64,000 bases of DNA, from contig NZ_SIHJ01000005.1 of the NCBI RefSeq assembly GCF_007859765.1, forward strand, positions 186,001 through 250,000, read 5' to 3'. Each line of letters opens with the position of its first letter. Position 1 is the first letter of the stretch. The notes below the pieces were generated by a model. The model saw only the letters and a program-made list of their open reading frames with translations, made no database searches and had not been told where the DNA came from. This DNA comes from Posidoniimonas corsicana. Lineage in GTDB: Bacteria > Planctomycetota > Planctomycetia > Pirellulales > Lacipirellulaceae. Positions 1-64,000 of the stretch are shown one piece after another. The position numbers and the translations under genes were made by a program.

Positions 1-45
1 CGTGGCGAGCTGCTCGATGGTCGACTTGGCGGAAGCGGGCTCCAT
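1..45 (-). CDS. 5' end of an unidentified gene (runs off the left edge)
   Basis: An ATG at 45 reading leftward opens a frame with no stop up to the edge, giving MEPASAKSTIEQLAT. It lies 28 bases downstream of the rnhA stop on the same strand, so it could be the next gene of that transcript. Fifteen residues are too few to name a family, and no Shine-Dalgarno sequence precedes the ATG. Confidence 0.4.
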   Translation of the reverse strand, partial: MEPASAKSTIEQLAT

Positions 46-73
46 GCCGGCAATTGTAACGCGTTGCGCGGCG

Positions 74-523
74 TTACAGGTACTTCTGATAGGCCGCGAC
101 CGCCAGCTCGTCGACGCGGTCGTTCTCGGGGTGGCCGCTGTGGCCGGCGACCCGGGTGTACTTGATCTCGTGCAGCTGGGAGAGCTCGTCGAGCTGGCGC
201 CAGAGGTCGTCGTTCTTGACCGGGGCCCACTTCTTGCCGTCGCGGCGGCGCCAGTCGTTCTTCTTCCAGTTCTTCATCCACTCGCTCAGGCCCTTGCCCA
301 CGTACACGCTGTCGGTGAACAGCTCGACCCGGGTGGGCCGCTTGAGCGTGGACAGGCCCTCGACAACCGCGGTCAGCTCCATGCGGTTGTTGGTGGTCTC
401 AGGCTCGCCGCCGGAGCCCTCGAGCTCTTTGCCGCTCTCGGGGTGGCGAAGGAGATAGGCCCAGCCCCCCGGGCCCGGGTTGCCGCTGCAACCACCGTCG
501 GTGTAGAGGTGAACGTCTGCCAC
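74..523 (-). CDS. rnhA: Ribonuclease HI
   Basis: Cytoplasmic endonuclease that cuts the RNA strand of RNA-DNA hybrids, for example Okazaki primers and R-loops. The 149 residues match the usual family length (about 155). The four metal-binding acids are visible: Asp9 in YTDGGCSGNPGPGG, Glu49 in NNRMEL, Asp71 in FTDSVYV and Asp135 in HPENDRVDEL, with the conserved His128 in AGHSG. The basic handle region (WMKNWKKNDWRRR, about residues 82-94) is present, as in the E. coli type enzyme. The start codon is GTG at 523; no in-frame ATG gives a complete first strand. The neighbouring gene upstream (622-1170) has the same orientation but is separated by about 100 bases. Confidence 0.96.
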   Translation of the reverse strand: MADVHLYTDGGCSGNPGPGGWAYLLRHPESGKELEGSGGEPETTNNRMELTAVVEGLSTLKRPTRVELFTDSVYVGKGLSEWMKNWKKNDWRRRDGKKWAPVKNDDLWRQLDELSQLHEIKYTRVAGHSGHPENDRVDELAVAAYQKYL

Positions 524-621
524 AGGAGTTGGTTCGGCCTGGTGGGTTTGCGGAGTGGGGAGCCAAGGCCCCTACCGTATCCCGCTTGCCCCGCCCCGCC
601 AAGGGCGGCCGCCCACGCAGA

Positions 622-1170
622 CTAGACAATAATTCCCAGCGGCTCATTCTCATTATCGCGTTCATCCCAGAGTCGACGGACCTCGGCCAAACCGTACTCG
701 ATCAGCTCGAACTGATCGGCCATACGCTCCAACAAGTCTCCCGGCGCATTGGTGTTCTCGGTGGGGATGCGGCTCGCGAGGAAGTACGCGCGGCGCCCCT
801 GATCGCGGTAGTCGAGCAGCGCGTCCTTCAGGCCCATCCGCTTGATCCGCTCGGCCATCTCCGGGTACACGCCCATCCAGAACAGCGTGAAGTCGCCGAT
901 GTGGCGGTGCACGCGGCGGCGGGCGGGGCCGATGCGGGCCTCGGCCTCGGCCAGCATGTCGGCCACCTGCGTGAGCTGCTCGCCGCGGACGCCCCGCACG
1001 CCGTACACCGACGACGTGCTGACGAAACGCTCCAGCAGCTCCGAGACGTAATCCACCAGCGGCGGGTCAACAACGCCCAGCCGCGATTGGAAAGCGTATT
1101 CGGTGAGGCCCGCAAAGAAGCGGCGGGCGGTAGAATCGCGGCGGTCTTCCGGGGAACGGGCGTCGAGCAT
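622..1170 (-). CDS. Conserved hypothetical protein, 182 aa
   Basis: I do not recognise a named family. The protein is soluble, charged and probably largely helical, rich in Arg and Glu, with a central stretch GDFTLFWMGVYPEMAERI and a C-terminal helix-like region ending in GIIV. There is no signal peptide or membrane segment. It starts with ATG at 1170 and ends about 100 bases before rnhA on the same strand. Sequence character and codon use look like those of the neighbours, so it is likely a real planctomycete gene of unknown role. Confidence 0.75.
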   Translation of the reverse strand: MLDARSPEDRRDSTARRFFAGLTEYAFQSRLGVVDPPLVDYVSELLERFVSTSSVYGVRGVRGEQLTQVADMLAEAEARIGPARRRVHRHIGDFTLFWMGVYPEMAERIKRMGLKDALLDYRDQGRRAYFLASRIPTENTNAPGDLLERMADQFELIEYGLAEVRRLWDERDNENEPLGIIV

Positions 1171-1611
1171 AGACGGTCTCCGTCTCGCCCCGCACAGGCG
1201 AATCGGTGGTGACCGTTGCGTGACGTCGCCACCGATCGGACCCCTCGCGGGGCGCCTGGTGTGCCGTTACTCAAAGTCCAGCGGCAGGTCGTGGGCGAGA
1301 AGGACGACCAGCCGCCTGGCGCTTCTCTCGACTCTCGATACTGCTATTTTAGCTTGCGGCGAAAATCCAAAGCAACACAATTCTTGTGGATGTTCGGCCT
1401 AGTCGCTTTTATCGGCAAACCAAGGTTCGCCGCAATACCGAAATCCGGCAGGGTCGGCCGGCGGCGGAAACCCGGAGGCCGCAGCGGGACACTTTGCCGC
1501 CCCACGATGCACTTCCAGTGCGACGCGGCTATCGCCGCATTGTCGGGGACGAAAGTGTCCAACCACTTCGGCGAGTCAATAAAGATAACGCAGCCTTGGC
1601 TGCCGCGTACG
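1171..1611. other. Intergenic region without a recognised gene
   Basis: This 441-base spacer lies between the 182-aa hypothetical gene and the trpA stop. It must carry the promoter of the minus-strand gene starting at 1170. It is less GC-rich around 1340-1450. Reading frames across it lack coding character, and I see no terminator hairpin with a T tract, RNA gene or repeat family. Confidence 0.4.
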
Positions 1612-2412
1612 CTACGGCATAGCCGCCAGCAGCTCCGCCACGTAATCGCCCACTTCCTTGAGCACCTCGTCCCGCGGGCGTTCGGCGGCGGTAGCGATGC
1701 GACGCACCACCGCCGAACCGACAATCAGCCCGTCGGCCACCGGCGCGAGCAGCTTCACGTGCTCCGGCTTGCTGATGCCGAAGCCGATGCAGATCGGCAG
1801 GTCGGTCTTGCTCCGCAGCCAGCCGACGTTGTCGACCAGGTCCGGCGGCAGCTCGGTCCGCTCGCCGGTGATGCCGGCCACGCTCACGTAGTACACGAAG
1901 CCGGTGGAGGTCTCGCAGATCTTCAGCGCCCGCTCCCGCGGCGTGGTCGGAGTGACAAGCTGGATGAGGCTCAGCCCGTGCTCGCCGGTCACCTGCGCCA
2001 GTTGCGGCGACTCCTCGACCGGCAGGTCCGGCACGATCAGCCCGCTGACGCCGCGCGCCTTCACGTCGGCGCAGTACTGCTCGATCCCGTGGCGGTAGAT
2101 GATCGCGTAGCTGACCATCGTCACCACCGGCGCGTCGACCTGGGGGCAGACGCCGCCCAGCATGTCGAGGATGCCCGACAGCTTGATCTTCTTGTCGAGC
2201 GCCCGGGTGTAGCTCGCCTGGATCACCGGGCCGTCGGCGATCGGGTCGCTGTAGGGTATGCCGACCTCGCACAGGCTTGCGCCGCGGCCGATCACTTCCC
2301 TCAGCACCGCCGCGGTGAACTCCAGGTCCGGGTCGCCCGCGGTGACAAACGGCATCAACGCCTTGCGGCCCTCGGCGCGGAGGTTCTTGAACAGGTCGGA
2401 GATCGAAGGCAT
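1612..2412 (-). CDS. trpA: Tryptophan synthase alpha subunit
   Basis: Cleaves indole-3-glycerol phosphate to indole and glyceraldehyde 3-phosphate; indole is passed to TrpB. The chosen start (ATG at 2412) gives 266 residues beginning MPSISDLFKNLRAEG. With this start the catalytic Glu49 (CEVGIPYSD) and Asp60 (SDPIADGP) fall exactly at the classical positions, and the phosphate-site glycines follow in VGSAV near the C-terminus. An upstream in-frame ATG at 2469 adds 19 residues, but these translate a GGATTGCGGATT-type repeat (residues like IRNPDSATRNP) and are rejected. The gene lies downstream of trpB on the same strand with a small ORF between them. trpC is about 43 kb away. Confidence 0.96.
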   Translation of the reverse strand: MPSISDLFKNLRAEGRKALMPFVTAGDPDLEFTAAVLREVIGRGASLCEVGIPYSDPIADGPVIQASYTRALDKKIKLSGILDMLGGVCPQVDAPVVTMVSYAIIYRHGIEQYCADVKARGVSGLIVPDLPVEESPQLAQVTGEHGLSLIQLVTPTTPRERALKICETSTGFVYYVSVAGITGERTELPPDLVDNVGWLRSKTDLPICIGFGISKPEHVKLLAPVADGLIVGSAVVRRIATAAERPRDEVLKEVGDYVAELLAAMP

Positions 2413-2460
2413 TGCTGGATTGCGGGTCGCAGAATCTGGATTGCGGATTATCGGTCGACA
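2413..2460. repeat. GGATTGCGGATT-type repeat upstream of trpA
   Basis: Degenerate units of GGATTGCGG(G/A)T occur at 2415-2450 directly before the trpA ATG. Similar units occur before the lipoprotein at 10920 and, in a GC-richer form, before the ABC ATPase at 51272. Translation of this repeat family gives IRNPxS-like peptides that falsely extend gene starts. Confidence 0.55.
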
Positions 2461-2564
2461 AGCCGTCAACCGGGACGACTAGTATAGCCGCGGCACAACA
2501 CGCTGCGGAGTGCCAGCCCCGCCGCAGCCAAAGGCCCAAAGCTGACGGCCCACAGCCGCGCAGC

Positions 2565-2696
2565 CTACCCCTTCGCCCGGCGGGTCAGCAGCCAGATCAC
2601 AAACGCCAGCGAGCACAGCAGCGACACCCCCACAATGATCTGCGAGGTAGTGCTGAGGTGCTCGAGCAGAGCGGTACGGGCGAGGATGAGATTCAT
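2565..2696 (-). CDS. Small membrane protein ORF (43 aa) between trpB and trpA
   Basis: An ATG at 2696 opens a 43-residue frame starting MNLILARTALLEHLSTTS. It continues into one strongly hydrophobic segment, about residues 19-38 (IIVGVSLLCSLAFVIWLL), and ends in a basic tail TRRAKG, as expected for a single-span inner membrane protein with a cytoplasmic C-terminus. It sits 106 bases after the trpB stop and 152 bases before the trpA ATG, on the same strand. The role is unknown. The hydrophobic-then-basic layout argues for coding, but the frame is short and untested. Confidence 0.55.
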   Translation of the reverse strand: MNLILARTALLEHLSTTSQIIVGVSLLCSLAFVIWLLTRRAKG

Positions 2697-2802
2697 GACA
2701 GGCGGCAACTTCGAAAGGTAGGCCGGAACGAGCGACAGCGCGGTTCCGGCATTTGCAAACTCAACTGCCGGAACTGAGCTGACGCTTGCCCCGGCCTACG
2801 CA

Positions 2803-4020
<1,218 letters not shown>

Positions 4021-4195
4021 CGGGGAACGCTCTGCCTTCAGGCGTGCGGTTTCTGGTAGTCTGTAGTCCGTCAATTGTCTGGGGTATCTCCCACTTTAGC
4101 AAGGCGGAGCCGGGCGGGTAGCTCGCTAGAGCGGAACCCTGATTGCCGCTGATCGGCGAGAATTAGCCGCCGTCGGTTATCACCTCAAACCGCCC

Positions 4196-5038
4196 ATGTC
4201 CGAACCCACTGCCGTCCGTGCCGACCGCCCCGATCCCGGGCCGCTGGCTCTAGGCTGCCTTGTCCTGGCGTTCGTCGTCGGGCGGACAGTCCTACACCTG
4301 CAGTGGGTCAAGGACACCGATTCGGGCGCCAACTTTGAGTCCGGCCTCGTGATGGGATACCCGGTGGTGCTGGGGGTTTGGGCGGCGCTCGCGCCACACG
4401 CTTTGGGACCGCGGATGGTGGCGACTGCGGTCGTGTACGTAGGCCTGATGCTGCCGCTCGGGCTAGAATCCGCCCTGCCTACAGCGGTGCTCATGCTGGC
4501 AATTGCTGGACTGGTCGGCTTGGTGCTGAGGGCGGCGGATCTTCGGCTCGCCTGTGGGGAGCATCCACCGACAGTTCGGCCGCTGCGACTGTCGCTCCGC
4601 CAGCTGCTGCTTGCGACCACCCTCGCAGCAGTCGGCTGCGGCTGGGCGGCAGGCGTCGCCGGAGATCAGTTCGAGGAGCTGGCCGACGAGTGGCCGATCA
4701 TGGCGTTCTCCCTCGTCTACTTGAGCGTGACTCTCTCGCCCGCCGTGTTCGCCAGCCTGCTCCTCGCCGGCCCGGCCCGGTGGCGACTGGTCGTGGCGAG
4801 CGTGGCCTTCTCGCCGCCGCTGTTTGGCCTGCTGGGCGCGCTCGTAGTGGCGTTGTCACCGTTCGCCGACGACTACGCGGTCTCGTTGTCCTCTCAGTTC
4901 TTGGAGTCGGTCGTTGAGTTCTCCGCCTTCGCCGCGGGCGCCCAGTGGGCGGCCCTGATTGGCTTCGCCCTGATGTCGTGGGCCGGGTACCGGATGGTCC
5001 GCGTGGCCCCTGGCGAGGGGAACAATGATCACCGCTAA
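4196..5038 (+). CDS. Polytopic membrane protein of unknown function
   Basis: A 280-residue protein with about seven or eight hydrophobic segments, the first at residues 17-37 (LGCLVLAFVVGRTVLHL) and others spread over the middle and C-terminal thirds (for example FASLLLAGPARWRLVVASVAF). A loop after about residue 125 contains PLRLSLRQLLLATTLAAVGCGWAAG. That resembles the membrane-entry motif RFSLRQLLLLT found in many short planctomycete proteins. No enzyme motif is visible. It ends 56 bases before mutM on the same strand and may be cotranscribed with it. Confidence 0.75.
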   Translation: MSEPTAVRADRPDPGPLALGCLVLAFVVGRTVLHLQWVKDTDSGANFESGLVMGYPVVLGVWAALAPHALGPRMVATAVVYVGLMLPLGLESALPTAVLMLAIAGLVGLVLRAADLRLACGEHPPTVRPLRLSLRQLLLATTLAAVGCGWAAGVAGDQFEELADEWPIMAFSLVYLSVTLSPAVFASLLLAGPARWRLVVASVAFSPPLFGLLGALVVALSPFADDYAVSLSSQFLESVVEFSAFAAGAQWAALIGFALMSWAGYRMVRVAPGEGNNDHR

Positions 5039-5094
5039 TAGGAATCCATCAGCGGTCATTAGTGTTCCCCCTCCCAACCACTCCGCGTTCATCC

Positions 5095-5931
5095 GTGCCC
5101 GAGCTCCCCGAAGTCGAAACCATGCGCCGCGGCATCGCGGGGATCGTTGGCGGAGAGCTCTGCGCGGTCGAGCGGCTGCCGTGCCCTCGGAAGCCGATCC
5201 TGCTGTCCCCGCGGGTGGACGCGTTCCGCCGCCGCGCGGAGGGGCAGCGGGCAGCGGCGGTGGACCGGATCGGCAAGCGGGTGGTCGTGCGGCTGGCGTC
5301 GGACGACGCGATCATCCTTGAACCCCGCATGACCGGGCTTGTGCTCACCGCCGACCCGCCGGATCCGCTGTACCTGCGGGTGCGGTTCGACATCAACGGC
5401 GGCGACCATCCCTCGTTCTGGTACTGGGACCGCCGTGGGCTGGGCAGCGTGCGGCTGCTCTCGCCGGCGGAGATGCAGCAGACTTTCGGCGAACACAAGC
5501 TCGGCCCCGACGCGTTAGCGTTGTCGGTCGATTCCTTGCGGGCGCGGCTCGGGGTCAGTAAACGAGAAATCAAGGTAGGCCTGCTGGATCAGAAAGCCGT
5601 GTCCGGGATCGGCAACCTGTACGCGGCAGAGATTCTGCACGTCGCCGGCGTGCACCCTCAGGCGCGCTGCGACCGGCTTACCAGGAAGCAATGGACGCGC
5701 ATCGTCGACGCGACGCACGAGGTGTTGGAAGAAGCGATCCGCCACGAGGGATCGACCCTCTCCGACGGCACGTACCGCAACGCCCTGAGCCAGGACGGCG
5801 GCTACCAGAACTGCCACCGCGTGTACGACCGCGCCGGCCTGCCCTGCCCGACGTGCGAGGCGCCGATCGAGCGGATCGTGCAGGCCCAACGGTCGACGTT
5901 CTTCTGCCGGTTCTGCCAGCGGAAGCGATAG
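5095..5931 (+). CDS. mutM: Formamidopyrimidine-DNA glycosylase
   Basis: Base-excision repair enzyme that removes 8-oxoguanine and ring-opened purines and cuts the abasic site. The start is GTG at 5095, fixed by the invariant mature N-terminus PELPEVETMRRG, where Pro2 is the catalytic amine and Glu3 the acid; a longer frame from 5062 is excluded by this. Lys61 (DRIGKRVVV) is the conserved basic residue. The helix-two-turn-helix region (KAVSGIGNLYAAEILH) is present. The C-terminal zinc finger has two CxxC pairs (PCPTC and FCRFC) with QRST between them. The length of 278 residues is normal. Confidence 0.96.
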   Translation: MPELPEVETMRRGIAGIVGGELCAVERLPCPRKPILLSPRVDAFRRRAEGQRAAAVDRIGKRVVVRLASDDAIILEPRMTGLVLTADPPDPLYLRVRFDINGGDHPSFWYWDRRGLGSVRLLSPAEMQQTFGEHKLGPDALALSVDSLRARLGVSKREIKVGLLDQKAVSGIGNLYAAEILHVAGVHPQARCDRLTRKQWTRIVDATHEVLEEAIRHEGSTLSDGTYRNALSQDGGYQNCHRVYDRAGLPCPTCEAPIERIVQAQRSTFFCRFCQRKR

Positions 5932-6072
5932 GGCTATAGCTGTCGGCTGAGAGCCAACAGCCTAAAAACAGCGAGCCAGCACTGCCCGCGAGTGGAGTGC
6001 CCCCCTGGGAACTCCAGCCGCTGACAATCCTGGCTCGCGTTGGATTGGTTGTTGGCCGTAGGCTGAGTGAGG
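5932..6072. repeat. Short spacer with inverted-repeat elements between mutM and the ExeA-like gene
   Basis: The two genes converge here. The spacer contains an AGGCTGTTGGCTCTCAGC-type element (minus strand, 5940-5968), with a further copy-like piece at 6046-6065. It also contains GAGCCAG and CTGGCTC arms around 5980-6040 that could form a hairpin. An element of the same wording sits inside the coding region near 25075-25105. Confidence 0.4.
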
Positions 6073-6894
6073 CTAGTCGGCCGACACGGCCAGCAGCTCT
6101 CGGCTGACCGATTGGATCTGCGGCTCGTCGATCGCGGCGAGCTGCTCGGCGAAACCCACCACCAGCGAGAGGTCGCACAGGCGGTCGATCTGGCGGGGCA
6201 CACCGCCGGAGAGCTGGTGCACGGCCTGCACGGCGGCGGGCGTGAAGACCTCTCGGCTGGCGCCGGCCGCTTCGAGCCGGTGCTGGATGTACTCGGCGGT
6301 CTCCTCCGGCACGAAGGTCCGCAGCAGCGTCTTGACCGACAGGCGTTCCTCGAGCGAGGGCGTGCGTCCCACCGCCGACAGCAGGCCCATCTGGCCCACC
6401 AGCAGCAGCGTCAGCCGTGGCGAGGCGCCGGCGGCCAGGTTGAGGAGCAGCCGGATGGTCTCGAGCAGGCCGCTGTCCTCCAGCAGGTGGGCCTCGTCAA
6501 TCACCAAGAGCGCGTGCTTACCGGCGGAAGCGTTGGCGGTCAGCAGGCGGTCGATGCGGCCGATCGACTCGTCGGTGCTGTGCCGCGGCTGGTCGGCCGG
6601 CGGCGCGCCGAGCGCGTCGGCGATGTGCGTCAGCAGGTCGCGGGGCGACATCTGTGGGAACACCACCCGGGCGACCGGCGACACGGCCTCGCCGAGGTCG
6701 CCGATGATTCGGTCCACCAGCAGGGTCTTGCCGACGCCGCTGGGGCCGGCGATCGCCGCGGCCGGGCGCCGCTGGTCCACCGCGTAGCGGAGCTTGAGCA
6801 GCGCGCCGTCGTGCGACTCGGAGGGGAAGTAGCTCTCCTCCGTCACGTTGGGCTCGAACGGCTTGGCGTCCAGTTGCCAGTAGTCGGCGTACAT
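6073..6894 (-). CDS. ExeA/GspA-like AAA ATPase
   Basis: A 273-residue P-loop ATPase opening with MYADYWQLDAKPFEPN, the signature start of the ExeA/TniB-like group (Y..wgL...PF.......yfps..h..al..l.y.v). Walker A is GPSGVGKT at residues 50-57 and Walker B is LLVIDEAH at about 129-136; a C-terminal helical lid follows (GGVPRQIDRLCDLSL). Family members are linked to type II secretion or exopolysaccharide export loci. It is last in a three-gene minus-strand set with a ParA/BY-kinase-like protein and a proline-rich membrane protein, 71 bases from its neighbour. A role in energising or regulating an envelope export process is inferred. Confidence 0.85.
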   Translation of the reverse strand: MYADYWQLDAKPFEPNVTEESYFPSESHDGALLKLRYAVDQRRPAAAIAGPSGVGKTLLVDRIIGDLGEAVSPVARVVFPQMSPRDLLTHIADALGAPPADQPRHSTDESIGRIDRLLTANASAGKHALLVIDEAHLLEDSGLLETIRLLLNLAAGASPRLTLLLVGQMGLLSAVGRTPSLEERLSVKTLLRTFVPEETAEYIQHRLEAAGASREVFTPAAVQAVHQLSGGVPRQIDRLCDLSLVVGFAEQLAAIDEPQIQSVSRELLAVSAD

Positions 6895-6965
6895 GGTTTG
6901 GCGGATGGTGGTTGATGGCTGGTGGTTGGGGAGTCGCCTAGATGTCGACCGGCGTGGCCGGTTGG

Positions 6966-7820
6966 CTACGCGAACGACTCCACCACTCCGATGACCGTCT
7001 GACCGGCGGCGGTCAGCACCCGGCGGGCGAACATCACGTCGGCCTCGCCGGCGCCAGCGCGGCGCACCAGCACCACGGCGTCCAGCCGCAGCGAGTCGGC
7101 GCCGCGGGCCGGTTGGGTGGCGATCGACTCGATGTCACACCCCAGGTCGACCAGCACGGCCGCGTGGTTGGCCGTCAACGCCCGCAGCGCGCCGTTCACG
7201 CGGCCCTCGTCGATGGTCTGCTCGTCGAACGCCACGCCGAGCGAGATGTTCTGCTCCTCGGCGTAGATCAGCGCGTCCGCGGCGGCGCCGCCCGACTCCA
7301 GACAGCGGGCGATCGAGCGGCAGTGCGTCACGCCCAGTGAGTTGGCCAGCCCGCGCTCGCCCGGGGCGGCGTCGATCAACGCGGCGGGCGCGTGCCCGCC
7401 GGCGGCGATCGCCAGCCCGGCGGCCAGTGTAGTCGTCGTGCAACCGACGCCCCGGCCCGCGCCCAGTAGGCCGATCACGCCGCCACTGCGGGCGGCGTAC
7501 GAGAGCATGCGGCGGTACTCCTCGCCGCACAGCTCGGCGAGCTGCGTGGCGATCTCCGGCGCCGCGAACGACGCCAGCGACACGCCCGCAATCTCCGCCG
7601 CGGTGGTCAGCGGCTCCCGCGGGGCGGGCTCGGCGGCGCGCTCGTGGGCGATCGCCTCGGACAGCGGCCGCTTACCGGACGACTTGGCGAAGTTCGCGTG
7701 GGGGCCGTGGTGGTGGCTCTCGTGCGAGTGCGACGTCGGCCGAGGAACCGGCGCCGACGCCAGGTCGGCCTGCGTGTCGGTGCGGTAGGCCTTGATGAAC
7801 GCCTGATCGGTGTAGCTCAT
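6966..7820 (-). CDS. BY-kinase/ParA-like P-loop protein without tyrosine tail
   Basis: A 284-residue protein with a His-rich disordered N-terminus (HSHESHHHGPH near 31-41). A P-loop domain follows: Walker A-like GAGRGVGCTTTT (120-131), a second acidic strand ALIDAAPGERGLANSLG near 148-165, and AVLVDLGCD near 220. EEYRRML before the P-loop matches the position of the EAYRxLR helix in bacterial tyrosine kinases of the Wzc/CapB type. There is no C-terminal tyrosine cluster, so autokinase activity is doubtful. Its ATG shares one base with the stop of the upstream gene (TAATG), suggesting translational coupling. Confidence 0.75.
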   Translation of the reverse strand: MSYTDQAFIKAYRTDTQADLASAPVPRPTSHSHESHHHGPHANFAKSSGKRPLSEAIAHERAAEPAPREPLTTAAEIAGVSLASFAAPEIATQLAELCGEEYRRMLSYAARSGGVIGLLGAGRGVGCTTTTLAAGLAIAAGGHAPAALIDAAPGERGLANSLGVTHCRSIARCLESGGAAADALIYAEEQNISLGVAFDEQTIDEGRVNGALRALTANHAAVLVDLGCDIESIATQPARGADSLRLDAVVLVRRAGAGEADVMFARRVLTAAGQTVIGVVESFA

Positions 7821-8842
7821 TACGGCATGCCTGCGCTAGAGGGGGTGATGGGCCGTTGCAGCTGTGCCCGCGGCAGATTGGGGTTGGGCGCCGCGGCGCC
7901 GGACCCCGACCACGCCGGCGCCGAGTAGCTGGTGCTCGGGTAGCTGGTGCTGGGGTAGGTTGGCCGTTCCGCGACGCGGGGCGCGGCCTGCGGCTGCAGC
8001 TCGGTCTGCGGCTGGGGCGCGACTTCGGTAGACGCGGTGCGGTGCGGCGGGATCGGAGTGATGTCATCCATCGACGGCATGGCCGGAGCAACCGGCATGC
8101 TCGCCGGCCCGGCGGAGGTCACCACCGCCCGCGCGGGGCTGGACTCGACCGGCTCGGCCGGCATCGTCGGCATTGGGTCGAGCAGCTGCTCGCCCTCGTC
8201 GGCGGCCGCGGCCGGCTCCGACGCGACCAGCGCCGGCCCGTGGGCGTCGGTCAACGCCGGCGCCTGGGACGAGTCGACCATGTTGCTCGGGAGCGTCTCG
8301 GGAACGGTCTCGACGGGCGTGCGGAGCACCACCAGCATCAGTCCGGTGATCGCTATCAACGCCGCCAGCAGGATCAGCCGGGCGTGCGGACGCAGCGTGG
8401 TTTCGAGCGCGAGCAGCTGCGCGGCCCACCCTCCGTCCTCCCAGTCGGCTTCGTTCGACTCGTGCTCGACGGGCTGCGGCGTGGGCAGTGGCTGCGCGGG
8501 AGTCGGCGGGGTCTGGATCGGCGTGGCGGCCGGCGCTGGCGCGAAGGCCTCGGCCGGGGCGGGCGCCGGCTGCGGAGCGGATTGAACCTGAGGAGCAGCT
8601 TGGAACTGCGGCGCCGCAACCTCGGGCGAGGCAACCTGCGGGGCGTGGGCCGGCTCGGGGCGGACCTGCACGGCCGGCGCAGGCGCCGGCTGAGGTTCGG
8701 GCTCAGGCGGCTTGGCCGGCGTCGGCTTGCTGCCGAGGGCGGGGATCTCCGCCAGCACCGGCAGCATCGGCCCGCCGGGGGCGGCGCCCCCCTCGTAGTG
8801 CCCAATGGTCAGGGTGTCAAAACTGCTGTAGGTCGCCGACAT
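7820..8842 (-). CDS. Proline/alanine-rich single-span membrane protein
   Basis: A 340-residue low-complexity protein: residues 25-125 are mostly Pro, Ala and Gln, a transmembrane segment lies at 155-173 (LILLAALIAITGLMLVV), and a second Pro/Ser-rich stretch ends with two YPSTSYPSTS-like repeats. It begins MSATYSSFDTLTIGHYEGG; the longer frame to 9037 is rejected because its extra 65 residues have shadow-like composition and run into the divergent gene. It lies first in the operon with the P-loop protein and the ExeA-like ATPase. The layout suggests a membrane adaptor that gives the split kinase-like protein a membrane partner; this is inference. Confidence 0.7.
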   Translation of the reverse strand: MSATYSSFDTLTIGHYEGGAAPGGPMLPVLAEIPALGSKPTPAKPPEPEPQPAPAPAVQVRPEPAHAPQVASPEVAAPQFQAAPQVQSAPQPAPAPAEAFAPAPAATPIQTPPTPAQPLPTPQPVEHESNEADWEDGGWAAQLLALETTLRPHARLILLAALIAITGLMLVVLRTPVETVPETLPSNMVDSSQAPALTDAHGPALVASEPAAAADEGEQLLDPMPTMPAEPVESSPARAVVTSAGPASMPVAPAMPSMDDITPIPPHRTASTEVAPQPQTELQPQAAPRVAERPTYPSTSYPSTSYSAPAWSGSGAAAPNPNLPRAQLQRPITPSSAGMP

Positions 8843-9062
8843 AAGCGCATCCTTGCGCTGAAGGTCATCAATCATCCGCCGAGCGGCGGCCGCTGGTCGC
8901 CGGCGCAACGGGTCCGACCTTACTGGTATCGGTACCGATTGGGGCGAGCTTGAGGGTTGCTCCGGTCGCAACGCGAGGTGAGGCAAAAACGCGACACGCC
9001 CCGTCCCGCGAACTATCTTTGCGGGCGGCGCCAGCACTCACCACAAGTTGGAAACCACTCTC

Positions 9063-9713
9063 ATGAACCGTCGACGATTCGCCTTCTGGGTAGGCATGGG
9101 CCTGTTCGGCCTGTCGGAGAAGCTGCGGGCCGACGGCCTGGACCAGCTAGCAGCGCTGGCGATGCGCGCGACCGAACCCAAGCCCACGCCCGCCGACCCC
9201 ACCGCCGCCGCGGACGCGGTCCCGGCCGAGCACTGGACCCTCGGCGAGGACAGCCACTGGCGGTGGTTCGAGCGCGAAGAACTGATCGACGGCGAGTGGC
9301 GCGTGACCGGCATCACGACCCCAGTCAAGAAGATGACCGGCGAGCGGTACACGGAGAAGACCGGCTACCTGCCTGACGAGTTGGTCCCGGTCGAAGTGCG
9401 GCGCGGCAAGCAGACCGCTATGGACGACTCGGAGCCGATTCCCGAGCCCGACGACCCGCCTTCCGAACCGGGCGAGCCGCTGGCCGTCCGCCGCGCCCGC
9501 CACGGCCGCCCCCCCAGCAAGTGGCTGCGTAGCCTCAACGCCGAGGAACTCCGCACCTGGATGGCCACGGTCGAGATCCCCGAGGCCGGCGTCAGCGGCA
9601 TGACCTTCTGGAACCACCTCACCCGCGACCACGGCTTCGGCCCCAAGAAGATCGAGGGCCTGAACGAAGAAGAGCAGGCCAAGCTGCACGCCGCGGCGCA
9701 CTATGGGTACTAG
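9063..9713 (+). CDS. Hypothetical protein with possible Tat-type N-terminus
   Basis: A 216-residue protein starting MNRRRFAFWVGMGLFGLSEKL, an Arg-rich start with a short hydrophobic stretch that could be a twin-arginine signal or anchor. The middle has an acidic proline segment (EPIPEPDDPPSEPGEP). The C-terminal 60 residues are more ordered, with KWLRSLNAEELRTWMATV and a Trp/His-rich stretch (MTFWNHLTRDHGF). A TTG five codons upstream (9048) is a possible alternative start. It is divergent from the proline-rich membrane gene, with 220 bases between them. No family is recognised. Confidence 0.75.
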   Translation: MNRRRFAFWVGMGLFGLSEKLRADGLDQLAALAMRATEPKPTPADPTAAADAVPAEHWTLGEDSHWRWFEREELIDGEWRVTGITTPVKKMTGERYTEKTGYLPDELVPVEVRRGKQTAMDDSEPIPEPDDPPSEPGEPLAVRRARHGRPPSKWLRSLNAEELRTWMATVEIPEAGVSGMTFWNHLTRDHGFGPKKIEGLNEEEQAKLHAAAHYGY

Positions 9714-9826
9714 AGGGTGGCTGGTGGTTGGCTGGCGCAGTGAACGAAGCGTCGCGGCTCCGCCGCGAACTCCCGTGCTAGATCACAGGTAAACTGTATC
9801 AAGCATAGGAACCTACACTCTGCCTC

Positions 9827-9852
9827 AATCCCTCCCCCTGCTGGGGAGGGAG
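9827..9852. repeat. CCCTCCCC hairpin, short version
   Basis: TCCCTCCCCCTGCTGGGGAGGGA is a perfect short palindrome between convergent genes. It is a minimal member of the CCCTCCCC...GGGGAGGG family that recurs in long form in the phage-like region. An adjoining stretch at 9714-9770 carries a GGCTGGTGGTTGGCTGG run and a CGCGGCTCCGCCGCG palindrome. Confidence 0.6.
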
Positions 9853-9906
9853 ATTTGAACGCGGCAGAGCCGCGACGATTCGTGGCGAATCCAAGCTCAG
9901 CGGCCC

Positions 9907-10920
9907 CTACTGCGCCGCGGTGAACTCTTCCCGCAGGAACTCCGCGGCCTTGTCCCAGGCCTGGGCCGCTTCGGCGAAGTCGACCTGCATCGGCTTGACG
10001 GTGGCGGGGGTCTCCACGCGGGGCTTGGCGGTGGTCCTCTTGTTGAGCGGGATCTGCGCGCTGGGGCCCATCACCAGCCGGCCCTCCACGTCCGGCGACA
10101 GCAGGTAGTCCACCAGCTGCCGCGCCGGGCCGGGGTTGGGGCAGTCCTTCAGGATCGCCAGCGTGTTGGGGATGAACAGCGTGCCAAGCTGGTCGTCGTC
10201 CTGGTCGGGGTAGATGATCGTGACCGGCGCGCCGGCCTCGACCTCCAGCATCGCGTCGTCGGTGTCGGTCAGCCCGAAGGCGAGCTGCCCGCTAGCCACC
10301 GCGCGGGCCACCTGACGGTTGCCCGACAGGATCCGCGCGTTGCGCTTCACGCCCTCGAAGAAGTCCTTGGCGTCGCCCTCGCCGAGCGCTACGAACAGGC
10401 AGGCGGCGTGGGTGGCGGTGGTGCCGAACAGCGGCTTCGCCACGCCAACCCGGTCGTACCACTGGGCGTCGATGATGTCGTTGATGGAGTCGGGCCGCCG
10501 CGCCTCGGCAATGATGTTGGTGTTGACGATCAGCACCCGCGCACGGGCGGCGAAGCCGTGCCACGCGCCCGCTGGCCCCTGCGCGTCGGCGGGGTAGTCG
10601 GCGGCGGCCGGCGACGGGTACGGCGCCAACATCCCCAGCTCTTTGAGCCGCAGCGTGTGCAGCGCCTCGTTGTTCCAGAACACGTCGCAGCGGGGCCGGT
10701 CCTTCTCGGCGATCAACGCGCTGACCAGCCCGGTGGTCTTGGTCGACTCGCCGTCGAACTTCGGCTTCACCGTGATGCCGGTCTGCCGGGTGAACGCGTC
10801 GAAGATCGGCTTGGAGAACTCCTGGTCGAGCGCCGTGTAGACCACCACTTCCTGATTGGCGGGCTGGCTTCCTGAGCCGCAACCGACCGCGAGGGCAAGC
10901 GGCGCAAGGCAGATGAGCAT
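9907..10920 (-). CDS. Iron-type extracellular solute-binding lipoprotein
   Basis: Family 1 periplasmic binding protein resembling Fe3+/thiamine binding proteins (FutA/FbpA type): EVVVYTALDQEFSKPIFDAF opens the mature domain, and RCDVFWNNEALHTLRL and FGLTDTDDAMLE are typical internal motifs. The start chosen is ATG at 10920, giving a lipoprotein signal LAPLALAVGC with the lipid-accepting Cys. This n-region lacks Arg or Lys, so the true start could be upstream at 11115. However, that extension translates a GGATTGCGGATT repeat (IRDPQSKIHNRF). No permease or ATPase gene adjoins it, so the transporter partner must be elsewhere. Confidence 0.85.
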   Translation of the reverse strand: MLICLAPLALAVGCGSGSQPANQEVVVYTALDQEFSKPIFDAFTRQTGITVKPKFDGESTKTTGLVSALIAEKDRPRCDVFWNNEALHTLRLKELGMLAPYPSPAAADYPADAQGPAGAWHGFAARARVLIVNTNIIAEARRPDSINDIIDAQWYDRVGVAKPLFGTTATHAACLFVALGEGDAKDFFEGVKRNARILSGNRQVARAVASGQLAFGLTDTDDAMLEVEAGAPVTIIYPDQDDDQLGTLFIPNTLAILKDCPNPGPARQLVDYLLSPDVEGRLVMGPSAQIPLNKRTTAKPRVETPATVKPMQVDFAEAAQAWDKAAEFLREEFTAAQ

Positions 10921-10935
10921 CAGCGCGGCCGACAG

Positions 10936-11036
10936 GAAGCGATTGTGGATCTTGGATTGCGGATCTCGGATCCGGTGGTTGTCGCGGCCGCCATACTTCA
11001 ATCCGCGATCCACAAGCTGAAATCCGAAATCGCCCG
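10936..11036. repeat. GGATTGCGGATT-type palindromic repeat
   Basis: Direct units GGATCTTGGATTGCGGAT (about 10947-10964) are followed by inverted units ATCCGCGATCCACAAGCTGAAATCCG (about 11001-11026), so the region can fold on itself. It sits immediately upstream of, or inside the artificially extended start of, the binding-protein gene. Confidence 0.55.
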
Positions 11037-11194
11037 CCTCCAGTGCTTGCCGAGCGATGTAGGTGGTGATCTCTGATTTCACGCTCTCGCGTCCGAGTCG
11101 GGTCATGCCGATCATCCTGATTGTCGCCGCTGGGGGCGGCGTGCTAGACTTGCCGAAGAGTGGTTCGTACTACCATCTTAGGGCGCGGTGACTG

Positions 11195-11950
11195 ATGAAG
11201 CTTGTTCTCCTCGGTTCGGGCGGTTACTTCCCGAACCGCCGCCGCCACACCGCCTGCCTGATGATACCCGAGATCGGCGTGGTGCTCGATGCCGGCACCG
11301 CCGCCTACCAGATCCAGGACCACCTGCAGACCGAGTCGCTCGATCTGTTCCTCACGCACGCGCACCTGGACCACGTGTTCGGGCTCACCTGCCTGCTGAA
11401 CCTGTACAACGGCGACGGCGCCCAGCACATCCGCGTGCACGGCCAGGCAGAGAAGCTGGAGGTGATCCGGCGGTGCCTGTTCAACGAGCTGCTGTTCCCG
11501 GTCGCGCCGCCGTTCCGCTCCGTGCCGCTCGCCAGCCACTTCGACCTGCCCGAGGGCGGCCGGCTGACGTGGTTCCCGCTGGAGCACCCCGGCGGCTCGG
11601 TCGGCTACCGTCTGGACTGGCCTGGCGCCAACAGGCCGGGCCACAGCCTGGCCTACGTCACCGACACCACCGCGCGGCCCGACGCGCCGTACCTCAAGCA
11701 CATCCAGGGCGTGGACCTGCTGGTGCACGAGGCCTACTTCAACGACGACCAGCACGAGATGGCCGAGCTGACCGGCCACAGCTGCGTGACCGCGGTCGCG
11801 CAGAACGCCGCCGCGGCGGGCGCCAAACGGCTGGTCATGGTGCACATGAACCCGATGTGCGAAGCCGACGAGCCGCTCGACCTGACCAAAGCCGAGTCGA
11901 TCTTCCCGGGGCTGGTGGTTGCTGAGGATGGGATGACGTTGGAGTTCTGA
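11195..11950 (+). CDS. MBL-fold metallo-hydrolase (RNase Z-like)
   Basis: A 251-residue metallo-beta-lactamase-fold protein. The metal motif THAHLDH (His55, His57, Asp59, His60) is intact; a later His in GHSCVTAV and the C-terminal VMVHMNP supply the remaining ligands. It opens MKLVLLGSGGYFPNRRRHTA, as in RNase Z/ElaC-type and related phosphodiesterases, but it is shorter than RNase Z and lacks an obvious exosite arm. The substrate is therefore unknown. It stands alone, divergent from the binding-protein gene. Confidence 0.85.
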   Translation: MKLVLLGSGGYFPNRRRHTACLMIPEIGVVLDAGTAAYQIQDHLQTESLDLFLTHAHLDHVFGLTCLLNLYNGDGAQHIRVHGQAEKLEVIRRCLFNELLFPVAPPFRSVPLASHFDLPEGGRLTWFPLEHPGGSVGYRLDWPGANRPGHSLAYVTDTTARPDAPYLKHIQGVDLLVHEAYFNDDQHEMAELTGHSCVTAVAQNAAAAGAKRLVMVHMNPMCEADEPLDLTKAESIFPGLVVAEDGMTLEF

Positions 11951-11983
11951 GCATCAATAGGTCAGGCTGCTTGAAATGCCAAA

Positions 11984-12520
11984 ATGACGACATCTATCCA
12001 ATCGATCGTTGATACCGAGGCCACGCTGGAGGAAGCTGACGAACTTGCACGTATCGTCGTTGCGGACCTCTGCGATCGTGGCATCACCCTGCCCACTCCC
12101 CAGACGCACGAATACCTCACTGACGGTCCTCGATATGCCACTGGGCCAAGAGTCTTCGACGCGGCAGATAGTATCAATGACTGCTTTCCTTGTGGCATGG
12201 ACGTTTCCATTGGTCGCAATGTCTATGACACGGGTGAGCTCGGATTCGAACTAGCCTGTCCAAACTGCCAGCATGAGTTCGACCCAGAGACGCTTGAATG
12301 GGCCGGACCGGTCAGTCAGTGGTACGAATCTGGCGCCGTCGACCAGCTCACGTGCTCAAAGTGTTCCACATCAACGGCTTTCACGGATTGGTTCACACCA
12401 CCCTTCGGCTTCGGCAACTTGGCGTTCAGTTTCAATGAGTGGTTTCTCAAGAGAGAGTTCGTAGACTACGTATCCGACCTGCTTCAGCATCAAGTCGTGT
12501 GGGTCAAGGCTCAATATTGA
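11984..12520 (+). CDS. Hypothetical protein with paired Cys motifs, lower GC
   Basis: A 178-residue soluble protein. Two CxxC pairs (CPNC near 94-97 and CSKC near 124-127) suggest a zinc ribbon. The C-terminus is aromatic (FSFNEWFLKREFVDYV). The DNA is visibly less GC-rich than its neighbours, which hints at horizontal origin. It begins 33 bases after the MBL gene but with a different base composition. The function is unknown; the tandem-CxxC architecture resembles nucleic-acid or scaffold-binding ribbons, but no family is recognised. Confidence 0.75.
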   Translation: MTTSIQSIVDTEATLEEADELARIVVADLCDRGITLPTPQTHEYLTDGPRYATGPRVFDAADSINDCFPCGMDVSIGRNVYDTGELGFELACPNCQHEFDPETLEWAGPVSQWYESGAVDQLTCSKCSTSTAFTDWFTPPFGFGNLAFSFNEWFLKREFVDYVSDLLQHQVVWVKAQY

Positions 12521-12766
12521 TTAGCCAGCTGTCTCTTGTGGCGGCTTAGGATTCACCTGTGATGGGCGACAACTCGTCATTTCATTGGCAACGAACCGGC
12601 CAATCCAATGGCGGTGCACGCAACGCGCTTCTTTTAGTTCCGCCACCTCGAACACCCCTATCCAACAGTCGTACTTCGAACGGTCCCCCAGATTCACGAC
12701 CGGCAGGGCTACTCAACATCTTCCGTGATAGAAGTCCGCAGCCGAGAGCGACTTCCTGGGCGCCAA
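12521..12766. other. Lower-GC spacer, no gene seen
   Basis: The spacer between the paired-Cys gene and the convergent SnoaL-like gene holds only frames of Arg/Pro-rich shadow type and no hairpin terminator. Its composition continues the lower-GC patch of the preceding gene. Confidence 0.35.
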
Positions 12767-13264
12767 CTACATCGGCTCACCTAGTTCCCGATACGCGTCC
12801 ACCAGCCGCTGCACCAGCGGCGCTAGCGCCGGGTCGGCGCCGAGCAGGTCGAACGAGGGGTCGTCCGGCAGTTGATCGGCGACGACCCACCGCCGCGCGA
12901 ACAGCCACGCGCCGTCGACCTTGCGGACCTCGTCCTCGTAGCGGCCAAGGAACGCAACCCGGTAGCCCTGCCGCGTCGCGAACGTGGCGACCGTAGTCGA
13001 GCTGCCCGTGGCGGACTCGCCGCCCGGGTCGATCTCGAAGAGCAGCGACGTGTTCAGGTGCCGCGACCCTAGCTGCTGGTGGACCCGCCCGTAGGCGGCG
13101 ATCTTCTGCCGGCCCCGCAGCCCGTGGTCGCCGAACCCGAACACGCCGTCGGCGGTGAAGCACTCGGCCCACGCGTCGATGTCGTGACGGTCGAGCGTCA
13201 GCGTGTAGCGGGCGCACAGCTCGTAGATCTTCTGCTTCTCGACCCAGGTCTCCAGCTCGGTCAT
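12767..13264 (-). CDS. SnoaL-like (NTF2-superfamily) protein
   Basis: A 165-residue alpha+beta barrel protein of the SnoaL_4 type. The N-terminal helix EKQKIYELCARYTLTLDRHD followed by WAECFTADGVFGFG is characteristic, and the C-terminal beta strands end in DGAWLFARRWVV. Relatives include ring-hydroxylating dioxygenase beta-like and steroid-isomerase-like proteins; the substrate cannot be read from sequence. It lies 48 bases downstream of a second NTF2-fold protein (13313-13852) on the same strand, so the two probably form one operon. Confidence 0.85.
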   Translation of the reverse strand: MTELETWVEKQKIYELCARYTLTLDRHDIDAWAECFTADGVFGFGDHGLRGRQKIAAYGRVHQQLGSRHLNTSLLFEIDPGGESATGSSTTVATFATRQGYRVAFLGRYEDEVRKVDGAWLFARRWVVADQLPDDPSFDLLGADPALAPLVQRLVDAYRELGEPM

Positions 13265-13312
13265 GGGAAGGGTCCTTCGCGTGCGAGATCAAATGGGAAT
13301 AGCTGAACGCCG

Positions 13313-13852
13313 TCAGGCAGTTAGCCGCTGGATGAGCTGATTGAACGGGGCGTTTTCGTTGACTAGCGGGTCGCACTGCGCGGGGCCGAGCAGCGGGAGC
13401 GTCTGGTCGAGAATCCCCAGCTGGGCCAGCGCGGCGGCCTGATCCCAGTAGATGTGCTCTGAACACATTTTGGTCCCGTTGAATCCGATGATCCCAACGT
13501 GCGGCATCGACAGGCTGCGGCCGGTCGGCTCAATCCCCGGCGCAAACCAGTCCATGCGGACCGTGTGGGTAAAGTGCACGATGAACTCGTCGATGCCCCG
13601 GCCCTGCCCCACGCTGCGCGTGATCAACTCGAGCCGAAAGTCCGGCGGCGACTGCGGGATGAAGATGTCGCGGTAGAACCGGCGCACGGCTTCTTTCCCC
13701 CGGGCGCCGGTGCTGACGGGGACGTGGATCAGCACGGCGTCATCGGTCATGGTCTCGACGGCGGCGTCCGCGTCCTTCCGCTCGAACTCGGCGGCCGTGT
13801 GCTCTTCCCAGACGTCGATGAGCTGCTGCTGGGCGTCTGTGAACTCGGTCAT
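13313..13852 (-). CDS. SnoaL-like polyketide-cyclase family protein
   Basis: A 179-residue NTF2-fold protein: the N-terminal helix EHTAAEFERKDADAAVETMTDD is followed by AVLIHVPVSTGARGKEAVRRFY, the pattern of SnoaL-type cyclases. A later VHFTHTVRMDWFAPG strand and the ACSEHIYWD-like end (KMCSEHIYWDQAAAL) match proteins often annotated as ester cyclase or carboxymethylenebutenolidase-associated. It is the first of a two-gene minus-strand operon with another NTF2-fold protein. The two are only distantly similar, so this is not a recent tandem duplication. Confidence 0.85.
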   Translation of the reverse strand: MTEFTDAQQQLIDVWEEHTAAEFERKDADAAVETMTDDAVLIHVPVSTGARGKEAVRRFYRDIFIPQSPPDFRLELITRSVGQGRGIDEFIVHFTHTVRMDWFAPGIEPTGRSLSMPHVGIIGFNGTKMCSEHIYWDQAAALAQLGILDQTLPLLGPAQCDPLVNENAPFNQLIQRLTA

Positions 13853-14063
13853 CGCGATGCCTCAATTGCGAGTGGAGAAGCCGGGTACGAAGTAGGTGTT
13901 ATAATTGCCAACAACCGTCAGGAGTGCATCGGCGAAGGTAGGCGACAGGTGACAGCTATCCAAGTCGGGCAAGCTAGCCATACGCCACCTTCGTGCGGTA
14001 GGGGCAAGGGGGTAGATTGAGACAGTTCCTCTGCCGATCCATTGCGCTGGTCGAGAGCGGCTC

Positions 14064-14486
14064 ATGCTCCAGAGAGTTATGAAAGAACGGGAGGCGGTTT
14101 TGAACCCGTATGAGCCTAGTCAGTCGCCGTTGGCCGGGGGCGGATCTGGGCGCCCAAGATGGTACAAGCATTGGACCGCCGGAGTGGCGGCAGGCTTGGC
14201 GTTCTATTGCTTTGCGCTTGTTGCGGTGGACGATCCGTTCTTTTGCACCCCTGAGCCAGCAAGGTACCTAGCCTACATGATAGCGTATCCATTCGAGTAC
14301 ATTGTCGTGTTCTGCCTCCCAGTTGGTGTATGTCCAAAAAGAGCCTCGGACTTGTTGGTGTTCGATTGGTTTCACTACCTGACGTCGACTTTGATTTGGG
14401 CCTCGGTCGGGGCAATCCTGTTTCGTGTGCTCTTCAAAAGTGATGACTACCAGCCGGGCGCCATGCCTACACGCGACAGCGGATAG
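14064..14486 (+). CDS. Small membrane protein with NPYEPSQSP motif
   Basis: A 140-residue protein with hydrophobic segments at about residues 40-57 (AGVAAGLAFYCFALVAV), 70-90 and 108-124. The motif NPYEPSQSPLAGG near residue 14 is the N-terminal signature of many Pirellulales small membrane proteins, which normally begin MNPYE. The true start may therefore be the TTG at 14100 immediately before AACCCGTATGAG rather than the ATG at 14064. Base composition is lower in GC than the surroundings. The function is unknown. Confidence 0.65.
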   Translation: MLQRVMKEREAVLNPYEPSQSPLAGGGSGRPRWYKHWTAGVAAGLAFYCFALVAVDDPFFCTPEPARYLAYMIAYPFEYIVVFCLPVGVCPKRASDLLVFDWFHYLTSTLIWASVGAILFRVLFKSDDYQPGAMPTRDSG

Positions 14487-14510
14487 GCATACGCCGGGCG
14501 TTCCTCCGGC

Positions 14511-15872
14511 TCAGGGCCGCGACAACCGGCGGTACAGCTTCTCCAGTCGCCGGCGGTAGCTGTGGTGCTCCACCTCGACCGCGTGGCGGGGGGAGTCGAC
14601 GTACCGCACGCCGCCCGACAGGTTCGGCGTTTCGGTCTGCTTGACGCGCTGCAGCTCGGCTGCCGACGCGCGGCCCTGGTGCAGGCCCTTGAGGTACGCG
14701 GCGATGCACTTCGCCTGGCAGTCGACCAGGCCGAACTGCCCGCTGTCGGGCTGGATCAGCCCGGCGACAAACAGGTCGTCCCGCTGGGGGTGGAACACGT
14801 TGAGGTACAGCCGCGGCGCGCCGTCCCGCCAGTTGAGCTCGGCGCGGTCGATGAACGGCAGCGAGATCTTGAACCCGGTGGCGAACACGATCAGGTCGAA
14901 GTCGCCGGTCGAGCCGTCGGAGAACCGCGCGCCGCCGGGCAGCAGCTCGACCACGTCCGGCACGACCCGCAGGTCGCCGTGCCGCGCGGCGTCGACGACC
15001 GTCGAGTTGATCACCGGGTGGCACTCGAACAGCTTGTGGTCCGGCTTGGGGAAGCCGACCGCCTGCGCGCTGCCTTGCGTGAGGAACAACACGCCCTTGG
15101 CGTACAGCCGCCGCATCCAGAGCGGCATCCGCATCCACAGGCCGCGTTCGCCGCAGACGTCGATCGGCGTGCCGTGGAAGAACTTCGGCAGGATGTGGTA
15201 GCCGCGCCGCAAGCTGAGGCAGGTGGAGGGCGCTGTGCGCGAGCTCTCCACCGCGATGTCGCAGCCCGAGTTGCCGCCCCCCACCACCAGCACGCGGCGG
15301 TCGCGAAGCTGGTCGGGCGTCTTGTAGTCGCTGGAGTGCAGCACCGTGCCGTGGAACTCGCCCGGCAGCTGCGGCAGCCGCGGGTCCCAGTTGTGGCCGT
15401 TGGCGATCACCAGGTGGCTGTAGCAGCGCGTCTCGCCGCTCTCGGTCGTCACGCGCCAGCCGTGGTCGGCATGGCGCTCGACGCTGCGCACGCCAGAGTT
15501 GTAGCGGATGTGCTCGTCGAGCCCGAACCGCCGGCAGTAGTCCTGCAGGTAGGCCAGCACCTGGCGGTGGCCCGGGTACTCGGGGTACTCCTCGGGCATC
15601 GGGAAGTCGGTGTACTCGGTGAGCTGCTTCGACGAGATCAGGTGCGTCGACTGGTAGATGCTGCTGTGGGGCTTGCCGAAGCACCAGTTGCCGCCGAGCT
15701 GGTCCTCGCGTTCCAGGCACTCGAACGGCAGCCCCGCCTGCTTCAGGTTCTTGGCGACCGCCAGGCCCGAGCTGCCGGCGCCGATCACGCCGACCGACCG
15801 AACGGCCGCCGCGGCGGCCGCGTTAAGCTGTTGCTGTATCGTGGGTTGCTGCACTGACTGCGTAAGGGGCAA
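14511..15872 (-). CDS. Flavin-containing monooxygenase
   Basis: A 453-residue FAD/NADPH enzyme of the class B monooxygenase group, oxidising N, S or carbonyl substrates. The FAD Rossmann motif is GAGSSG at 31-36, and the second (NADPH) Rossmann motif is VVGGGNSGCD near 198. The intervening YPGHRQVLAYL sits where the FMO identifier FxGxxxHxxxY/F is expected, and FATGF closes the domain. A Gln/Ala-rich N-terminus of about 25 residues precedes the fold. It converges with the small membrane gene. The substrate is unknown. Confidence 0.88.
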   Translation of the reverse strand: MPLTQSVQQPTIQQQLNAAAAAAVRSVGVIGAGSSGLAVAKNLKQAGLPFECLEREDQLGGNWCFGKPHSSIYQSTHLISSKQLTEYTDFPMPEEYPEYPGHRQVLAYLQDYCRRFGLDEHIRYNSGVRSVERHADHGWRVTTESGETRCYSHLVIANGHNWDPRLPQLPGEFHGTVLHSSDYKTPDQLRDRRVLVVGGGNSGCDIAVESSRTAPSTCLSLRRGYHILPKFFHGTPIDVCGERGLWMRMPLWMRRLYAKGVLFLTQGSAQAVGFPKPDHKLFECHPVINSTVVDAARHGDLRVVPDVVELLPGGARFSDGSTGDFDLIVFATGFKISLPFIDRAELNWRDGAPRLYLNVFHPQRDDLFVAGLIQPDSGQFGLVDCQAKCIAAYLKGLHQGRASAAELQRVKQTETPNLSGGVRYVDSPRHAVEVEHHSYRRRLEKLYRRLSRP

Positions 15873-16006
15873 GGAAGGAACTCGCGTCGCGGTCCCGCAC
15901 GATCCGCGTGCCGGACGCCGCGCGGATTTGACGTCCCCTGCGGCCGAGTGTACTTTTGTATATCGTCCCAGGCCGCCCGTCGGGCGGCCGGCTCACCCCG
16001 ACCAGC

Positions 16007-16579
16007 ATGCCTGCTTTGAGCCATCTTGCCAACTCTCCGCTCGGTTCCACGGCCCTGGTCGCCCACAACGTGCGGCGGCTGATGGCCAAGCACGGGCTGA
16101 CCTACGAGGACGTGGTCGAGGCGTCGGGCCTGGACTCGCGGACTATCCGCGGCATCGTGCGGGGCGTCAAGCAGCCGCACGCCAAGACCGTGCGGCGGCT
16201 GGCCGAGTCGCTCGGCGTCGCGTCCGAGGAGCTGTTCGCCGCGCCCACCGGCATGACCGCCGAGGCGTTCGACCTGGCGACCAACCCGCTGGTGGCCGAG
16301 CAGGCCGCCGCCCGCCCCGACCTGTTCGAAGACTGGACGCCGTCCGACTACGCGGAGCTGGCCAGCCGGTTCGGCGTCGGCGGCGCGCTGACCGCCGAGG
16401 GCGTGCTCCGCGAGGCCCAGCGGCTCAACGAGAACCGCGACCTGATCGACCGCGCCCGGCTGGTGCTCGAGTCCGACCAGGCGGACGTGCTGGCCGCGCT
16501 GATCAACGTGCTGCACCAGCGCGTGACCAGCATCGACCGCCAGGTCTGCAACATCGAGCCCATCAAGAAACGCCGCTGA
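16007..16579 (+). CDS. XRE-family HTH transcriptional regulator
   Basis: A 190-residue protein with an N-terminal Cro/C1-type helix-turn-helix, about residues 18-75 (VAHNVRRLMAKHGLTYEDVVEASGL is at its core, then TIRGIVRGVKQPHAKTVRRLAESLGV). The remainder is a helical region unlike any domain I can name, ending NIEPIKKRR. The start is ATG at 16007; an upstream frame to 15956 has no coding character. It is convergent with the last genes of the phage-head block (7 bases between stops). It could be either the host-side boundary gene or the block's regulator. Confidence 0.85.
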   Translation: MPALSHLANSPLGSTALVAHNVRRLMAKHGLTYEDVVEASGLDSRTIRGIVRGVKQPHAKTVRRLAESLGVASEELFAAPTGMTAEAFDLATNPLVAEQAAARPDLFEDWTPSDYAELASRFGVGGALTAEGVLREAQRLNENRDLIDRARLVLESDQADVLAALINVLHQRVTSIDRQVCNIEPIKKRR

Positions 16580-16586
16580 GGGAGCT

Positions 16587-17231
16587 TCACGCCGCGGCCA
16601 GCGTCCGCGTGACCTGCAGCACCGGCAGCGCGTCCAGGCGGCCGTCGTCGAGGATCCGGTCGACGCGGTACTCGGCGCCGTCGGCCGCAACCACCTTCTC
16701 GCACAGCTCCAGGTCCTCCACTTCCGAGAGCGACACGGTGAACGTGCTGGCGGTGTCGGTCGGCGCGGCGTTGTAGTCGTGGTCGACCGCCAGCGGCTGG
16801 ATGTGCGCCAGCGCGTCCTCGGCGATCGTGCTCCAGCCGGTGACCTCCGGCCCCGACCCCAGGTCCTCCCACACCGGTCTCTGCAGGTCGACCAGCACGC
16901 CGACCTGCTCGCTCACCTCGATCCAGCGCGCGGCGCAGCGGCACCGCCTGCCCGGCCCCCGGCGTTCGACCTTCAGCACCACGTGCACCTCGCCGCCGTG
17001 CAGGATGTCGTCGCCCACGGAGGGCGGGTCCTGGCCGCTGGGCATCGGCAGGTCCCACAGCAGGTCGTCGATCAGCACGCCGCCGCCGGGCGGCTGGTCG
17101 TCGCTGGTCGACCGGTCGACCAGCCGCGCCGCATCGATCTCGACCGTGCCGCCGGCGGCCCGCGCGAGCGTCACGCCCTCCAGCCCGTCGATCACCTCCA
17201 CAAAATCGTCGTCCGCGTTGAGCAGAACCAT
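16587..17231 (-). CDS. Phage-module protein, possible head-completion/connector role
   Basis: A 214-residue protein beginning MVLLNADDDFVEVIDGLEGVTL. The start at 17231 overlaps the stop of the 72-aa gene as TGATG, implying coupled translation. The sequence is rich in Asp, Val and beta-prone stretches, has no membrane segment, and ends DALPVLQVTRTLAAA. The position at the end of a capsid cluster, after a small connector-like protein, is where head-tail adaptor or stopper proteins normally sit. I cannot confirm this from motifs. It is the last gene of the minus-strand block; no tail genes follow. Confidence 0.7.
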   Translation of the reverse strand: MVLLNADDDFVEVIDGLEGVTLARAAGGTVEIDAARLVDRSTSDDQPPGGGVLIDDLLWDLPMPSGQDPPSVGDDILHGGEVHVVLKVERRGPGRRCRCAARWIEVSEQVGVLVDLQRPVWEDLGSGPEVTGWSTIAEDALAHIQPLAVDHDYNAAPTDTASTFTVSLSEVEDLELCEKVVAADGAEYRVDRILDDGRLDALPVLQVTRTLAAA

Positions 17232-17449
17232 CAGCCGCCCCCTCCCCGTGATTGAACCTCGAATACCTCGCACTCAAACAGTCTGCGGTCGCACCAGTCG
17301 ACCGTCCGCTGCAGCGACTCGACGTACTCCTGCCAGTGCACCCGCTGCCCGTCGAGCCAGTAGGTCGGCTTGGGGTCGCCGCGGATCTGTTCAATCTGGT
17401 CGAGCGTCTGCGCGCGGATCGCTTGCAGCTGGGTGGTGTCCGTTGGCAT
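17231..17449 (-). CDS. Small phage-module protein (72 aa), gpW-like in size and position
   Basis: Residues such as DPKPTYWLDGQRVHWQEYVESL followed by TVDWCDRRLFECEVFEV form a pattern I associate with small head-completion or adaptor-associated proteins in siphophage clusters. The protein is helical and charged with a Gly tail. It ends in the TGATG overlap with the next gene and begins just after a CCCTCCCC hairpin spacer downstream of the capsid gene. The exact role is not proven. Confidence 0.7.
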   Translation of the reverse strand: MPTDTTQLQAIRAQTLDQIEQIRGDPKPTYWLDGQRVHWQEYVESLQRTVDWCDRRLFECEVFEVQSRGGGG

Positions 17450-17478
17450 GGATGAACGATCCTTTCAGTGAGAAGACC

Positions 17479-17546
17479 CCCTTCCCTAGCCCCTCCCCCG
17501 ACGCGGGGGAGGGGGACCTCAGTTCCCTCCCCCTTTGGGGGAGGGA
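17479..17546. repeat. CCCTCCCC palindrome pair after the capsid gene
   Basis: Two adjoining hairpins, CCCCTCCCCCGACGCGGGGGAGGGG and TCCCTCCCCCTTTGGGGGAGGGA, fill most of the 105-base spacer between the capsid gene and the 72-aa gene. They belong to the dispersed family described in the findings. Confidence 0.75.
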
Positions 17547-17554
17547 AAAACGAG

Positions 17555-18709
17555 CTACCCGGTACACTTCACCACGTACCGCGGGTTCAGCACCGCCGCG
17601 GCGCCCCGTTCGCTCGCCTTGAAGCGGAGCACGATGTCGTTGGTGAAGTCGGCCTCGCTGCCGATCGGCGCCTGCGTGACGGTGATCGGCCAGTTCTCCA
17701 TGTAGGCGAACGCGCGGCGCAGGTCGCCCAGGAACCACCACTTCTGCGCGTCCTCGGCGGTCTCGCCCGCGGCGATCACGCGGCGGTACGCCAGCCGGCT
17801 CTCCTTCACCGTGTAGTTGCCCAGCGGGTTGGCGGCGGTGGTGGTGGTCTGGCTGGCGGCGTCCGTGTACGCGATCGACGACCCGTTGAACACGCGGTGC
17901 GCCGCGTGCCGCGCGGCCGGCATCACCACCACGTGCGTGGCCCGCAGCAGCACCGGCTCGCCCGTGGCCGGGTCGAGCATGTCGGCGAACAGCTGCTCCG
18001 CCTTGTCGACGTTCTTCCAATCCTCGAGCGCGTTGCCCGCCAGCACGTTCTTCCACTCACTCGACGACTGGTACGTGTCATGAGCGACGCCGTTGTGCTT
18101 GTAGTTGTTGGTCACGCCGATCAGCAGATCCAGCAGCCGTTTCTCCTTGTTCAGGCCCAGGATCTCGCCCACCTCGGCCGCCCGGGCGAGCACCAGGTTG
18201 GTGCGGTCGAAGAACACGGCCTCCTTGGTTACCGGCACGATGAAGCCCCGCTTGGAGGTCGACGGCGTTTCGATGTAGTCCTCGCCGAAGCCGAGGCTGG
18301 GGTACGGCATGCCCGGTTCGACCTCGTCGATCGTTTCCGCGACGCGGTTCACGCCGGGGATCTTCTCGCCGTCGAGCCGCGTGGGGATGCTGTCGACCAG
18401 CTTCGAGACGACAAACGCCTCCTGCTGATAGGCCTCCAGCACCTTCGACCGCACGACCTGCCCGGCCACGTTCTGGAACGCGGTTACGTCGACGCCGTCG
18501 CCGGCCTCCTGCAGGCTGACGCCGTCGGCCCGCGGGTCGAGCAGCCGCACCCACTCCCGCCCGTCGGGCACGAGCGCCTCGGCCAGGTCCCGCAGGCTGA
18601 AGTCCTCCGGGCGGAGCTGCCGCTCCTCGAGCGCGGTGGTCAGGTGCTCGACGGTCTGCCGCGCGCCGTCGAGTTCGTAGCGTCGTTTGAGTTCGCGGTA
18701 GTTCAGCAT
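17555..18709 (-). CDS. HK97-fold major capsid protein
   Basis: A 384-residue shell protein. It starts MLNYRELKRRYELDG, with an N-terminal helical arm. A region around AYQQEAFVVSKLVDSIPTRLDGEKIPGVNRV leads into the P-domain-like part, followed by DYIETPSTSKRGFIVPVTKEAVFFDRTNLVLARAAEVGE. This is the typical pattern of capsid proteins in which the E-loop and spine helix follow, and it ends with strands FTNDIVLRFKASERGAAAVLNPRYVV. The position directly after cement and protease genes supports the call. No separate scaffold gene is seen; the protease gene's helical C-terminus may supply it. Confidence 0.85.
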   Translation of the reverse strand: MLNYRELKRRYELDGARQTVEHLTTALEERQLRPEDFSLRDLAEALVPDGREWVRLLDPRADGVSLQEAGDGVDVTAFQNVAGQVVRSKVLEAYQQEAFVVSKLVDSIPTRLDGEKIPGVNRVAETIDEVEPGMPYPSLGFGEDYIETPSTSKRGFIVPVTKEAVFFDRTNLVLARAAEVGEILGLNKEKRLLDLLIGVTNNYKHNGVAHDTYQSSSEWKNVLAGNALEDWKNVDKAEQLFADMLDPATGEPVLLRATHVVVMPAARHAAHRVFNGSSIAYTDAASQTTTTAANPLGNYTVKESRLAYRRVIAAGETAEDAQKWWFLGDLRRAFAYMENWPITVTQAPIGSEADFTNDIVLRFKASERGAAAVLNPRYVVKCTG

Positions 18710-18744
18710 GGTTGGTCCTTGGATGGTTGTAGGTTGGTCGCTGC

Positions 18745-18774
18745 TACCCCCCCTCCCCCACAGGGGGAGGGAGT
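18745..18774. repeat. CCCTCCCC hairpin between cement and capsid genes
   Basis: CCCCCTCCCCCACAGGGGGAGGG forms a hairpin directly downstream of the cement-protein stop. A GGATGGTTGTAGGTTGG run precedes it. Confidence 0.65.
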
Positions 18775-18776
18775 TC

Positions 18777-19250
18777 CTATGCCACGGCCTGCACGCCGCC
18801 GCGGGCGATGCTGCTCACCAGGTCGACGAGCACGCGGCTGGCGGCGTCGGGCGCCCTGGCGGCGCAGCGGCCGATGGCCGAGCTGACGCCGCCCACAGCG
18901 GCGACCTTCTGGTCCTCCAGCGCGTCGCCGGCGGCGTTCTCCGCAGCGCCGATCAGGTCGCCGACCTCGAAGGTGGCGGCGTCGCACTCGAACTCGAAGA
19001 CGCCGGTCGTCGCGACGCGGATCGGCTTGGCGTCGCCCGCGGCGCTCTGCTGCATCGCCACGCCGGCGAACACGCTGTGGAAGGACTGCTGGTTCAATGA
19101 CGCCGAGCCCTGGTCGAACAGGTCGCCCGCCGGCCGGGCGTCGTCGGTCTCGAGGTAGAGGAGGTCGCCGATCTCGATCTCGGTGGCCGCGTCAACCGCC
19201 ATCACCACCGGGTTGGTTGCGCCGTAGCGCCATCGCATCGTGTTCGCCAT
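18777..19250 (-). CDS. Head decoration (cement)-like protein
   Basis: A 157-residue beta-rich protein, MANTMRWRYGATNPVVMAVD..., followed by EIEIGDLLYLETDDARPAGDL and FAGVAMQQSAAGDAKPIRVATTGVFEF. The arrangement is that of capsid cement or DUF2190-like proteins: a value is set, a status is given, and a flat beta barrel follows. It lies between the protease and capsid genes, the conserved position for such proteins. It should bind the outer surface of the capsid lattice. Confidence 0.75.
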   Translation of the reverse strand: MANTMRWRYGATNPVVMAVDAATEIEIGDLLYLETDDARPAGDLFDQGSASLNQQSFHSVFAGVAMQQSAAGDAKPIRVATTGVFEFECDAATFEVGDLIGAAENAAGDALEDQKVAAVGGVSSAIGRCAARAPDAASRVLVDLVSSIARGGVQAVA

Positions 19251-19299
19251 CTGCTGTAGCTCCTAGAGAGAACGGAATGGGAAGTTCGGTGCGCCGCGG

Positions 19300-20160
19300 T
19301 TACCGTGGCGCACCGATCGCGCGGACGAAGTCGCTGGTGCTGGCCGGCCGCCCCGACGGGTCGCCCAGCAGCTGCTGCTCGCGGGCGAGCGTCATCGGGC
19401 CGAAGCTGTCGCGGGCCGCCTCCTGCAGCAGGCGGGCACGGTCGACGACCAGCCGCTCGAGCACGGCCGGATCGGCCGTCTCCATCAACGCGTGCAGGAA
19501 CGCCGCGCCGACGGCCGACTCGCCATCGCCGGTGGGACGCAGGCCGTGCTCGGCCAGCAGCCGGTAGACCCGGGCCTGCTGCTCCACCTGCCGCAGGGCG
19601 TCGGTGAGCGACCGCACCTGCTCCTCCAGGCCCGGTTGGTCGGCCTCGGCGCTGCGCTGGTGCTCGAACAGGCCGTCGGTTGTGGCCGGGTCGGCCACCA
19701 GGTCGACGCTCCGCACGTGCTCGATCGCCTCGACGATGGTCTGGCCCTCGCGCTGCGCGGTGCGGGCCAGCACGTTGTGCGACAGGCCGACGTTCTGCGG
19801 CGCGTGCTCCGCGTCCCACACAAGCTGCTCAGCCAGCGGGTGCTTCGGGTTGAAGTGCAGCGCCGCGAACAGCCCCTCGCCGGGTCGCAGCTCGACGCCG
19901 CGGATCACGCCCAACCGGTCGCGGTAGTCGCGCGGGGCGAGCGGGTCGCCCGCCGGGTGGTTCACGTTGACGCGGGCGCCCTCGTACAGCGGCGCCGCCC
20001 GCCGCAGCGCGTGCTCCTGGTACCGGCGCTGGTTGCGGGACGTCAGCCCCAGCAGCTTCACGCCCCGCAGCACGCTCGCCGCGCGGTCCAGCCGCAGCGT
20101 CTGGTCGCGGGAGTCGACGTACTCCTGAAGGGCTCGTGGTTTCTCGTTGACTTCGGGCAT
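19300..20160 (-). CDS. Prohead protease with helical (scaffold-like) C-terminus
   Basis: A 286-residue protein. The N-terminal half has KLLGLTSRNQRRYQEHAL (a GxxSxNxRxY motif), GARVNVNHPAGDP with a candidate catalytic His, and NVGLSHNVLART with a candidate catalytic Ser. These match the G..S.N.R.Y / H / S order of herpesvirus-like phage maturation proteases. Residues from about 170 to the end are mostly helical and rich in Gln/Glu/Arg, as in protease-scaffold fusions. The start chosen is ATG at 20160 (MPEVNEKP); ATG at 20181 is possible. A terminator-like hairpin lies just upstream. Confidence 0.82.
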   Translation of the reverse strand: MPEVNEKPRALQEYVDSRDQTLRLDRAASVLRGVKLLGLTSRNQRRYQEHALRRAAPLYEGARVNVNHPAGDPLAPRDYRDRLGVIRGVELRPGEGLFAALHFNPKHPLAEQLVWDAEHAPQNVGLSHNVLARTAQREGQTIVEAIEHVRSVDLVADPATTDGLFEHQRSAEADQPGLEEQVRSLTDALRQVEQQARVYRLLAEHGLRPTGDGESAVGAAFLHALMETADPAVLERLVVDRARLLQEAARDSFGPMTLAREQQLLGDPSGRPASTSDFVRAIGAPR

Positions 20161-20181
20161 GGCTCTCCTCGCTCGGGGCAC

Positions 20182-20224
20182 AAAAAAAGCCCACCGAGAC
20201 GCCGCGCGGGCGCCAGGGTGGGCT
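20182..20224 (-). terminator. Rho-independent terminator-like hairpin, minus strand
   Basis: On the minus strand AGCCCACC (20224-20217) pairs with GGTGGGCT (20195-20188) and is followed by seven T residues. It lies between the 62-aa gene and the protease gene of the same transcript, so it would cut the head operon in two unless read through. A second site of the same design is at 29592-29646. Confidence 0.75.
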
Positions 20225-20272
20225 CGAAGGGGATGCCTGACGGGTGTCAGGCTCGTTCGATACCGTCGATTG

Positions 20273-20369
20273 CTCCCCTCCCCTTTGGGGGAGGGTTAGG
20301 GTGGGGGTGCAGTGGGGCAGACCTTGCCGGTGCTCACCCCCACCCCGGCCTCCCCCACAGGGGAGGGAG
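20273..20369. repeat. Long CCCTCCCC palindromic element (about 97 bases)
   Basis: Terminal blocks CCCCTCCCCTTTGGGGGAGGG and CCTCCCCCACAGGGGAGGGAG enclose a core of GGGTGGGGGTGC...CACCCCCACCCC. The core pairs with itself, so the whole can fold into one long branched hairpin. It is nearly identical to 26372-26471 and similar to 27401-27489. No coding frame is evident. Confidence 0.85.
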
Positions 20370-20381
20370 TTACTTGGCCTC

Positions 20382-20570
20382 CTAAACCTTGATCTGTTTT
20401 TCCGTGGTGACCTTCACCTGCTGAACATGGCCGTCCTGCAGGGTGACCGTCATGGTCGCCGCGCCGAAGTAGCCCGGCCGGGCAACCTTGGTCAGCATCT
20501 CGGCGAGCACCGCCTGTGCATGGCTCGCCTTTTCCGCCCGCGTTCGTGTTGTCGTGTGGGTTGTTCTCAT
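20382..20570 (-). CDS. Small phage-module protein, 62 aa
   Basis: The protein has a Thr/Arg-rich start (MRTTHTTTRTRAEKASHAQ), then a helix and a short beta hairpin AATMTVTLQDGHVQQVKVTTEKQIKV. The latter resembles the small DUF2292-like strand pattern VxVxDGxVxQIxxxEK. It is located after the portal gene in transcription order, behind a 231-base spacer. A terminator follows at 20182-20224. No function can be stated. Confidence 0.6.
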   Translation of the reverse strand: MRTTHTTTRTRAEKASHAQAVLAEMLTKVARPGYFGAATMTVTLQDGHVQQVKVTTEKQIKV

Positions 20571-20801
20571 GCCCTAAAGATCTTCGATCAGGTGGCCGGT
20601 TTCTACAAAGAAATGGGGCGAATCAATATGTTGTGCAGGGATAGTTTTAGGGCACAAGTTTGTTGCTCGGAACGGCACTGGAGTGCGATTCCTAGCGCGG
20701 GATTCTGGGGGTTCGACTCCACACTGGGGCGACAGGCGAAGCCTGTCTCGCCACCAACCACCAACCACCAACCACCACCTGCCACCAGCCACCAACCACT
20801 A
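20571..20801. other. Lower-GC spacer with a dispersed motif, no gene seen
   Basis: This 231-base stretch between the portal gene and the 62-aa gene is richer in AT than the surrounding module. It contains GGTGGCCGGTTTCTACAAAGAA (20591-20612), a dispersed motif also found at 29723 and, inverted, at 32586. It ends (20732-20800) in a GACAGGCGAAGCCTGTC hairpin plus CCAACCACCAACCACC runs. The frames that cross it are not convincing as genes. The middle (20640-20730) could encode an RNA or be remnant DNA. Confidence 0.4.
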
Positions 20802-20806
20802 CTACC
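20752..20806. repeat. CCACCAACCACC run with TGTCTCGCC arm
   Basis: Tandem ACCAACC units follow a GGCGAAGCCTGTCTCGCC palindrome. The same combination (GGTTGGTGGT run plus a GGCGAGC...GCCTCGCC hairpin) is found at 22296-22352, 26291-26345 and 27340-27395. All copies are in spacers of the phage-like block. Confidence 0.6.
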
Positions 20807-22178
20807 CGCGCTTCGCGTGCATCGCCAGGTTCATCTGCTCTTGGTCATAGTCCAGGCCGAGGCGGCGGCTCCAGGTTTGGGGGGAGAGCACGCCGACCGC
20901 GTGGGCGATCTTATTGACGTTGGCTTCCTTGAGCGGGTCGCGCACCTCGAGCGACGGCGGCGTGACCTGCACCTCGATCAGCTCCCGCACGTTGCGCGGC
21001 AGCCGGCCTGCTTGGGCGGCGTTGTCGATCACCCGCCACATCACCTCACAGTCGTCCTGCACCAGGGTCGCTTGCAGCCGCTGGAACATCCGCACCGCGG
21101 GGCCCTCGGCCACCATGGTCGACGCGTAGCTGGCGTTGGAGGCGTCGCTCGTGAACATGAACTCCGGCATCACCAGCCGCGCGGCGATCGCCCGTAGCTC
21201 CGCCTGCAACACCGCCACGAAGCGGGACGCGTCGATGCCGGTGGCGGGGAACTCGTACTCCAGCCCGGCCGGCGCGTCGAGGATGGCGCCCGGGCCGTAC
21301 TGCGTGACCCGCTGGGTGCGGCCCTGGGAGTCGACGGTGGTTTGGGCGGCGGTCTCATCGGCGAAACGCTCGACGCCCGCCCGCGTTCCGGTGCGGTGCC
21401 GGCGGATCAGCGCGATGGCGGACTGCACCTCGGCCACGACGCTCATGTTCCTGAGCAGCCGCTCCGCGCGGCGGAGGTTGCTCCGCACCGCGGCGAACAG
21501 CGGCAGGCCACGCCGCACGTTGGCGTCCACGTTCGCCTTGCGGTGCTGCACCTGGTTGGCCTGCACAAAGCGGCCGTCGACGTAGTAGCCCTGCACCCGC
21601 TCGACGTCGGCTGGGTCGGTCACCACGCCGAACCGCGCCCGCGGGTCGCGGGCGGCCCGCTCCGGCGCTGCGACCTGGTCAGGCTCGATAAAGCGCACGT
21701 GCGTCTGGCCGCCGGCGGTGAAGAACCGCAGGAAGGCCTCGCCGTCGCGGTCCAGGCGGCGGACGATCTCCTGCTGGCGGCTCTGCCAGCGGTTCTGGTG
21801 GCGGAACTCGTCGATCACCGCCTGCACCCGCCCGGCGAGCTCGTCCGACGCGTGCGTCCCCTTGCGTGGCGTGGCGAGGTACACGTGCCCGGCGCCGACC
21901 AGGTAGTTCACGCGGTTCTCGTGGCCGTTGATGGCGAACTCGTTGCCGATCGCCAGCCGCCGGCACTCCTCCCGCAGCCGCGACAGCCCCAACTCGTCGA
22001 GCGGGCCATCGGCCCGCGACCGGCCGGCAGCCGCGAGCGGCAGCCACCACTCCCCACCGTCGCCGGCGTAGGCGTCGCGGGGGTCGACAAAGTCGTCCCA
22101 CAGGCTGTCGCACGCCTCGCTGAGGCGCTGGCGAAGCCTGTTGATGGTGGGTTCGACATCGGGGAAAACTTGGGACAT
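20802..22178 (-). CDS. Phage portal protein
   Basis: A 458-residue portal, the dodecameric ring at the capsid vertex through which DNA is packed. Motifs fit lambda/HK97-like portals: REECRRLAIGNEFAINGHENRVNYLVG in the N-terminal wing, RQQEIVRRLDRDGEAFLRFF, QVQHRKANVDANVRRGLPLFAAVR (the conserved 'RGxP' segment before the stem), and IAARLVMPEFMFTSDASNASYASTMVAEGPAVRMF. The length is normal. GAAGGAG lies nine bases before the ATG, one of the clearer ribosome sites here. The terminase gene is upstream. Confidence 0.92.
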   Translation of the reverse strand: MSQVFPDVEPTINRLRQRLSEACDSLWDDFVDPRDAYAGDGGEWWLPLAAAGRSRADGPLDELGLSRLREECRRLAIGNEFAINGHENRVNYLVGAGHVYLATPRKGTHASDELAGRVQAVIDEFRHQNRWQSRQQEIVRRLDRDGEAFLRFFTAGGQTHVRFIEPDQVAAPERAARDPRARFGVVTDPADVERVQGYYVDGRFVQANQVQHRKANVDANVRRGLPLFAAVRSNLRRAERLLRNMSVVAEVQSAIALIRRHRTGTRAGVERFADETAAQTTVDSQGRTQRVTQYGPGAILDAPAGLEYEFPATGIDASRFVAVLQAELRAIAARLVMPEFMFTSDASNASYASTMVAEGPAVRMFQRLQATLVQDDCEVMWRVIDNAAQAGRLPRNVRELIEVQVTPPSLEVRDPLKEANVNKIAHAVGVLSPQTWSRRLGLDYDQEQMNLAMHAKRG

Positions 22179-22295
22179 GCTTGGGCTCCTTCAATGAGCG
22201 TGAGTCACTGTCGATCGAACATGCGGCACACAGCGCCGCCAACCGCTGCCCTCCTGTCAGAGGAAAAGGTTAGATAGGCAATCTCGACTTCGGCG

Positions 22296-22341
22296 CGAAC
22301 GGCGAGGCGTAGCTCGCCACCAACCACCAACCACCTACCAC
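22296..22341. repeat. GGCGAGGCGTAGCTCGCC hairpin with CCAACCACC run
   Basis: The element lies immediately downstream of the terminase stop. GGCGAG...CTCGCC arms are followed by CACCAACCACCAACCACCTACC. It is a member of the GGTTGGTGGT family. Confidence 0.6.
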
Positions 22342-23907
22342 CTACCCACCCCGCCAAACTTCCTCCGCTAGGCGCACCGCCATCTCTAATGCGTCGGGGC
22401 CGTCGTCGTGCGTGGCGAGCGGGAAGTCCTGCAGCTGCTCGATCAGCAACCGAGCGCCGGGGGAGTTGCGGCGGAAGCGGAGCCGGCGTTGCGACAGGTA
22501 CGGCCCCAGCCGGCGGATCCGCATCGCCTTGCTGGTGTGGTTGTGGATCTCGGCGATCGAGCGGCCCAACTGGCCGCGGCGGCGCAGCTCGGTCTGGAAC
22601 TCGGCCGCCAAGAGCTGCTGCCACTGGTTCGACTCGACGCCGAACGCCTGCGGGCGGAACGCCTGGAGGTGCGCGGCGCCGTCGGCCACCATCTGCGCGG
22701 TGGGGCGGCGCTGGAGGTCGGCGTCGATGTGCAGCACCCCGCCCTCCCCCACACCCAGCAGCACGTAGGCGGAGTAGTCGCCGTGCCGCGCGTCGGCGCC
22801 CTTGCTCGGGTCGAGCGACAACACGCGCAGCCGCAGGCCGGCGGGCCACTCGTCGAACCAGGCGTGCGGGCCGAAGTAGTCGGCGGGCCACTCGCACCGC
22901 TCGGGGTCGATCGGCCGGCCCTGCTTCTCGCGCTCGAACGCGGTCTCGCCGCCCTCGACGCGCTGCCGCATCAGCGTCAGCAGGTCTTCCTCCTCGGGCC
23001 ACAGCACGCGGGCGCCGTGGTCCATCTCGGCTTGGCGCTCGCGGTAGAACGCCTCGGCCTGTTGCGGTGCGTCGTCGACCGGCAGGCAGTACAGTCGGCG
23101 CCACTCGTCCCACAGCGGCTGGTTGGTCGGCCACGCCTGAACCGCAGCGAACACCCGCGAAGCCCAGCCGGGCGAGGTGTGCAGCCGCGGGGCGAGCGCG
23201 TCGCGGTGCAGCGCCGTGGCCAAGTTGAGCACGTTGGTCCGCGCGTCGCCCGCCTTGAGCAGCGTGCCGAAGAACCACTGGCGGCTGCTCTCGCGGAGCC
23301 GGGCGGAGTCGATGTGCTGGTCGTTCTCGATGTCGTCGCAAACGATCAGGCTCGGACGCGCGGCGCCCATCCTGCGTCCGCGGAGCCGCTGACCGGCGCC
23401 GAACGCCTCGATCACAACATCGTTGCTCAGCCGGATGGACGACGCCCGCCACCACCGCGGCGTCCGTGCGGCCGCCGGGTAGGCCGCCCGCAGCCGCGGG
23501 TTGTCGGCCAACTCTTGCTTGAGGTTGTGCAGGTGGTTCTTGGCCTGGCTTTCGGTGGCGGACAGGATCCAGATGTACCGTTCGCCGCCGGTGACCGCGG
23601 CCCGCAGCACGGCGGCCAGCGTGCCCACGGTGCTCTTGGCGCCACCGCGGGGGCCGATCAGGTTGACCTTCACGCCCCGCGTGTGGCGCATCGCGTCGAC
23701 CTGCTGGCCTAGCCAGCGGTGCATGGCCGACGGCGGCTTGCTGAAGTGCCGCGGCAGGTAGCTCCGACCCCAGGCAATCAAGTCCTCGGGCTCTTTCTCC
23801 TCGGCCGCGTCGGACACCGAGATCGCGCGCGATACCTCGTGCAGCGCCCGGGCGACCCGCTCGGTCGACCAATCGGCCGGAAGGATGCTCGATCCGTGCA
23901 TGGTCAT
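22342..23907 (-). CDS. Terminase large subunit
   Basis: A 521-residue packaging motor: an N-terminal ATPase with Walker A GPRGGAKST at residues 85-93 and Walker B LIVCDDIEND near 187-196. A C-terminal RNase H-like nuclease follows, with the acids in VLSLDPSKGADARHGDYSAY and DDGPDALEMAV. It pumps DNA into the prohead through the portal and cuts it into units. The start is ATG at 23907, overlapping the small-subunit stop as ATGA; a much longer frame reaching 24450 is a shadow. Both catalytic halves look intact. Confidence 0.92.
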   Translation of the reverse strand: MTMHGSSILPADWSTERVARALHEVSRAISVSDAAEEKEPEDLIAWGRSYLPRHFSKPPSAMHRWLGQQVDAMRHTRGVKVNLIGPRGGAKSTVGTLAAVLRAAVTGGERYIWILSATESQAKNHLHNLKQELADNPRLRAAYPAAARTPRWWRASSIRLSNDVVIEAFGAGQRLRGRRMGAARPSLIVCDDIENDQHIDSARLRESSRQWFFGTLLKAGDARTNVLNLATALHRDALAPRLHTSPGWASRVFAAVQAWPTNQPLWDEWRRLYCLPVDDAPQQAEAFYRERQAEMDHGARVLWPEEEDLLTLMRQRVEGGETAFEREKQGRPIDPERCEWPADYFGPHAWFDEWPAGLRLRVLSLDPSKGADARHGDYSAYVLLGVGEGGVLHIDADLQRRPTAQMVADGAAHLQAFRPQAFGVESNQWQQLLAAEFQTELRRRGQLGRSIAEIHNHTSKAMRIRRLGPYLSQRRLRFRRNSPGARLLIEQLQDFPLATHDDGPDALEMAVRLAEEVWRGG

Positions 23908-24344
23908 TGACGCCCCTCCTGCGAGCTCGGCGGGCCGCCCGCCAGTTCGCCAAGACGCGCCGCCAGCCGCACCCGCTCGGCGTCGCCGGCAACCTCGCGC
24001 TGGATGGCGTCGTTGACGGCGGCCAGCAGCTTCGTCAGCTCGGGCTTGGAGAGCGCGTCGGTCGCGCGGCGGAGGTAGCCCTCCGGCGCGGCGTTCTCCA
24101 GCCACCAGATGGCGGCCCGGTAGTTCTTCTCGTCCTGGATCGCCCGCATCACGCACCGCATGTGCGCCAGCTCGATGGCGGCCTCGGAGCGGCGGAGTTC
24201 TCCGGCGAACGCCGGGTCGGCGGCGGCCGCGGCCGTGATCTGCTGCGGCGTGCAGCCGACGTACCGCGCCGCGGTCGCGCGGCGACAGCCCACCGCGGCC
24301 AGGCGGCTGAGATCTTGTTTCTGTGTTTCGGTGAGGTTGTGCAT
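23904..24344 (-). CDS. Terminase small-subunit-like DNA-binding protein
   Basis: A 146-residue helical protein. The N-terminal segment KQDLSRLAAVGCRRATAARYVGCTPQQITAAAA is a helix-turn-helix of the terminase-small-subunit/homeodomain-like kind. The C-terminal half is helical (LTKLLAAVNDAIQREVAGDAERVRLAARLGEL) and would suit oligomerisation. It should recognise the packaging site and load the large subunit, whose start it overlaps by four bases. The start at 24344 removes a 177-residue upstream extension that lies in the acetyltransferase gene's DNA. Confidence 0.78.
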   Translation of the reverse strand: MHNLTETQKQDLSRLAAVGCRRATAARYVGCTPQQITAAAAADPAFAGELRRSEAAIELAHMRCVMRAIQDEKNYRAAIWWLENAAPEGYLRRATDALSKPELTKLLAAVNDAIQREVAGDAERVRLAARLGELAGGPPSSQEGRQ

Positions 24345-24365
24345 AGGTACTTGCTTTGGTTGGCT

Positions 24366-24417
24366 GTCCCGTGGCTGGCGCCGTGGGCTGATTAGGCCGC
24401 GGCGCCAGCCACGGGAC
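24366..24417. repeat. Perfect 17-base inverted repeat
   Basis: GTCCCGTGGCTGGCGCC (24366-24382) is exactly complementary to GGCGCCAGCCACGGGAC (24401-24417), with an 18-base loop. The right arm encodes the last residues of the acetyltransferase domain, so the hairpin could end transcription of that gene or be an inserted palindrome. Confidence 0.75.
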
Positions 24418-24901
24418 CGGTGTACTCGAATGAAACCACCATCCGGCCACTGCAGTCGCGGTAATTGGGGTGCAGGTGGGTCTTGGGGGTGCGTTGGCGA
24501 TTCCGCTTCACTCCTGACGTCCGCCAACGCGTCGACCGCTGGCAGTGGCCGATCAGCGCCGGGTGGCTGGTGGTGACGCTGATGCGGAAGCCCTCCTCGC
24601 GGTGCAGCTGCGCCACCGCCTCGACCACGCGCGAGCCGATTCCAATCCCCTGGTAGTCCGGCAGCGTAACAATGCGAGTGAACCGCCGCCGGCCCTTCTG
24701 CCCAATCACCGGCAGCGTCGCACAGAACGCCACGGGCGCGCCGTCCCAGGTCGCCAGGTAGCAGCGGGCCTGCGGCGCCAGCGAGCCGGTCAGATAGTGA
24801 TGGCGCGCAAACAGCCGCCACGCCTCCAGCCGGCAGCGATGGATCTCCAGTCGGATGGCTGGTCGTCGAAGACACCCCCTTGCCAACCGCCGGTCGGCCA
24901 T
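24392..24901 (-). CDS. GNAT acetyltransferase domain, separated from its ATPase by a frameshift
   Basis: A 169-residue fragment or gene starting at an internal ATG. It contains the GNAT core: RIVTLPDYQGIGIGSRVVEAV (motif A, acetyl-CoA pyrophosphate loop QGIGIG), ARCYLATWDGAPVAFCATLP and GFRISVTTSHPALI. COG2401 proteins carry an ABC-type ATPase followed by exactly this kind of domain. In-frame sequence upstream of the ATG (WLTPDWTLD) continues the ATPase ORF 24922-25521 in another frame, so the two are best read as one gene broken at 24929-24936. Whether the GNAT part is translated alone is unknown. Confidence 0.75.
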   Translation of the reverse strand: MADRRLARGCLRRPAIRLEIHRCRLEAWRLFARHHYLTGSLAPQARCYLATWDGAPVAFCATLPVIGQKGRRRFTRIVTLPDYQGIGIGSRVVEAVAQLHREEGFRISVTTSHPALIGHCQRSTRWRTSGVKRNRQRTPKTHLHPNYRDCSGRMVVSFEYTGPVAGAAA

Positions 24902-24921
24902 GTCGAGCGTCCAGTCGGGCG

Positions 24922-25521
24922 TCAGCCAGCGCGCGCCACGTCGTAGTGGCAGGTCACGGCGACAAACCGCTTGTTGACCCGCCCACCGCGGATCGCCTTG
25001 GCCACCGCCGCCGAGCAGACCCGCGCCACATTCCGGTCGACGACGCTGGTGAACTCGTCGAAAACGACGAGTTGGCTGTTGGCTCTAGGCTGTTGGCCTG
25101 CGGAGTTGCCTCCCGCCATCGCCAACGCGCGGGCCAGATCGCAGCGGAACTGCTCGCCGCGCGAGAGAACCCTGTACGGTTTGATCCAGGATGGTGGGGA
25201 GCTGAACCCGACAGCGGTCAGCAGCCCGACCGTGTCGCGGACGCCGAGCGGCGCGAACGCGTCGACCACTGCGCGATCGGCGGGCCAGTCGGCGGACTCG
25301 AAGAGCTGATCCCCATACGCCCTCCTTGCGACGGTCGTCTTGCCGCTGCCCGAGGGGCCGACGATCAGGCCGATCCGCCAGTCCTCGTCGAGGTCGGGCA
25401 GGTCGACTGTAAACCGCTCGCTCGCCCGGTCGGCCAGCGGCACGTCGAACAGGCCGGCGGCCTGCTGCACGCGGAACGAGTCGTGCACGGGGCACTCGAC
25501 TACAGTGTCAACACGCGGCAT
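24922..25521 (-). CDS. ABC-type ATPase domain of a COG2401-like protein (frameshifted)
   Basis: A 199-residue ATPase: Walker A GPSGSGKTT at 55-63, signature LSRGEQFR near 118, Walker B QLVVFDEFTSVVDR near 150, H-loop TCHYD at the end. There is no membrane domain, so it is not a transporter. The frame stops at 24922 straight after TCHYDVARAG. Removing one GC from the (GC)4 tract at 24929-24936 would join it in frame to WLTPDWTLDMADRR of the acetyltransferase. Between signature and Walker B, residues GNSAGQQPRANSQ are encoded by a GCTGTTGGC repeat. It overlaps the ParB-like gene's end by 22 bases. Confidence 0.8.
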   Translation of the reverse strand: MPRVDTVVECPVHDSFRVQQAAGLFDVPLADRASERFTVDLPDLDEDWRIGLIVGPSGSGKTTVARRAYGDQLFESADWPADRAVVDAFAPLGVRDTVGLLTAVGFSSPPSWIKPYRVLSRGEQFRCDLARALAMAGGNSAGQQPRANSQLVVFDEFTSVVDRNVARVCSAAVAKAIRGGRVNKRFVAVTCHYDVARAG

Positions 25522-26057
25522 TTGCGCCCCTCCTCTCGCATAGCTTGGTAAACCTGTTGCTGCTCGGCCTCGTCGGCGCAGTCGACCACCACTTGGTAGG
25601 TCTCGGGGATGTCGAGGTCCGGCAGGTTGGCCGGCACGTCGACGCCCGTTGGGTTGGCCTGCTCGGCGAGTACGTCGAACAGTGATTGCAGCTCGTCGCT
25701 CTGTGTGTCGACGTTCTCCAGCAGCGAAGCCAGCGCCCCGCGGTCGACGCCCGCCAACGCGGCGAGTGGGTCGTGCGTGGCGAGCAGCTTCTGGGCCTCG
25801 GCTTCGTCCAGGTCGACCACCAGCACCGGCACCACGGCGTCGGGCGTCAGCTCGGCCCGCAGGTGGCCGTCGATCAGCTGCAGCGACCCGTCGGGGAGCT
25901 CACGGGCCACCAGCGCGTCGGCGTAGCCGAGCTCGCCGAGCGCCGCGGCCATGGCCACCCGCTGCCGCTCGGGGTGCGTGCGCCAATTGAGCGGATGAGG
26001 AAGGAGCTCGCCCGCACGCACGCGGCGCAGGTCCTTGATGCAATCTCGCACGTTCAT
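25500..26057 (-). CDS. ParB N-terminal-domain (Spo0J-like) protein
   Basis: A 185-residue protein with a ParB/sulfiredoxin-type nuclease-like domain: LLPHPLNWRTHPERQRVAM (HPxNxRxH start box), then LVARELPDGSLQLIDGHLRAEL (the GHxR box) and VPVLVVDLDEAEAQKLLATHD. ParB-domain proteins of this kind are common beside phage terminase genes and can act in DNA modification or packaging. There is no C-terminal dimer or HTH domain, so it is not a chromosome-partition ParB. The start at 26057 overlaps the previous stop as ATGA. Confidence 0.85.
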   Translation of the reverse strand: MNVRDCIKDLRRVRAGELLPHPLNWRTHPERQRVAMAAALGELGYADALVARELPDGSLQLIDGHLRAELTPDAVVPVLVVDLDEAEAQKLLATHDPLAALAGVDRGALASLLENVDTQSDELQSLFDVLAEQANPTGVDVPANLPDLDIPETYQVVVDCADEAEQQQVYQAMREEGRKCRVLTL

Positions 26058-26290
26058 TGTTCGTCCTTTCGTAGGAGCAGCCGCACGTCCTGCTGCAGGC
26101 GTTTTACCTGCGCGTCGAGGTGGCCGAGTTCGGCGTCGATCCGCGCCTGCCGCGCCCGCACCGCGGCCGCGGCGTCGTGCACCTTGTAGAGCGTCGCGCC
26201 GACGAGCATCAGCACGGTCAGCGCCAGCGAGCAGAGCCCGCCCCAATCGGCGGGCGCCAGCCGTACACGGTCGTAGGAGATGCGGGTCAT
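26054..26290 (-). CDS. Small membrane/coiled-coil protein of the phage module
   Basis: A 78-residue protein with one transmembrane segment at about residues 17-36 (GGLCSLALTVLMLVGATLY). A charged coiled-coil tail (VRARQARIDAELGHLDAQVKRLQQDVRLL) follows. This shape occurs in Rz-like spanins and in some holins, but neither can be proven. It ends in an ATGA overlap with the ParB-like gene and so is translated with it. Confidence 0.65.
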   Translation of the reverse strand: MTRISYDRVRLAPADWGGLCSLALTVLMLVGATLYKVHDAAAAVRARQARIDAELGHLDAQVKRLQQDVRLLLRKDEQ

Positions 26291-26345
26291 TTGGTGGTTG
26301 GTGGCTAGTGGTTGGTGGTTGGTGGCGAGCCACGCCTCGCCGGTC
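26291..26345. repeat. TTGGTGG run with CGAGCCACGCCTCG hairpin
   Basis: GGTTGGTGGCTAGTGGTTGGTGGTTGGTGG is followed by CGAGCCACGCCTCG. It immediately precedes a long CCCTCCCC palindrome at 26372-26471. Confidence 0.6.
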
Positions 26346-26371
26346 GCGCCGGGGGGTTTGGGGTGGCATCA

Positions 26372-26471
26372 ATCCCCTCCCCCTCTGGGGGAGGGTTAGG
26401 GTGGGGGTGCAGTGGGGCAGACCCTGCCGCTGTTCACCCCCACCCCGGCCCTCCCCCAAAGGGGGAGGGAG
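26372..26471. repeat. Long CCCTCCCC palindromic element (about 100 bases)
   Basis: Near-identical twin of 20273-20369: the core GTTAGGGTGGGGGTGCAGTGGGGCAGACC is shared letter for letter, and terminal hairpins flank it. It fills the spacer after a 277-aa phage-module gene. Confidence 0.85.
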
Positions 26472-26481
26472 ACCTAGGCGC

Positions 26482-27315
26482 CTAAGGCGCCGGCGGGATG
26501 ATCGGCGCGGCGGTCGACGCACCACCTGCGTTGGTAGTGCCCGGCATGACGCCGTCGCTCCGAATGCCGCTGTAGAAGTTCGTCAGGTTGGTCGGCCACG
26601 GGCTGATGTCGGCCGGCAGCTCGGTGACCGGGATTCCTTCGGCCAGCACCTCCAGGCGGTCCTCCGTGAACACGCGGTCCAGCCGCGGCACGGTGTCGAC
26701 CATCTCGGTGGCGGTAAAGAACGCCGACGGGTTGTAGGCCGCCAGATCCGCGTCGGTGAGCGCGAAGCCGTCGGCGATGGCCGCCTCGCGGGTCTTGCCG
26801 AACAGCTCGATCGCCATGTTTGTGTAGACCCGCTTCACGTACTGGCCGACCGTGCCGGCGAACGCGGTGGAGATCTCCATCTCCTTGCGGTTCTCGGTGT
26901 GCTGCATCGCCTCCGAAAGCGACACCAGGATCAGCCCCGCCCAGCGTCGCAGGAACGGGTTGCGGACCTTGAAGTACGGCACCGGGTACACGCGGAACAC
27001 CTCGCCGGCCGGCCGCGCGTGGGTCACCTCCATATTGTCCACGCCCGACGGCACCGCCCTACCGGCCAGCACGTTGGCCGCGCGGAGGTACAGCTTGTGC
27101 ACCCGCTTGCAGGTGTTGATCGACGGCGGGATCCGCAGGTCGGCGTCCTCGTGGTGCATGATGTGGAACAGGTTGCGTCCCACCAGCTCGACCCAGTCGA
27201 GCACCTGCGGGTTGAGGCTCCCGACGTCGTTCGACCAGTTGGGCACCGCGTACCCCGCTTCGCCGAACACGCCGACGTTGTACCAGAGGACCGCGTCAGT
27301 GTTGGTGATTGGCAT
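26482..27315 (-). CDS. Phage-module protein of unknown function, 277 aa
   Basis: It starts MPITNTDAVLWYNVGVFGEAGYAVPNW and has a mixed alpha/beta, aromatic-rich sequence without membrane segments. A Pro/Ala/Thr tail ends IIPPAP. A segment TENRKEMEISTAFAGTVGQYVKRVYTNMAIELFG looks helical. The size and solubility would suit a virion or internal head protein, but I recognise no family. AAGGA precedes the ATG at 27315. The longer frame to 27399 translates a GGTTGGTGG repeat and is rejected. Confidence 0.65.
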   Translation of the reverse strand: MPITNTDAVLWYNVGVFGEAGYAVPNWSNDVGSLNPQVLDWVELVGRNLFHIMHHEDADLRIPPSINTCKRVHKLYLRAANVLAGRAVPSGVDNMEVTHARPAGEVFRVYPVPYFKVRNPFLRRWAGLILVSLSEAMQHTENRKEMEISTAFAGTVGQYVKRVYTNMAIELFGKTREAAIADGFALTDADLAAYNPSAFFTATEMVDTVPRLDRVFTEDRLEVLAEGIPVTELPADISPWPTNLTNFYSGIRSDGVMPGTTNAGGASTAAPIIPPAP

Positions 27316-27339
27316 TGGTAGGTTCCTTGTTGGTGTGTG

Positions 27340-27395
27340 GGGAGTGGTGGGTGGTGGGTGGTTGGTAGTAGCCGGCGAGCTACGCCTCGGCGGAA
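27340..27395. repeat. GGTGGGTGGTTGG run with CGAGCTACGCCTCG hairpin
   Basis: TGGTGGGTGGTGGGTGGTTGG leads into GCCGGCGAGCTACGCCTCGGCGG. It directly precedes the third long palindrome. Confidence 0.6.
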
Positions 27396-27400
27396 TCAAA

Positions 27401-27489
27401 GCCCCTCCCCCTGTGGGGTAGGGTTAGGGTGGGGGCGCCCCGTGTACCCGCTTCCCCCTACCCCGGCCCTCCCCCAACGGGGGAGGGAG
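27401..27489. repeat. Long CCCTCCCC palindromic element, diverged copy
   Basis: The terminal blocks CCCCTCCCCCTGTGGGGTAGGG and CCTCCCCCAACGGGGGAGGGAG are conserved. The core differs from the other two long copies (GGGCGCCCCGTGTACCCGCTTCCCCC). The copies therefore belong to a family and are not a single recent duplication. Confidence 0.8.
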
Positions 27490-27497
27490 TATTCGCC

Positions 27498-27686
27498 TCA
27501 CTCCGCGTTCATCTGCTGCTTGATCAACGAATCAAGCGTGGTCAAGACCTCCACCGCCCCGGGAAACTTGCGGGCGACCTGTTCGCTGGCCCACTGGTGG
27601 GCTTTCGCGAAGCGGTCGTTCTCGTAGGGAACGTAGTGCGTCTCACGCAGCACGTTCGGGGGCGGTGGAGGGGTATCGACGGCCAC
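27498..27686 (-). CDS. Small phage-module protein, 62 aa
   Basis: The protein runs from MAVDTPPPPPNVL to a helical end (GAVEVLTTLDSLIKQQMNAE). Its first 44 bases overlap the 3' end of the protease gene, in another frame. No family is recognised. The overlap and the sensible amphipathic C-terminus support coding. Confidence 0.6.
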   Translation of the reverse strand: MAVDTPPPPPNVLRETHYVPYENDRFAKAHQWASEQVARKFPGAVEVLTTLDSLIKQQMNAE

Positions 27687-28836
27687 GGGCCGGCTCTGCT
27701 GCTGGCTCCACTCGTAGCGCTGCTGATCGGTCTCCTGCTTCCGGCTGAAACCCGCCGGCCCGCGGACCTCCCGGGCCGCGGCGGTGGGAGATGCGGCGAC
27801 GCAACAGCAGCTGCGCGGCGAACACCGCCACGCCCAACGGACCTCCCACGCCTAGCGCCGCCGCCAGCGTGCCCAACGCGCCGGCGATCCACTCGCCTTG
27901 TTCGCTGGACGCCGGCGTCGAGCCGCCCGGCGAACGGCGGTTTAGCTCGTCCAGATCGCTGAGCGTTGCGTAGCGGTCGAGTTCGCTCCGCTGCACGCAG
28001 TCGCCCGAGCATTCACACTGGCAGTCGCACTTTGGACTCGACGCCGGCTTGGCGGCGATGTGAGGCTCGCTTGCAACCGGCGGAACAGTCGACGCAGGTT
28101 CGTCTCGCGGCAGCTTCTCGAGCAGCTTTGTCAGCGGCGGCCCGGCAGTGGCGTAGGTGGTCTGCCCGCGGGCGCCCCACACGACGCCGACCACCAGGCC
28201 GCGTTCGTTCAGCACCGGGCCGCCGCTGTCGCCGGGGCGGACCGCGCCGTGCATGACCAGGCTCGGGTAGCTGGCGCCCTGCGGCGTGGAGCGGCCGGCG
28301 AGCTCGCCCCGCACCGCGCGGAGCCGGCCGTCGCCGCCCAGGCCGATCGCGACCAGCGTACGGCTGTCGGCGTACTCGGTCACCCTGACGGGACGCGTCC
28401 GCGGGACCGTTGTGGCGAGCACCGCCAGGTCGTGCGCGTCGTCGGTGGCGAACACCTTGGCCGGCGTCGCCGCTTCGTCGGGGAACTGGACCGAGAGGTC
28501 GCCGACGCCGTCGTCCAGCAGGTGCCGGCAGGTCAGCACGTACGCCCTGCCGGCCTCGACGTGCACCAGCGTGCCGCTGCCAATCGCGTCGCCGCCGCCC
28601 AATCGGTTCCGCACGCGGCACACAGCAGCGGTGATGTTGGGGCCGACCGGCACAGCCCGCCACCGCGGCTGCGGCGCTGGCGCGGACTGCCAACCGCCCG
28701 GTGGCCGGCACTGGCCACCCGGGCACTGGCCGCGGCAGGCGGCGACCATCGCCAGCGTGGCCGCGATTGAGCAGGCCGCCAGCAGGCAGGTCAGCGCGAG
28801 CCGCCGCTGCCGTTGTCGTTGGTAGTTGCGCGTCAC
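27643..28836 (-). CDS. Trypsin-like serine protease, membrane-anchored, in the phage module
   Basis: A 397-residue protein with an N-terminal hydrophobic anchor or signal (residues 12-32). A chymotrypsin-fold domain follows with His105 (LTCRHLLDDG), Asp136 (DDAHDLAVLAT) and Ser204 (RPGDSGGPVLN), then a Cys-rich stretch (KCDCQCECSGDC). A second hydrophobic segment near 310-340 (GALGTLAAALGVGGPLGVAVF) and a basic tail complete it. All three catalytic residues are present. The start is GTG at 28836 overlapping the preceding stop as GTGA; the larger frame to 29661 is a shadow of the next gene. A phage head operon is an unusual place for such a protease. Confidence 0.8.
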   Translation of the reverse strand: MTRNYQRQRQRRLALTCLLAACSIAATLAMVAACRGQCPGGQCRPPGGWQSAPAPQPRWRAVPVGPNITAAVCRVRNRLGGGDAIGSGTLVHVEAGRAYVLTCRHLLDDGVGDLSVQFPDEAATPAKVFATDDAHDLAVLATTVPRTRPVRVTEYADSRTLVAIGLGGDGRLRAVRGELAGRSTPQGASYPSLVMHGAVRPGDSGGPVLNERGLVVGVVWGARGQTTYATAGPPLTKLLEKLPRDEPASTVPPVASEPHIAAKPASSPKCDCQCECSGDCVQRSELDRYATLSDLDELNRRSPGGSTPASSEQGEWIAGALGTLAAALGVGGPLGVAVFAAQLLLRRRISHRRGPGGPRAGGFQPEAGDRSAALRVEPAAEPARGRRYPSTAPERAA

Positions 28837-29438
28837 TTGCCATCTCCGCTGAGGGTGAATCGGTACTCGTAGAACGGGCTGCGGGCGAGGTCGGCCGGCT
28901 CGGTCAGGCGGTCGGCCAGGTGCGGAACCGGGTCGACGCCGCCCGCTACGCGGTCGGCCAGCGCGCACGCCTGGCTGCAGAACGGCGGCCGGCTGGCGGC
29001 GGCCTGGTCCTCGGTCTCGGGCCGCACGAACAGCCGCACCAGCGGCAGGTGCAGCAGCGCCGCCCGCAGCACCGACCAGTAGCCGTAGTCGCACCCGGCC
29101 AGCAGCCGCATGCAGCGGGCCGCGGCGGCGCGGTCGTAGTCGGTCCAGCGGCCGCGCGGGTTGACGGCGAACACGTCGATGCGTGCCGGGCAGCGGCGGA
29201 CCTGGCTGGCGAGCGTGACTGCGCGGCCGCCGTGCCACTCGCGGACTTCCACGCAGTACAGGTCGGCGCCCCAGCGGACAGCCTTGGCCGCGTGCGAGTG
29301 TTCGCCCCGCCCCGCAGCCGCGATCAGCCCACGCCGCCGGAACAGCAGGAGGTCGCCATCGCGGATGTGCGGCGCAGCCTCGGCCAGGGTTCTCATCACG
29401 CGTTTCACGGTTTGATTCCTGTTTGAGTTGATGTCCAT
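28833..29438 (-). CDS. Permuted NlpC/P60 (YiiX-like) hydrolase candidate
   Basis: A 201-residue protein with RDGDLLLFRRRG, then GRGEHSHAAKAVRWGADLY (candidate His49) and a distant PPFCSQACALADR (candidate Cys154). A His before the Cys with a GDLLL strand is the order seen in circularly permuted papain-fold enzymes of the YiiX/LRAT type. These hydrolyse amide or ester bonds in peptidoglycan or lipids. The start at ATG 29438 (MDINSNRNQT) was preferred to 29654, because the extension translates an inverted repeat. First gene of the block; a cell-wall role is inferred only. Confidence 0.65.
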   Translation of the reverse strand: MDINSNRNQTVKRVMRTLAEAAPHIRDGDLLLFRRRGLIAAAGRGEHSHAAKAVRWGADLYCVEVREWHGGRAVTLASQVRRCPARIDVFAVNPRGRWTDYDRAAAARCMRLLAGCDYGYWSVLRAALLHLPLVRLFVRPETEDQAAASRPPFCSQACALADRVAGGVDPVPHLADRLTEPADLARSPFYEYRFTLSGDGK

Positions 29439-29470
29439 CAGGTTTCTGGCGACCAGCACGACAACCGCTT

Positions 29471-29567
29471 GGGCGCCCGGGGGCGCTCCCGCAGGGAAGC
29501 CCCCGACGTGAGCCGGCAATGGGGAAGCGTCGGGGGCTTCCGCTATCGCGGAGCGCCCCCGGCGCCC
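29471..29567. repeat. Nested palindrome
   Basis: Outer arms GGGCGCCCGGGGGCGCTCC (29471-29489) and GGAGCGCCCCCGGCGCCC (29550-29567) differ by one base. Inner arms GGAAGCCCCCGACG and CGTCGGGGGCTTCC are a perfect 14-base match. It lies in the false 5' extension of the hydrolase gene. Confidence 0.75.
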
Positions 29568-29591
29568 GAGTAGCCATTCGTTCAGGGCACG

Positions 29592-29646
29592 AAAAAAGCC
29601 CGGCCCAAAGGGCGCCGCGTGTTGCGACGCTCCCTCGGGCCGGGCT
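29592..29646 (-). terminator. Terminator-like hairpin with T tract, minus strand
   Basis: AGCCCGGCCC (29646-29637 read on the minus strand) pairs with GGGCCGGGCT (29606-29597), followed by six T. It is of the same design as 20182-20224, including a nearby GGGCAC on the distal side. It sits upstream of the first gene of the minus-strand block, where it could insulate the block or act as a leader attenuator. Confidence 0.7.
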
Positions 29647-29943
29647 CTGCACAATACTCACAGGCGGCGTGCGCCCTGAGCTCGGCTGGATGCCTCAGTT
29701 GTGCGTGTAATCTACCGCGCGGGGTGGCCTGGTTTCTACAAAGAAGTTGAGAGAACGATCAGATCACTGAGAGCACCGTTAGCCAGACCTAGCGCTCACA
29801 CTCACCAAGTATCACGCGCGGCGGGCGCGACGCAAGGTTCACCCGCCCGGGCTCGTCGGAAGTCCGCGTCTTACGGTTTCAGACACCTGTGACCGATAGA
29901 CCGATCGCGCGCGGACGACTATCAAATCAGTACGAATCCACAG

Positions 29944-31119
29944 ATGGCAACGCGAGAGACCAGGAGGACAAGCTTGAAGGAGCTGCAGTTTATCCGGGCC
30001 GGACGGCTGGAGTGGCGGGAGAAGGAACCACCCACGCTTCAGCACCCGCAAGACGCGATCGTGCGCCCGTTTGTCGCCGGTCGCTGCGACGGCGACACGC
30101 TGCCGATCCACCGCCCTGTTACGCGTGCGATGCAGATCGGCATGCACCTCGGGCTGATCGATCCTGTGGTCCGCTCGATCTGCGGCCCGGCGCCCTTCAA
30201 GGGGCCGTTTGGGATCGGGCACGAGTGCGTGGCGGAGGTGATCTCTGTGGGGGAAGAAGTTCGGAGTCGCCGAGTTGGGGAGGTGGTGGTCGTGCCTTGG
30301 GCGGTTTCGTGCGGCGGTTGTCCCGAGTGCCTGCGGGGCCTAACGGCGAAGTGCTCGACCACTCGATCAGAAGTCCTCGCGGCCTACGGCTTTGGCGCCA
30401 AGTGTGGCTGCTGGGGGGGCATGGTTGTCGATGAGCTGCGCGTCCCCTACGCGGACCACATGCTGGCGCCGGTCCCCGCCGGGGTCGACCCGCTGCGGGT
30501 TGCGGCGGCGAGCGACAACCTGGCGGACGCTTGGCGGTGTATCGTGCCGCCACTACGGGAGCGGCCCGGCGGATCGGTGGTCGTGCTGGGGGGCGGCGCG
30601 CTGAGCATCGGGCTCTATGCGGCGGGGCTGGCCGTCGCGCACGGCGCCGCTAAGGTCGACTACATCGACCACGACGCCGCGCGACTCGAGATCGCGTCCT
30701 CGTTCGGCGCCGATGTGATCCCGCTGAAGTCGGCCAGCCGGAAGTCGCTGGCCGACCGACTGCCCGGCCGGTACGACATCGCCGTCGAAGCCTCCTCACG
30801 CGCCGACGGGGTGCGGTCGGCCCTGCGGCTGCTCAGGCCCGGCGGCGTGTGCACGCCGGTCGGCTACTACCTGTCACCCGGCACCAGGCTCCCGCTGATG
30901 CACATGTACGCCAACGACGCGACGCTCAAGATCGGGGTGTCACACGTCAGGCCGGCGCTGCCGGAACTGCTGCAGTTCGTCGCCGATAACGACTTTCCCG
31001 CCGAGCGGGTCACCACACTGACGGCCGACTGGAACAACGCCCCCACCGCGTATGCCGCCCGCACTACCAAGCTGGTGATTCACAGGGCGCCGCGTCTTCA
31101 AGGCGACGCAGCAGGCTAA
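29944..31119 (+). CDS. Zinc-dependent alcohol dehydrogenase (MDR family)
   Basis: A 391-residue medium-chain dehydrogenase/reductase. Catalytic zinc ligands are the Cys in VAGRCDGD and the His-Glu in FGIGHECVAEV. The structural-zinc lobe has CGGCPECLRGLTAKC with four Cys. The NAD(P) Rossmann motif is VVVLGGGALSIGLY, and the later IDHDAARLEIA is in keeping with NAD. The alcohol or sugar substrate is not evident. Upstream are the spacer hairpins of the phage-like block, with no obvious partners. Confidence 0.88.
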   Translation: MATRETRRTSLKELQFIRAGRLEWREKEPPTLQHPQDAIVRPFVAGRCDGDTLPIHRPVTRAMQIGMHLGLIDPVVRSICGPAPFKGPFGIGHECVAEVISVGEEVRSRRVGEVVVVPWAVSCGGCPECLRGLTAKCSTTRSEVLAAYGFGAKCGCWGGMVVDELRVPYADHMLAPVPAGVDPLRVAAASDNLADAWRCIVPPLRERPGGSVVVLGGGALSIGLYAAGLAVAHGAAKVDYIDHDAARLEIASSFGADVIPLKSASRKSLADRLPGRYDIAVEASSRADGVRSALRLLRPGGVCTPVGYYLSPGTRLPLMHMYANDATLKIGVSHVRPALPELLQFVADNDFPAERVTTLTADWNNAPTAYAARTTKLVIHRAPRLQGDAAG

Positions 31120-31293
31120 GTGCACCGCGGGCCACCGCGCGGGTTCGCTGGTTGCGGTGCGTCCTCGCTTCTGGCAAACCCAGCGGAGATTCTCTACCGA
31201 CTCGTAACAGGCGTGCGGCGCCTGCGTACGAGCGGGCACTTACCCGTTACTCATGGCCGGCCACGGCGCCGGCCGCACACGACTACCTAACCT

Positions 31294-31299
31294 AAGGAG
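31294..31299 (+). promoter_or_regulatory. Strong ribosome binding site of the CARDB gene
   Basis: AAGGAG with a nine-base spacer to the ATG at 31309. Few genes in this window have one, so it marks this start clearly. Confidence 0.75.
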
Positions 31300-31308
31300 A
31301 ATCTTTCG

Positions 31309-31710
31309 ATGCAACGCGTATTGTTTGCCCTGGCCGGCCTGGTGCTCGCCGCCAGCAGCCTGCCGGGCGCCCAAGCCCAACAACCCCGCCAGAACCAGGG
31401 GCTCCCCAAGGTCGACTTCCAGATCGGCCAGATCGGCCCGCTGGGCCAGGGGATCGCCATCCAGGTGAAGAACGGCGGGTTCGCGATGTCGCCCCCGACG
31501 AGCGTCTCGGTTAACGTGCACGACGTGCAGAGCCGCCGGCTGCTGCTGGCCAAGAGCCTCAACGTGCCCGCCATGCACCCCGGCCAGACGCGGCGGGTGA
31601 TTGTGGTCCCGTCGTCCACGCAGGGCGTGATGGTGCGGGCGCAGATCGACCCGCGCAACCGCGTGCCGGAAACCAACGAGCGGAACAACACCCGCACCGC
31701 GCGGCAGTAA
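31309..31710 (+). CDS. Secreted CARDB-domain protein
   Basis: A 133-residue protein with a signal peptide (about 1-23, MQRVLFALAGLVLAASSLPGA, cut after AQA). An Ig-like CARDB domain follows, typified by IAIQVKNGGFAMSPPTSVSV and the closing DPRNRVPETNERNN. CARDB domains mediate adhesion or protein contacts in the envelope. AAGGAG lies nine bases before the ATG, a strong ribosome site for this genome, and a hairpin follows the stop. It is likely an abundant, monocistronic product. Confidence 0.85.
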   Translation: MQRVLFALAGLVLAASSLPGAQAQQPRQNQGLPKVDFQIGQIGPLGQGIAIQVKNGGFAMSPPTSVSVNVHDVQSRRLLLAKSLNVPAMHPGQTRRVIVVPSSTQGVMVRAQIDPRNRVPETNERNNTRTARQ

Positions 31711-31735
31711 CGCTCGTGACAATCTGACTCTCACC

Positions 31736-31763
31736 GGGAGCCGGTCCTTTGGGGCCGGCTCCC
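31736..31763 (+). terminator. Hairpin terminator after the CARDB gene
   Basis: GGGAGCCGG (31736-31744) pairs with CCGGCTCCC (31755-31763) and is followed by TTCCCCTCGTTGG, a weak T tract. It is 26 bases past the stop. Confidence 0.65.
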
Positions 31764-31823
31764 TTCCCCTCGTTGGTAGGACCTTTTGACAAGCACGCGT
31801 CTCCCTTTGCCGAAGACGTGTTT

Positions 31824-32504
31824 CTATTGCAGGTTGTCCTGCGACTCGAAGAAGCTGCGAAGAGCTGGATCCGCGAGTATCCGCTCGGCGGCGGCGTCAT
31901 TTGAGCGAAGCCAGGCTTCGTCGAATGGCCACGGGTGCTTCAGCTCCGGTGTGCCCAAGAACGGCCATTGCTCTAGCTTGGGCGGAACATATCTGGGGTC
32001 TCTCGTTCCATCTGGGAGAAACGTGGCTCTACATTTTTCTCCCCAAAATCTCAAATACGCCGGAACTGAACCCGCAAGAAGATAGTCGGGCGTCCAGTGC
32101 TGCTCTAGAAAGACGACGCAGCCTCTCAGCGGCGAATCCCCGCAGTGAACACAACTGAAGTCTCCGCTACCGTCGTCAGTTAGTGGAAGCAGCACGGCAT
32201 GGATGCTATTGCCGTCACCTAGCCACCAACTCAACCTCTCCAATACCTGAGAAACGGGATAGAGCCTTGCAACTTCATCCTCGAGTCCTAGTTCGATCCC
32301 ATCACACGTCAACCAAAGCTCCCGAAGTGATTCTGGAGCATTGGGAAAGTGCTTGTAGACCTCATTGACTAGATCTGGATCTGCCGGCGTTCCAAAGCGC
32401 CCCATTGGAAACGCGCGTCGCATTTGGGCTAAGGTTTCTTCTAGCAAATCAGGTGGCCCATCTCTTTTCGCTTTCACGCCCGACCGCGATCTGCTGAGTT
32501 GCAC
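31824..32504 (-). CDS. SMI1/KNR4 (SUKH)-family protein, lower GC
   Basis: A 226-residue protein. FPNAPESLRELWLTCDGIELG is the conserved SMI1/KNR4 box (P..L...W...DG), and a later LLPLTDDGSGDFSCVHC gives the DGxGDxxCxD-like strand. SUKH proteins serve as immunity proteins for contact-dependent toxins in many bacteria, and also as general regulators. No toxin gene adjoins it. The GC content is clearly below the window average, which favours acquisition. It may extend differently at the N-terminus; ATG at 32504 is the first. Confidence 0.8.
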   Translation of the reverse strand: MQLSRSRSGVKAKRDGPPDLLEETLAQMRRAFPMGRFGTPADPDLVNEVYKHFPNAPESLRELWLTCDGIELGLEDEVARLYPVSQVLERLSWWLGDGNSIHAVLLPLTDDGSGDFSCVHCGDSPLRGCVVFLEQHWTPDYLLAGSVPAYLRFWGEKCRATFLPDGTRDPRYVPPKLEQWPFLGTPELKHPWPFDEAWLRSNDAAAERILADPALRSFFESQDNLQ

Positions 32505-32861
32505 TAGTGTCTGAAAATAGTCTAGCTGCTCGCAATCACCAAACTCTACCTACGTATTTTAATCCCTCTATCGGCCTCCAAGATTACTGTAGAAACCGGC
32601 CACGCCGCGCGGTCCAATAGGCGTACGCAGGGTGCGATAGATCGCTGATCGGCGGTCCATAGCCGCGGCAAGTTCGGTCCGACTTTTGTCCCTATTGGCG
32701 CGCCGGGTGGACAAGAGTCGGCCGCCGCAGAACGCGAAGGGAGCGATCAACGCTGCTATACAAGGGTGGAACGAGCCAGCGGGCTTGAGGTGAGGCCCGA
32801 CTTTTGTCCCTAAAAATCGATAGCGCCAAAAGGGACAAAAGTCGTGGAGCGGCGGCGAGGG
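32505..32861. other. Spacer with dispersed motifs, no gene seen
   Basis: About 360 bases between the SUKH gene and the secreted nuclease (both minus strand). It contains the TGTAGAAACC-GGCCAC motif at 32586-32615 and three CGACTTTTGTCCCTA-related units (32680-32694, 32798-32812, and inverted at 32831-32844). No frame is convincing. Confidence 0.5.
32798..32844. repeat. CGACTTTTGTCCCT inverted repeat
   Basis: CGACTTTTGTCCCT (32798-32811) faces AGGGACAAAAGTCG (32831-32844), a perfect 14-base stem. A direct third copy is at 32680-32694. It lies just past the stop of the secreted nuclease gene and could act as its terminator, although the T tract is internal to the arms. Confidence 0.75.
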
Positions 32862-33959
32862 TCAGCGTGTCGGCTGGGTGGGCCGGGTGGCCATGCGGCC
32901 GGGGTCGCCGCTCTCGTAGATGCTGAACTCGGCCCACACCGGCAGGTGGTCGGACACCAGCTGCGCCTGGTCGGGCGACAAACCCCACACGCCCTGCACG
33001 TCGATCACGCCGGAGCGGCCGGTGAACTCGGTGGTGGCGCCGCGGTGGATCAGCAGGTTGTCGTTCAGCTTGGTGCCCGACGTGTTGGTGGCTTGGTCGC
33101 GGATCACCGGGTACAGGTAGGTCAGCCGCCCCAGGCCGCCCAGGTCCGACGGCCGCAGGCTGCGGCTGCCGGGCTCGTTGCGGTACGGGCTGGCCGCCTT
33201 GACGTTGGTGTTGAGGTCGCCCAGCAGGATGAGGTCGTCCTCGCCGACGCCGTTGCGGGCCACCTGCTGGTAGACCTGGGCGAGCGCGTCGAACTCGACG
33301 TCGGTCTCGTCGGGGTCGGTGTGCATGTTGATCACGATGAACGTGAACGCCTGCTGGGGCGGCGCGCCGCGGGTGCGGAACATGGCCACCTGCGGCTCGC
33401 GGTGCAGCAGGTCGTCGGGGTCGTCGACCGTGTAGTGCACCTGCGGGTTGATTTCGAGCTTGGCGGTGTCGTAGACGATGGCGTACTGCTCTTTGTAGCT
33501 GCTGCGGCCGAGCCGCGGGCCGACCACGCGCGAGTAGCGGCGGCCGGTGTTGTTGACGTACTGGTCGAGGAACCGGTCGATGAAGTACTCGTCCTGCGTG
33601 GTGACCTCCTGGATCGCCACGAGGTCGAGGTTCTGGACAATGGCGCCGAGCGTCCTCATCACGTACGGGTTGCTGGCCTTCTTGTCGCCGAACTTCTCGA
33701 TGTTGTAGCTGGCGATCTTGATGGTGGAACCGGGCGCGGGCTGCGAGGGGACGTAGCCGGCCGAGCTGGGCGACGGCGGCGCCTGCGGCTGGTAGCCCAC
33801 CGGCCCGACGCCCTGCCCCTGCTGCTGCGAGGCCTGCTGCACCGCGTTCTGGCCGGCCGCCACCACGCGGCTGAGATCCTTGAGGCTCATGCCCTGCGTG
33901 AACATGTAGCCGCCGCCGAACAGGCCGCTGAGCGCGAGGAGTGATAGAAGACGTCGCAC
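32862..33959 (-). CDS. Secreted endonuclease/exonuclease/phosphatase-family protein
   Basis: A 365-residue secreted EEP-fold hydrolase. The signal peptide is about 1-22. A Gln/Pro-rich linker (residues 38-75) precedes the domain, which has the family motifs in order: IASYNIEKFGDKK, VAIQEVT, LLGDLNTNV and SDHLPVWAEF. These metal-dependent enzymes cut nucleic acids or phosphoesters; export suggests extracellular DNA use. The start is GTG at 33959 with AAGGAGG about 7 bases before it, which decides the start. Confidence 0.88.
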   Translation of the reverse strand: MRRLLSLLALSGLFGGGYMFTQGMSLKDLSRVVAAGQNAVQQASQQQGQGVGPVGYQPQAPPSPSSAGYVPSQPAPGSTIKIASYNIEKFGDKKASNPYVMRTLGAIVQNLDLVAIQEVTTQDEYFIDRFLDQYVNNTGRRYSRVVGPRLGRSSYKEQYAIVYDTAKLEINPQVHYTVDDPDDLLHREPQVAMFRTRGAPPQQAFTFIVINMHTDPDETDVEFDALAQVYQQVARNGVGEDDLILLGDLNTNVKAASPYRNEPGSRSLRPSDLGGLGRLTYLYPVIRDQATNTSGTKLNDNLLIHRGATTEFTGRSGVIDVQGVWGLSPDQAQLVSDHLPVWAEFSIYESGDPGRMATRPTQPTR

Positions 33960-34174
33960 GGCGCCCCTCCTTGGGCACGGGCAGAAAGTCGGAGGCTCCG
34001 CGCGCAGGCCGGCGCGCGAGCGGGGAGCCTAGGCAATCCCGGCGGCGCGGGCTAGGTCAATGCGGCGGGTGCTAGCGGGGTGTGTGGGAACACGTTGCTA
34101 GCTACACGCAGCTAGCCGAAGGCCAGCGCCATGGGCTGGGGAGAAGACGAATGCGAGTAGTGAAACGCGAAGGA

Positions 34175-34723
34175 CTACCCACCGCGGGCCTGGCCCACCA
34201 GGTGCGACAGCTCCGGCAGGATCAGCTTCTCCATGGCCAGCCGCACCGCGTTGGGGCTGCCAGGCATGGTGAGCAGCACCTTGCCGCCAATCACACCGGC
34301 GGTGGCGCGGCTGAGCATCGCGGCGGGGCCGATCTGCTGGTAGCTGAGCATGCGGAACAGCTCGCCGTAGCCGGGCAGGGTCTTGTCGAGCAGACGCTCG
34401 ACCACGTCGATCGTGTTGTCACGCGGCGCGATGCCGGTGCCGCCGGTCAGCAGCACCGCGTCGACCTCCTGGTGGACGGCGAGCGTGTCGAGAAGCTGCT
34501 CGATGGCAACCGGCTCGTCGGGGATGATCCGCCGCTCGGCGACCGTGTGCGGCGAGCTGTCCAGCAGCTCCAGGATCGCCGCGCCGCCGCGGTCGTCGGC
34601 CTCGGTGCGGGTGTCGCTCACCGTGACCACCGCGCAGCGGACGGCGGCCGGCGCGGCGGCGCGGTGCTGGTCGGGCGGCGCGGGAGCCCCTGCTGGTGGG
34701 GGGTCGTGCGGGTGGGGGGGCAT
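34175..34723 (-). CDS. MogA/MoaB-family molybdopterin-binding protein
   Basis: A 182-residue protein with the MoCF_biosynth fold: VVTVSDTRTEADDRGG (residues near 35), LLTGGTGIAPRDNTID and AGVIGGKVLLTMPGSPNAVRLAM. This is the MoaB/MogA domain that adenylylates or binds molybdopterin in molybdenum-cofactor synthesis. A Pro-rich 25-residue N-terminus precedes it. No other moa genes are in the window. The start at 34723 was chosen because sequence upstream loses family character. Confidence 0.9.
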   Translation of the reverse strand: MPPHPHDPPPAGAPAPPDQHRAAAPAAVRCAVVTVSDTRTEADDRGGAAILELLDSSPHTVAERRIIPDEPVAIEQLLDTLAVHQEVDAVLLTGGTGIAPRDNTIDVVERLLDKTLPGYGELFRMLSYQQIGPAAMLSRATAGVIGGKVLLTMPGSPNAVRLAMEKLILPELSHLVGQARGG

Positions 34724-34867
34724 GGGCGTCTGGCGGGGAATAGCTACGACGGATCTACCGATTGCAACGAACGGCCGCCGCCGAAATAGTCGCCAGCCGC
34801 CGCCGCGGGCCCTTATAATAGAACACGCCCGGCTCCCCCACGAGCTGCCCCCGGGCCCCCTCCCCCG

Positions 34868-36070
34868 ATGCACGCCTTGCCCTCCGCCCGCCTTACGTTC
34901 GCCGTCCTCGCCCTGGCCTGGTTGCCCACCGCGGCCCGCGCCGACGTTGTGGAGCTGGAGAGCGGCGGCCGGATCGAGGGGACCATCGACGACCAGAACC
35001 AAGACCGCGGCAAGATTGTGGTCAGCCTGGCCAACGGCGGTCGCGTGACGCTCAACCGCTCGGACGTCCGCCGCACGGTCCCGCGTTCGGCCGAGGGCGA
35101 GAAGTACCACCGCCGCGCCGCCACCGTGCCCGACACGGCCGAGGCCAACTGGGAGCTGGCCGAGTGGTGCCGCACCAACCGCCTGACCGCGGAGGCCGAC
35201 GCGCACACCGCGCGGGTGATCGAGCTCGACCCCAACCACACCGAGGCCCGACGCAAACTGGGCTACAGCCGGCACCGCGGCAAGTGGATGACCCGCGACG
35301 AGCTGATGGCGTCGCGCGGCATGTTCCGCTACGAGGGGAGCTTCCGCACGCGTCAGGAGATCGAGCTGCTGGAGCGATCGAAGCGCGGGACCGAGGCCGC
35401 GGTGAACTGGCGGAAGCAGCTCGCCCGCTGGCGGCGCGACCTGGGCTCGTCAAAGCCGCAGGAGTCGATGGCCGCCGCCGACAAGTTTAAGGGGCTCCGT
35501 GACCCGGCCGCCGCCGGCGCACTGGTGCGGATGCTCGAGTCCGAAACGAACCTCGACGTGCAGGACCTGCTGATCGCCACCGCGGCGCGGATCGAACACC
35601 CGGCCACCGTGCAGGCGCTGGCCACGCTGTCGCTCAACTCGCCGCGTCACGAGGTGCGGCAGCAGTGCCTGGAGCATCTGGTGGAGGCCCGCCGTCCCGG
35701 CCTGGCCGAGATCTACACCAAGGCGCTCAAGAGCAAGCAGAACCAGATTGTGAATCGCGCGGGCAACGCGTTGCGGGCGTTGGGCTCGCAGGAGACGCTC
35801 GGCGCCCTGATCACGGCGCTGATCACCACGCACGAGTTCAAGATGGGCGTAGACACGCCGCAGGACACGTACTCGATGGACTCACGCGGCGGGTTTTCCT
35901 TCGGCGGCGGCAAGGCGCCGGTCAAGAAAGTCCAGCTCAAGAACCCCGACGTGCGGACCGCGTTGGTGGAGCTCACCGGCGAGAACTTTGGCTTCGACAA
36001 GAAGGCCTGGCGCCGGTGGCTGGCCAACCGCACCACCACCAACGTGGTGGACCTGCGGCGTGACCTGTAG
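34868..36070 (+). CDS. Secreted HEAT-repeat protein
   Basis: A 400-residue exported protein: a signal peptide of about 24 residues (MHALPSARLTFAVLALAWL ... ARA), then an SH3-like segment VVELESGGRIEGTI...GGRVTLNRSDV. A helical linker and HEAT-like repeats from about residue 200 follow (DPAAAGALVRMLESE; HPATVQALATL; RPGLAEIYTKAL; ETLGALITAL). It ends with a conserved 'NFGFDKKAWRRWLAN' segment. The architecture is recurrent in planctomycetes; the function is unknown. It is divergent from mogA, with 144 bases between them. Confidence 0.78.
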   Translation: MHALPSARLTFAVLALAWLPTAARADVVELESGGRIEGTIDDQNQDRGKIVVSLANGGRVTLNRSDVRRTVPRSAEGEKYHRRAATVPDTAEANWELAEWCRTNRLTAEADAHTARVIELDPNHTEARRKLGYSRHRGKWMTRDELMASRGMFRYEGSFRTRQEIELLERSKRGTEAAVNWRKQLARWRRDLGSSKPQESMAAADKFKGLRDPAAAGALVRMLESETNLDVQDLLIATAARIEHPATVQALATLSLNSPRHEVRQQCLEHLVEARRPGLAEIYTKALKSKQNQIVNRAGNALRALGSQETLGALITALITTHEFKMGVDTPQDTYSMDSRGGFSFGGGKAPVKKVQLKNPDVRTALVELTGENFGFDKKAWRRWLANRTTTNVVDLRRDL

Positions 36071-36132
36071 CCGTCCGCGCGCGGCAGCTGTATTCCTGGG
36101 GCAACGCACCACGCAACCGACCGAGTCCCCCC

Positions 36133-36519
36133 ATGTCTAAGCCCACCGTCGCGATCCTTGGCGCCAGCAGCGACCGTTCGAAGTACGGCAACAAATCGGT
36201 GCGTGCGCACCTCGACCAGGGGTACGACGTCTACCCCGTGAACCCCAAGGGGGGCCAGATCGAGGGCCTGACCGTCTACCCGACCCTGGCCGAGGTGCCG
36301 GTCGAGGACCTGGACCGCGTGAGCGTGTACCTGCCGCCCCACGTGACGCTGGGGCTGCTGGAGGAGATCGCCGCGAAGGGCTGCCGCGAGTTCTGGCTTA
36401 ACCCGGGCGCCGACGCGCCGGAGGTGGTGGAGCGGGCGGAGCAGCTCGGCCTGCGGCCGATCGTGGCGTGCAGCATCGTCGACCTGGGGACCAGCCCAGG
36501 CGACTTCGCGGCGAGCTAA
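36133..36519 (+). CDS. CoA-binding domain protein (YccU-like)
   Basis: A 128-residue Rossmann-type CoA_binding_2 protein: VAILGASSDRSKYGNKSVRAHL is the nucleotide loop, YDVYPVNPKGGQIEGLTVYPTL the second strand-loop, and REFWLNPGADAPEVVERA near the C-terminus. Such short proteins are the isolated N-terminal domain type of acyl-CoA synthetases and lack a catalytic module. It starts 62 bases after the HEAT gene on the same strand. Confidence 0.9.
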   Translation: MSKPTVAILGASSDRSKYGNKSVRAHLDQGYDVYPVNPKGGQIEGLTVYPTLAEVPVEDLDRVSVYLPPHVTLGLLEEIAAKGCREFWLNPGADAPEVVERAEQLGLRPIVACSIVDLGTSPGDFAAS

Positions 36520-36531
36520 CGGGCGCCGCCG

Positions 36532-37938
36532 TCAGCCCGCCTTGCGGGTCCAGCGGCTGCCGTACACCACGTCAACCGCGACGCGGTCCTCGAGGTTGGG
36601 CCGGAAGATGGTCAGCAGCATCACCGGCAGGCACCACGCCAGCGCCATGCCGCCCGAGTGGGCGTGCCAGAACTGCGTGCCGATCATCAGCGCCGCCGAG
36701 CAGGAAAGCAGCGTGCCGAGGTTCTTCTGCGAGGGCCACACCAGGAAGCTCATGCTCAGGCAGAGGAACGCCATGATCACCGGCAGCCGGTACACCGGGT
36801 TCCAGTAGTGCCAGACGCCGTCCTGCTCGTCCATGCGGGGGAGGAACAGGCCGAACATCTGCTTGAGCCGGTTGCCGAAGGTCTCGGGCTGGAAGCCGCT
36901 GATGTCGAACGAGGTGAACAGCAGCACGATCACCAGCGCCAGGATTGACACCGCGAAGCCGATCAGGAACCTCGCCAGGCCGCGGTTCCAGTAGAACGCG
37001 ATCCACAGCGGCATCAGGAAGATGGGGTAGTAGATGCTGCCGCACAGCGCGCCGATCAACGCGCCCGACACCAGCGGCCGGCGGTACCACAGCACGGCCC
37101 ACACCAAGAGCGCGCCGGGCAGCGCCTGGGTCACGGCGCCGGTCCACATCGCCGTGTAGGGGAGCATCAGGTAGAGCGTCGCGGCGGCGATGCCCATCCG
37201 CAGGTTGTCGAAGTGCCGGGCGGCCACCAGCACGATGCCCAGCACGATCATCATCTGCGAGAAGATCGCCATGATCTTGGCGGTCACCTCCTGCGCGGTC
37301 GACGCGGGCGGCGCCGTGGGCGCGGCGGCGTCCGGCTGGCCGTCGCCGGGCTGCTCCTCGACCACCGGTACCGTGGGCGGGTCGGGCGCGCGGTCGCCCA
37401 GCACCGTCTGGGTCGAGATGTGCGGCAGGAAGAAGAACAGCGTGAAGCCGGGCCCGTGGGTGTCGAGCGTGTCGGCCTCGACCTTGGAGGTCTCGACCTT
37501 GCGGACGTGCTCCGCCCGCTGCGCGGCGAAGACGTCGGCCCGCTCCGGGTCGCCGTTGATGACGTTGGCCGTGAGGAACAGCAGCAGCGAAACCGTCAGG
37601 AAGCTGAGGCCGCCCACGGTGAGGTTGGACTCCAGCAGCGGCCGACGCACCATCGCCGCGTCGAGCAGCATCCGCAGCAGCAGCATCGCGTTGACCGAGA
37701 ACAGCCAGATGTAGCCGAACATCTCGATGCCGTAGCCGTCGCCGCCGGTGGCGTTCTGCTCCAGGCCCAGCTTGATGCAGAGCAGCCCGGGGGCGAGCAG
37801 GATAACCAGCAGCAGGTCGAAGTTGCGCACGCTCCAGAAGCGGTTGAACTTGAAGAACAGCGCGATCGACAGCAGCGACGACAGGTACGCCCACGTCGTG
37901 GGGTTGACCCGTTCGTACCGGAAGAGAATGTCACCCAT
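36532..37938 (-). CDS. Polytopic membrane protein, possible glycosyltransferase-like
   Basis: A 468-residue integral membrane protein with about ten hydrophobic segments: residues 17-32, 42-57, 72-92, 110-125 and several after about 235. A proline-rich periplasmic or cytoplasmic loop lies between (VVEEQPGDGQPDAAAPTAPPA, near 195-215). The multi-span arrangement with a long soluble loop and TM stretches like FLMPLWIAFYWNRGLARFLIGF recalls GT87-type membrane proteins, but no catalytic motif is convincing. It is the only gene on this strand between the convergent CoA-binding gene and the MerR-TPR gene. Confidence 0.72.
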   Translation of the reverse strand: MGDILFRYERVNPTTWAYLSSLLSIALFFKFNRFWSVRNFDLLLVILLAPGLLCIKLGLEQNATGGDGYGIEMFGYIWLFSVNAMLLLRMLLDAAMVRRPLLESNLTVGGLSFLTVSLLLFLTANVINGDPERADVFAAQRAEHVRKVETSKVEADTLDTHGPGFTLFFFLPHISTQTVLGDRAPDPPTVPVVEEQPGDGQPDAAAPTAPPASTAQEVTAKIMAIFSQMMIVLGIVLVAARHFDNLRMGIAAATLYLMLPYTAMWTGAVTQALPGALLVWAVLWYRRPLVSGALIGALCGSIYYPIFLMPLWIAFYWNRGLARFLIGFAVSILALVIVLLFTSFDISGFQPETFGNRLKQMFGLFLPRMDEQDGVWHYWNPVYRLPVIMAFLCLSMSFLVWPSQKNLGTLLSCSAALMIGTQFWHAHSGGMALAWCLPVMLLTIFRPNLEDRVAVDVVYGSRWTRKAG

Positions 37939-38000
37939 ACGCGGTCCAGTCCACCGTCAGTTGCCCCGCCTTGTGACCGCCCGTGCGGCGCCGACCGGGG

Positions 38001-39014
38001 TCACGACCCCTGCAGAATAGGGGACTGGTCGGGATTTTCAACCACGGGGCCGCGTTGCGGGTCCTCCGCGGAAGCTGCGCCGGCGTCGGCGAGCCGCGCG
38101 CGGGCCTCGTCGGCCCACGGCCCGTCGGGCGCGAAGCGGAGCAGCCGGCGACGCAGGTCCTGCGCCTCGTCGGTGCGGCCCAGGCGGTCGTAGGTCTCGG
38201 CGAGCGGGATCAGCGCGTCGGGGCACTCGGGCGACTGGGACAGCACGCCCTCCAGCGCGCCGGCGGCCAGCTCCCACTCGCCCAGCTCCTGGTACACGCT
38301 CCCCAGGCTGAGCCGTGCGGCCAGGCAGTCCGGCTCCTGCTCCAGGCAGACCGCGAAGCGTTCGCGGGCCGCGGCCAGGTCGCCCCGGCGGTACAGGCAC
38401 TCGCCGAGCGCAAGGTGGTCGAGCGGCTCGCCCTCGCCCGAGAGCAGCACCGAACGGTACATCTGCTCGGCGAGCAGGCAGTCGCCCTGCTCGAGCAGTT
38501 CGGTCGCCTCGTCGCGGATGTCGTTGGCGTTGAACGCGAGTGGTTCGTCGGAGTCGTCCTCCGGGCAGAACGGCAGCAGCACTGCGCGGTGGGCCTCGTG
38601 CGGGTGGTCCGGCTCGGCGGGGCGGTCGAACTCGATCAGCAACTGGCCGCCCGCGTCCCGGGTCTGGCCGGCGGCGTGCACCACCACGGTGTCGCCGCGC
38701 GGCGAGATGTCCCACTCGGCCAGCGGCCGGCAGCCGGCGGGGGCGGACTCGGCCAGGCGGTCGACAACTCGGTCGACCTGGCCGAGCGACATCCCGGCCG
38801 CGGTCATCTGGGCCAGCACCTGGGCGACGCGGGCCTCGACAAAGCTGTAGGCGACCGACCCGCCGTGGTCGGCCTCGGCCTGCAGGTAGCCCCGGCGGGT
38901 CCACCTGCGGACGGCGTCGGGCGTGGCGCCGGTGATTCGGGCGAGCATCGTGGCCGTGTAGCGGGCGGCCGGGTCCGGCGCGGCGTCCTCGGCGGTGGGG
39001 AAAGGAAGCGTCAT
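38001..39014 (-). CDS. MerR-type HTH protein fused to TPR repeats
   Basis: A 337-residue protein. The N-terminal ~70 residues form a MerR-like winged helix (YTATMLARITGATPDAVRRWTRRGYLQ...FVEARVAQVL). A middle region AEWDISPRGDTVVVHAAGQ forms beta strands. From about 180 on there are tetratricopeptide repeats (QGDCLLAEQMYRSVL; HLALGECLYRRGDLAAARERFAVCLEQEP; LSLGSVYQELGEWELAAGALEGVL; LIPLAETYDRLGRTDEAQDLRRRLL). The combination couples DNA binding with a protein-interaction domain and is also seen in other planctomycetes. The target is unknown. Confidence 0.8.
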   Translation of the reverse strand: MTLPFPTAEDAAPDPAARYTATMLARITGATPDAVRRWTRRGYLQAEADHGGSVAYSFVEARVAQVLAQMTAAGMSLGQVDRVVDRLAESAPAGCRPLAEWDISPRGDTVVVHAAGQTRDAGGQLLIEFDRPAEPDHPHEAHRAVLLPFCPEDDSDEPLAFNANDIRDEATELLEQGDCLLAEQMYRSVLLSGEGEPLDHLALGECLYRRGDLAAARERFAVCLEQEPDCLAARLSLGSVYQELGEWELAAGALEGVLSQSPECPDALIPLAETYDRLGRTDEAQDLRRRLLRFAPDGPWADEARARLADAGAASAEDPQRGPVVENPDQSPILQGS

Positions 39015-39174
39015 CCGTGCTGACTTCGCTGCGGGGTGCTGAGAAGCCCTGCAGTGTCGCGCAGCGGCGGCGAGAAGTCAATCGTCGGCCGGGCGGTGAT
39101 TGATTTCGGTCGCCGGCCGGCAATACTTCCCGGCCAGGCGATTCCCACGTCAGAACTCAGCACAAGGAGCGACC

Positions 39175-39606
39175 ATGAAGATTAAACGCAAGGGCTCGGC
39201 CGCGTGGCAAGGCGGGCTCAAGGACGGCCGCGGCGAGATCTCTACCGAGAGCGGCGCCCTGTCTAGTTACCCGTACGGCTTCGCCGCCCGCTTTGAGGGT
39301 CAGCGTGGCAGCAACCCTGAAGAGCTGATCGGCGCCGCCCACGCGAGCTGCTTCACCATGGCGCTGTCGAAGATCCTGGGCGAGGCCGGCCTGACAGCCG
39401 ACCAGCTCAACACCACCGCAGATGTGATGCTCGAGCAGGTCGATGGCGGGTTCGCGATCACGTCGGTGCACCTGACGCTCAAGGGGAAAGTCCCGGGCGC
39501 CGACCAAGCGAAGTTCGACGAGCTCGCCGACAAGGCCAAAGCGGGCTGCCCGGTGTCGAAGCTGCTGGACACCAAGATCACGCTCGACACAACGCTCGAG
39601 GGCTAG
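39175..39606 (+). CDS. OsmC-family organic hydroperoxide reductase
   Basis: A 143-residue OsmC/YhfA-like protein that reduces organic peroxides using two Cys: the peroxidatic Cys in HASCFTMALSK and the second in KAGCPVSKLLD. The typical N-terminus KIKRKGSAAWQGGLKDGRGEIST and SYPYGFAARFEG fix the start at ATG 39175, with AGGAG a short distance upstream. It is a single gene with no regulator adjoining. Confidence 0.93.
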   Translation: MKIKRKGSAAWQGGLKDGRGEISTESGALSSYPYGFAARFEGQRGSNPEELIGAAHASCFTMALSKILGEAGLTADQLNTTADVMLEQVDGGFAITSVHLTLKGKVPGADQAKFDELADKAKAGCPVSKLLDTKITLDTTLEG

Positions 39607-39650
39607 CCGCCGCCGGGCAACGCACGCAGTACGCCACGGCCTGCGCCGCC

Positions 39651-40850
39651 TCAGTCGGCCATCGCCAGTCGATCGGCGGTCGCCGGCTCGACGGCGGCGC
39701 AGCACGGCTCCTCGATCGGCACACGGTAGGTGACCGTGCGGGGCACCTTGTAGGTGTAGGTGACCGGCACCTTCTTGGTGATCACGCGGGGGGTGCGGAC
39801 GGTCTCAACCCGCTCCACCATCTTGCAGACCCGCACGGGGATGTTCTCCACGCGCTCCTCGCACACCATCTTGCAGGTGGTGTGGGGCACCTGGCAGACG
39901 CGTTCTTCGCAGACCATCTTGCAGACCCGCACCGGCACCTGCCGCTCGATCCGCTCCACCACCTGGCGGCAGGTCTGAACGGGCACTTTGCGGACGTGCT
40001 GCTCGGTGACCATCTTGCACACGCGGACCGGCACCTTGCGGCACTGCACCTCGGACACCATCCGCTGCACCTGCATGGGCACCTGCTCGGTCACCTGCTG
40101 GGGCACCATGCAGACCACCGGCTTCTGCACCGCCACGGCGTTCGGCTTCCAGACCGTCTGGACGGTCTGCTGCGGCGGCGTGGTCTGGTTCACCCAGGCC
40201 AGGCCGGGCCGCACGGTCTGCACGACGCCGGTCGCCGGGTCGACGGTCTGCTGCGGGCTCATCCAGCGGAGGCGCGGCCCCGACGTTGTGCCCGGCGTGA
40301 CCGACACCTGATTCACGTAGCAGCCCTGGTCGACGTACTCGGTCTTGTACGTGGTGACCGGACGCATCACGGTGCGCACCTGCGGGCGGTAGACGGTCTC
40401 GCACACGGGCCGCTGCACCACGTACCGCTCGGTGCGCTCGCTGGTCTCCCAGACGGGGCGCTGCACGGTGTAGGCCTCGTCGCGGTACGAGGTCTCCACC
40501 ACGTTTCGCACCTGGTTGTAGCTGGCGTCGCGGTACTGGGTCTCGTAGACGGGCCGCTGCACGGTGTAGCGGACCTCGCGCATGGAGGTCTCCTGCACCG
40601 GCTTCATGACCTTGTAGGTCCGCTGGCGGTACTGGGTCTCGTAGGTCGGGATCTTGCGCACCACCTGCCGCTCCTCGCAGACGGTCTCGCTGACGGTCTT
40701 GTAGCAGGTGACCTGCTTCTCTTCGTAGACGGTCTGGCACTCGACGCGGTAGGCCTGGCCGCAGCACTGAGCCTGGGCGGGCCGCAGCCCGCTCATGGGG
40801 CCCAGTCCAATGACCAGGGCAAGCACGCAGTTAGTCACGCGGTTGAACAT
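39651..40850 (-). CDS. YTV-type repeat cell-surface protein
   Basis: A 399-residue exported protein with a signal peptide (residues 1-27, ending PAQAQC). About twenty repeats of roughly 14 residues follow. The N-terminal half carries ET-YR--x-YTV-RPV-type units (QYRQRTYKVMKPVQET; EVRYTVQRPVYET; AYTVQRPVWET; RYVVQRPVCET). The C-terminal half carries CKM-V-E-RV---PV units (VPVRVCKMVCEERVC). This is the YTV motif described for planctomycete cell-wall proteins, and the many Cys suggest cross-linking. The start is ATG at 40850; the frame to 40907 is a weak extension. Confidence 0.88.
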   Translation of the reverse strand: MFNRVTNCVLALVIGLGPMSGLRPAQAQCCGQAYRVECQTVYEEKQVTCYKTVSETVCEERQVVRKIPTYETQYRQRTYKVMKPVQETSMREVRYTVQRPVYETQYRDASYNQVRNVVETSYRDEAYTVQRPVWETSERTERYVVQRPVCETVYRPQVRTVMRPVTTYKTEYVDQGCYVNQVSVTPGTTSGPRLRWMSPQQTVDPATGVVQTVRPGLAWVNQTTPPQQTVQTVWKPNAVAVQKPVVCMVPQQVTEQVPMQVQRMVSEVQCRKVPVRVCKMVTEQHVRKVPVQTCRQVVERIERQVPVRVCKMVCEERVCQVPHTTCKMVCEERVENIPVRVCKMVERVETVRTPRVITKKVPVTYTYKVPRTVTYRVPIEEPCCAAVEPATADRLAMAD

Positions 40851-41155
40851 TCGATTGACCCGACGAAATGGTATATCCGTTTGAAAAGCACAGCGGCCGC
40901 GGAGCACGGACGCCGGAGGGACTCATTTCCCTGCCGGAAGTGTGCGTCATGACCCGCGTCGCGGCAAATCAATTTCCTCCCGTACAACTGCTAGCAGGCA
41001 AAAAAGATTCAAGCCTGTTTCGAGTTGGGGCGCTCAGAGAATCTGTGCGCCCGACCCATTGTGGACCGACACTCGCGCGGGGCACAGCGGCGCCCCCACG
41101 GGTTCGGCGCACTCCGGCTACGCCACCGACGGCGCAACCCCTACAATCGTCAAAC
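40851..41155. other. Divergent promoter region of the YTV and lipoate-ligase genes
   Basis: About 300 bases between the divergent YTV gene and lipoate ligase. It contains an AT-richer stretch at 40962-41010 and GGATATACCATTT-like sequence (minus strand, about 40870) near the YTV start. No gene, hairpin or repeat family member is evident. Confidence 0.4.
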
Positions 41156-41935
41156 ATGACAGCACCCTGCCCGACCACGCCCCCGCCCGCCGCGCCCCGC
41201 GGGCTCCGCTGGCTGGACCACACATGCGACGAACCGGCCGACAACCTGGCGCTCGACCACGCGCTGCTGGAAGCCGCCGGCGCCGAATCCGACTACCCCG
41301 AGGTGCTGCGGGTGTGGCGGCCGGCCACACCGATGCTGGTGCTGGGCCGTTCGTCACGCGTCGCGGAAGAGGTCGACGAGCAGGCCTGCCGCGGCGATGG
41401 CGTGCCGGTGCTGCGGCGGGTGAGCGGCGGCGCGACGATCTTGACCGGTCCCGGCTGCCTGATGTACGCCGTGCTGCTGAACCTGGAGAAGCGCCCCGAG
41501 CTGACCGCCGTGGACCGCGCGCACCAGTTTGTGCTGGGCGTGCTGATTGGTTGCCTGAGCGGATTGGCGCCGGGCGTGCGTTGTGCCGGGCAGAGCGACC
41601 TGGTTGTGCCCGACGGCGACCGCCTGCTGAAGTTCTCCGGCAACAGCCTCCGGGTTGCGCGGCGGTGGCTGCTGTACCACGGCACGCTGATGCACGGGCT
41701 GCCGGTCGAGGACATCGCCAAGTACCTCAAGCACCCGCCCCGCCAGCCTGAGTATCGGGACCAACGCGAGCACGGCCGATTCTTGACCAACCTGACCGCG
41801 GACGCCGACGCGCTGTCCGCCGCGCTCCGTCGGGGCTTCGGCGCCGATGAGGACTTCACAAACGTCCCCACGGCGTTGATGGAGCGGCTCGCGACGGAAC
41901 ACTACCGCGACGACCGCTGGAATCTGCAGCGGTAG
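41156..41935 (+). CDS. Lipoate-protein ligase A family protein
   Basis: A 259-residue ligase-fold protein that activates and attaches lipoate (or octanoate, biotin) to carrier domains. Motifs: LDHALLEAA near the start, PVLRRVSGGATILTGPGCL (the RRxSGG binding loop), and LLKFSGNSLRVARRWLLYHGTLMHGLP with the KxSGN lysine loop. The start at ATG 41156 gives MTAPCPTTPPPAAPRGLRWLD; the extension to 40868 has no coding character. Whether it is LplA or LipM/LipL-like cannot be settled from sequence. It is a single gene. Confidence 0.85.
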   Translation: MTAPCPTTPPPAAPRGLRWLDHTCDEPADNLALDHALLEAAGAESDYPEVLRVWRPATPMLVLGRSSRVAEEVDEQACRGDGVPVLRRVSGGATILTGPGCLMYAVLLNLEKRPELTAVDRAHQFVLGVLIGCLSGLAPGVRCAGQSDLVVPDGDRLLKFSGNSLRVARRWLLYHGTLMHGLPVEDIAKYLKHPPRQPEYRDQREHGRFLTNLTADADALSAALRRGFGADEDFTNVPTALMERLATEHYRDDRWNLQR

Positions 41936-41980
41936 GTAGGACGGGATCCAAGTGATTGATCAAGCCCGCACCGTTCGACT

Positions 41981-42062
41981 CGTAGCCCCCGGCTCTGCCG
42001 GGGGATAGCGCAACCAACCGACTCAACCTCGGCATCATCCCCCGGCAGAGCCGGGGGCTACG
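41981..42062. repeat. Perfect 26-base inverted repeat (REP-like)
   Basis: CGTAGCCCCCGGCTCTGCCG with GGGGAT (41981-42006) faces its exact complement at 42037-42062, with a 30-base loop. A third half copy, CCTCCGGCTCTGCCGGGGGC followed by TACG, is at 45979-46002 before trpC. Confidence 0.9.
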
Positions 42063-42106
42063 ATCCACTCCCGGGGCCAGATTGAATCGCAAGTCATCAG
42101 CACCCA

Positions 42107-42679
42107 ATGAACGAACCGCTACTCGCGCTCCTCGACAGCTACCAGTCCCGACACCCCGACGAAGCCGGCATGGTCGAGCGTGTCCGCGCTCTCGCCGCCG
42201 CTCACGCCGACTGCTTCGAGCGGACCTGCCTGCCGGGGCACCTCACCGGCAGCGCGTGGGTGCTCTCGCCCGACCGGCGCCAGTGCCTGCTGCTGCACCA
42301 CCGCAAGCTGGACAAGTGGCTGCAGCCCGGCGGGCACGCCGACGGCGACCCCGACGTGCTGCGGGTGGCGATCCGCGAAGCGACCGAGGAGTCAGGGCTC
42401 GAGCGCATCTTCGCCCTCTCGCCGGAGCCGCTGGACATCGATGTTCATCTCATCCCGGAACGCCGCAACGCCGCGGGCGAGGTGACCGAGCCGGCCCACG
42501 AGCACCACGACCTGCGGTTCCTGCTGGCGACCGACGCGACGGCGCCGATTGTCGTGTCGCACGAGTCGAACGACGTCCGCTGGTGCACGCCGGACGAGGT
42601 GCACCGCCTGACGCAGGAAGAGAGCGTGCTGCGGCTGCTGCGCAAGAGCGAAGCCTGGATGGACAACAACGGCCGGTAG
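42107..42679 (+). CDS. Nudix hydrolase
   Basis: A 190-residue hydrolase of nucleoside diphosphate-linked compounds. The Nudix box is PGGHADGDPDVLRVAIREATEESGL (about residues 74-98), with the core REATEESG intact. The usual Glu five residues after the first Gly is changed (GGHADGDPD), a variation seen in some planctomycete members. The C-terminal part contains HHDLRFLLATD and SNDVRWCTPDEV. It starts 44 bases past the REP element. Substrate unknown. Confidence 0.9.
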   Translation: MNEPLLALLDSYQSRHPDEAGMVERVRALAAAHADCFERTCLPGHLTGSAWVLSPDRRQCLLLHHRKLDKWLQPGGHADGDPDVLRVAIREATEESGLERIFALSPEPLDIDVHLIPERRNAAGEVTEPAHEHHDLRFLLATDATAPIVVSHESNDVRWCTPDEVHRLTQEESVLRLLRKSEAWMDNNGR

Positions 42680-42784
42680 CCGATGGCTTACATCCATCGG
42701 AGAACATGTGGTGCGACTAGCCAAGCAACGGGCTCTTCCCCGTGACCTCCGACGGATGTAATCCGTCGGCTGCTTGGATCTTTG
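42680..42784. repeat. CCGACGGATGTAA palindrome element
   Basis: CCGATGGCTTACATCCATCGGAG (42680-42702) and CCTCCGACGGATGTAATCCGTCGG (42746-42769) are inverted relative to one another. The second has a further relative at 43857-43880 (CCTCCGACGGATGTAACCCGGCGGG). Confidence 0.6.
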
Positions 42785-43186
42785 TTAGAAGATCCGGAAC
42801 GCGCCGGGGTACTTCCACACGTCGCCGTCGCTTGCCTTGATGCCGCCTATGATTGGGAAGATCACCACGAGCAGCCCGAGCACGATCAGCATCGGGACGC
42901 CGATCAGCACCATCACCAGCGCGGCGGACACCAGCGTGTAGATGAGTGAACTGATGATCCAGTTGGCGATATTGCGGCCGTGCCCATCCAGGCCGGGGAG
43001 CGAGTTCTTCTTGAGTTGCCAGATCACGATTGGGGCGATCCACCCCGCCGGCGGCAGCACGCAGTTCGCCAGCTGTGACAGGTGCATCGCCATCGCCCAC
43101 TGGTTGGTCTCGGCGTCGGTGACGCCGTCGGGCGCAAAGTGCGACGACTCGTAAGGATTCGCCTCGTGCGGTTCGTACTCGTTCAT
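42785..43186 (-). CDS. DUF4870 (Tic20-like) small membrane protein
   Basis: A 133-residue membrane protein. MNEYEPHEANPYESSHFAPD carries the NPYES motif typical of planctomycete small membrane proteins. The hydrophobic core has LSQLANCVLPPAGWIAPIVIWQLKK and LVMVLIGVPMLIVLGLLVVIFPIIGGIKA; these fit the DUF4870/Tic20-like family with a conserved HLSQL...P..G...P...W..KK and the DGxGRN-like DGHGRNIANW box. The role is unknown (possibly a protein-channel or stress protein). Confidence 0.88.
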   Translation of the reverse strand: MNEYEPHEANPYESSHFAPDGVTDAETNQWAMAMHLSQLANCVLPPAGWIAPIVIWQLKKNSLPGLDGHGRNIANWIISSLIYTLVSAALVMVLIGVPMLIVLGLLVVIFPIIGGIKASDGDVWKYPGAFRIF

Positions 43187-43211
43187 CGTTTCCCCTCCCC
43201 AGGTTCTTAGT

Positions 43212-43727
43212 TTAGACCCCCTCGGCGACCCGCCGCCACTCGGCCAGCTTCTGGGCGAAGCTCCGCCCTGCGTGCGCCGGGCTTGTCGACGGCAGGCGGG
43301 CGAGCGTCAGTTTGTCGGCCGTTGTCTTGTCGAGCAGCGGCGCCGCGTGCCGGAGGAAGGCGGTCTCGGCCTTCTGCCCGTTGAAGTAGATTCGCTCAAT
43401 CTGGCGGCATCTTGCCAGAAAACCGCCGAAGTCGTTCGGCTGCTCGCTCGCGACCTCAATACTCGTGTCCAGGCTCCCCTCACGGCGGCACTCACGCAGC
43501 ACATCCCACACCGCGACGCCGCTGGCCGCCAGCCGCTCGGTCCGCCGCTCGTACGGCAGATCAGGCCCGGCGCCGAACAGCTCGCCCATGATCGGCCAGA
43601 AGGCGTTCCGCGGGTGCGCGTAATACTGCCCCACTTCCAGCGACGCCACGCCCGGCATCGATCCCAGCACCAGCACCCGCGCTGACGGGCTCTCAATCGG
43701 CGGGAAACTGCGGGCAAGCGTCATCAT
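43212..43727 (-). CDS. Uracil/deoxyinosine-DNA glycosylase family protein
   Basis: A 171-residue protein of the mug-like UDG superfamily, family 6 type: VLVLGSMPGVASLEVGQYYAHPRNAFWPIMGELF near the N-terminus, then AVWDVLRECRREGSLD and YFNGQKAETAF, ending LPSTSPAHAGRSFAQKLAEW (the SPA motif region). The expected activity is removal of deaminated bases such as hypoxanthine or uracil in base-excision repair. ATG at 43727 is preferred; a second ATG lies at 43724. Frames longer than this add nothing conserved. Confidence 0.9.
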   Translation of the reverse strand: MMTLARSFPPIESPSARVLVLGSMPGVASLEVGQYYAHPRNAFWPIMGELFGAGPDLPYERRTERLAASGVAVWDVLRECRREGSLDTSIEVASEQPNDFGGFLARCRQIERIYFNGQKAETAFLRHAAPLLDKTTADKLTLARLPSTSPAHAGRSFAQKLAEWRRVAEGV

Positions 43728-43788
43728 AGTCCGGCTGATAGGAATTGCGTCGCATCCGGGTTGCGGCCCCAACGCGGAATCACCCTAG

Positions 43789-43810
43789 CCGACGAGCTAC
43801 GCCTCGTCGG
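43789..43810. repeat. CCGACGAG/CTCGTCGG hairpin
   Basis: An eight-base perfect palindrome around a CTACGC loop. It resembles the CGAGCTACGCCTCG hairpins of the repeat clusters at 22.3, 26.3 and 27.4 kb. A CCTCCGACGGATGTAACCCGG element follows at 43857-43880. Confidence 0.6.
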
Positions 43811-43968
43811 AGACCCCGGGGCCATGCTCTTTGCGTTTGCCAGGCTTCACTCCAGGCCTCCGACGGATGTAACCCGGCGGGTGCTGAGCCCGCCGCGATC
43901 TTCCGTGCCCCCGACGCGCATGGTAGATTAGGCGGCCTGCAACGATCAAGCAAAGGAAGCACGCGACC

Positions 43969-44418
43969 ATGTCCACCCTGCCCGCCTTCGGAACCAACCG
44001 CATCCGCCGCGAGGACCTGCCCAAGGGGGGCAACCTGTGCGAACACTGCACGGCCAAGTGCTGTCATTACATCGCGGTTCCGTACGAGACGCCCACCGAG
44101 GCGGCCGATATGGAGTACATCCGCTGGATCGTGCTGCACGAGCAGGCCACCTTCTTCAAGGAAGACGAGGACTGGTACCTGCTGGTGCACGTGGTCTGCG
44201 AGAAGCTCGGCAAGGACTACCGCTGCGGCGTGTACGAAACCCGCCCGCAGATCTGCCGCGACTACACCTTCGACAACTGCGAGTACGACGAGGACTGGAC
44301 CTACGACTTCTACCTCGAGACCCACGAGCAGGTGTGGGAGTACACCGAGGCCCGCTTCCAAGAGAAGGGGCAGGATATCCGCAGCCGCAAGCCCGACCCG
44401 CTGGCGGTGGTGGCCTAG
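43969..44418 (+). CDS. YkgJ-type cysteine-cluster protein
   Basis: A 149-residue metal-binding protein. LCEHCTAKCCHYIAV is a CxxCxxxCC cluster near residue 25, and RCGVYETRPQICRDYTFDNC supplies the later Cys residues; the pattern is that of YkgJ/UPF0153 proteins that probably bind iron or zinc. The C-terminus is acidic with many Glu. AAAGGAAG precedes the ATG. The chemistry is unknown. Confidence 0.9.
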   Translation: MSTLPAFGTNRIRREDLPKGGNLCEHCTAKCCHYIAVPYETPTEAADMEYIRWIVLHEQATFFKEDEDWYLLVHVVCEKLGKDYRCGVYETRPQICRDYTFDNCEYDEDWTYDFYLETHEQVWEYTEARFQEKGQDIRSRKPDPLAVVA

Positions 44419-44514
44419 GTTGACCACACACGGGGTTGCGACGCCAGCATCCGCTGGAGGGCGTTAGGCCCCGGCAAATCAAGCGGGCAGCGATTCCGCT
44501 AACGCATTCATCAG

Positions 44515-44598
44515 AACCACCAAGGCACAAAGACACCAAGCAGAAGCCGCTGAGCAGCCTCCCGCCGTTCGTCTTTGTGCCTTCGTGTCTTTGTGGTT
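44515..44598. repeat. CACAAAGA-type inverted repeat before hisS
   Basis: AACCACCAAGGCACAAAGAC and CTTTGTGCCTTCGTGTCTTT with GTGGTT are largely complementary. Each arm is built of 8-9-base units similar to CACAAAGA. The right arm ends 9 bases before the hisS ATG, and the arms could fold into a hairpin over its 5' region. Confidence 0.7.
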
Positions 44599-44607
44599 TT
44601 TCAGCTC

Positions 44608-45936
44608 ATGTCGTTGATCCAGCCACGCACACTCAAGGGTTTCCGCGATTACCTGCCCGAGGCGATGATCCCGCGCGAGCGGCTCATCGAGACCGCGCGG
44701 CGGGTCTACCGCTCGTTCGGCTTCGCGCCGATCGACACGCCGGCGCTCGAGTACCTCGAGGTACTCACCGGCAAGGGCTCCGACGAGACCGACAAGCAGC
44801 TCTACCGGTTCCAGGACCACGGCGGGCGGGACGTCGGCCTGCGGTTCGACCTGACGGTGCCGCTCGCCCGCTTCGCGGCGCAGCACATCGGCCAGCTCGG
44901 CACGCCGTTTAAGCGGTACCACATCGCCAGCGTCTGGCGGGGCGAGAACACACAGCGCGGCCGCTACCGCGAGTTCATGCAGTGCGACTTCGACACCATC
45001 GGCACGACCGCCGTGGCTTCGGACATCGAGGCGCTGCTGGTCATCAACGACCTGCTCTCCGCGATCGGCTTCGACAAGTTCACCATCCACGTCAACAACC
45101 GCGGCATCCTCAACGCGGTGCTCCGGCAACTCGGCCTGGCCGACAAGTCGGTCGCCGTGCTGCGGGCGCTCGACAAGCTCGGCAAGGCGGGCTGGGACAA
45201 GGTTGAGGCCGAGCTGTGTGAAGCAGCCGGCGCGTCGCACGAGCAGGCGACCGCCATCCTCGACTTCTCTCAGCTCCGCGGCGGCTGCGACGAGGTGCTC
45301 AGCGCCGTAGAGCCGATGATCGCGTCGGACGAGGCGGGCGAGGCAGCGCTGCGGCGCACGCACGACATGATGCACGCGGTCTCCGCGGCCGGCGTGCCGG
45401 ACCACCGCGTGAAGATCGACGTGTCGATCGCCCGCGGCCTGGACTATTACACCGGCCTGGTGTTCGAGACCACCCTCGACGACCTGCCCGGCATCGGCAG
45501 CATCGCCAGCGGCGGACGCTACGACAACCTGGCCGAGCTGTACACCAAGCAGCAGCTGCCGGGCATCGGCGGCTCGCTCGGGCTCGATCGGCTGCTGTCC
45601 GCGATGGAGGAGCTCAAGCTGCTGGGCGACGCCCAAACGCCGGCCGACGTGTTCGTCCCGCTGTTCGACGCTTCGCACCTGAACGAGTACCTCAAGCTAG
45701 CCGCCAAGGTCCGCGCCGCGGGCATCGGCTGCGAGGTCTACCCGGAGCCGAAGAAGCTGGGCAAGCAGCTCCAGTACGCCGACAAGAAGGGCTTCAGGGC
45801 CGCCCTGATCGCCGGCGGCGACGAGTTCGCCAAGTCCCAGGTGCAGGTCAAGAACCTGGGCACCGGCGAGTCGACCACCGTCGCGTTGAACGCCGACGCG
45901 GTCGTCGCCGAGCTGCAGAAGGTGCTGGCGACATAA
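44608..45936 (+). CDS. hisS: Histidyl-tRNA synthetase
   Basis: Class II aminoacyl-tRNA synthetase charging tRNA-His. A length of 442 residues is normal. Motif 2 and ligand-binding loops: FDLTVPLARFAA, RYHIASVWRGENTQRGRYREFMQCDFD, and the histidine-specific GLDYYTGLVFE and SGGRYDNL, with GGSLGLDRLL as motif 3. The C-terminal anticodon-binding domain starts near residue 345 (ADVFVPLFDASH). The start is ATG at 44608 (MSLIQPRTLKGFRDYLP); the shorter ORF start at 44575 lies inside the repeat and is rejected. Confidence 0.97.
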   Translation: MSLIQPRTLKGFRDYLPEAMIPRERLIETARRVYRSFGFAPIDTPALEYLEVLTGKGSDETDKQLYRFQDHGGRDVGLRFDLTVPLARFAAQHIGQLGTPFKRYHIASVWRGENTQRGRYREFMQCDFDTIGTTAVASDIEALLVINDLLSAIGFDKFTIHVNNRGILNAVLRQLGLADKSVAVLRALDKLGKAGWDKVEAELCEAAGASHEQATAILDFSQLRGGCDEVLSAVEPMIASDEAGEAALRRTHDMMHAVSAAGVPDHRVKIDVSIARGLDYYTGLVFETTLDDLPGIGSIASGGRYDNLAELYTKQQLPGIGGSLGLDRLLSAMEELKLLGDAQTPADVFVPLFDASHLNEYLKLAAKVRAAGIGCEVYPEPKKLGKQLQYADKKGFRAALIAGGDEFAKSQVQVKNLGTGESTTVALNADAVVAELQKVLAT

Positions 45937-45978
45937 GAGAGAAGCACCCTAACGGCAACACAGCCAATCGACCCGCAG

Positions 45979-46002
45979 CCTCCGGCTCTGCCGGGGGCTA
46001 CG
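45979..46002. repeat. Half REP element before trpC
   Basis: CCTCCGGCTCTGCCGGGGGC followed by TACG, nearly identical to the arms of the 26-base inverted repeat at 41981-42062. It lies about 40 bases before the trpC start. Confidence 0.8.
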
Positions 46003-46043
46003 AGCAACCGATCACGCAGAGCCGACGACAAGCCCGACCCACC

Positions 46044-46826
46044 ATGCCCACCATCCTCGACAAGATCGTCGCCACGAAACGCGACGAGATCGCCCGCGCC
46101 AAGGTCGACCGGCCCGCGGACCGGCTCCGCGCGGCGATCGCCGACGCGCCGCCGGTGCGCGACTTCTTCGCCGCGCTCGCCGCGCCGGGGCCGATTAAGC
46201 TGATCGCCGAGGTGAAGAAGGCGAGCCCGTCGGCCGGGCTGATCCGCGACGACTTCGACCCGGTCTCGATCGCCAAGACCTACGAGGCCCACGGCGCTGC
46301 CTGCCTGAGCGTGCTGACCGACCAGCAGTACTTCCAGGGCAGTCTCGACTACCTGCGGGACGTGCGCGAGGCGGTCGGCCTGCCCTGCCTGCGGAAGGAC
46401 TTCATCCTCGACGAGCACCAACTGCTCGAGGCCCGGGCCGTGGGCGCGGACGCGGCGCTGCTGATCGCCGAGTGCCTGACGCCCGACGAGCTCCGCCGGC
46501 TGCACGACGCCGCACTCGAGCTCGGCCTCACACCGCTGGTCGAGCTGTACGACCCGGAGAACATGAAGTCGGTGGTAGCGGCGGGCGCCAAGCTGATTGG
46601 GGTCAACAACCGCAACCTGCACACCTTCGAGGTCGACCTGCAGCACACCGTGCGGATGCGCGAACAGGCGCCGGCGGATTGCGTACTGGTAGGTGAGAGC
46701 GGCATCCGCACCAACGACGACGTCCGCCTGCTTTCGACCGCGGGCGTCGACGCGATCCTGGTCGGCGAGTCGCTGACGCGCGAGCCGGACATCGGCGCCG
46801 CGGTCGACCGGCTGCTAGCACGCTGA
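46044..46826 (+). CDS. trpC: Indole-3-glycerol phosphate synthase
   Basis: Closes the indole ring in tryptophan synthesis. The 260 residues form a TIM barrel with the family motifs LIAEVKKASPSAGLIRDDFDP, LRKDFILDEHQLLEARAVGADAALLI, IGVNNRNLHTFEVDL and LVGESGIRTNDDV. The catalytic lysines and glutamates of these loops are present. It is a single-function protein, not fused to TrpF. It is 43 kb from trpAB on the opposite strand, with hisS 108 bases upstream. The start, MPTILDKIVATKRDEI, is typical. Confidence 0.97.
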   Translation: MPTILDKIVATKRDEIARAKVDRPADRLRAAIADAPPVRDFFAALAAPGPIKLIAEVKKASPSAGLIRDDFDPVSIAKTYEAHGAACLSVLTDQQYFQGSLDYLRDVREAVGLPCLRKDFILDEHQLLEARAVGADAALLIAECLTPDELRRLHDAALELGLTPLVELYDPENMKSVVAAGAKLIGVNNRNLHTFEVDLQHTVRMREQAPADCVLVGESGIRTNDDVRLLSTAGVDAILVGESLTREPDIGAAVDRLLAR

Positions 46827-46998
46827 CCGCCCGCCGCCCGCGCCGTTCTCGCGTGCGCTCCGCGACGCCGCGCGGCCGTTCAATCGTCATTGACCCGCGG
46901 GAAACGACCGTGATAGCATGCGCCGCTTAGGGGGAGTTTGCGGCCACGCCCGGCCGACGCCCCAGCGACCACCCCTCGCGCACCACACGGAACCCCCG

Positions 46999-48966
46999 AT
47001 GACCTCCCGCTGTCTGACGCCGTCGCGCCTGCTGCCCGGCGGCGTTCTCGCGTTCTCCGCCCTCCTCCTTCTCTCGGCGGGCTGCACCTCCTCCTCCACC
47101 GAAGGCCCCTCCGCCGAAAAAGCCGAGGCCGCCGAGCCGACCAAACCGTTCAAGCTCGGCGACCTGATCGAGCCGTTCGACCCGCCATCGCTGGAAGAGG
47201 TCGACGCTACCGCTAACTGGCAGGACCGCCCGGTGCGCGACGGGCTGAAGGTGATGCGGGAGCTGCTGGCCGAACAGGGCAAGCCGGAGATCACCGCCGA
47301 CGAGGCGCTGAAGCTCAGGAACGACTCACCCGAGACGAACGCCAGGATGCGCGCGGCGCTCGGCCAGCTCGCCCCCGAAGACGGCTCGGGCGTCAACTAC
47401 AACGCGTCGGTCACCCGCCATGTCGGCGGCGACCTCAAAAGCACCAACCCGCTCTCCGCGAGCAGCGTCACGGAGTTTGAGTACCAGAGCCTGACCAACA
47501 GCGGGATCCTCTCTTTCGACAAGAACTTCGAGTGGTTCGCCACGATCGAGACCGTCAAGAGCTGGCAGACCAGCGAAGACAAGATGGTGGACAAGTTCGT
47601 CCTCCGCGACGACGTCTTCTGGTCGGACGGCACGCCGGTCACCGCGCACGACTACGAGTTCTCTTTCCAGGCCACGATGACCGAGGCGGTCGTCGTCCCG
47701 GCGGTCCGCTCCGGCGTGGATGAGCTGAAGTGGGTGAAGGCGTACGACGACCACACGCTGGTGATCTTCCACAAGGAGTCGCTGCCGACCAACACCGAGA
47801 ACATGCAGATCTCGCTGATCCCGAAGCACGTCTACGAGAAGACCATCCCGGACGATCCGACGCTGGCCCGCAGCAAGGAGCACAGCCGCCTGGAGGACGA
47901 CCCGGTGGTCTCCGGCCCCTACAAGCTGGTAAAGCGGACCCGCGGACAGGAGTTCGTGCTGGAGCGCCGCGAAGACTACTACATGCACGACGGCGAGCAG
48001 GTACGCGACAAGCCCTACTTCAAGACCGTCCGCGTGAACCAGATCGACGACTTCAACACGGCGCTGCTGGCGCTCAAGTCGGGCGACATCGACCAGATGG
48101 AGCTCCGCCCCGAGCAGTGGGTCACGCAGACTAACGGGGACGACTTCTACCAGCGGAACACCAAGGTGTACGACACCGAGTGGGTCGAGTTCCACTTCAT
48201 CTGGAACGTCGAGTCGACGTTCTTCGAAGACAAGAACGTCCGCTGGGCCATGACCTACGCGATGGACTACGAGGAGCTGCTCGAAACCATCTGCTACGGC
48301 CTGTACGAGCAGTCGCGCGGCAACTACCACCCCGACGCGTGGATGTTCCCCAAGGACGGCCCGGAGCCGGTAAAGCAGGACCTGGAGAAGGCGCAGCAGC
48401 TCCTGGCCGAGGCGGGCTGGGAGGACACCGACGGCGACGGCATCCTCGACAAGGAGATCAACGGCCGCCGCCGCCCCTTCGAGTTCACCCTCACGACCTA
48501 CACCACCGAGACCGGCATCAAGACCGCCACCTTGATGAAGGAGTGCCTGGACCTGTTGGGCATCGTCTGCAACGTGAAGCCGACCGAGTTCACCGTCATG
48601 CAGGAGAAGTCCCGCAACCATGAGTTCGAGGCGATGATGGCGGGCTGGGGCACCGGCACCGACCCGTTCACCAACCAGAACATCTTCGGCACCGGCGAGG
48701 GACGCAACTACGGCAACTACTCCAGCGAGCGCGTCGACGAGCTGTTCGATCAGGGCAAGCGCGAGTTCGACAGCGAGAAGCGGGCGAAGATCTACGCCGA
48801 CATCCACATGCAGCTGTGGGAGGACCAGCCCTACACCTGGCTGTTCTACCGCAGCAGCTTCTACGGTTTCAACAAGAAGCTCCGCGGCTACAACTTCAGC
48901 CCGCGGGGGCCGTTCGGGTACAGCCCGGGATTCGGCAGCGTGTGGTCGCCCGAGGCGACCCCGTAG
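46999..48966 (+). CDS. ABC transporter peptide/oligosaccharide-binding lipoprotein (YejA/OppA-like)
   Basis: A 655-residue family 5 solute-binding protein. Its lipoprotein signal ends LLLLSAGC (start ATG at 46999). A unique N-terminal region of about 130 residues precedes the binding core, which starts near GILSFDKNFEWFATIETVKSW. The family signatures follow: VFWSDGTPVTAHDYEFSF, DPVVSGPYKLVKRTRGQEFVLERREDYY and VRWAMTYAMDYEELLETICYGLY. It feeds the permeases and ATPase that follow in the same operon (57 bases to the next gene). It likely binds oligopeptides. Confidence 0.9.
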   Translation: MTSRCLTPSRLLPGGVLAFSALLLLSAGCTSSSTEGPSAEKAEAAEPTKPFKLGDLIEPFDPPSLEEVDATANWQDRPVRDGLKVMRELLAEQGKPEITADEALKLRNDSPETNARMRAALGQLAPEDGSGVNYNASVTRHVGGDLKSTNPLSASSVTEFEYQSLTNSGILSFDKNFEWFATIETVKSWQTSEDKMVDKFVLRDDVFWSDGTPVTAHDYEFSFQATMTEAVVVPAVRSGVDELKWVKAYDDHTLVIFHKESLPTNTENMQISLIPKHVYEKTIPDDPTLARSKEHSRLEDDPVVSGPYKLVKRTRGQEFVLERREDYYMHDGEQVRDKPYFKTVRVNQIDDFNTALLALKSGDIDQMELRPEQWVTQTNGDDFYQRNTKVYDTEWVEFHFIWNVESTFFEDKNVRWAMTYAMDYEELLETICYGLYEQSRGNYHPDAWMFPKDGPEPVKQDLEKAQQLLAEAGWEDTDGDGILDKEINGRRRPFEFTLTTYTTETGIKTATLMKECLDLLGIVCNVKPTEFTVMQEKSRNHEFEAMMAGWGTGTDPFTNQNIFGTGEGRNYGNYSSERVDELFDQGKREFDSEKRAKIYADIHMQLWEDQPYTWLFYRSSFYGFNKKLRGYNFSPRGPFGYSPGFGSVWSPEATP

Positions 48967-49023
48967 CCCCCGCCGACCGTCCGCGCCGCCCCGAGTCGCC
49001 CACCGCCGTCTGCCGCTGGCTTC

Positions 49024-50007
49024 ATGCTCAACTACCTGATCCGCCGCATCGGCATCGCGCTGCTCACGCTCTGGCTGGTGACGTTCGTCGTGTACGGGCT
49101 GATCCGGTTCATGCCGGGCACGCCGCTCACAACCGACCCGGCGATGATGGACCCGAACCGCCAGATCTCGCCCGCGGAGATCGCGCGGCTCGAGAAGCTC
49201 TACGGCATCGACAAGCCGTGGCACGTGGGATACTGGAAGTGGTTCGGCAACGCGGTCCAGCTCGACTTCGGCAGCAGCATCCCCAGGAACAACAAGCCGG
49301 TCCTCTCGCTGATCGCCGAGCGGGCGCCGGCCACGCTGCTGCTGTCGGTCACTTCGCTGCTGCTGACCTACGTGCTGTCGATCCCGTTGGGGCTGTGGGC
49401 CACGGCCAAGAGCGGCACGCTCGCCGAGCGCACGGTCAGCACGGTGCTGTACGGACTGTACTCGTTGCCGTCGTTCGTGGCGGCGCTCTACCTGCAGCTG
49501 CTGTTCTACGTGAAGCTGGGCTGGCTGCCGCTGTACGGGCTGACCTCCGACAACTACTCGCAGCTCTCCACCGCCGGCAAGGCGTGGGACATCATGCTGC
49601 ACGCGGCGATGCCGATCGCCTGCTTCACGTACGCGTCGCTGGCGTACTACTCGCGGTTCATCCGGGCGAACATGCAGGAGGTGATCCGCCAAGACTACAT
49701 CCGCACGGCCCGGTCCAAGGGCGTGGGCCGCACCGCGGTGCTGTGGAAGCACGCGTTCCGCAACACGCTGATCCCGCTGGTCACGCTGCTGGGGCTGACG
49801 CTGCCGTCGCTGCTGTCGGGCGCGGTGATCCTGGAGCAGATCTTCGTCTGGCCCGGCATGGGCCGGCTGTACTTCGAGTCGATCCAGCAGCGCGACTACG
49901 ACACCATCATGGGGCTGACGCTGATGTTCAGCGTGCTGACGCTGGCCGGGCAGCTGCTGGCCGACCTGCTGTACGCGGTGGTCGACCCCCGCGTCACGTA
50001 CTCCTAG
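49024..50007 (+). CDS. ABC transporter permease, YejB/OppB-like
   Basis: A 327-residue inner-membrane permease with about six TM segments. It starts MLNYLIRRIGIALLTLWLV (first TM), with the large periplasmic loop including IARLEKLYGIDKPWHVGYWKWFGNAVQLDFG. The cytoplasmic EAA loop is in IRQDYIRTARSKGVGRTAVLWKHAFRNTLIPLVTLLGL and is the ATPase contact. It is the second gene of the operon; the order SBP, B, C, ATPase is that of yejABEF. Confidence 0.93.
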   Translation: MLNYLIRRIGIALLTLWLVTFVVYGLIRFMPGTPLTTDPAMMDPNRQISPAEIARLEKLYGIDKPWHVGYWKWFGNAVQLDFGSSIPRNNKPVLSLIAERAPATLLLSVTSLLLTYVLSIPLGLWATAKSGTLAERTVSTVLYGLYSLPSFVAALYLQLLFYVKLGWLPLYGLTSDNYSQLSTAGKAWDIMLHAAMPIACFTYASLAYYSRFIRANMQEVIRQDYIRTARSKGVGRTAVLWKHAFRNTLIPLVTLLGLTLPSLLSGAVILEQIFVWPGMGRLYFESIQQRDYDTIMGLTLMFSVLTLAGQLLADLLYAVVDPRVTYS

Positions 50008-50029
50008 CCGGGCCGCCCTCGCGAATCGC

Positions 50030-51166
50030 ATGACGGACAAACCCAAGAAATCGCCCGGCTTCTGGCTCGAGTCCTGGCGCCGATTCCGACAGCAGAAGCT
50101 GCCGATGCTGGCGTTGGCGTACGTCTGCTTATTGGCGCTGGTGGCGCTGCTGGCCCCGTTCATCGCCGGCACCAAGCCGATTGTCTGCAGCTATAAGGGG
50201 AACGTCTACTTCCCCGTAATGGGCTACTACAGCCGAGGGTGGGAAAACCCAATCTTCCGCAAGGACCGGGTGCTCAACCGCTACCCGATCATGCTGCAGG
50301 AGAACGACCCCGAAAGCTGGGCCGTCTGGCCGCTGGTCTACCAGGACCCGTACCGCCGGATCCGCACCCGCGACTTCGCCGTGCAAGAACGCAACGCCGA
50401 GGGCGAACGCGAGTGGCGTTACGCCAAGGGCTGGGAGGACCGCCAAGAGAACCCCTCGGGCGTCGACGGCAAGCCGAGCAGCCAGAACTTGTTCGGGACC
50501 AACCAGCAGGGGTTCGACGTGTTCGCGTCGATGGTGCACGGCGCGCAGACGGCGTTGTCGGTCGGCATCATCTCAATGAGCATCGCCGCCGCGATCGGCA
50601 TCACGGTCGGCGCGCTGGCCGGCTACCTCGGCGGGTGGGTGGACATCCTGCTCAGCCGGCTGATCGAGGTCGTGATGTGCATCCCCTCGCTGGTGCTGAT
50701 CCTCGCGCTGGTCGCGCTGCTAGACAAGGTCAGCAACTTCCACCTGATGACCGTGATCGGCGTGACCGGCTGGACCGGCATCGCGCGGCTTACCCGGGCG
50801 GAGTTCCTCAAGATCAAGCAGATGGAGTTCGTCACGGCCGCCAGGGCGATCGGCGCCAGCCGGCCGCGGATCATGACGCGACACGTGCTCCGCAACGCGT
50901 TGGCGCCGGTGCTGGTGCCCATCTCGTTCGGCATCGCGTCGGCCATCCTGACCGAGGCCGGGCTCAGCTACCTGGGCTTCGGCGCCTCGCCCCCCAACCC
51001 CAGCTGGGGCACGCTGCTGCAGTCCGGCCGCACCGCCATCCAAGAGACCTGGTGGCTGATCCTGTACCCCGGCGCCGCCATCTTCCTCACCGTGCTGGCC
51101 TACAACCTCATTGGCGAGGGCCTGCAGGAGGCGACCGACCCGCGGCTCAAACAGGCGGGGCACTAG
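50030..51166 (+). CDS. ABC transporter permease, YejE/OppC-like, with long periplasmic insert
   Basis: A 378-residue permease. After the first TM (about residues 24-44) there is a periplasmic region of some 120 residues: KPIVCSYKGNVYFPVMGYYS...LVYQDPYRR...SSQNLFGTNQQGFDV. This is longer than in OppC and similar in placement and wording to YejE (its early KPLxVxYxGxxYFP stretch). The EAA loop is in FLKIKQMEFVTAARAIGASRPRIMTRHVLRNALAPVLV. It closely follows the first permease and precedes the ATPase gene. Confidence 0.92.
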   Translation: MTDKPKKSPGFWLESWRRFRQQKLPMLALAYVCLLALVALLAPFIAGTKPIVCSYKGNVYFPVMGYYSRGWENPIFRKDRVLNRYPIMLQENDPESWAVWPLVYQDPYRRIRTRDFAVQERNAEGEREWRYAKGWEDRQENPSGVDGKPSSQNLFGTNQQGFDVFASMVHGAQTALSVGIISMSIAAAIGITVGALAGYLGGWVDILLSRLIEVVMCIPSLVLILALVALLDKVSNFHLMTVIGVTGWTGIARLTRAEFLKIKQMEFVTAARAIGASRPRIMTRHVLRNALAPVLVPISFGIASAILTEAGLSYLGFGASPPNPSWGTLLQSGRTAIQETWWLILYPGAAIFLTVLAYNLIGEGLQEATDPRLKQAGH

Positions 51167-51170
51167 CGCG

Positions 51171-51271
51171 GGTTGCGGGACCCGGGTTTCGGGTTCCGGA
51201 AGAGAGGTTTCTGCCCGCAAGCTGGTCGGTCACAATAGCCGAGACCCGATACCCGGAACCCGGACCCCGCA
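51171..51271. repeat. GGGTTCCGG-type inverted repeat before the ABC ATPase
   Basis: GGTTGCGGGACCCGGGTTTCGGGTTCCGG (51171-51199) is imperfectly complementary to CCCGGAACCCGGACCCCGCAA (51252-51272). The second arm abuts the ATG of the ATPase. It is the GC-rich relative of the GGATTGCGGATT repeats before trpA and the binding-protein gene. Confidence 0.65.
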
Positions 51272-53152
51272 ATGCCGCCCGTCATCGACATCCAAAACCT
51301 CCGCACCTACTTCCACACCGACGAGGGGGTCGTCCGCGCGGTGGACGACGTCTCGTTCCGGGTGGAGCCCGGTCGCACGCTGGGCATCGTGGGCGAGAGC
51401 GGCTCGGGCAAGTCGGTCACATCATTGTCGATCATGCGGCTGCTGGCTTCGAGCGCCGAGATCGAGTCGGGGCACATCTCGTTCCTCGGGAAGGACCTGG
51501 TCGGCCTCCCGGAGCCGGAGATGCGCAAGATCCGCGGCTCGGAGATCAGCATGATCTTCCAGGAGCCGATGACCTCGCTGAACCCCGTATTCACGGTCGG
51601 CAGCCAGGTGGCCGAGGCGATCATCCTGCACCAGGGCCTCTCGAAGGCCGACGCGCGGCGCCGCACCATCGAGCTGTTCGACGAGGTCGGCATCCCCGAC
51701 CCCGAGGTCCGCGTCGACAGCTACCCCCACCAGATGTCCGGCGGGCAGAAGCAGCGCGTGATGATCGCCATGGCGCTCTCCTGCGACCCGCAGCTGCTGA
51801 TCGCCGACGAGCCGACCACGGCGCTGGACGTCACGATCCAGGCGCAGATCCTCGACATCCTCCGCCGCCTGCGCGACACGCGCGGCATGTCGATCCTGTT
51901 CATCACGCACGACCTGGGCGTAATCGCCGAGATCGCCGACGACGTGCTCGTCATGTACCGCGGCGAGATGGTCGAGTACGGCCCCGTGCTGCAGATGTTC
52001 GAGGCGCCGCAGCACCCCTACACCAAGGGCCTGCTGGCGTGCCGCCCGAAGCTGGAAACGCCCTACCGGCTGCTGCCCACCGTGCAGGACTTCATGGAGA
52101 GCCGGGTCGAGGACGGCAAGCTCACCATCATCGAGAAGCAGCTCACCGAGGAGCGGCTCAATGAGCTCAAGACCCACGGCCGCGGCCGGCTGCTGAGCCC
52201 CAAGAGCGAGCTGCAGGCGATCGGCCACCCGTGGAGCGAGGGCCACCACCCGCCCGACACGACCACCGTCGATGAGGGGATCAGGCCGCTGCTGGAGGTC
52301 AAGGACCTAGAGGTGTACTTCCCGATCCGCCGCGGCGTGCTGTCCCGCACCGTGGGCCACGTCAAGGCGGTGGACGGCGTCTCGTTCAACGTGTACCGCG
52401 GCCAGACGCTCGGCCTGGTGGGCGAGTCGGGCTGCGGCAAGACCACCACCGGCCGCGCGATCCTGCGGCTGATCGAGCCGACCGGCGGCCGCGTGCTGTA
52501 CGACGGCGTCGACCTGGCCGGCCTGTCGGGCGGCGAGCTCCGCCGCATGCGGGGCCAGATGCAGATCATCTTCCAGGACCCCTACGGCTCGCTGAACCCG
52601 CGGATGACGGTCGGCGCCGCGATCACCGAGCCGATGGTCATCCAGAAGCTCGGCGCCGGCAAGGCCGACCGCCGCGACCGCGCCGCCACGCTGCTGGAGG
52701 AGGTCGGCCTGTCGGGCGACCACCTCAGCCGCTACCCGCACGAGTTCTCCGGCGGCCAGCGGCAGCGGATCTGCATCGCCCGGGCGCTGGCCGTGGAGCC
52801 GGAGTTCATCATCTGCGACGAGTCGGTCTCGGCGCTCGACGTGTCGGTCCAGGCGCAGGTGCTCAACCTGCTGAAGAAGCTGCAGGAGGACCGCGGTCTG
52901 ACGTACATCTTCATCAGCCACGACCTGAGCGTGGTGAAGTTCATGGCCGACATGATGGCCGTGATGCAGCCGATCACGCTGGAGGACGGCGACAAGGGCG
53001 GCCGCATCGTCGAGTTCGGCCCGTCCGAGAACATCTACAACAACCCCAAAGAAGAGTACACCCGCAAGCTGATCAGCGCCACGCCGAAGGACGACATCGA
53101 GCACGTGCGGGCGCTGGTGGCGAAGCGTGAAGCGGTGCGGGCGGGGGTGTAG
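51272..53152 (+). CDS. ABC transporter fused ATP-binding protein (YejF/OppDF-like)
   Basis: A 626-residue protein that carries two complete ABC ATPase domains, so one subunit replaces OppD and OppF. The first has Walker A GESGSGKS at residues 41-48, the signature [12 protein letters not shown] and Walker [13 protein letters not shown]. The second has GESGCGKTT at 384-392, the signature [14 protein letters not shown] and [11 protein letters not shown]. Fusion is typical of YejF-type systems. It powers import by the adjoining permeases. The start is ATG at 51272; the DNA just upstream is repeat DNA. Confidence 0.95.
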
Positions 53153-53274
53153 CGGGCCGCACAAGCTAACCATCTAGCCAACTCAGCCGTGTTGGCCCAA
53201 ACGCTCTGGAACTGCTACGATGCGGTGAGTTAGATCGCATCCCCGCTCCCGTGACACGCCGACGGAGCAGTTCA

Positions 53275-53949
53275 ATGGGTAGGTTTCTTCTTTCAGTTCT
53301 ACTGGCAGGACTCCTTGCTTCCGACGCATGGGGCGACTACGCGTCGACCCATCTCTACGAGTTGATTGGTCAGGCCGACCTGATCGCGGCAGGGAGCATC
53401 AAAGAAGTCGACGATCAGACGTTCCTGCTCGAAGTCGAAGACCTCGTCGTTGGCGAGGCAAGAAACAACGGGGTAAGGATCAAGCGGTTTCGGGACTGGC
53501 CGTGCGCGTGGCGTTGGTCGGAGTACTCGGCCGGGCAACGGGTGCTGGTGTTCGCGAAGCGAGAGGGCCGCGAGCTTCGCTTGATCGGCGCCGGCGGTGA
53601 GGGCGAGTCGCCCATCGTTGACGGCCTGGTGTACTGCCAGTTTGTCTGCCCAGTGGGGCCCTCTGCGACGTTCGCCGAGAGAGAGGTCGCCACGATCAGG
53701 TACCGCGATCTTCGCTCGGCGATTATCGAGTACCGGAAACTCTTCCGACTGGTCCCCGCCAAACAGGCAGTGAGAACAATCGGCGCCGAACGGGGCTACT
53801 TCCCGTTTGAGGCGGTCAACTTCCTGGGCGATGCAACGGCCATGATGAGCTTTTCGGATCGGTCTCCGTTGCACCAGATGCTCTTCGACCAGACACTGCG
53901 GGAGAAACGCCGGCTCCGCAGCAAGCGTCCCTCGGCCCCAATTGACTAG
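53275..53949 (+). CDS. Secreted hypothetical protein
   Basis: A 224-residue exported protein. The signal peptide is about 1-20 (MGRFLLSVLLAGLLASDAWG); an upstream start at 53251 would only add Arg/Ser residues. The mature part is beta-rich and charged (VLVFAKREGRELRLIGAGGEGESPIVDGLVYCQFVCPVGP) with two Cys, and ends in a very basic tail (REKRRLRSKRPSAPID). The N-terminal segment HLYELIGQADLIAAGSIKEVDD is reminiscent of small secreted proteins with a conserved 'LVGxAx' box. The function is unknown. Confidence 0.72.
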   Translation: MGRFLLSVLLAGLLASDAWGDYASTHLYELIGQADLIAAGSIKEVDDQTFLLEVEDLVVGEARNNGVRIKRFRDWPCAWRWSEYSAGQRVLVFAKREGRELRLIGAGGEGESPIVDGLVYCQFVCPVGPSATFAEREVATIRYRDLRSAIIEYRKLFRLVPAKQAVRTIGAERGYFPFEAVNFLGDATAMMSFSDRSPLHQMLFDQTLREKRRLRSKRPSAPID

Positions 53950-54035
53950 CCGGCAGAACAACTCCGCCGGCTAGCCGATCTCAAGACCTGCACTCACGCC
54001 GGTCATCCGAGGGGATCTGTCGGCTGCTGGACTTG

Positions 54036-54680
54036 CTAGCAGCGACGCCGGCGGCGACCGGCGACCAGCATCGCGCCCATCCCCAACACCGCCAGCGAGG
54101 CCGGTTCGGGAACGGCGGGGCCTTCGACCCGCAACGAGTAGCGCTGATCGTCGGGGCGGAGGTTCCAGGGGTTCAGGTCGGTCCTGCCGGCGGTCAGGCC
54201 GAAGTCGCCGGTGGTGTTGAAGTTCCAGCTGCCGCGGAACTCGTCCTGGGCGTCCATCACCACCCAGTACGTGGTGTTGGCGTCCAGCGGAACCGGGTCG
54301 CCGCTGACGGTCAGCAGTTGCTTGCCGGTGGAGTTGAGGTTGGCGGAGTACGTCTTCAGTGCCGCCCCGGGCCCGGCGCCCGTGTCCGCCGCCAGCACGA
54401 TATCGACCGGGCCCGTGCCCACGTTGGGCGCCTCGTTCACCCAGATGCCGAGGGAGATGGTGTCGGCCATCTGGTCAGTCGCGCCAACGGTGAATGACGC
54501 CGCCTGGTCGATGTTGCCGATCGAGCCGGGCGCGCCGCCGCCATCCACCACGCGGCCGCCGTTGGCGAAGTCGTCGCCGGGGCCGAAGTTGTTGAAGATG
54601 ATCGCGGCGCGGGCGTCGACCGCCCCGCCCGCCAGCGTCAGGGTGACCAGTGCTGCGGTCCAACCGAGTGTGCGTTTCAT
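54036..54680 (-). CDS. PEP-CTERM sorted surface protein
   Basis: A 214-residue protein with a signal peptide (MKRTLGWTAALVTLTLAGG ... ARA). A lectin-like or jelly-roll body with Asn/Gly/Asp-rich strands follows, then the sorting signal VPEPASLAVLGMGAMLVAGRRRRR at the C-terminus: VPEP, a hydrophobic span and an Arg cluster. PEP-CTERM signals are handled by exosortases and send the protein to the outer envelope or exopolysaccharide. No exosortase is in the window. It is divergent from the pectinesterase fusion, so the two could share a control region. Confidence 0.9.
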   Translation of the reverse strand: MKRTLGWTAALVTLTLAGGAVDARAAIIFNNFGPGDDFANGGRVVDGGGAPGSIGNIDQAASFTVGATDQMADTISLGIWVNEAPNVGTGPVDIVLAADTGAGPGAALKTYSANLNSTGKQLLTVSGDPVPLDANTTYWVVMDAQDEFRGSWNFNTTGDFGLTAGRTDLNPWNLRPDDQRYSLRVEGPAVPEPASLAVLGMGAMLVAGRRRRRC

Positions 54681-54965
54681 TGTGTCTTGCTCCGATAGGG
54701 CGTGCTGTGGGGATAGGGGATGGGCGGCTGCCCAACAGCGGATCACCAACCGGCGTCGGAGACCGACAGTGAATCAGCACGAATCTCGGCCGGCGTAAGG
54801 TCTCCGATTGCACGCCATCCCGGGCCCCTCTGCTTGCGTAGGATCCGCCCGCGAATGCGATCTGGCGGCCCAGCCAACCATTCGGTTGGCTTAAACTACA
54901 GGGCGCCGCTCGTCGCGTTGGATCCCAATGCCCGCACCCGATCCTGTTGACCTTCTTCGTCTGCT

Positions 54966-56876
54966 ATGCCCAATCCGCCCCGTGTCTGCCTGCTTCTCTG
55001 CCTCTTGCTTGTCTCCGCGGCGTCCGCCGACGGGCTGCGCACCATAAAGGTCGAGGGGTCCATCCAGGACGCCATCGACCGGGTCCCGCTGGACAACGTG
55101 GAGCGGGTCGTGATCCAGATCCCCGACGGCGTCTACACCGAGCGGCTGCGGCTCGACCAGAACCGAGTCACGCTCCGCGGCGCCAGCCGCGATGGCGTGG
55201 TGATCCGCTACAACTTCCCCCGCTCGGAATTCCACAAGCGGTACGACCGGTTCGGCGCCGGCGTGGTCAACCTGTTCGGCGACGACTGCACACTGGAGCA
55301 TCTCACGATCGACAACACCCAACCGACTCGCGAGCACGCGTTCGCCGTGTACGGCCAGCCCAACCGGCTGATCCTGGACGACTGCAAGATCGTCGGCGAG
55401 GGGGGCGACACGCTCTCACTCTGGAACACGGCCCACGGCATGTACTACCACCGCAACTGCGAGTTCCGCGGCGCGGTCGACTTCGTCTGCCCGCGGGGCT
55501 GGTGCTACGTGCGCGACTCGACGTTCTACGAGGCGCACCGGACCGCCGCCATCTGGCACGACGGGCACATGGACCCGCAGCGCATGAAGTTCGTGCTCCG
55601 CGACTGTCGCTTCGACGGTGTGCAGGACTTCTGGCTCGGCCGCAACCACTACCCCAGCCAGTTCTACCTACTCGGCTGCCGCTTCGCGGAGTCGATGGCC
55701 GACCGGCCGATCGGCGTCGTGAAGGACCTCTCGGACGTGCCCGAAGAGGACCGCCACCTGTGGGAGCGCAAGTACTACTTCGACTGCCACCGCGATGGTG
55801 GCGACTACCCGTGGCACGCCGACAACCTGACACAGGCGGCCGGCTCGCCCTCGCCCGAAGAGGTAACCGCCGCCTGGACGTTCGACGGCCGCTGGGACCC
55901 GGAGAGCGAGGCGCCGCCCGAGGTGCTCGAGGTCCAGACCAACGGGGAGGAGGTCTTCATGCGGTTCAGCGAGCCGGTGGCCGGCGCCACCACCGCGCGG
56001 CTCGTGCGGGCGGATGGCAGCTCCGCCGACTACGTACGGGGCGAGGGGACCGCCCGCGTGGTGTTCGCCGGCGGCGATGCGTCCTCGCCCCCGTCCAAGC
56101 TCACGCCGGGCGGCGATCAATCTCTGTACGGCTGCCACGCCACGCTCGCGGTGCGTTACCTCGGCGAACAGGATTTGCCGACCGCCACACCGGGCCGCGG
56201 TGTGACGATCCTGGTGATCGGCGACTCGACCGTGGCCGACTACTCGCCCGGCAACCGGCTGCAGGGCTGGGGCTGGGGGCTGCGCAGCTTCCTCGACGAC
56301 CGCGTGACGGTAATCAACGCCGCCGCCAACGGCCGCAGCTCCGAGAGCTTCCGCAGCGAGGGCCGCTGGGACCGGGGCCTCGCCGACGCCAAGGCGGCCG
56401 GCGGACCGGACTACGTGTTCATCCAGTTCGGCCACAACGACAACCTCGGCAAGGGCCCCGGCCGCGAGACCGACCCGGCCCCCGGCGGCAGCTTCCGCGC
56501 CAACATCCGGCGGTACGTGCAGCAGGCCCGCGACGCCGGCGCCACGCCGATCCTGGTCACCCCACCCCGCCGTCGGCTGTATGATGAAGGAACCGAACGA
56601 CTCCGCCAGAACACGGGCAACGCCCCCTACGCCGAGGCGATCTTGGCGGTAGCCGCCGAAGAGGACGTGCCGGTGGTCGACCTCCGCAAGCAGACCGAGG
56701 ACCTGTTCCACAACCTCGGCCCCACCACCAGCGAGCCGCTGCAGACCAAGGGCGACGCCACCCACTTCTCGCCCAAGGGCGCACGGGTGCTGGCGGCGCT
56801 CGTGCTAGAGGAGCTGGGGGAGAAGCTGCCTGAGTTCAAGGCGTACGTGGTTGAGGACCGGCTGTCGCGGCCGTAG
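54966..56876 (+). CDS. Bifunctional pectinesterase / SGNH acetylesterase, secreted
   Basis: A 636-residue exported protein (signal 1-21, ALLLVSAASA type). Residues from about 25 to 295 are a parallel beta-helix of the pectin methylesterase family (IQDAIDRVP; VTLRGASRDGVVI; RGAVDFVCPRGWCYVRDS with the catalytic Asp; NGTSxxxW-like GVQDFWLGRN). A short beta-sandwich linker follows (about 300-405), then an SGNH/GDSL domain with Ser421 (VIGDSTVAD), GRSSESF, GHNDN and Asp597/His600 (GDATHFSPKG), as in rhamnogalacturonan acetylesterases. It should remove methyl and acetyl groups from pectin. A fusion in this order is notable. Confidence 0.88.
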   Translation: MPNPPRVCLLLCLLLVSAASADGLRTIKVEGSIQDAIDRVPLDNVERVVIQIPDGVYTERLRLDQNRVTLRGASRDGVVIRYNFPRSEFHKRYDRFGAGVVNLFGDDCTLEHLTIDNTQPTREHAFAVYGQPNRLILDDCKIVGEGGDTLSLWNTAHGMYYHRNCEFRGAVDFVCPRGWCYVRDSTFYEAHRTAAIWHDGHMDPQRMKFVLRDCRFDGVQDFWLGRNHYPSQFYLLGCRFAESMADRPIGVVKDLSDVPEEDRHLWERKYYFDCHRDGGDYPWHADNLTQAAGSPSPEEVTAAWTFDGRWDPESEAPPEVLEVQTNGEEVFMRFSEPVAGATTARLVRADGSSADYVRGEGTARVVFAGGDASSPPSKLTPGGDQSLYGCHATLAVRYLGEQDLPTATPGRGVTILVIGDSTVADYSPGNRLQGWGWGLRSFLDDRVTVINAAANGRSSESFRSEGRWDRGLADAKAAGGPDYVFIQFGHNDNLGKGPGRETDPAPGGSFRANIRRYVQQARDAGATPILVTPPRRRLYDEGTERLRQNTGNAPYAEAILAVAAEEDVPVVDLRKQTEDLFHNLGPTTSEPLQTKGDATHFSPKGARVLAALVLEELGEKLPEFKAYVVEDRLSRP

Positions 56877-56890
56877 CTAGCACGCGGGGA

Positions 56891-57832
56891 TTATGACTTG
56901 GCATTTGACACCCCAAACGGAATATGAACTGATGGAACAACGCTTGAAGCTGGCTCGAGATGGCTAGATTGATCGTCAAAGTAGATGTGAGGGCGCAGGA
57001 TTTGCAAAACCCTTCTCTTCTCAATCCCCCCTAGAAAGAACGCATCGTTGGCCATTACGCCCCAAGACTTTAGCGTTCGAAGAGCACGCTCGTGTGAAGG
57101 TGCATTCCGAGCAGTAACCAGCGAGACCCTTAGCCTATTTCGATACTGAGGGTCCTCTTTCTTGCGATCTTCTTCAACTGACTGGATTCGTGCGATCCTC
57201 ACCAGGAACTCCTTGAGCGGCCCTGGATTGTGGGGCTCCATGACGTTCCGCACTTCGTGCGCATGAAACTGCGACAGATCATTTGTCGATTTCATAACGG
57301 CCTCGGATTCGTCATCCGCTAGCACGCCATCGAAGTCGAAAGCGATTCGCAGATCGTTGTCCTGTTCATCGTCAACAATCTTGGACTCTAGCACTTGCCC
57401 GGCAGGCAATGACTTCTCTATCGCTTCAGCAACATCTGGCTTGCTACCGGACAAGAAGAGTGCGATGTTCAACGCGGGTATGAACTCATACGGCGCTCGC
57501 CCCTGCATGAAAATCGCTCGAGTAATGTAGAGACTATAGTGTTCTATGGACTTCATTACTCGAAGTCCGGTGTCAGGGTCGTTCTTTGACAAGAGAACGA
57601 CTTCCACCATTGGGTCGCCAACTGGATCGGTGCTCAGATCGTTGAGCGAGAGCAGTCTCTTGATGAACGAGAATGCAATTCCTTTCGGCAGAGGCTCGTC
57701 CAGGTGCTCCTCTTGATAGCTCCGATACTCCTCTTCTCCCTTACTGCGAAAAACAGTGTCGGACTCGCTCAGATCGAACACAGCACTTGAGGCGACGCCA
57801 ATTACAAGTCGGTTCTCGAGATCGTAAGGCAT
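56891..57832 (-). CDS. 5'-nucleotidase (bacterial cytosolic type), lower GC
   Basis: A 313-residue protein of the PF06189-type cytosolic 5'-nucleotidase family: LVIGVASSAVFDLSESDTVF and GIAFSFIKRLLSLND in the N-terminal part, and VEVVLLSKNDPDTGLRVMKSIEHYSLYITRA (conserved in the family). Then IAFDFDGVLADDESE is the HAD-like DxD nucleophile box, and YFDDQSSH lies near the C-terminus. It dephosphorylates nucleoside monophosphates. The start at 57832 (MPYDLENR) is preferred to 57862. The DNA is clearly lower in GC than either neighbour, suggesting acquisition from another lineage. Confidence 0.85.
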   Translation of the reverse strand: MPYDLENRLVIGVASSAVFDLSESDTVFRSKGEEEYRSYQEEHLDEPLPKGIAFSFIKRLLSLNDLSTDPVGDPMVEVVLLSKNDPDTGLRVMKSIEHYSLYITRAIFMQGRAPYEFIPALNIALFLSGSKPDVAEAIEKSLPAGQVLESKIVDDEQDNDLRIAFDFDGVLADDESEAVMKSTNDLSQFHAHEVRNVMEPHNPGPLKEFLVRIARIQSVEEDRKKEDPQYRNRLRVSLVTARNAPSHERALRTLKSWGVMANDAFFLGGIEKRRVLQILRPHIYFDDQSSHLEPASSVVPSVHIPFGVSNAKS

Positions 57833-58418
57833 GCTTATCCGTTCAAAAGGAGTACTATTCACTCACGTTGGGCGATCGCCCCATAACCTCAGTTCAGATC
57901 GCTGTGGCTATCGACGTACGTGCCAATACTACCCCAAACGCGTTAAGACCCTAAGCTCGCAATGCAATCGCTGGTTGGCGACTGCTGCGAATGCGATCTA
58001 CCTGCTCTAATGCGGGAACATCTCCACTGCTAAACGACGGGGAATGCGACAAGGAATTCCCCCAGTTTTCGGTTGAATCCTGCCACCCACGACGGTCAAA
58101 TCAGGGGACGTGCCCGCCCCCTGCGTTCACCCCGTCCGCGGGTGGGGGGTGGTCGTTCGCCGGGTACCGTGGGAGGCTCGTCGCACTCGCGCACGTGATG
58201 TCGGCGGCGCCCTCTGCGGACCGTTCCCGTCGGTTTCAGTAACCCGTTAGCTTGCCGTGGGTTAACTCGAACCGGCGGCCGCAATAAAACCACGACAAAA
58301 TCCCGCTGGCAACCAACCGCGGCTGCCGGGGTTTCGTACAGACAAGCCTCAGGGCGGGCCAGGCGCGATCGGACCCGCGAACTCTCCCCTCTAATCCAAC
58401 GCCAAGCGAGGAGCAGCG
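57833..58418. other. Long spacer with no clear gene
   Basis: About 590 bases separate the nucleotidase from the SpoIIAA-like gene. The left part (to about 58080) shares the lower GC of the nucleotidase gene. A GGGGAAT...ATTCCCC pair near 58040-58063 and a GTAACCC/GGGTTAAC pair at 58241-58266 are possible small hairpins. Frames here look like shadows. GAGGAG before the ATG at 58419 marks the SpoIIAA-like ribosome site. Confidence 0.4.
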
Positions 58419-58784
58419 ATGTCTCTGGAACTGATCGAATCCGCCACCGGGAACCTGGTCGAGATTCAGGCGAGCGGCAAGCTGAACAAGGAAGCCTACG
58501 AGATCTTCGTCCCGGAGATCGAGCAGCGGATCAAGGAGCACGGCAAGATCCGCGTGCTGTTCATCATGAACGACTTCCACGGCTGGGACGCCGGCGCCAT
58601 GTGGGAAGACTTCAAGTTCGACCTGAAGCACTTCAAGGACATCGAGCGGCTGGCCATCGTCGGCGAGACCAAGTGGGAGAAGGGCATGTCGGTCTTCTGC
58701 CGCCCGTTCACCACCGCCAGCATCAAGTACTTCGACCACGCCGAGGTCGACGCCGCCCGCGCTTGGATTGTGGCCAACGACTAG
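58419..58784 (+). CDS. SpoIIAA/STAS-like protein
   Basis: A 121-residue alpha/beta protein of the SpoIIAA-like (DUF3478) group: SLELIESATGNLVEIQASGKLNKEAYE, RVLFIMNDFHGWDAGAMWEDFKFDLKHFKD, and RLAIVGETKWEKGMSVFCRPFTTASIKYFDHAE. It lacks the phosphorylated Ser of classic STAS anti-anti-sigma factors. Members in other bacteria are small cytoplasmic proteins of unknown role, sometimes membrane associated. GAGGAG lies just before the ATG; it is likely well expressed. Confidence 0.88.
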   Translation: MSLELIESATGNLVEIQASGKLNKEAYEIFVPEIEQRIKEHGKIRVLFIMNDFHGWDAGAMWEDFKFDLKHFKDIERLAIVGETKWEKGMSVFCRPFTTASIKYFDHAEVDAARAWIVAND

Positions 58785-58800
58785 CCCGCGTGGCGCCAGC

Positions 58801-59625
58801 CTAGAACCGCTTGGCGCCGGGCGCCGCGAGCGGCTTCTCGGCGAACAGGCCGTCGAGCATGCCGAGGGTCTCGTCGGTGGAGCGTTCGAGCCGCCGCACC
58901 CAGGTGCTCCGCAGCACGCCAAACGCGTCGAACGCCTCGGGGCCGAACAGGCCGAGGCTCGCGCCGGCGATGCGCTGGTTGGTCTCGCCGCAGACCGGCT
59001 CGGCGTAGCTGCCCCGCAGGGTCATCCGCAGGCTGGCCGAGAGGAGCCGCTGCACGTCCACGGCCGACTGACCGGCGTGGGCGCCGGCGTCGAAGGCGAA
59101 GTCGACCACCCGCTGCGGGTCGCAGGCGAATTCGATCACGTGACCGTCGGGGCTCTTGCTGCCGGGTGCGCTGCAGCACGGCAGCAGGTAGCCCAGCAGG
59201 AGGTCGGTCCAGCGGCGGGCGCGGCTCTGGATGTGGACGAACTCCTTGTCGGGCGACTGCGAGAGCAGCGGGCGGAGCCGCCGCACGGCCTCGTCGTGGC
59301 CGGCCAGCGCGTTGCGGGCGATGGCGCCGGCGCCGTTGGCGGCGTCCCAGCGGGCGTCGTGCAGCACGCACAGCGCGGCGAGTGTGCGGGTGTGGGCCTC
59401 GCTGAGCAGGATCTCCTCGGCCAGCGAGCGGAACTCGCCGCAGTCGAGGTCGGCCCCGGGTGAGGAGTACGTGCGGAGTTGGCGGCCCCACGTGTCGAGC
59501 CGGCACCGCGACGAGGTCCAGTACTCGGTCAGCGCGTCCTCGGCGATCTGGGGGCAGTCGTCCAGCAGGCTCTGGGCGCCAAGGCTCAGGACGCCGGCGA
59601 CATCAACCAATTCGATAGCGTGCAT
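58801..59625 (-). CDS. Conserved hypothetical protein, 274 aa
   Basis: A soluble, Ala/Leu-rich helical protein. It starts MHAIELVDVAGVLSLGAQSL and contains EYWTSSRCRLDTWGRQLRTY, KEFVHIQSRARRWTDLLLGYL and LRMTLRGSYAEPVCGETNQRIAG. I know no family name; the style is that of conserved planctomycete proteins. A start further upstream (59763) adds only Gly/Pro/Ser-rich residues and is rejected. It ends 17 bases from the convergent SpoIIAA-like gene. Confidence 0.72.
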   Translation of the reverse strand: MHAIELVDVAGVLSLGAQSLLDDCPQIAEDALTEYWTSSRCRLDTWGRQLRTYSSPGADLDCGEFRSLAEEILLSEAHTRTLAALCVLHDARWDAANGAGAIARNALAGHDEAVRRLRPLLSQSPDKEFVHIQSRARRWTDLLLGYLLPCCSAPGSKSPDGHVIEFACDPQRVVDFAFDAGAHAGQSAVDVQRLLSASLRMTLRGSYAEPVCGETNQRIAGASLGLFGPEAFDAFGVLRSTWVRRLERSTDETLGMLDGLFAEKPLAAPGAKRF

Positions 59626-59666
59626 GCGGTGGGGCTCGTCGGTTCCGTGCGGCGGGTCGGACGGTC

Positions 59667-59702
59667 CTGCTGGGGGCCCGAGGGGACAGGGGCCCCCAGC
59701 AG
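59667..59702. repeat. Perfect 13-base hairpin
   Basis: CTGCTGGGGGCCC and GGGCCCCCAGCAG around a ten-base loop (GAGGGGACAG). It has no T tract, so is not a standard terminator. It lies upstream of the 274-aa hypothetical gene on the minus strand. Confidence 0.75.
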
Positions 59703-59959
59703 TCGACCGTTGGCAACTCGTTGCGAATCCGGGGGAGGAAGCGGTTCGCTTGTGCCAGCCCAACTAAGCACCCCCGGCGCCAGCGGCGCCAAGAACGCTG
59801 GCCAAAGGGAGCTAACCCGCTTTGTTGCAAGGGGTTTGAGCCCGCGAGCCGAATCGGCGCCGTCACCGCCGCTGAGGCCACAACGACACACGCCGGCCAA
59901 TCGCGTAGCGAAAAGCCAACGCGAAGCACCCATGGCCGCGCCTCCGGCACGCACCAGCG

Positions 59960-59987
59960 TTGCATTTGAAGTAAACACGCGTACACT
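59960..59987 (+). promoter_or_regulatory. Candidate sigma70-like promoter, possibly leaderless
   Basis: TTGCAT (59960-59965), a 16-base spacer and TACACT (59982-59987) resemble -35/-10 boxes. The -10 box ends only six bases before the ATG at 59994, so transcription would start at or near the A of the start codon and the mRNA would be leaderless. Consensus agreement is moderate; not proven. Confidence 0.35.
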
Positions 59988-59993
59988 AACCCC

Positions 59994-61079
59994 ATGACCC
60001 GAGAACCAGGCAACGCACTGAGGGGCCGCGGCGCCCAGGCGGCGGTCGGCAACCGGTTCGAGCCGCTGCAGCTGACGGCGGACTACGAGCACCTGGACGA
60101 GGACGAGATCCTCGAGGACCTAGACCGCCGCCCGGCCACGCGGTTCTTCGATGATGAGTCGCAGAGCATCGTCACGGAGAACAGCTCTCCGGACATCATG
60201 TTCCGCTACAGCGTAAACCCCTACCGCGGCTGCGAGCACGGCTGCAGCTACTGCTACGCGCGGCCCTACCACGAGTTCCTGGGCCTCAACCCGGCGATCG
60301 ACTTTGAGTCCGTAATCCTAGTCAAACGCAACGCGGCGCCGCTGCTGCGCGACTGGCTGGCCCGACCGGGCTACACGCCGGAAACGATCGCGTTCTCGGG
60401 CGTGACCGACTGCTACCAGCCGATCGAACGCCGGCTCGGCCTGACGCGGGCGTGCTTGGAGGTGGCCGCCGAGTGTTGCCAGCCGGTGGGGATCATCACC
60501 AAGAACGCCGGCGTCACCCGCGACATCGACCTGCTGAAGCGGCTGGCCGCGCACGACGCGGTGCGGGTGGCGGTGTCGATCCCGACGCTCGACGCGCGGC
60601 TGTCTCGCAAGATGGAGCCCCGCACCAGCTCACCGGCCGCGCGGCTGCGGGCGGTGCGCGAGCTTGCCGACGCCGGCGTTCCGGTGCAGCTCATGACGGC
60701 CCCGGTCATCCCAGGGCTGACCGACAGCGAGCTGCCTTCCATCCTGGCCGCCGGCCGTGAGGCGGGCGCCCGGCACGCCAGCTACACGGTGCTGCGTCTG
60801 CCGCGGGGCGTGCGCGAGGTGTTCGTTGACTGGCTGCGGATCACTGCGCCGGAGTCGCTGGACCGCGTCACCGCGTTGGTCGGCGCTGTGCGCAACGGCC
60901 AACTGAACGACAGTCGGTTCGGCGTGCGCCACCGGGGCGAGGGCGCTTATGCCGAACAGATCAGTCAGACCTTCCGGGCGTTCTCGCGGAAGCTCGGCTA
61001 CGAGCAGCACCCTGGCACGCTGAACGCCGGCGCGTTCAAACCGCCCACGACCGCCGGCGGCCAGCAGTGGCTCTTCTAG
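59994..61079 (+). CDS. PA0069-type radical SAM protein
   Basis: A 361-residue radical SAM enzyme with the [4Fe-4S] motif CEHGCSYC at residues 80-87 (CxxxCxxC). The conserved MFRYSVNPYRGC lies before it, and IIDFESVILVKRN-like and GVTDCYQPIERRLGLTRACLEV stretches follow. These fit the PA0069 group, which is related to spore photoproduct lyase by sequence and has unknown substrate. The C-terminus includes RGEGAYAEQISQTFRAFSRKLG. It stands alone on the plus strand. Confidence 0.92.
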   Translation: MTREPGNALRGRGAQAAVGNRFEPLQLTADYEHLDEDEILEDLDRRPATRFFDDESQSIVTENSSPDIMFRYSVNPYRGCEHGCSYCYARPYHEFLGLNPAIDFESVILVKRNAAPLLRDWLARPGYTPETIAFSGVTDCYQPIERRLGLTRACLEVAAECCQPVGIITKNAGVTRDIDLLKRLAAHDAVRVAVSIPTLDARLSRKMEPRTSSPAARLRAVRELADAGVPVQLMTAPVIPGLTDSELPSILAAGREAGARHASYTVLRLPRGVREVFVDWLRITAPESLDRVTALVGAVRNGQLNDSRFGVRHRGEGAYAEQISQTFRAFSRKLGYEQHPGTLNAGAFKPPTTAGGQQWLF

Positions 61080-61095
61080 CGGCGGCGCGGCGGAG

Positions 61096-61857
61096 TTAGC
61101 AGGTCTGGCTCACAACCGCCCCGCCCCGCGAAGCCGGCGACGTCCAGCACGGCGCCACGGCGGTGCGGTGCGCGGCGTTCCAGCCCTGCACGGGTGTCTG
61201 CGCCGCCTGACGCTGATCGCCGGCCTGCGAGCTGATCGCCTCGATCGTGCGGACCTCGGCCACCCGGCGGGCCAGGGGCACCGCCGACGGCACGTTCATC
61301 TTGGTGAACACGCGGCGGCGACGCTGCTCGACGGTGCGGATGCTGACATTCAGCTCGCGGGCGATCTGCTTGTTGAGCTTGCCGTCGCACACGGCGGCCA
61401 TCACCTCGCTCTCGGCGGCGCTCAGGCCGTTGTAGCGCTGGTAGAAGTCGGTCATCAGCCCGCGGTACTCGGCCCGGCGGACCCCCTCGGCCAGCAGCGG
61501 CTCGAGCATCCGCTGCAGGTCGTGTCCGGCCAGCGGCGGGACGAGCACGTCCCACGCGCCGCGCCGCAGCGCGTCGAGCGCGGCGCCCTCGGCGTCATCG
61601 ACCACGGCGAGCACCGGCGGCGCCGGCATCGCACGGCCGATCGCCGCGGAGCCGAGGCCGGGCATCGAGCGGCGGTCGAACACAACCGCGATCGTGTCGA
61701 GCGTTGCTGCCGAATCGGGTGAATCGGACACGACCACCCGAAGCCGCAGCTGCGCCGCGAGCGACTCGATCGCGGCGAGCAGCTCGCCGTCTCGCGAGGC
61801 GACCGCCAGGGTGAAGCGGTCCTGTGGCTGTTGTGTTTCTTCGAAGGAGCTCTGCAT
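61096..61857 (-). CDS. LuxR/FixJ-type response regulator
   Basis: A 253-residue DNA-binding protein: an N-terminal receiver-like domain (RFTLAVASRDGELLAAIESLAAQ; VVFDRRSMPGLG, where Asp may be the phospho-acceptor though its context is unusual). A C-terminal LuxR helix-turn-helix follows: LSAAESEVMAAVCDGKLNKQIARELNVSIRTVEQRRRRVFTKMNV. A proline/Ala linker and a Cys-ending tail complete it. The start is ATG at 61857; the longer frame to 62154 looks like shadow. It converges with the radical SAM gene, and a 385-base spacer lies upstream. The cognate kinase is not in the window. Confidence 0.82.
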   Translation of the reverse strand: MQSSFEETQQPQDRFTLAVASRDGELLAAIESLAAQLRLRVVVSDSPDSAATLDTIAVVFDRRSMPGLGSAAIGRAMPAPPVLAVVDDAEGAALDALRRGAWDVLVPPLAGHDLQRMLEPLLAEGVRRAEYRGLMTDFYQRYNGLSAAESEVMAAVCDGKLNKQIARELNVSIRTVEQRRRRVFTKMNVPSAVPLARRVAEVRTIEAISSQAGDQRQAAQTPVQGWNAAHRTAVAPCWTSPASRGGAVVSQTC

Positions 61858-62242
61858 GGAACTGGTCCCCACGTAATGGTGTGTGGAACCCGCCCAGGCG
61901 GTACGCGACGCATTTAGGATGTGCGCAGCAGCGCCGGCTGCCCCTTGCGGGGCAGCGACGCCGCTGTGACGATCCCAACAATGCCCTGCCCGCATGGTTG
62001 GATCGTGGTGGTAAACAACTGGGGGGAGCCACAGTGGAAATGTGTACTGCCGCATCCCAACATGGGGCGTATCGGCGCCGGGGACCAATCTGACTAAAGC
62101 GCGACCACGGCGGAATGTCGTCAACCACATGCCTGCGCCGGCTAGATGCGCCAACCAACCGGCATGTGTGAGCTCGAGCGATTGTTCGCAAACCCCTTAC
62201 AGCAAAGGCAAAACGCGAAGCGTGGGCCGAGTTGCGGATAAT
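61858..62242. other. Spacer upstream of the LuxR gene, no gene seen
   Basis: 385 bases between two minus-strand genes (LuxR regulator and VTT protein). They presumably carry the LuxR promoter; one short stretch (62200-62240) is lower in GC. No repeat family member, RNA gene or credible reading frame is seen. Confidence 0.35.
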
Positions 62243-62926
62243 TCAGTCTTCTGGCGCCTCATTGCCTTGGCGGTTATGCGCCACACGAAGCAATAACGCA
62301 GGCAGGGCGACACAGAACGCAACGCCGATCGGCAGCACCTCGTGCTGAGCGGCCGCCGAGCCGACCACCGAGAACACCAGCGAGGTCACGCTGTTGCCTA
62401 GAAACAGCCACAACAGCAACCGACCGACGGGCATCCGCCCCAGCCCCGCGGCCAGCACGACCGCCTCGGCGACGACCGGCGCCGGACGCGACGCGAGCAG
62501 CAGCCAGGCGCCGTTGCGTTCGATCGCCCGCTCCCACCGGGCGAGCTCGTCCGGGTCGACCCACCTCAGCGCCAGCGAGCGGCCCCCCCAGCGGGCCAGC
62601 AGGTAGCCCGCCAGGCCGCCAGCAGTCAGCCCCACGGCGCCGGCCAAGGCCGCCACGGGCCAGCCCAGCCGCGCCGCCAACAGCGCCAGCAATGGCCCCG
62701 ACGGAACCGGGATCAGGATGTCTGCTGCCAGCAGACCGACGCCGGCGGCGAGCAACGCGCGGTCGCTTGGGCCACCGTCGGCGGCCCACAGCCAGCGCGT
62801 GTAGCCTTCGCCAAGGAGCACCGCCGGCACAACCGGAACCGCCAGCAGCACCAGCACAATCAGCCACAGCCGGCCGCGGGAGGGGCGTGAGGTCGTCCGC
62901 GGCGAGGGTCGTGGGTTGACTTGCAA
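62243..62926 (-). CDS. VTT-domain (SNARE-associated/DedA-like) membrane protein
   Basis: A protein of 227 residues from the TTG at 62926, or 255 from the TTG at 63010, with several hydrophobic segments (LWLIVLVLLAVPVVPAVLLG and others). The VTT motif is PVPSGPLLALLAARLGWPVAALAG...AGYLLARWGG, and the conserved NGAWLLLASRPAPVVAEAVVLAAGLGRM region follows. Such proteins are polytopic membrane transporters or scramblases of unclear substrate. No ATG starts the frame; 62926 is preferred because it keeps clear of the divergent gene's start at 63010. Confidence 0.82.
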   Translation of the reverse strand: MQVNPRPSPRTTSRPSRGRLWLIVLVLLAVPVVPAVLLGEGYTRWLWAADGGPSDRALLAAGVGLLAADILIPVPSGPLLALLAARLGWPVAALAGAVGLTAGGLAGYLLARWGGRSLALRWVDPDELARWERAIERNGAWLLLASRPAPVVAEAVVLAAGLGRMPVGRLLLWLFLGNSVTSLVFSVVGSAAAQHEVLPIGVAFCVALPALLLRVAHNRQGNEAPED

Positions 62927-63009
62927 GGGGGTGGGTCTAGGTTTAATCGCATGCTGCGCTTCCGGGCGCGGGAGGCTCCATTGTAACCGCCGACGGAACC
63001 CGACAAACA

Positions 63010-64000
63010 ATGTTTACCGCCCCACAGCTCCGCCCGCTCCGCCTGACACTCACCCTGCTGCTGGCCGCCGCAGCAGCGGCGCCTGCGGCCGCGCAACCAA
63101 CGCCCCGCACGACCGAGCTGCAGTCGCTCGTCGAGCGCGCCGCACGGCACCTGTCGCTCCGGCGTGAGAGCCTCCGCGGCAACTACACCGAACACCAGTC
63201 GCGCCGCGACGCGCTGCAGCAGACGCTCACCGCGTGGAACAACTCGGCCCGCACCGACCAGGACGCCGACGCCATGGAGGCCTGGCTCCGCGGGGTCATC
63301 AACGCTTCCATGCTGGGCGGCCGCGGCCCCATGCCGGCGCCGCCGGTCTTCCAGACGCCCGAGGAGGTTGCCAGGGCGCGCCAGCCGCGTCCCGAGGTCG
63401 TCCCCGCCGAACCGGCCAGCCCGATCGCGTTCGACCCGGCCCCGAGCAGCGTGGACGAGGTCCCCTTCGAGCCGGACCCGTTCGACCCCGTAGAAGCGCC
63501 CGTCGAGGCGACCGAACAACCGCAGGTGACCCGCCAGCCGCCGGTCCGTCGGCCCGCCGCCCCGGCCCCCGCCAAGGAAGCGCCGCCGGTCAGCGAATGG
63601 GCGAACCACCCCTCGGCGCCCGAGCTCGACTGGAGCGACCCGTTCGCCGACGACGCCCCCGCCCGCGGCTCGGCAGGGATCGCGAGCACGCGTTTCAAGC
63701 CGGTGTCACGGAGCAGGACCGTCAAGGTCGACCTGCTGGAGCTCTCCTCGCGGGTCGCGGGCTACAACTCGCGCCTGCGTGAACTCGAGGGGCTGCTCAT
63801 CGGATCGGACGAGCTGTCGGCGTTCCGCCTGGCCGCGATCGTCCGCGACCTGGACGAGCTGAACGACCAGCGGGGATTCCTGCAGCTCTACCTGGCGGGC
63901 CTGTCCCCCGAGGAGGCCGAGGTCGGCCCCCAGTTGAACTCTTCCGACCCGCTGGTGAAGCTGGTCGGCAAGGCGGTGAGCCGTCGGGGCGAGTCGATCA
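63010..64000 (+). CDS. Secreted protein of unknown function, 3' end beyond the window
   Basis: An open frame from the ATG at 63010 to the edge (330 codons, incomplete). A signal peptide covers about residues 1-28 (LRLTLTLLLAAAAAAPAAA). A helical segment follows (TTELQSLVERAARHLSLRRESL), then a long proline/Glu/Asp-rich linker (about 110-210), then more ordered helices (DLLELSSRVAGYNSRLRELEGLL; FRLAAIVRDLDELNDQRGFLQLYLAGL). It could be a secreted or periplasmic structural protein. No family is recognised. Confidence 0.7.
   Translation, partial: MFTAPQLRPLRLTLTLLLAAAAAAPAAAQPTPRTTELQSLVERAARHLSLRRESLRGNYTEHQSRRDALQQTLTAWNNSARTDQDADAMEAWLRGVINASMLGGRGPMPAPPVFQTPEEVARARQPRPEVVPAEPASPIAFDPAPSSVDEVPFEPDPFDPVEAPVEATEQPQVTRQPPVRRPAAPAPAKEAPPVSEWANHPSAPELDWSDPFADDAPARGSAGIASTRFKPVSRSRTVKVDLLELSSRVAGYNSRLRELEGLLIGSDELSAFRLAAIVRDLDELNDQRGFLQLYLAGLSPEEAEVGPQLNSSDPLVKLVGKAVSRRGESI

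Follow-up and report, generated by a model that had tools for sequence, protein, structure and literature searches.

The window analysed here is a 64,000 nt stretch of the Posidoniimonas corsicana genome (GCF_007859765.1, NZ_SIHJ01000005.1, positions 186,001-250,000, forward strand), a bacterium of the family Lacipirellulaceae, order Pirellulales, phylum Planctomycetota. It contains a phage head module of 17 genes (g1 to g17), all located on the minus strand and running from 29654 down to 16587. A one-strand block of phage head genes with no tail or integrase alongside had been predicted from the sequence, and was borne out: the genes for terminase, portal and HK97-type capsid are intact. The predicted location (16587-29438) was also right, but the block is slightly longer (to 29654) and holds more than the 13-14 genes expected. 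The 1-4-base gene overlaps that had been described are present at 17231, 26054-26057 and 23904-23907; elsewhere, however, one 22-base overlap and five intergenic gaps of 163-231 bases were found. Some of these gaps contain repeats. A palindromic GC-rich repeat at 17525..17545 (no strand assigned) is one of seven in the gaps of the block, the others lying at 18751, 20275, 26375, 26449, 27403 and 27467, and eight such repeats occur in the window versus 0.02 expected from shuffling. Their interpretation as chromosome-wide repeats was dropped, as no exact copy was present in 67 kb of other DNA of the same genome.

The conserved first gene, g1 (28833..29438, open to 29654), encodes 201 aa and has syntenic homologues that are mostly 60-81% identical. 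No Pfam family scored above cut-off in the profile search, and the product might, at a guess, be a permuted papain-like amidase. It is followed by a trypsin-like serine protease (g2, 27643..28749; PF13365, 8.5e-18), a conserved small protein of 62 aa (g3, 27498..27686; 33-90% identity in the relatives having it) and a conserved protein of 277 aa (g4, 26482..27315). The structure model of g4 was too poor for use (mean pLDDT 51), and in other genomes a different gene (cluster C3) occupies a nearby place. The 78-aa protein g5 (26054..26290) carries a membrane segment and a coiled coil and is holin-like by look only, with no family above cut-off in the profile searches. Also inside the block, but absent from the earlier gene list, are genes for a ParB-like protein (g6, 25500..26057; phrog_620, 1.6e-9), a P-loop ATPase (g7, 24922..25521), which matches the N-terminal part of phrog_11143 (1e-48), and a GNAT acetyltransferase (g8, 24392..24901; PF00583, 3.2e-9), which matches its C-terminal part.

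The packaging genes comprise the small terminase subunit (g9, 23904..24344; phrog_4102, 1.5e-4), the large terminase subunit TerL (g10, 22342..23907; phrog_38, 7.6e-69; Terminase_6C, 4.7e-5) and the portal protein (g11, 20802..22178; PF05136, 1.2e-20). The ATPase and nuclease residues of TerL show no variation across 13 aligned sequences. Its nearest phages are RcapMu, FP_Mushu, JBD26 and the like (32-36% identity), and the PF03354 profile gave no match in the own genome. Between portal and capsid lie a small protein of 62 aa conserved in relatives (g12, 20382..20570), a probable head maturation protease (g13, 19300..20160) and a cement-like protein (g14, 18777..19238). The protease matches a PHROG of no assigned function (phrog_29592, 9.5e-11) and was named by its position and a putative protease motif. 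The name of g14, which matched no family in profile searches, follows from its position ahead of the capsid, a place conserved in relatives. The gene names in the original prediction agree with family matches for both terminases, portal and capsid, while those of protease and cement protein follow from position. The HK97-type major capsid protein (g15, 17555..18709; PF25209, 1.6e-14) is 60-88% identical across 12 aligned relatives and is adjoined by a gene for 72 aa (g16, 17231..17449), the place of which is conserved, tailed viral contigs included.

The final gene of the block, g17 (16587..17231), was assigned as a neck stopper or head-closure protein by a structure model and Foldseek. The model (mean pLDDT 89.7) resembles the neck stoppers of Pam3, SPP1 and RcGTA, the gene transfer agent (GTA) of Rhodobacter capsulatus (virion chain 6tba_3A), the best E being about 1e-3 with none below; the match to Phage_attach (E 0.0035) falls below the curated cut-off.

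Flanks and distribution of the module

An HTH regulator faces the block on the plus strand (15956..16579; PF13560, 5.5e-8) and adjoins it in 14 of 21 genomes of the family. No integrase family was detected among ten nearby flanking ORFs or the adjoining HTH, FMO and ADH genes, and no exact 14-mer, as an att-like repeat, is common to both flanks. An ordinary prophage with its tail just outside the block was rejected, given the host genes on either side. According to the original prediction, an adjoining tail operon and integrase, or a block missing from close relatives with clean att sites, would make it such a prophage; neither tail operon nor integrase adjoins, but one genome (G035) does have a clean empty site, where module and regulator are both absent and the flanks joined. 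This is read as loss, because the genus-mates of G035 carry the module. In another genome of the family (G027) about 12 kb of inserted DNA interrupts the capsid gene, and together with the whole-block loss this indicates that the module is not essential. Of 34 loci, 18 (families f1, f2, f3 and f12) have an exo/endonuclease-phosphatase gene (C0) on the strand of TerL, 5.9-9.2 kb ahead of it, and the opposite flank carries HTH in nine and FMO in six. The two halves of the module are apart in G030 and G023; in G040 the gene order is permuted within about 17 kb, not split into distant halves.

TerL matches were found in 49 of the 59 genomes searched (own included), usually as one close copy, with distant matches in G045, G049 and G050 and partial ones in G031 and G032; eight of the 49 have a second, more distant match. 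Capsid matches occur in 47 of the 59 (distant in G049). Within the family, 31 of 36 genomes carry TerL, and four of the five without it are 58-89% complete genomes. At E 1e-60, TerL was recovered from only 103 of the 297 genomes of the order. Across the phylum, 26 of 392 genomes match the capsid profile, distant ones counted. As single TerL patterns retrieved no loci in genome contigs and three in viral contigs, a capsid alignment was used instead, from which 80 of 126 loci in genome contigs and 80 of 140 in viral contigs were kept. IMG/VR lists this element, like many related ones, as a viral contig. ComEC is encoded in all 23 genomes searched for it, among them that of the window, yet 10 of 14 control genomes have it as well.

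Descent, selection and loss of the tail

A tree of seven module genes from 30 genomes was compared with one of RpoB (FastTree; RpoB sequences taken from tblastn hits). All 12 RpoB splits with support of at least 0.95 were recovered with no strong conflict, and 15 of 27 splits are shared, against a mean of 0.32 and a maximum of 5 in 1000 label shuffles. Distances also correlate (Mantel r 0.86; shuffle maximum 0.34). Over seven close pairs, dN/dS was 0.03-0.23 for the capsid (six pairs), 0.04-0.33 for TerL (seven) and 0.05-0.26 for the portal (six usable), although purifying selection would appear in live phages too. At the level of sequence, the module has been inherited vertically with the chromosome across much of the Pirellulales, mostly intact. 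For a Planctomycetaceae-like head-tail cluster (capsid only, 15 taxa), vertical descent is suggestive: 5 of 12 splits are shared with one strong conflict, and the Mantel value is 0.70 (shuffle maximum 0.45).

In the window's family, tblastn with tail queries beyond the stopper gave no match at any of 22 loci (21 genomes), and the absence of tail genes is also supported by the lack of room after the capsid. The stopper itself is shortened or missing in eight of the 21 genomes, being gone altogether in six, and with a dN/dS of 0.12-0.54 (four pairs) it is among the fastest-changing genes of the module. A family scan of 66 ORFs after the capsid across loci revealed a Phage_tube_2 gene (PF18906), of another tail-tube family, at L040 (family f13). 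The tblastn test can therefore miss unrelated tail genes and, judging by this gene, the extent of tail loss varies outside the window's family. In IMG/VR, viral contigs such as L212, L216 and L233 carry the head genes in the same order, including g16 and the stopper and a capsid 48-51% identical, followed by a full siphovirus-type tail with tape measure. Many other Pirellulales have a shortened tail cassette without tape measure; this gene is present in none of 43 distinct genome-sourced loci with at least 5 kb after the capsid, versus 7 of 28 loci known solely from the viral collection. Correspondingly, the distance from the tube-like gene to the post-tape-measure gene is 0.39-0.81 kb in 19 loci and 3.1-3.4 kb in four tailed loci. 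LamG (lectin-like) proteins are encoded beside the capsid in several relatives.

A co-conserved tail elsewhere was sought in 23 genomes, that of the window among them: Neck1 (phrog_5) was found in one (G040), tape measure PF10145 in eight at E 0.01 (four over cut-off, the own genome among these) and sheath PF04984 in none, three families which do not reveal every tail and miss, for example, the short cassettes of other families. The tape measure match of the own genome stems from a tailed, integrase-bearing prophage distinct from the module (G000:C1, about 262963-292800). Judged by these three families, a tail supplied from a co-conserved locus is unlikely.

Interpretation of the module

The explanation we favour, with modest confidence, is a domesticated, vertically inherited, GTA-like head and DNA-packaging module of Pirellulales, derived from tailed siphophage-like viruses through stepwise loss of the tail. 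A domesticated capsid system was among the options originally proposed, and it gains support from the shared locus, the RpoB-congruent tree, purifying selection and the stepwise tail loss. Descent and tail loss can be traced in the genes themselves; DNA packaging and any delivery are what we infer from them. Literature searches found no earlier description of the module. More tentatively, and with somewhat less than an even chance, it may represent an undescribed viriform lineage which lost the tape measure first, then the tube, then everything past the stopper and sometimes the stopper, and in which the tailless heads of Lacipirellulaceae still serve the host in gene transfer or DNA export without a tail.

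In the proposed mechanism the HTH protein would turn the block on, DNA would be chosen by the ParB-like, ATPase and GNAT proteins with the small terminase, and the large terminase would drive chromosomal DNA via the portal into the capsid. The capsid would be matured by g13, braced by g14 and closed by g17 where present. Filled heads might act as GTA-like particles or as protected exported DNA with no injecting tail, released by lysis or some other route, and the LamG proteins of several relatives may be head-borne adhesins. Against this, a tailless head has no known route for DNA injection, and a filled head without stopper, as in six family genomes, might not retain its DNA. The limited spread of TerL in the order and of the capsid in the phylum, the second TerL match of eight genomes, the uneven tail loss in other families, the capsid insert of G027 and the block loss of G035 count against it as well. 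The stopper losses weaken both the domesticated GTA-like reading and that of a satellite, and strengthen those of a non-transfer role and of decay.

Domestication for a non-transfer role, with heads acting in or around the cell as an anti-phage decoy or DNA store for instance, is unlikely but the foremost alternative. Delivery and even sealing seem dispensable, since 21 genomes of the family have no tail gene and six of these no stopper, and the stopper, where kept, changes fast; yet portal, terminase motor and nuclease are all intact, which points to filling with DNA. The loss of tail and replication genes, the ongoing loss of the stopper, the capsid insert in G027 and the loss in G035 would suit a very old prophage remnant decaying slowly and kept by chance. 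We consider such a remnant, also named in the original prediction, rather improbable, since open frames are conserved through many families and over deep divergence, the motor residues are invariant, and dN/dS of capsid, portal and terminase is far below 1.

A satellite relying on other tail genes had likewise been suggested, i.e. an element like the capsid-forming PICIs (cf-PICIs), which provides heads, packages itself and borrows helper-phage tails. It would have its own capsid, terminase, portal and neck, a size near the 14 kb cf-PICI average (PMC10803314) and a separate tailed prophage in the same genome, but it is a poor candidate in view of vertical descent, no integrase found nearby, no att-like repeats, the halves lying apart in two genomes, three tail families that are not co-conserved and, in six family genomes, the absence of the stopper to which a tail would dock. 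The least credible explanation is the repeated integration of related prophages at one hot spot. Many such contigs are classed as viral in IMG/VR and full-tail relatives exist, but an RpoB-like module tree is not expected from repeated infection, and no integrase was found nearby.

Comparison with known systems

Encapsulins are HK97-fold nanocompartments that are not known to have portal or terminase. In them too a cellular host maintains a shell protein of HK97 type, but they are defined by a shell that encloses a cargo enzyme and lacks a motor for packaging, whereas the module has both portal and terminase. The tailed IMG/VR contigs share head gene order, g16 and stopper and differ in the siphovirus-type tail that follows. 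Of the features of an ordinary prophage, namely integrase, tail genes and sporadic presence, none was found for the module in the flanks and genomes searched.

Satellites integrate site-specifically and are excised by their own integrase. Like the module, the cf-PICIs encode their own heads and packaging machinery, are tailless and have a similar size (PMC10803314), but they possess an integrase and a specific site; neither was found here among the flanking ORFs, adjoining genes and flank 14-mers searched, and inheritance is vertical.

GTAs are viriforms, caudoviricete-derived particles with mostly random host DNA, endogenised, often at several loci, mostly inherited vertically and delivering DNA to cells; their own genome cannot be fully packaged (PMC9662315). 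The genes of the module are likewise caudoviricete-derived; it is endogenised at a common chromosomal locus, occupies separate places in some genomes and co-diversifies with its host, while DNA delivery is doubtful for the window's tailless family. The modelled stopper has a fold like that of an RcGTA virion chain. TerL is nearest to phages, and no descent from RcGTA is claimed. RcGTA also differs by a 49 nm tail and by random packaging and delivery shown by experiment. The first reports on particles of the B. henselae GTA described no tails or short ones.

According to PMC9662315, functional GTAs come from few groups, namely some proteobacteria, one spirochete and one archaeon; the GTAs characterised in detail are tailed, early tailless Bartonella reports excepted. 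If our preferred reading is true, domesticated viruses would extend to another phylum, the planctomycetes, with a graded tail-loss series, raising the testable question of what use a cell has for DNA-packaging heads incapable of injection. Its mostly intact passage with the chromosome through much of the order suggests that these bacteria have adapted an old virus to package DNA on their own behalf.

Gene content and conservation of the module

The block of phage-head genes consists of 17 co-directional genes on the minus strand, running in the window ORF reading from 29654 down to 16587. The original prediction had placed thirteen to fourteen genes on one strand at 16587-29438; the single strand was confirmed, while the extent and the number of genes had to be enlarged. 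Family searches identified a trypsin-like protease, a ParB-like protein, an ATPase, a GNAT protein, the small and large terminase subunits, the portal and the capsid, the ATPase and GNAT genes corresponding to two halves of a single PHROG (11143). The putative head protease and the cement-like gene were named from position only. In the large terminase (TerL), the residues of what we take to be the Walker and nuclease motifs do not vary across 13 aligned sequences. The last gene, g17, is obscure by sequence, but a structure predicted for it (mean pLDDT 89.7) was similar to the head-tail stoppers known from several phages and from the Rhodobacter capsulatus gene transfer agent (RcGTA) particle. 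No structure match fell below E 0.001; those to neck proteins had E-values of about 1e-3 to 1e-2, and the best of them had target-normalised TM-scores of 0.54-0.73. By its predicted fold, g17 resembles a head-tail stopper.

The dN/dS ratios, estimated by the Nei-Gojobori method for seven close pairs with many dS values near saturation, were 0.03-0.23 for the capsid (six pairs), 0.04-0.33 for the terminase (seven pairs) and 0.05-0.26 for the portal (six usable pairs). The stopper, small-terminase and trypsin-like genes gave higher ratios, up to 0.51-0.56.

The GC content of the module is inside the range of its surroundings. Two kinds of GC-rich repeat occupy its gaps, at 17525, 18751, 20275, 26375, 26449, 27403 and 27467 and at 20751-20800, 22317-22342, 26293-26325 and 27350. 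Seven of the eight window matches to the palindromic repeat and nine of the ten to the CCACCAACCACC-type repeat are situated in these gaps, both kinds being nearly absent from the rest of the window, and no exact copy was present in 67 kb of other DNA from the same genome. An ARAGORN tRNA-Pro call within the ATPase gene (25291-25386, minus strand) is most likely spurious. Gene g4 (26482-27315), of no assigned function, is strongly conserved within part of the family, with 78-94% identity in 10 of 12 aligned rows; in the remaining genomes it was not found, and a different gene (C3) lies close to its place.

Distribution, inheritance and locus

TerL was matched in 49 of 59 genomes, including its own and counting three distant (G045, G049, G050) and two partial (G031, G032) matches, mostly as a single close copy; eight of these 49 genomes contain an additional match at greater distance. 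The capsid was matched in 47 of the 59, as a rule also in one close copy. In a wider sample of the order, 103 of 297 genomes carried TerL better than E 1e-60, among them three of family f15; families f5 and f7 appeared only among the listed genomes without a match, 174 of those without a match not being listed. With a capsid profile, 26 of the 392 genomes searched across the phylum gave a match, for the most part to distant homologues in f15 and f21. Carriers of the module include Aeoliella as well as Botrimarina and Bythopirellula, both placed by NCBI in the Lacipirellulaceae, order Pirellulales. One genome (G047) carries a second, more distant element (L067, on C1), in which g1, g2 and g4, the two terminase subunits and the portal, protease, cement and capsid genes all have homologous counterparts at 25-52% identity.

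A tree of seven concatenated module proteins (2108 columns) was compared with an RpoB tree (1071 columns) for 30 genomes. All 12 RpoB splits with support of at least 0.95 were present in the module tree and no strongly supported conflicts were found. The trees had 15 of 27 splits in common, against a mean of 0.32 and a maximum of 5 with shuffled labels. Path distances correlated with r = 0.86, where 1000 shuffles reached at most 0.34; inside the family alone (20 genomes) r was 0.84. The module evolves about 2.9 times faster than RpoB. These comparisons indicate an ancient module that has descended along with the host chromosome.

On the 3' side the block is followed by a helix-turn-helix regulator gene (HTH, 15956-16579) on the opposite strand and then by ordinary host genes, and on the far side by an alcohol dehydrogenase gene, an exo/endonuclease-phosphatase gene (C0) and a MoaB-like gene. 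The synteny comparison called for by the original prediction found C0 upstream of the terminase, at a distance of 5.9-9.2 kb and in the same orientation, in 18 of 34 loci across several families (f2, f3 and f12 included), with HTH beyond the block in nine and the host gene FMO in six, some stretches stopping short of where these neighbours could be visible. Once later stretches are included, 14 of the 21 family genomes have HTH adjoining the block.

A block missing from close relatives with clean att sites had been proposed as the sign of an ordinary prophage. Joined flanks do occur, in G035, where MoaB, C0 and FMO follow in succession and both module and HTH are absent. This is read as probable loss, because other members of its genus carry the module (G035 itself is outside the tree), and the joint absence ties HTH to the module. 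The two flanks in the window share no exact 14-mer. In G030 the 5' half of the module retains C0 and the 3' half retains HTH and FMO on another contig, while G023 has the two halves in inverted orientation with about 11 kb between them; a unit obliged to travel whole would hardly survive such events. Other rearrangements are a permuted order in Planctomycetales bacterium 10988 (L363), in which the protease-to-tail-cassette genes precede the ParB-to-terminase genes, and an insert of about 12 kb splitting the capsid gene of a family member (G027:C1, about 6420578-6432858).

Loss of the tail and, in some genomes, of the stopper

As predicted, no tail follows the capsid: tail queries beyond the stopper gave zero matches in 22 loci (21 genomes) of the family, where the next visible gene past the block is HTH or another opposite-strand gene. 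The stopper is full length in 13 of the 21 genomes, shortened in G011 (99 aa) and G012 (152 aa), and was not found in G007, G015, G022, G023, G027 and G034, in which at most 439 bases separate g16 from HTH. The 61 ORFs found past the capsid in Pirellulales loci yielded two tail-completion genes and 13 LamG-type lectin domains; none matched a tape measure family. In many relatives (L035, L036, L037, L038, L042, L044, L047 and others) the capsid and g16 genes are separated by one to three additional genes, which often encode LamG (concanavalin-like) domains; the window has none between them.

The same head genes are found in viral contigs (L212, L216, L233; capsid identity 48-51%), and these run on to a terminator, a tube-like gene and a tape measure. 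Many other Pirellulales retain the terminator, a phrog_22694 gene, the tube-like protein and a post-tape-measure gene (the one placed after the tape measure in the viral contigs), without the tape measure; the putative tube-like and post-tape-measure genes are named by homology and position in the viral contigs, with no family match. Of the distinct genome-sourced loci that extend at least 5 kb past the capsid, 43 in all, none has the tape measure (28 retain part of the tail cassette, 15 none of it); of the 28 loci seen solely in the viral collection, seven have it. The tube-like and post-tape-measure genes are 0.39-0.81 kb apart in 19 loci and 1.4-2.1 kb apart in a further four, against 3.1-3.4 kb in four tailed contigs, so that in most loci a tape measure gene could scarcely fit between them, if at all. 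One f13 genome is an exception, with a tail-tube gene of another family.

Possible working and relation to known systems

Sequence establishes the parts list, its conservation, the locus and the tail loss. From these parts, DNA would be pumped into capsids. The search for the closest phages of the terminase, also proposed originally, gave, as the nearest among the matches listed, terminases at 32-36%, those of RcapMu, FP_Mushu and JBD26 among them. These are transposable phages with headful packing, which would suit the packaging of chromosomal DNA. The LamG proteins encoded next to the capsid gene in several relatives, and absent from the window's block, may be head-borne adhesins. ComEC was present in 23 of 23 genomes, but says little, being also common in controls (10 of 14).

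The same genome carries an ordinary tailed prophage (262963-292795 of G000:C1; L286, L287) with a tyrosine integrase (PF00589, 5e-13), a tape measure match, its own head-like genes, a ParB-like gene, and a gene of 489 aa resembling, by eye, a fusion of the module ATPase and GNAT. In family f21 of the same class, a conserved head-plus-tail cluster (L261-L267, L279, L280), mostly in one copy per genome, includes a short gene resembling a tape measure (in L266, about 235 aa) and has few shared flanks; it is a separate gene transfer agent (GTA) candidate, its vertical descent only suggestive.

The element is present in IMG/VR as a viral contig. No earlier description was found in the accessible portions of open-licence PMC literature on planctomycete GTAs, Pirellulales prophages, tailless particles or vesicles, and Lacipirellulaceae phages; the available part of one report mentions a Lacipirellulaceae strain in which an additional contig carries genes for a phage integrase and terminase (PMC13315336). 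The integrase and integration-site features of satellites, as described in the accessible part of PMC10803314, were not found at the module, among ten nearby flanking ORFs and the HTH, FMO and alcohol dehydrogenase genes for the integrase and as exact 14-mers common to the two flanks for the site. It is not called a GTA here: the GTA definition, as given in the available part of PMC9662315, asks for particles, random packaging and delivery as well as for endogenisation and co-diversification, and the last two are the features that the module shows.
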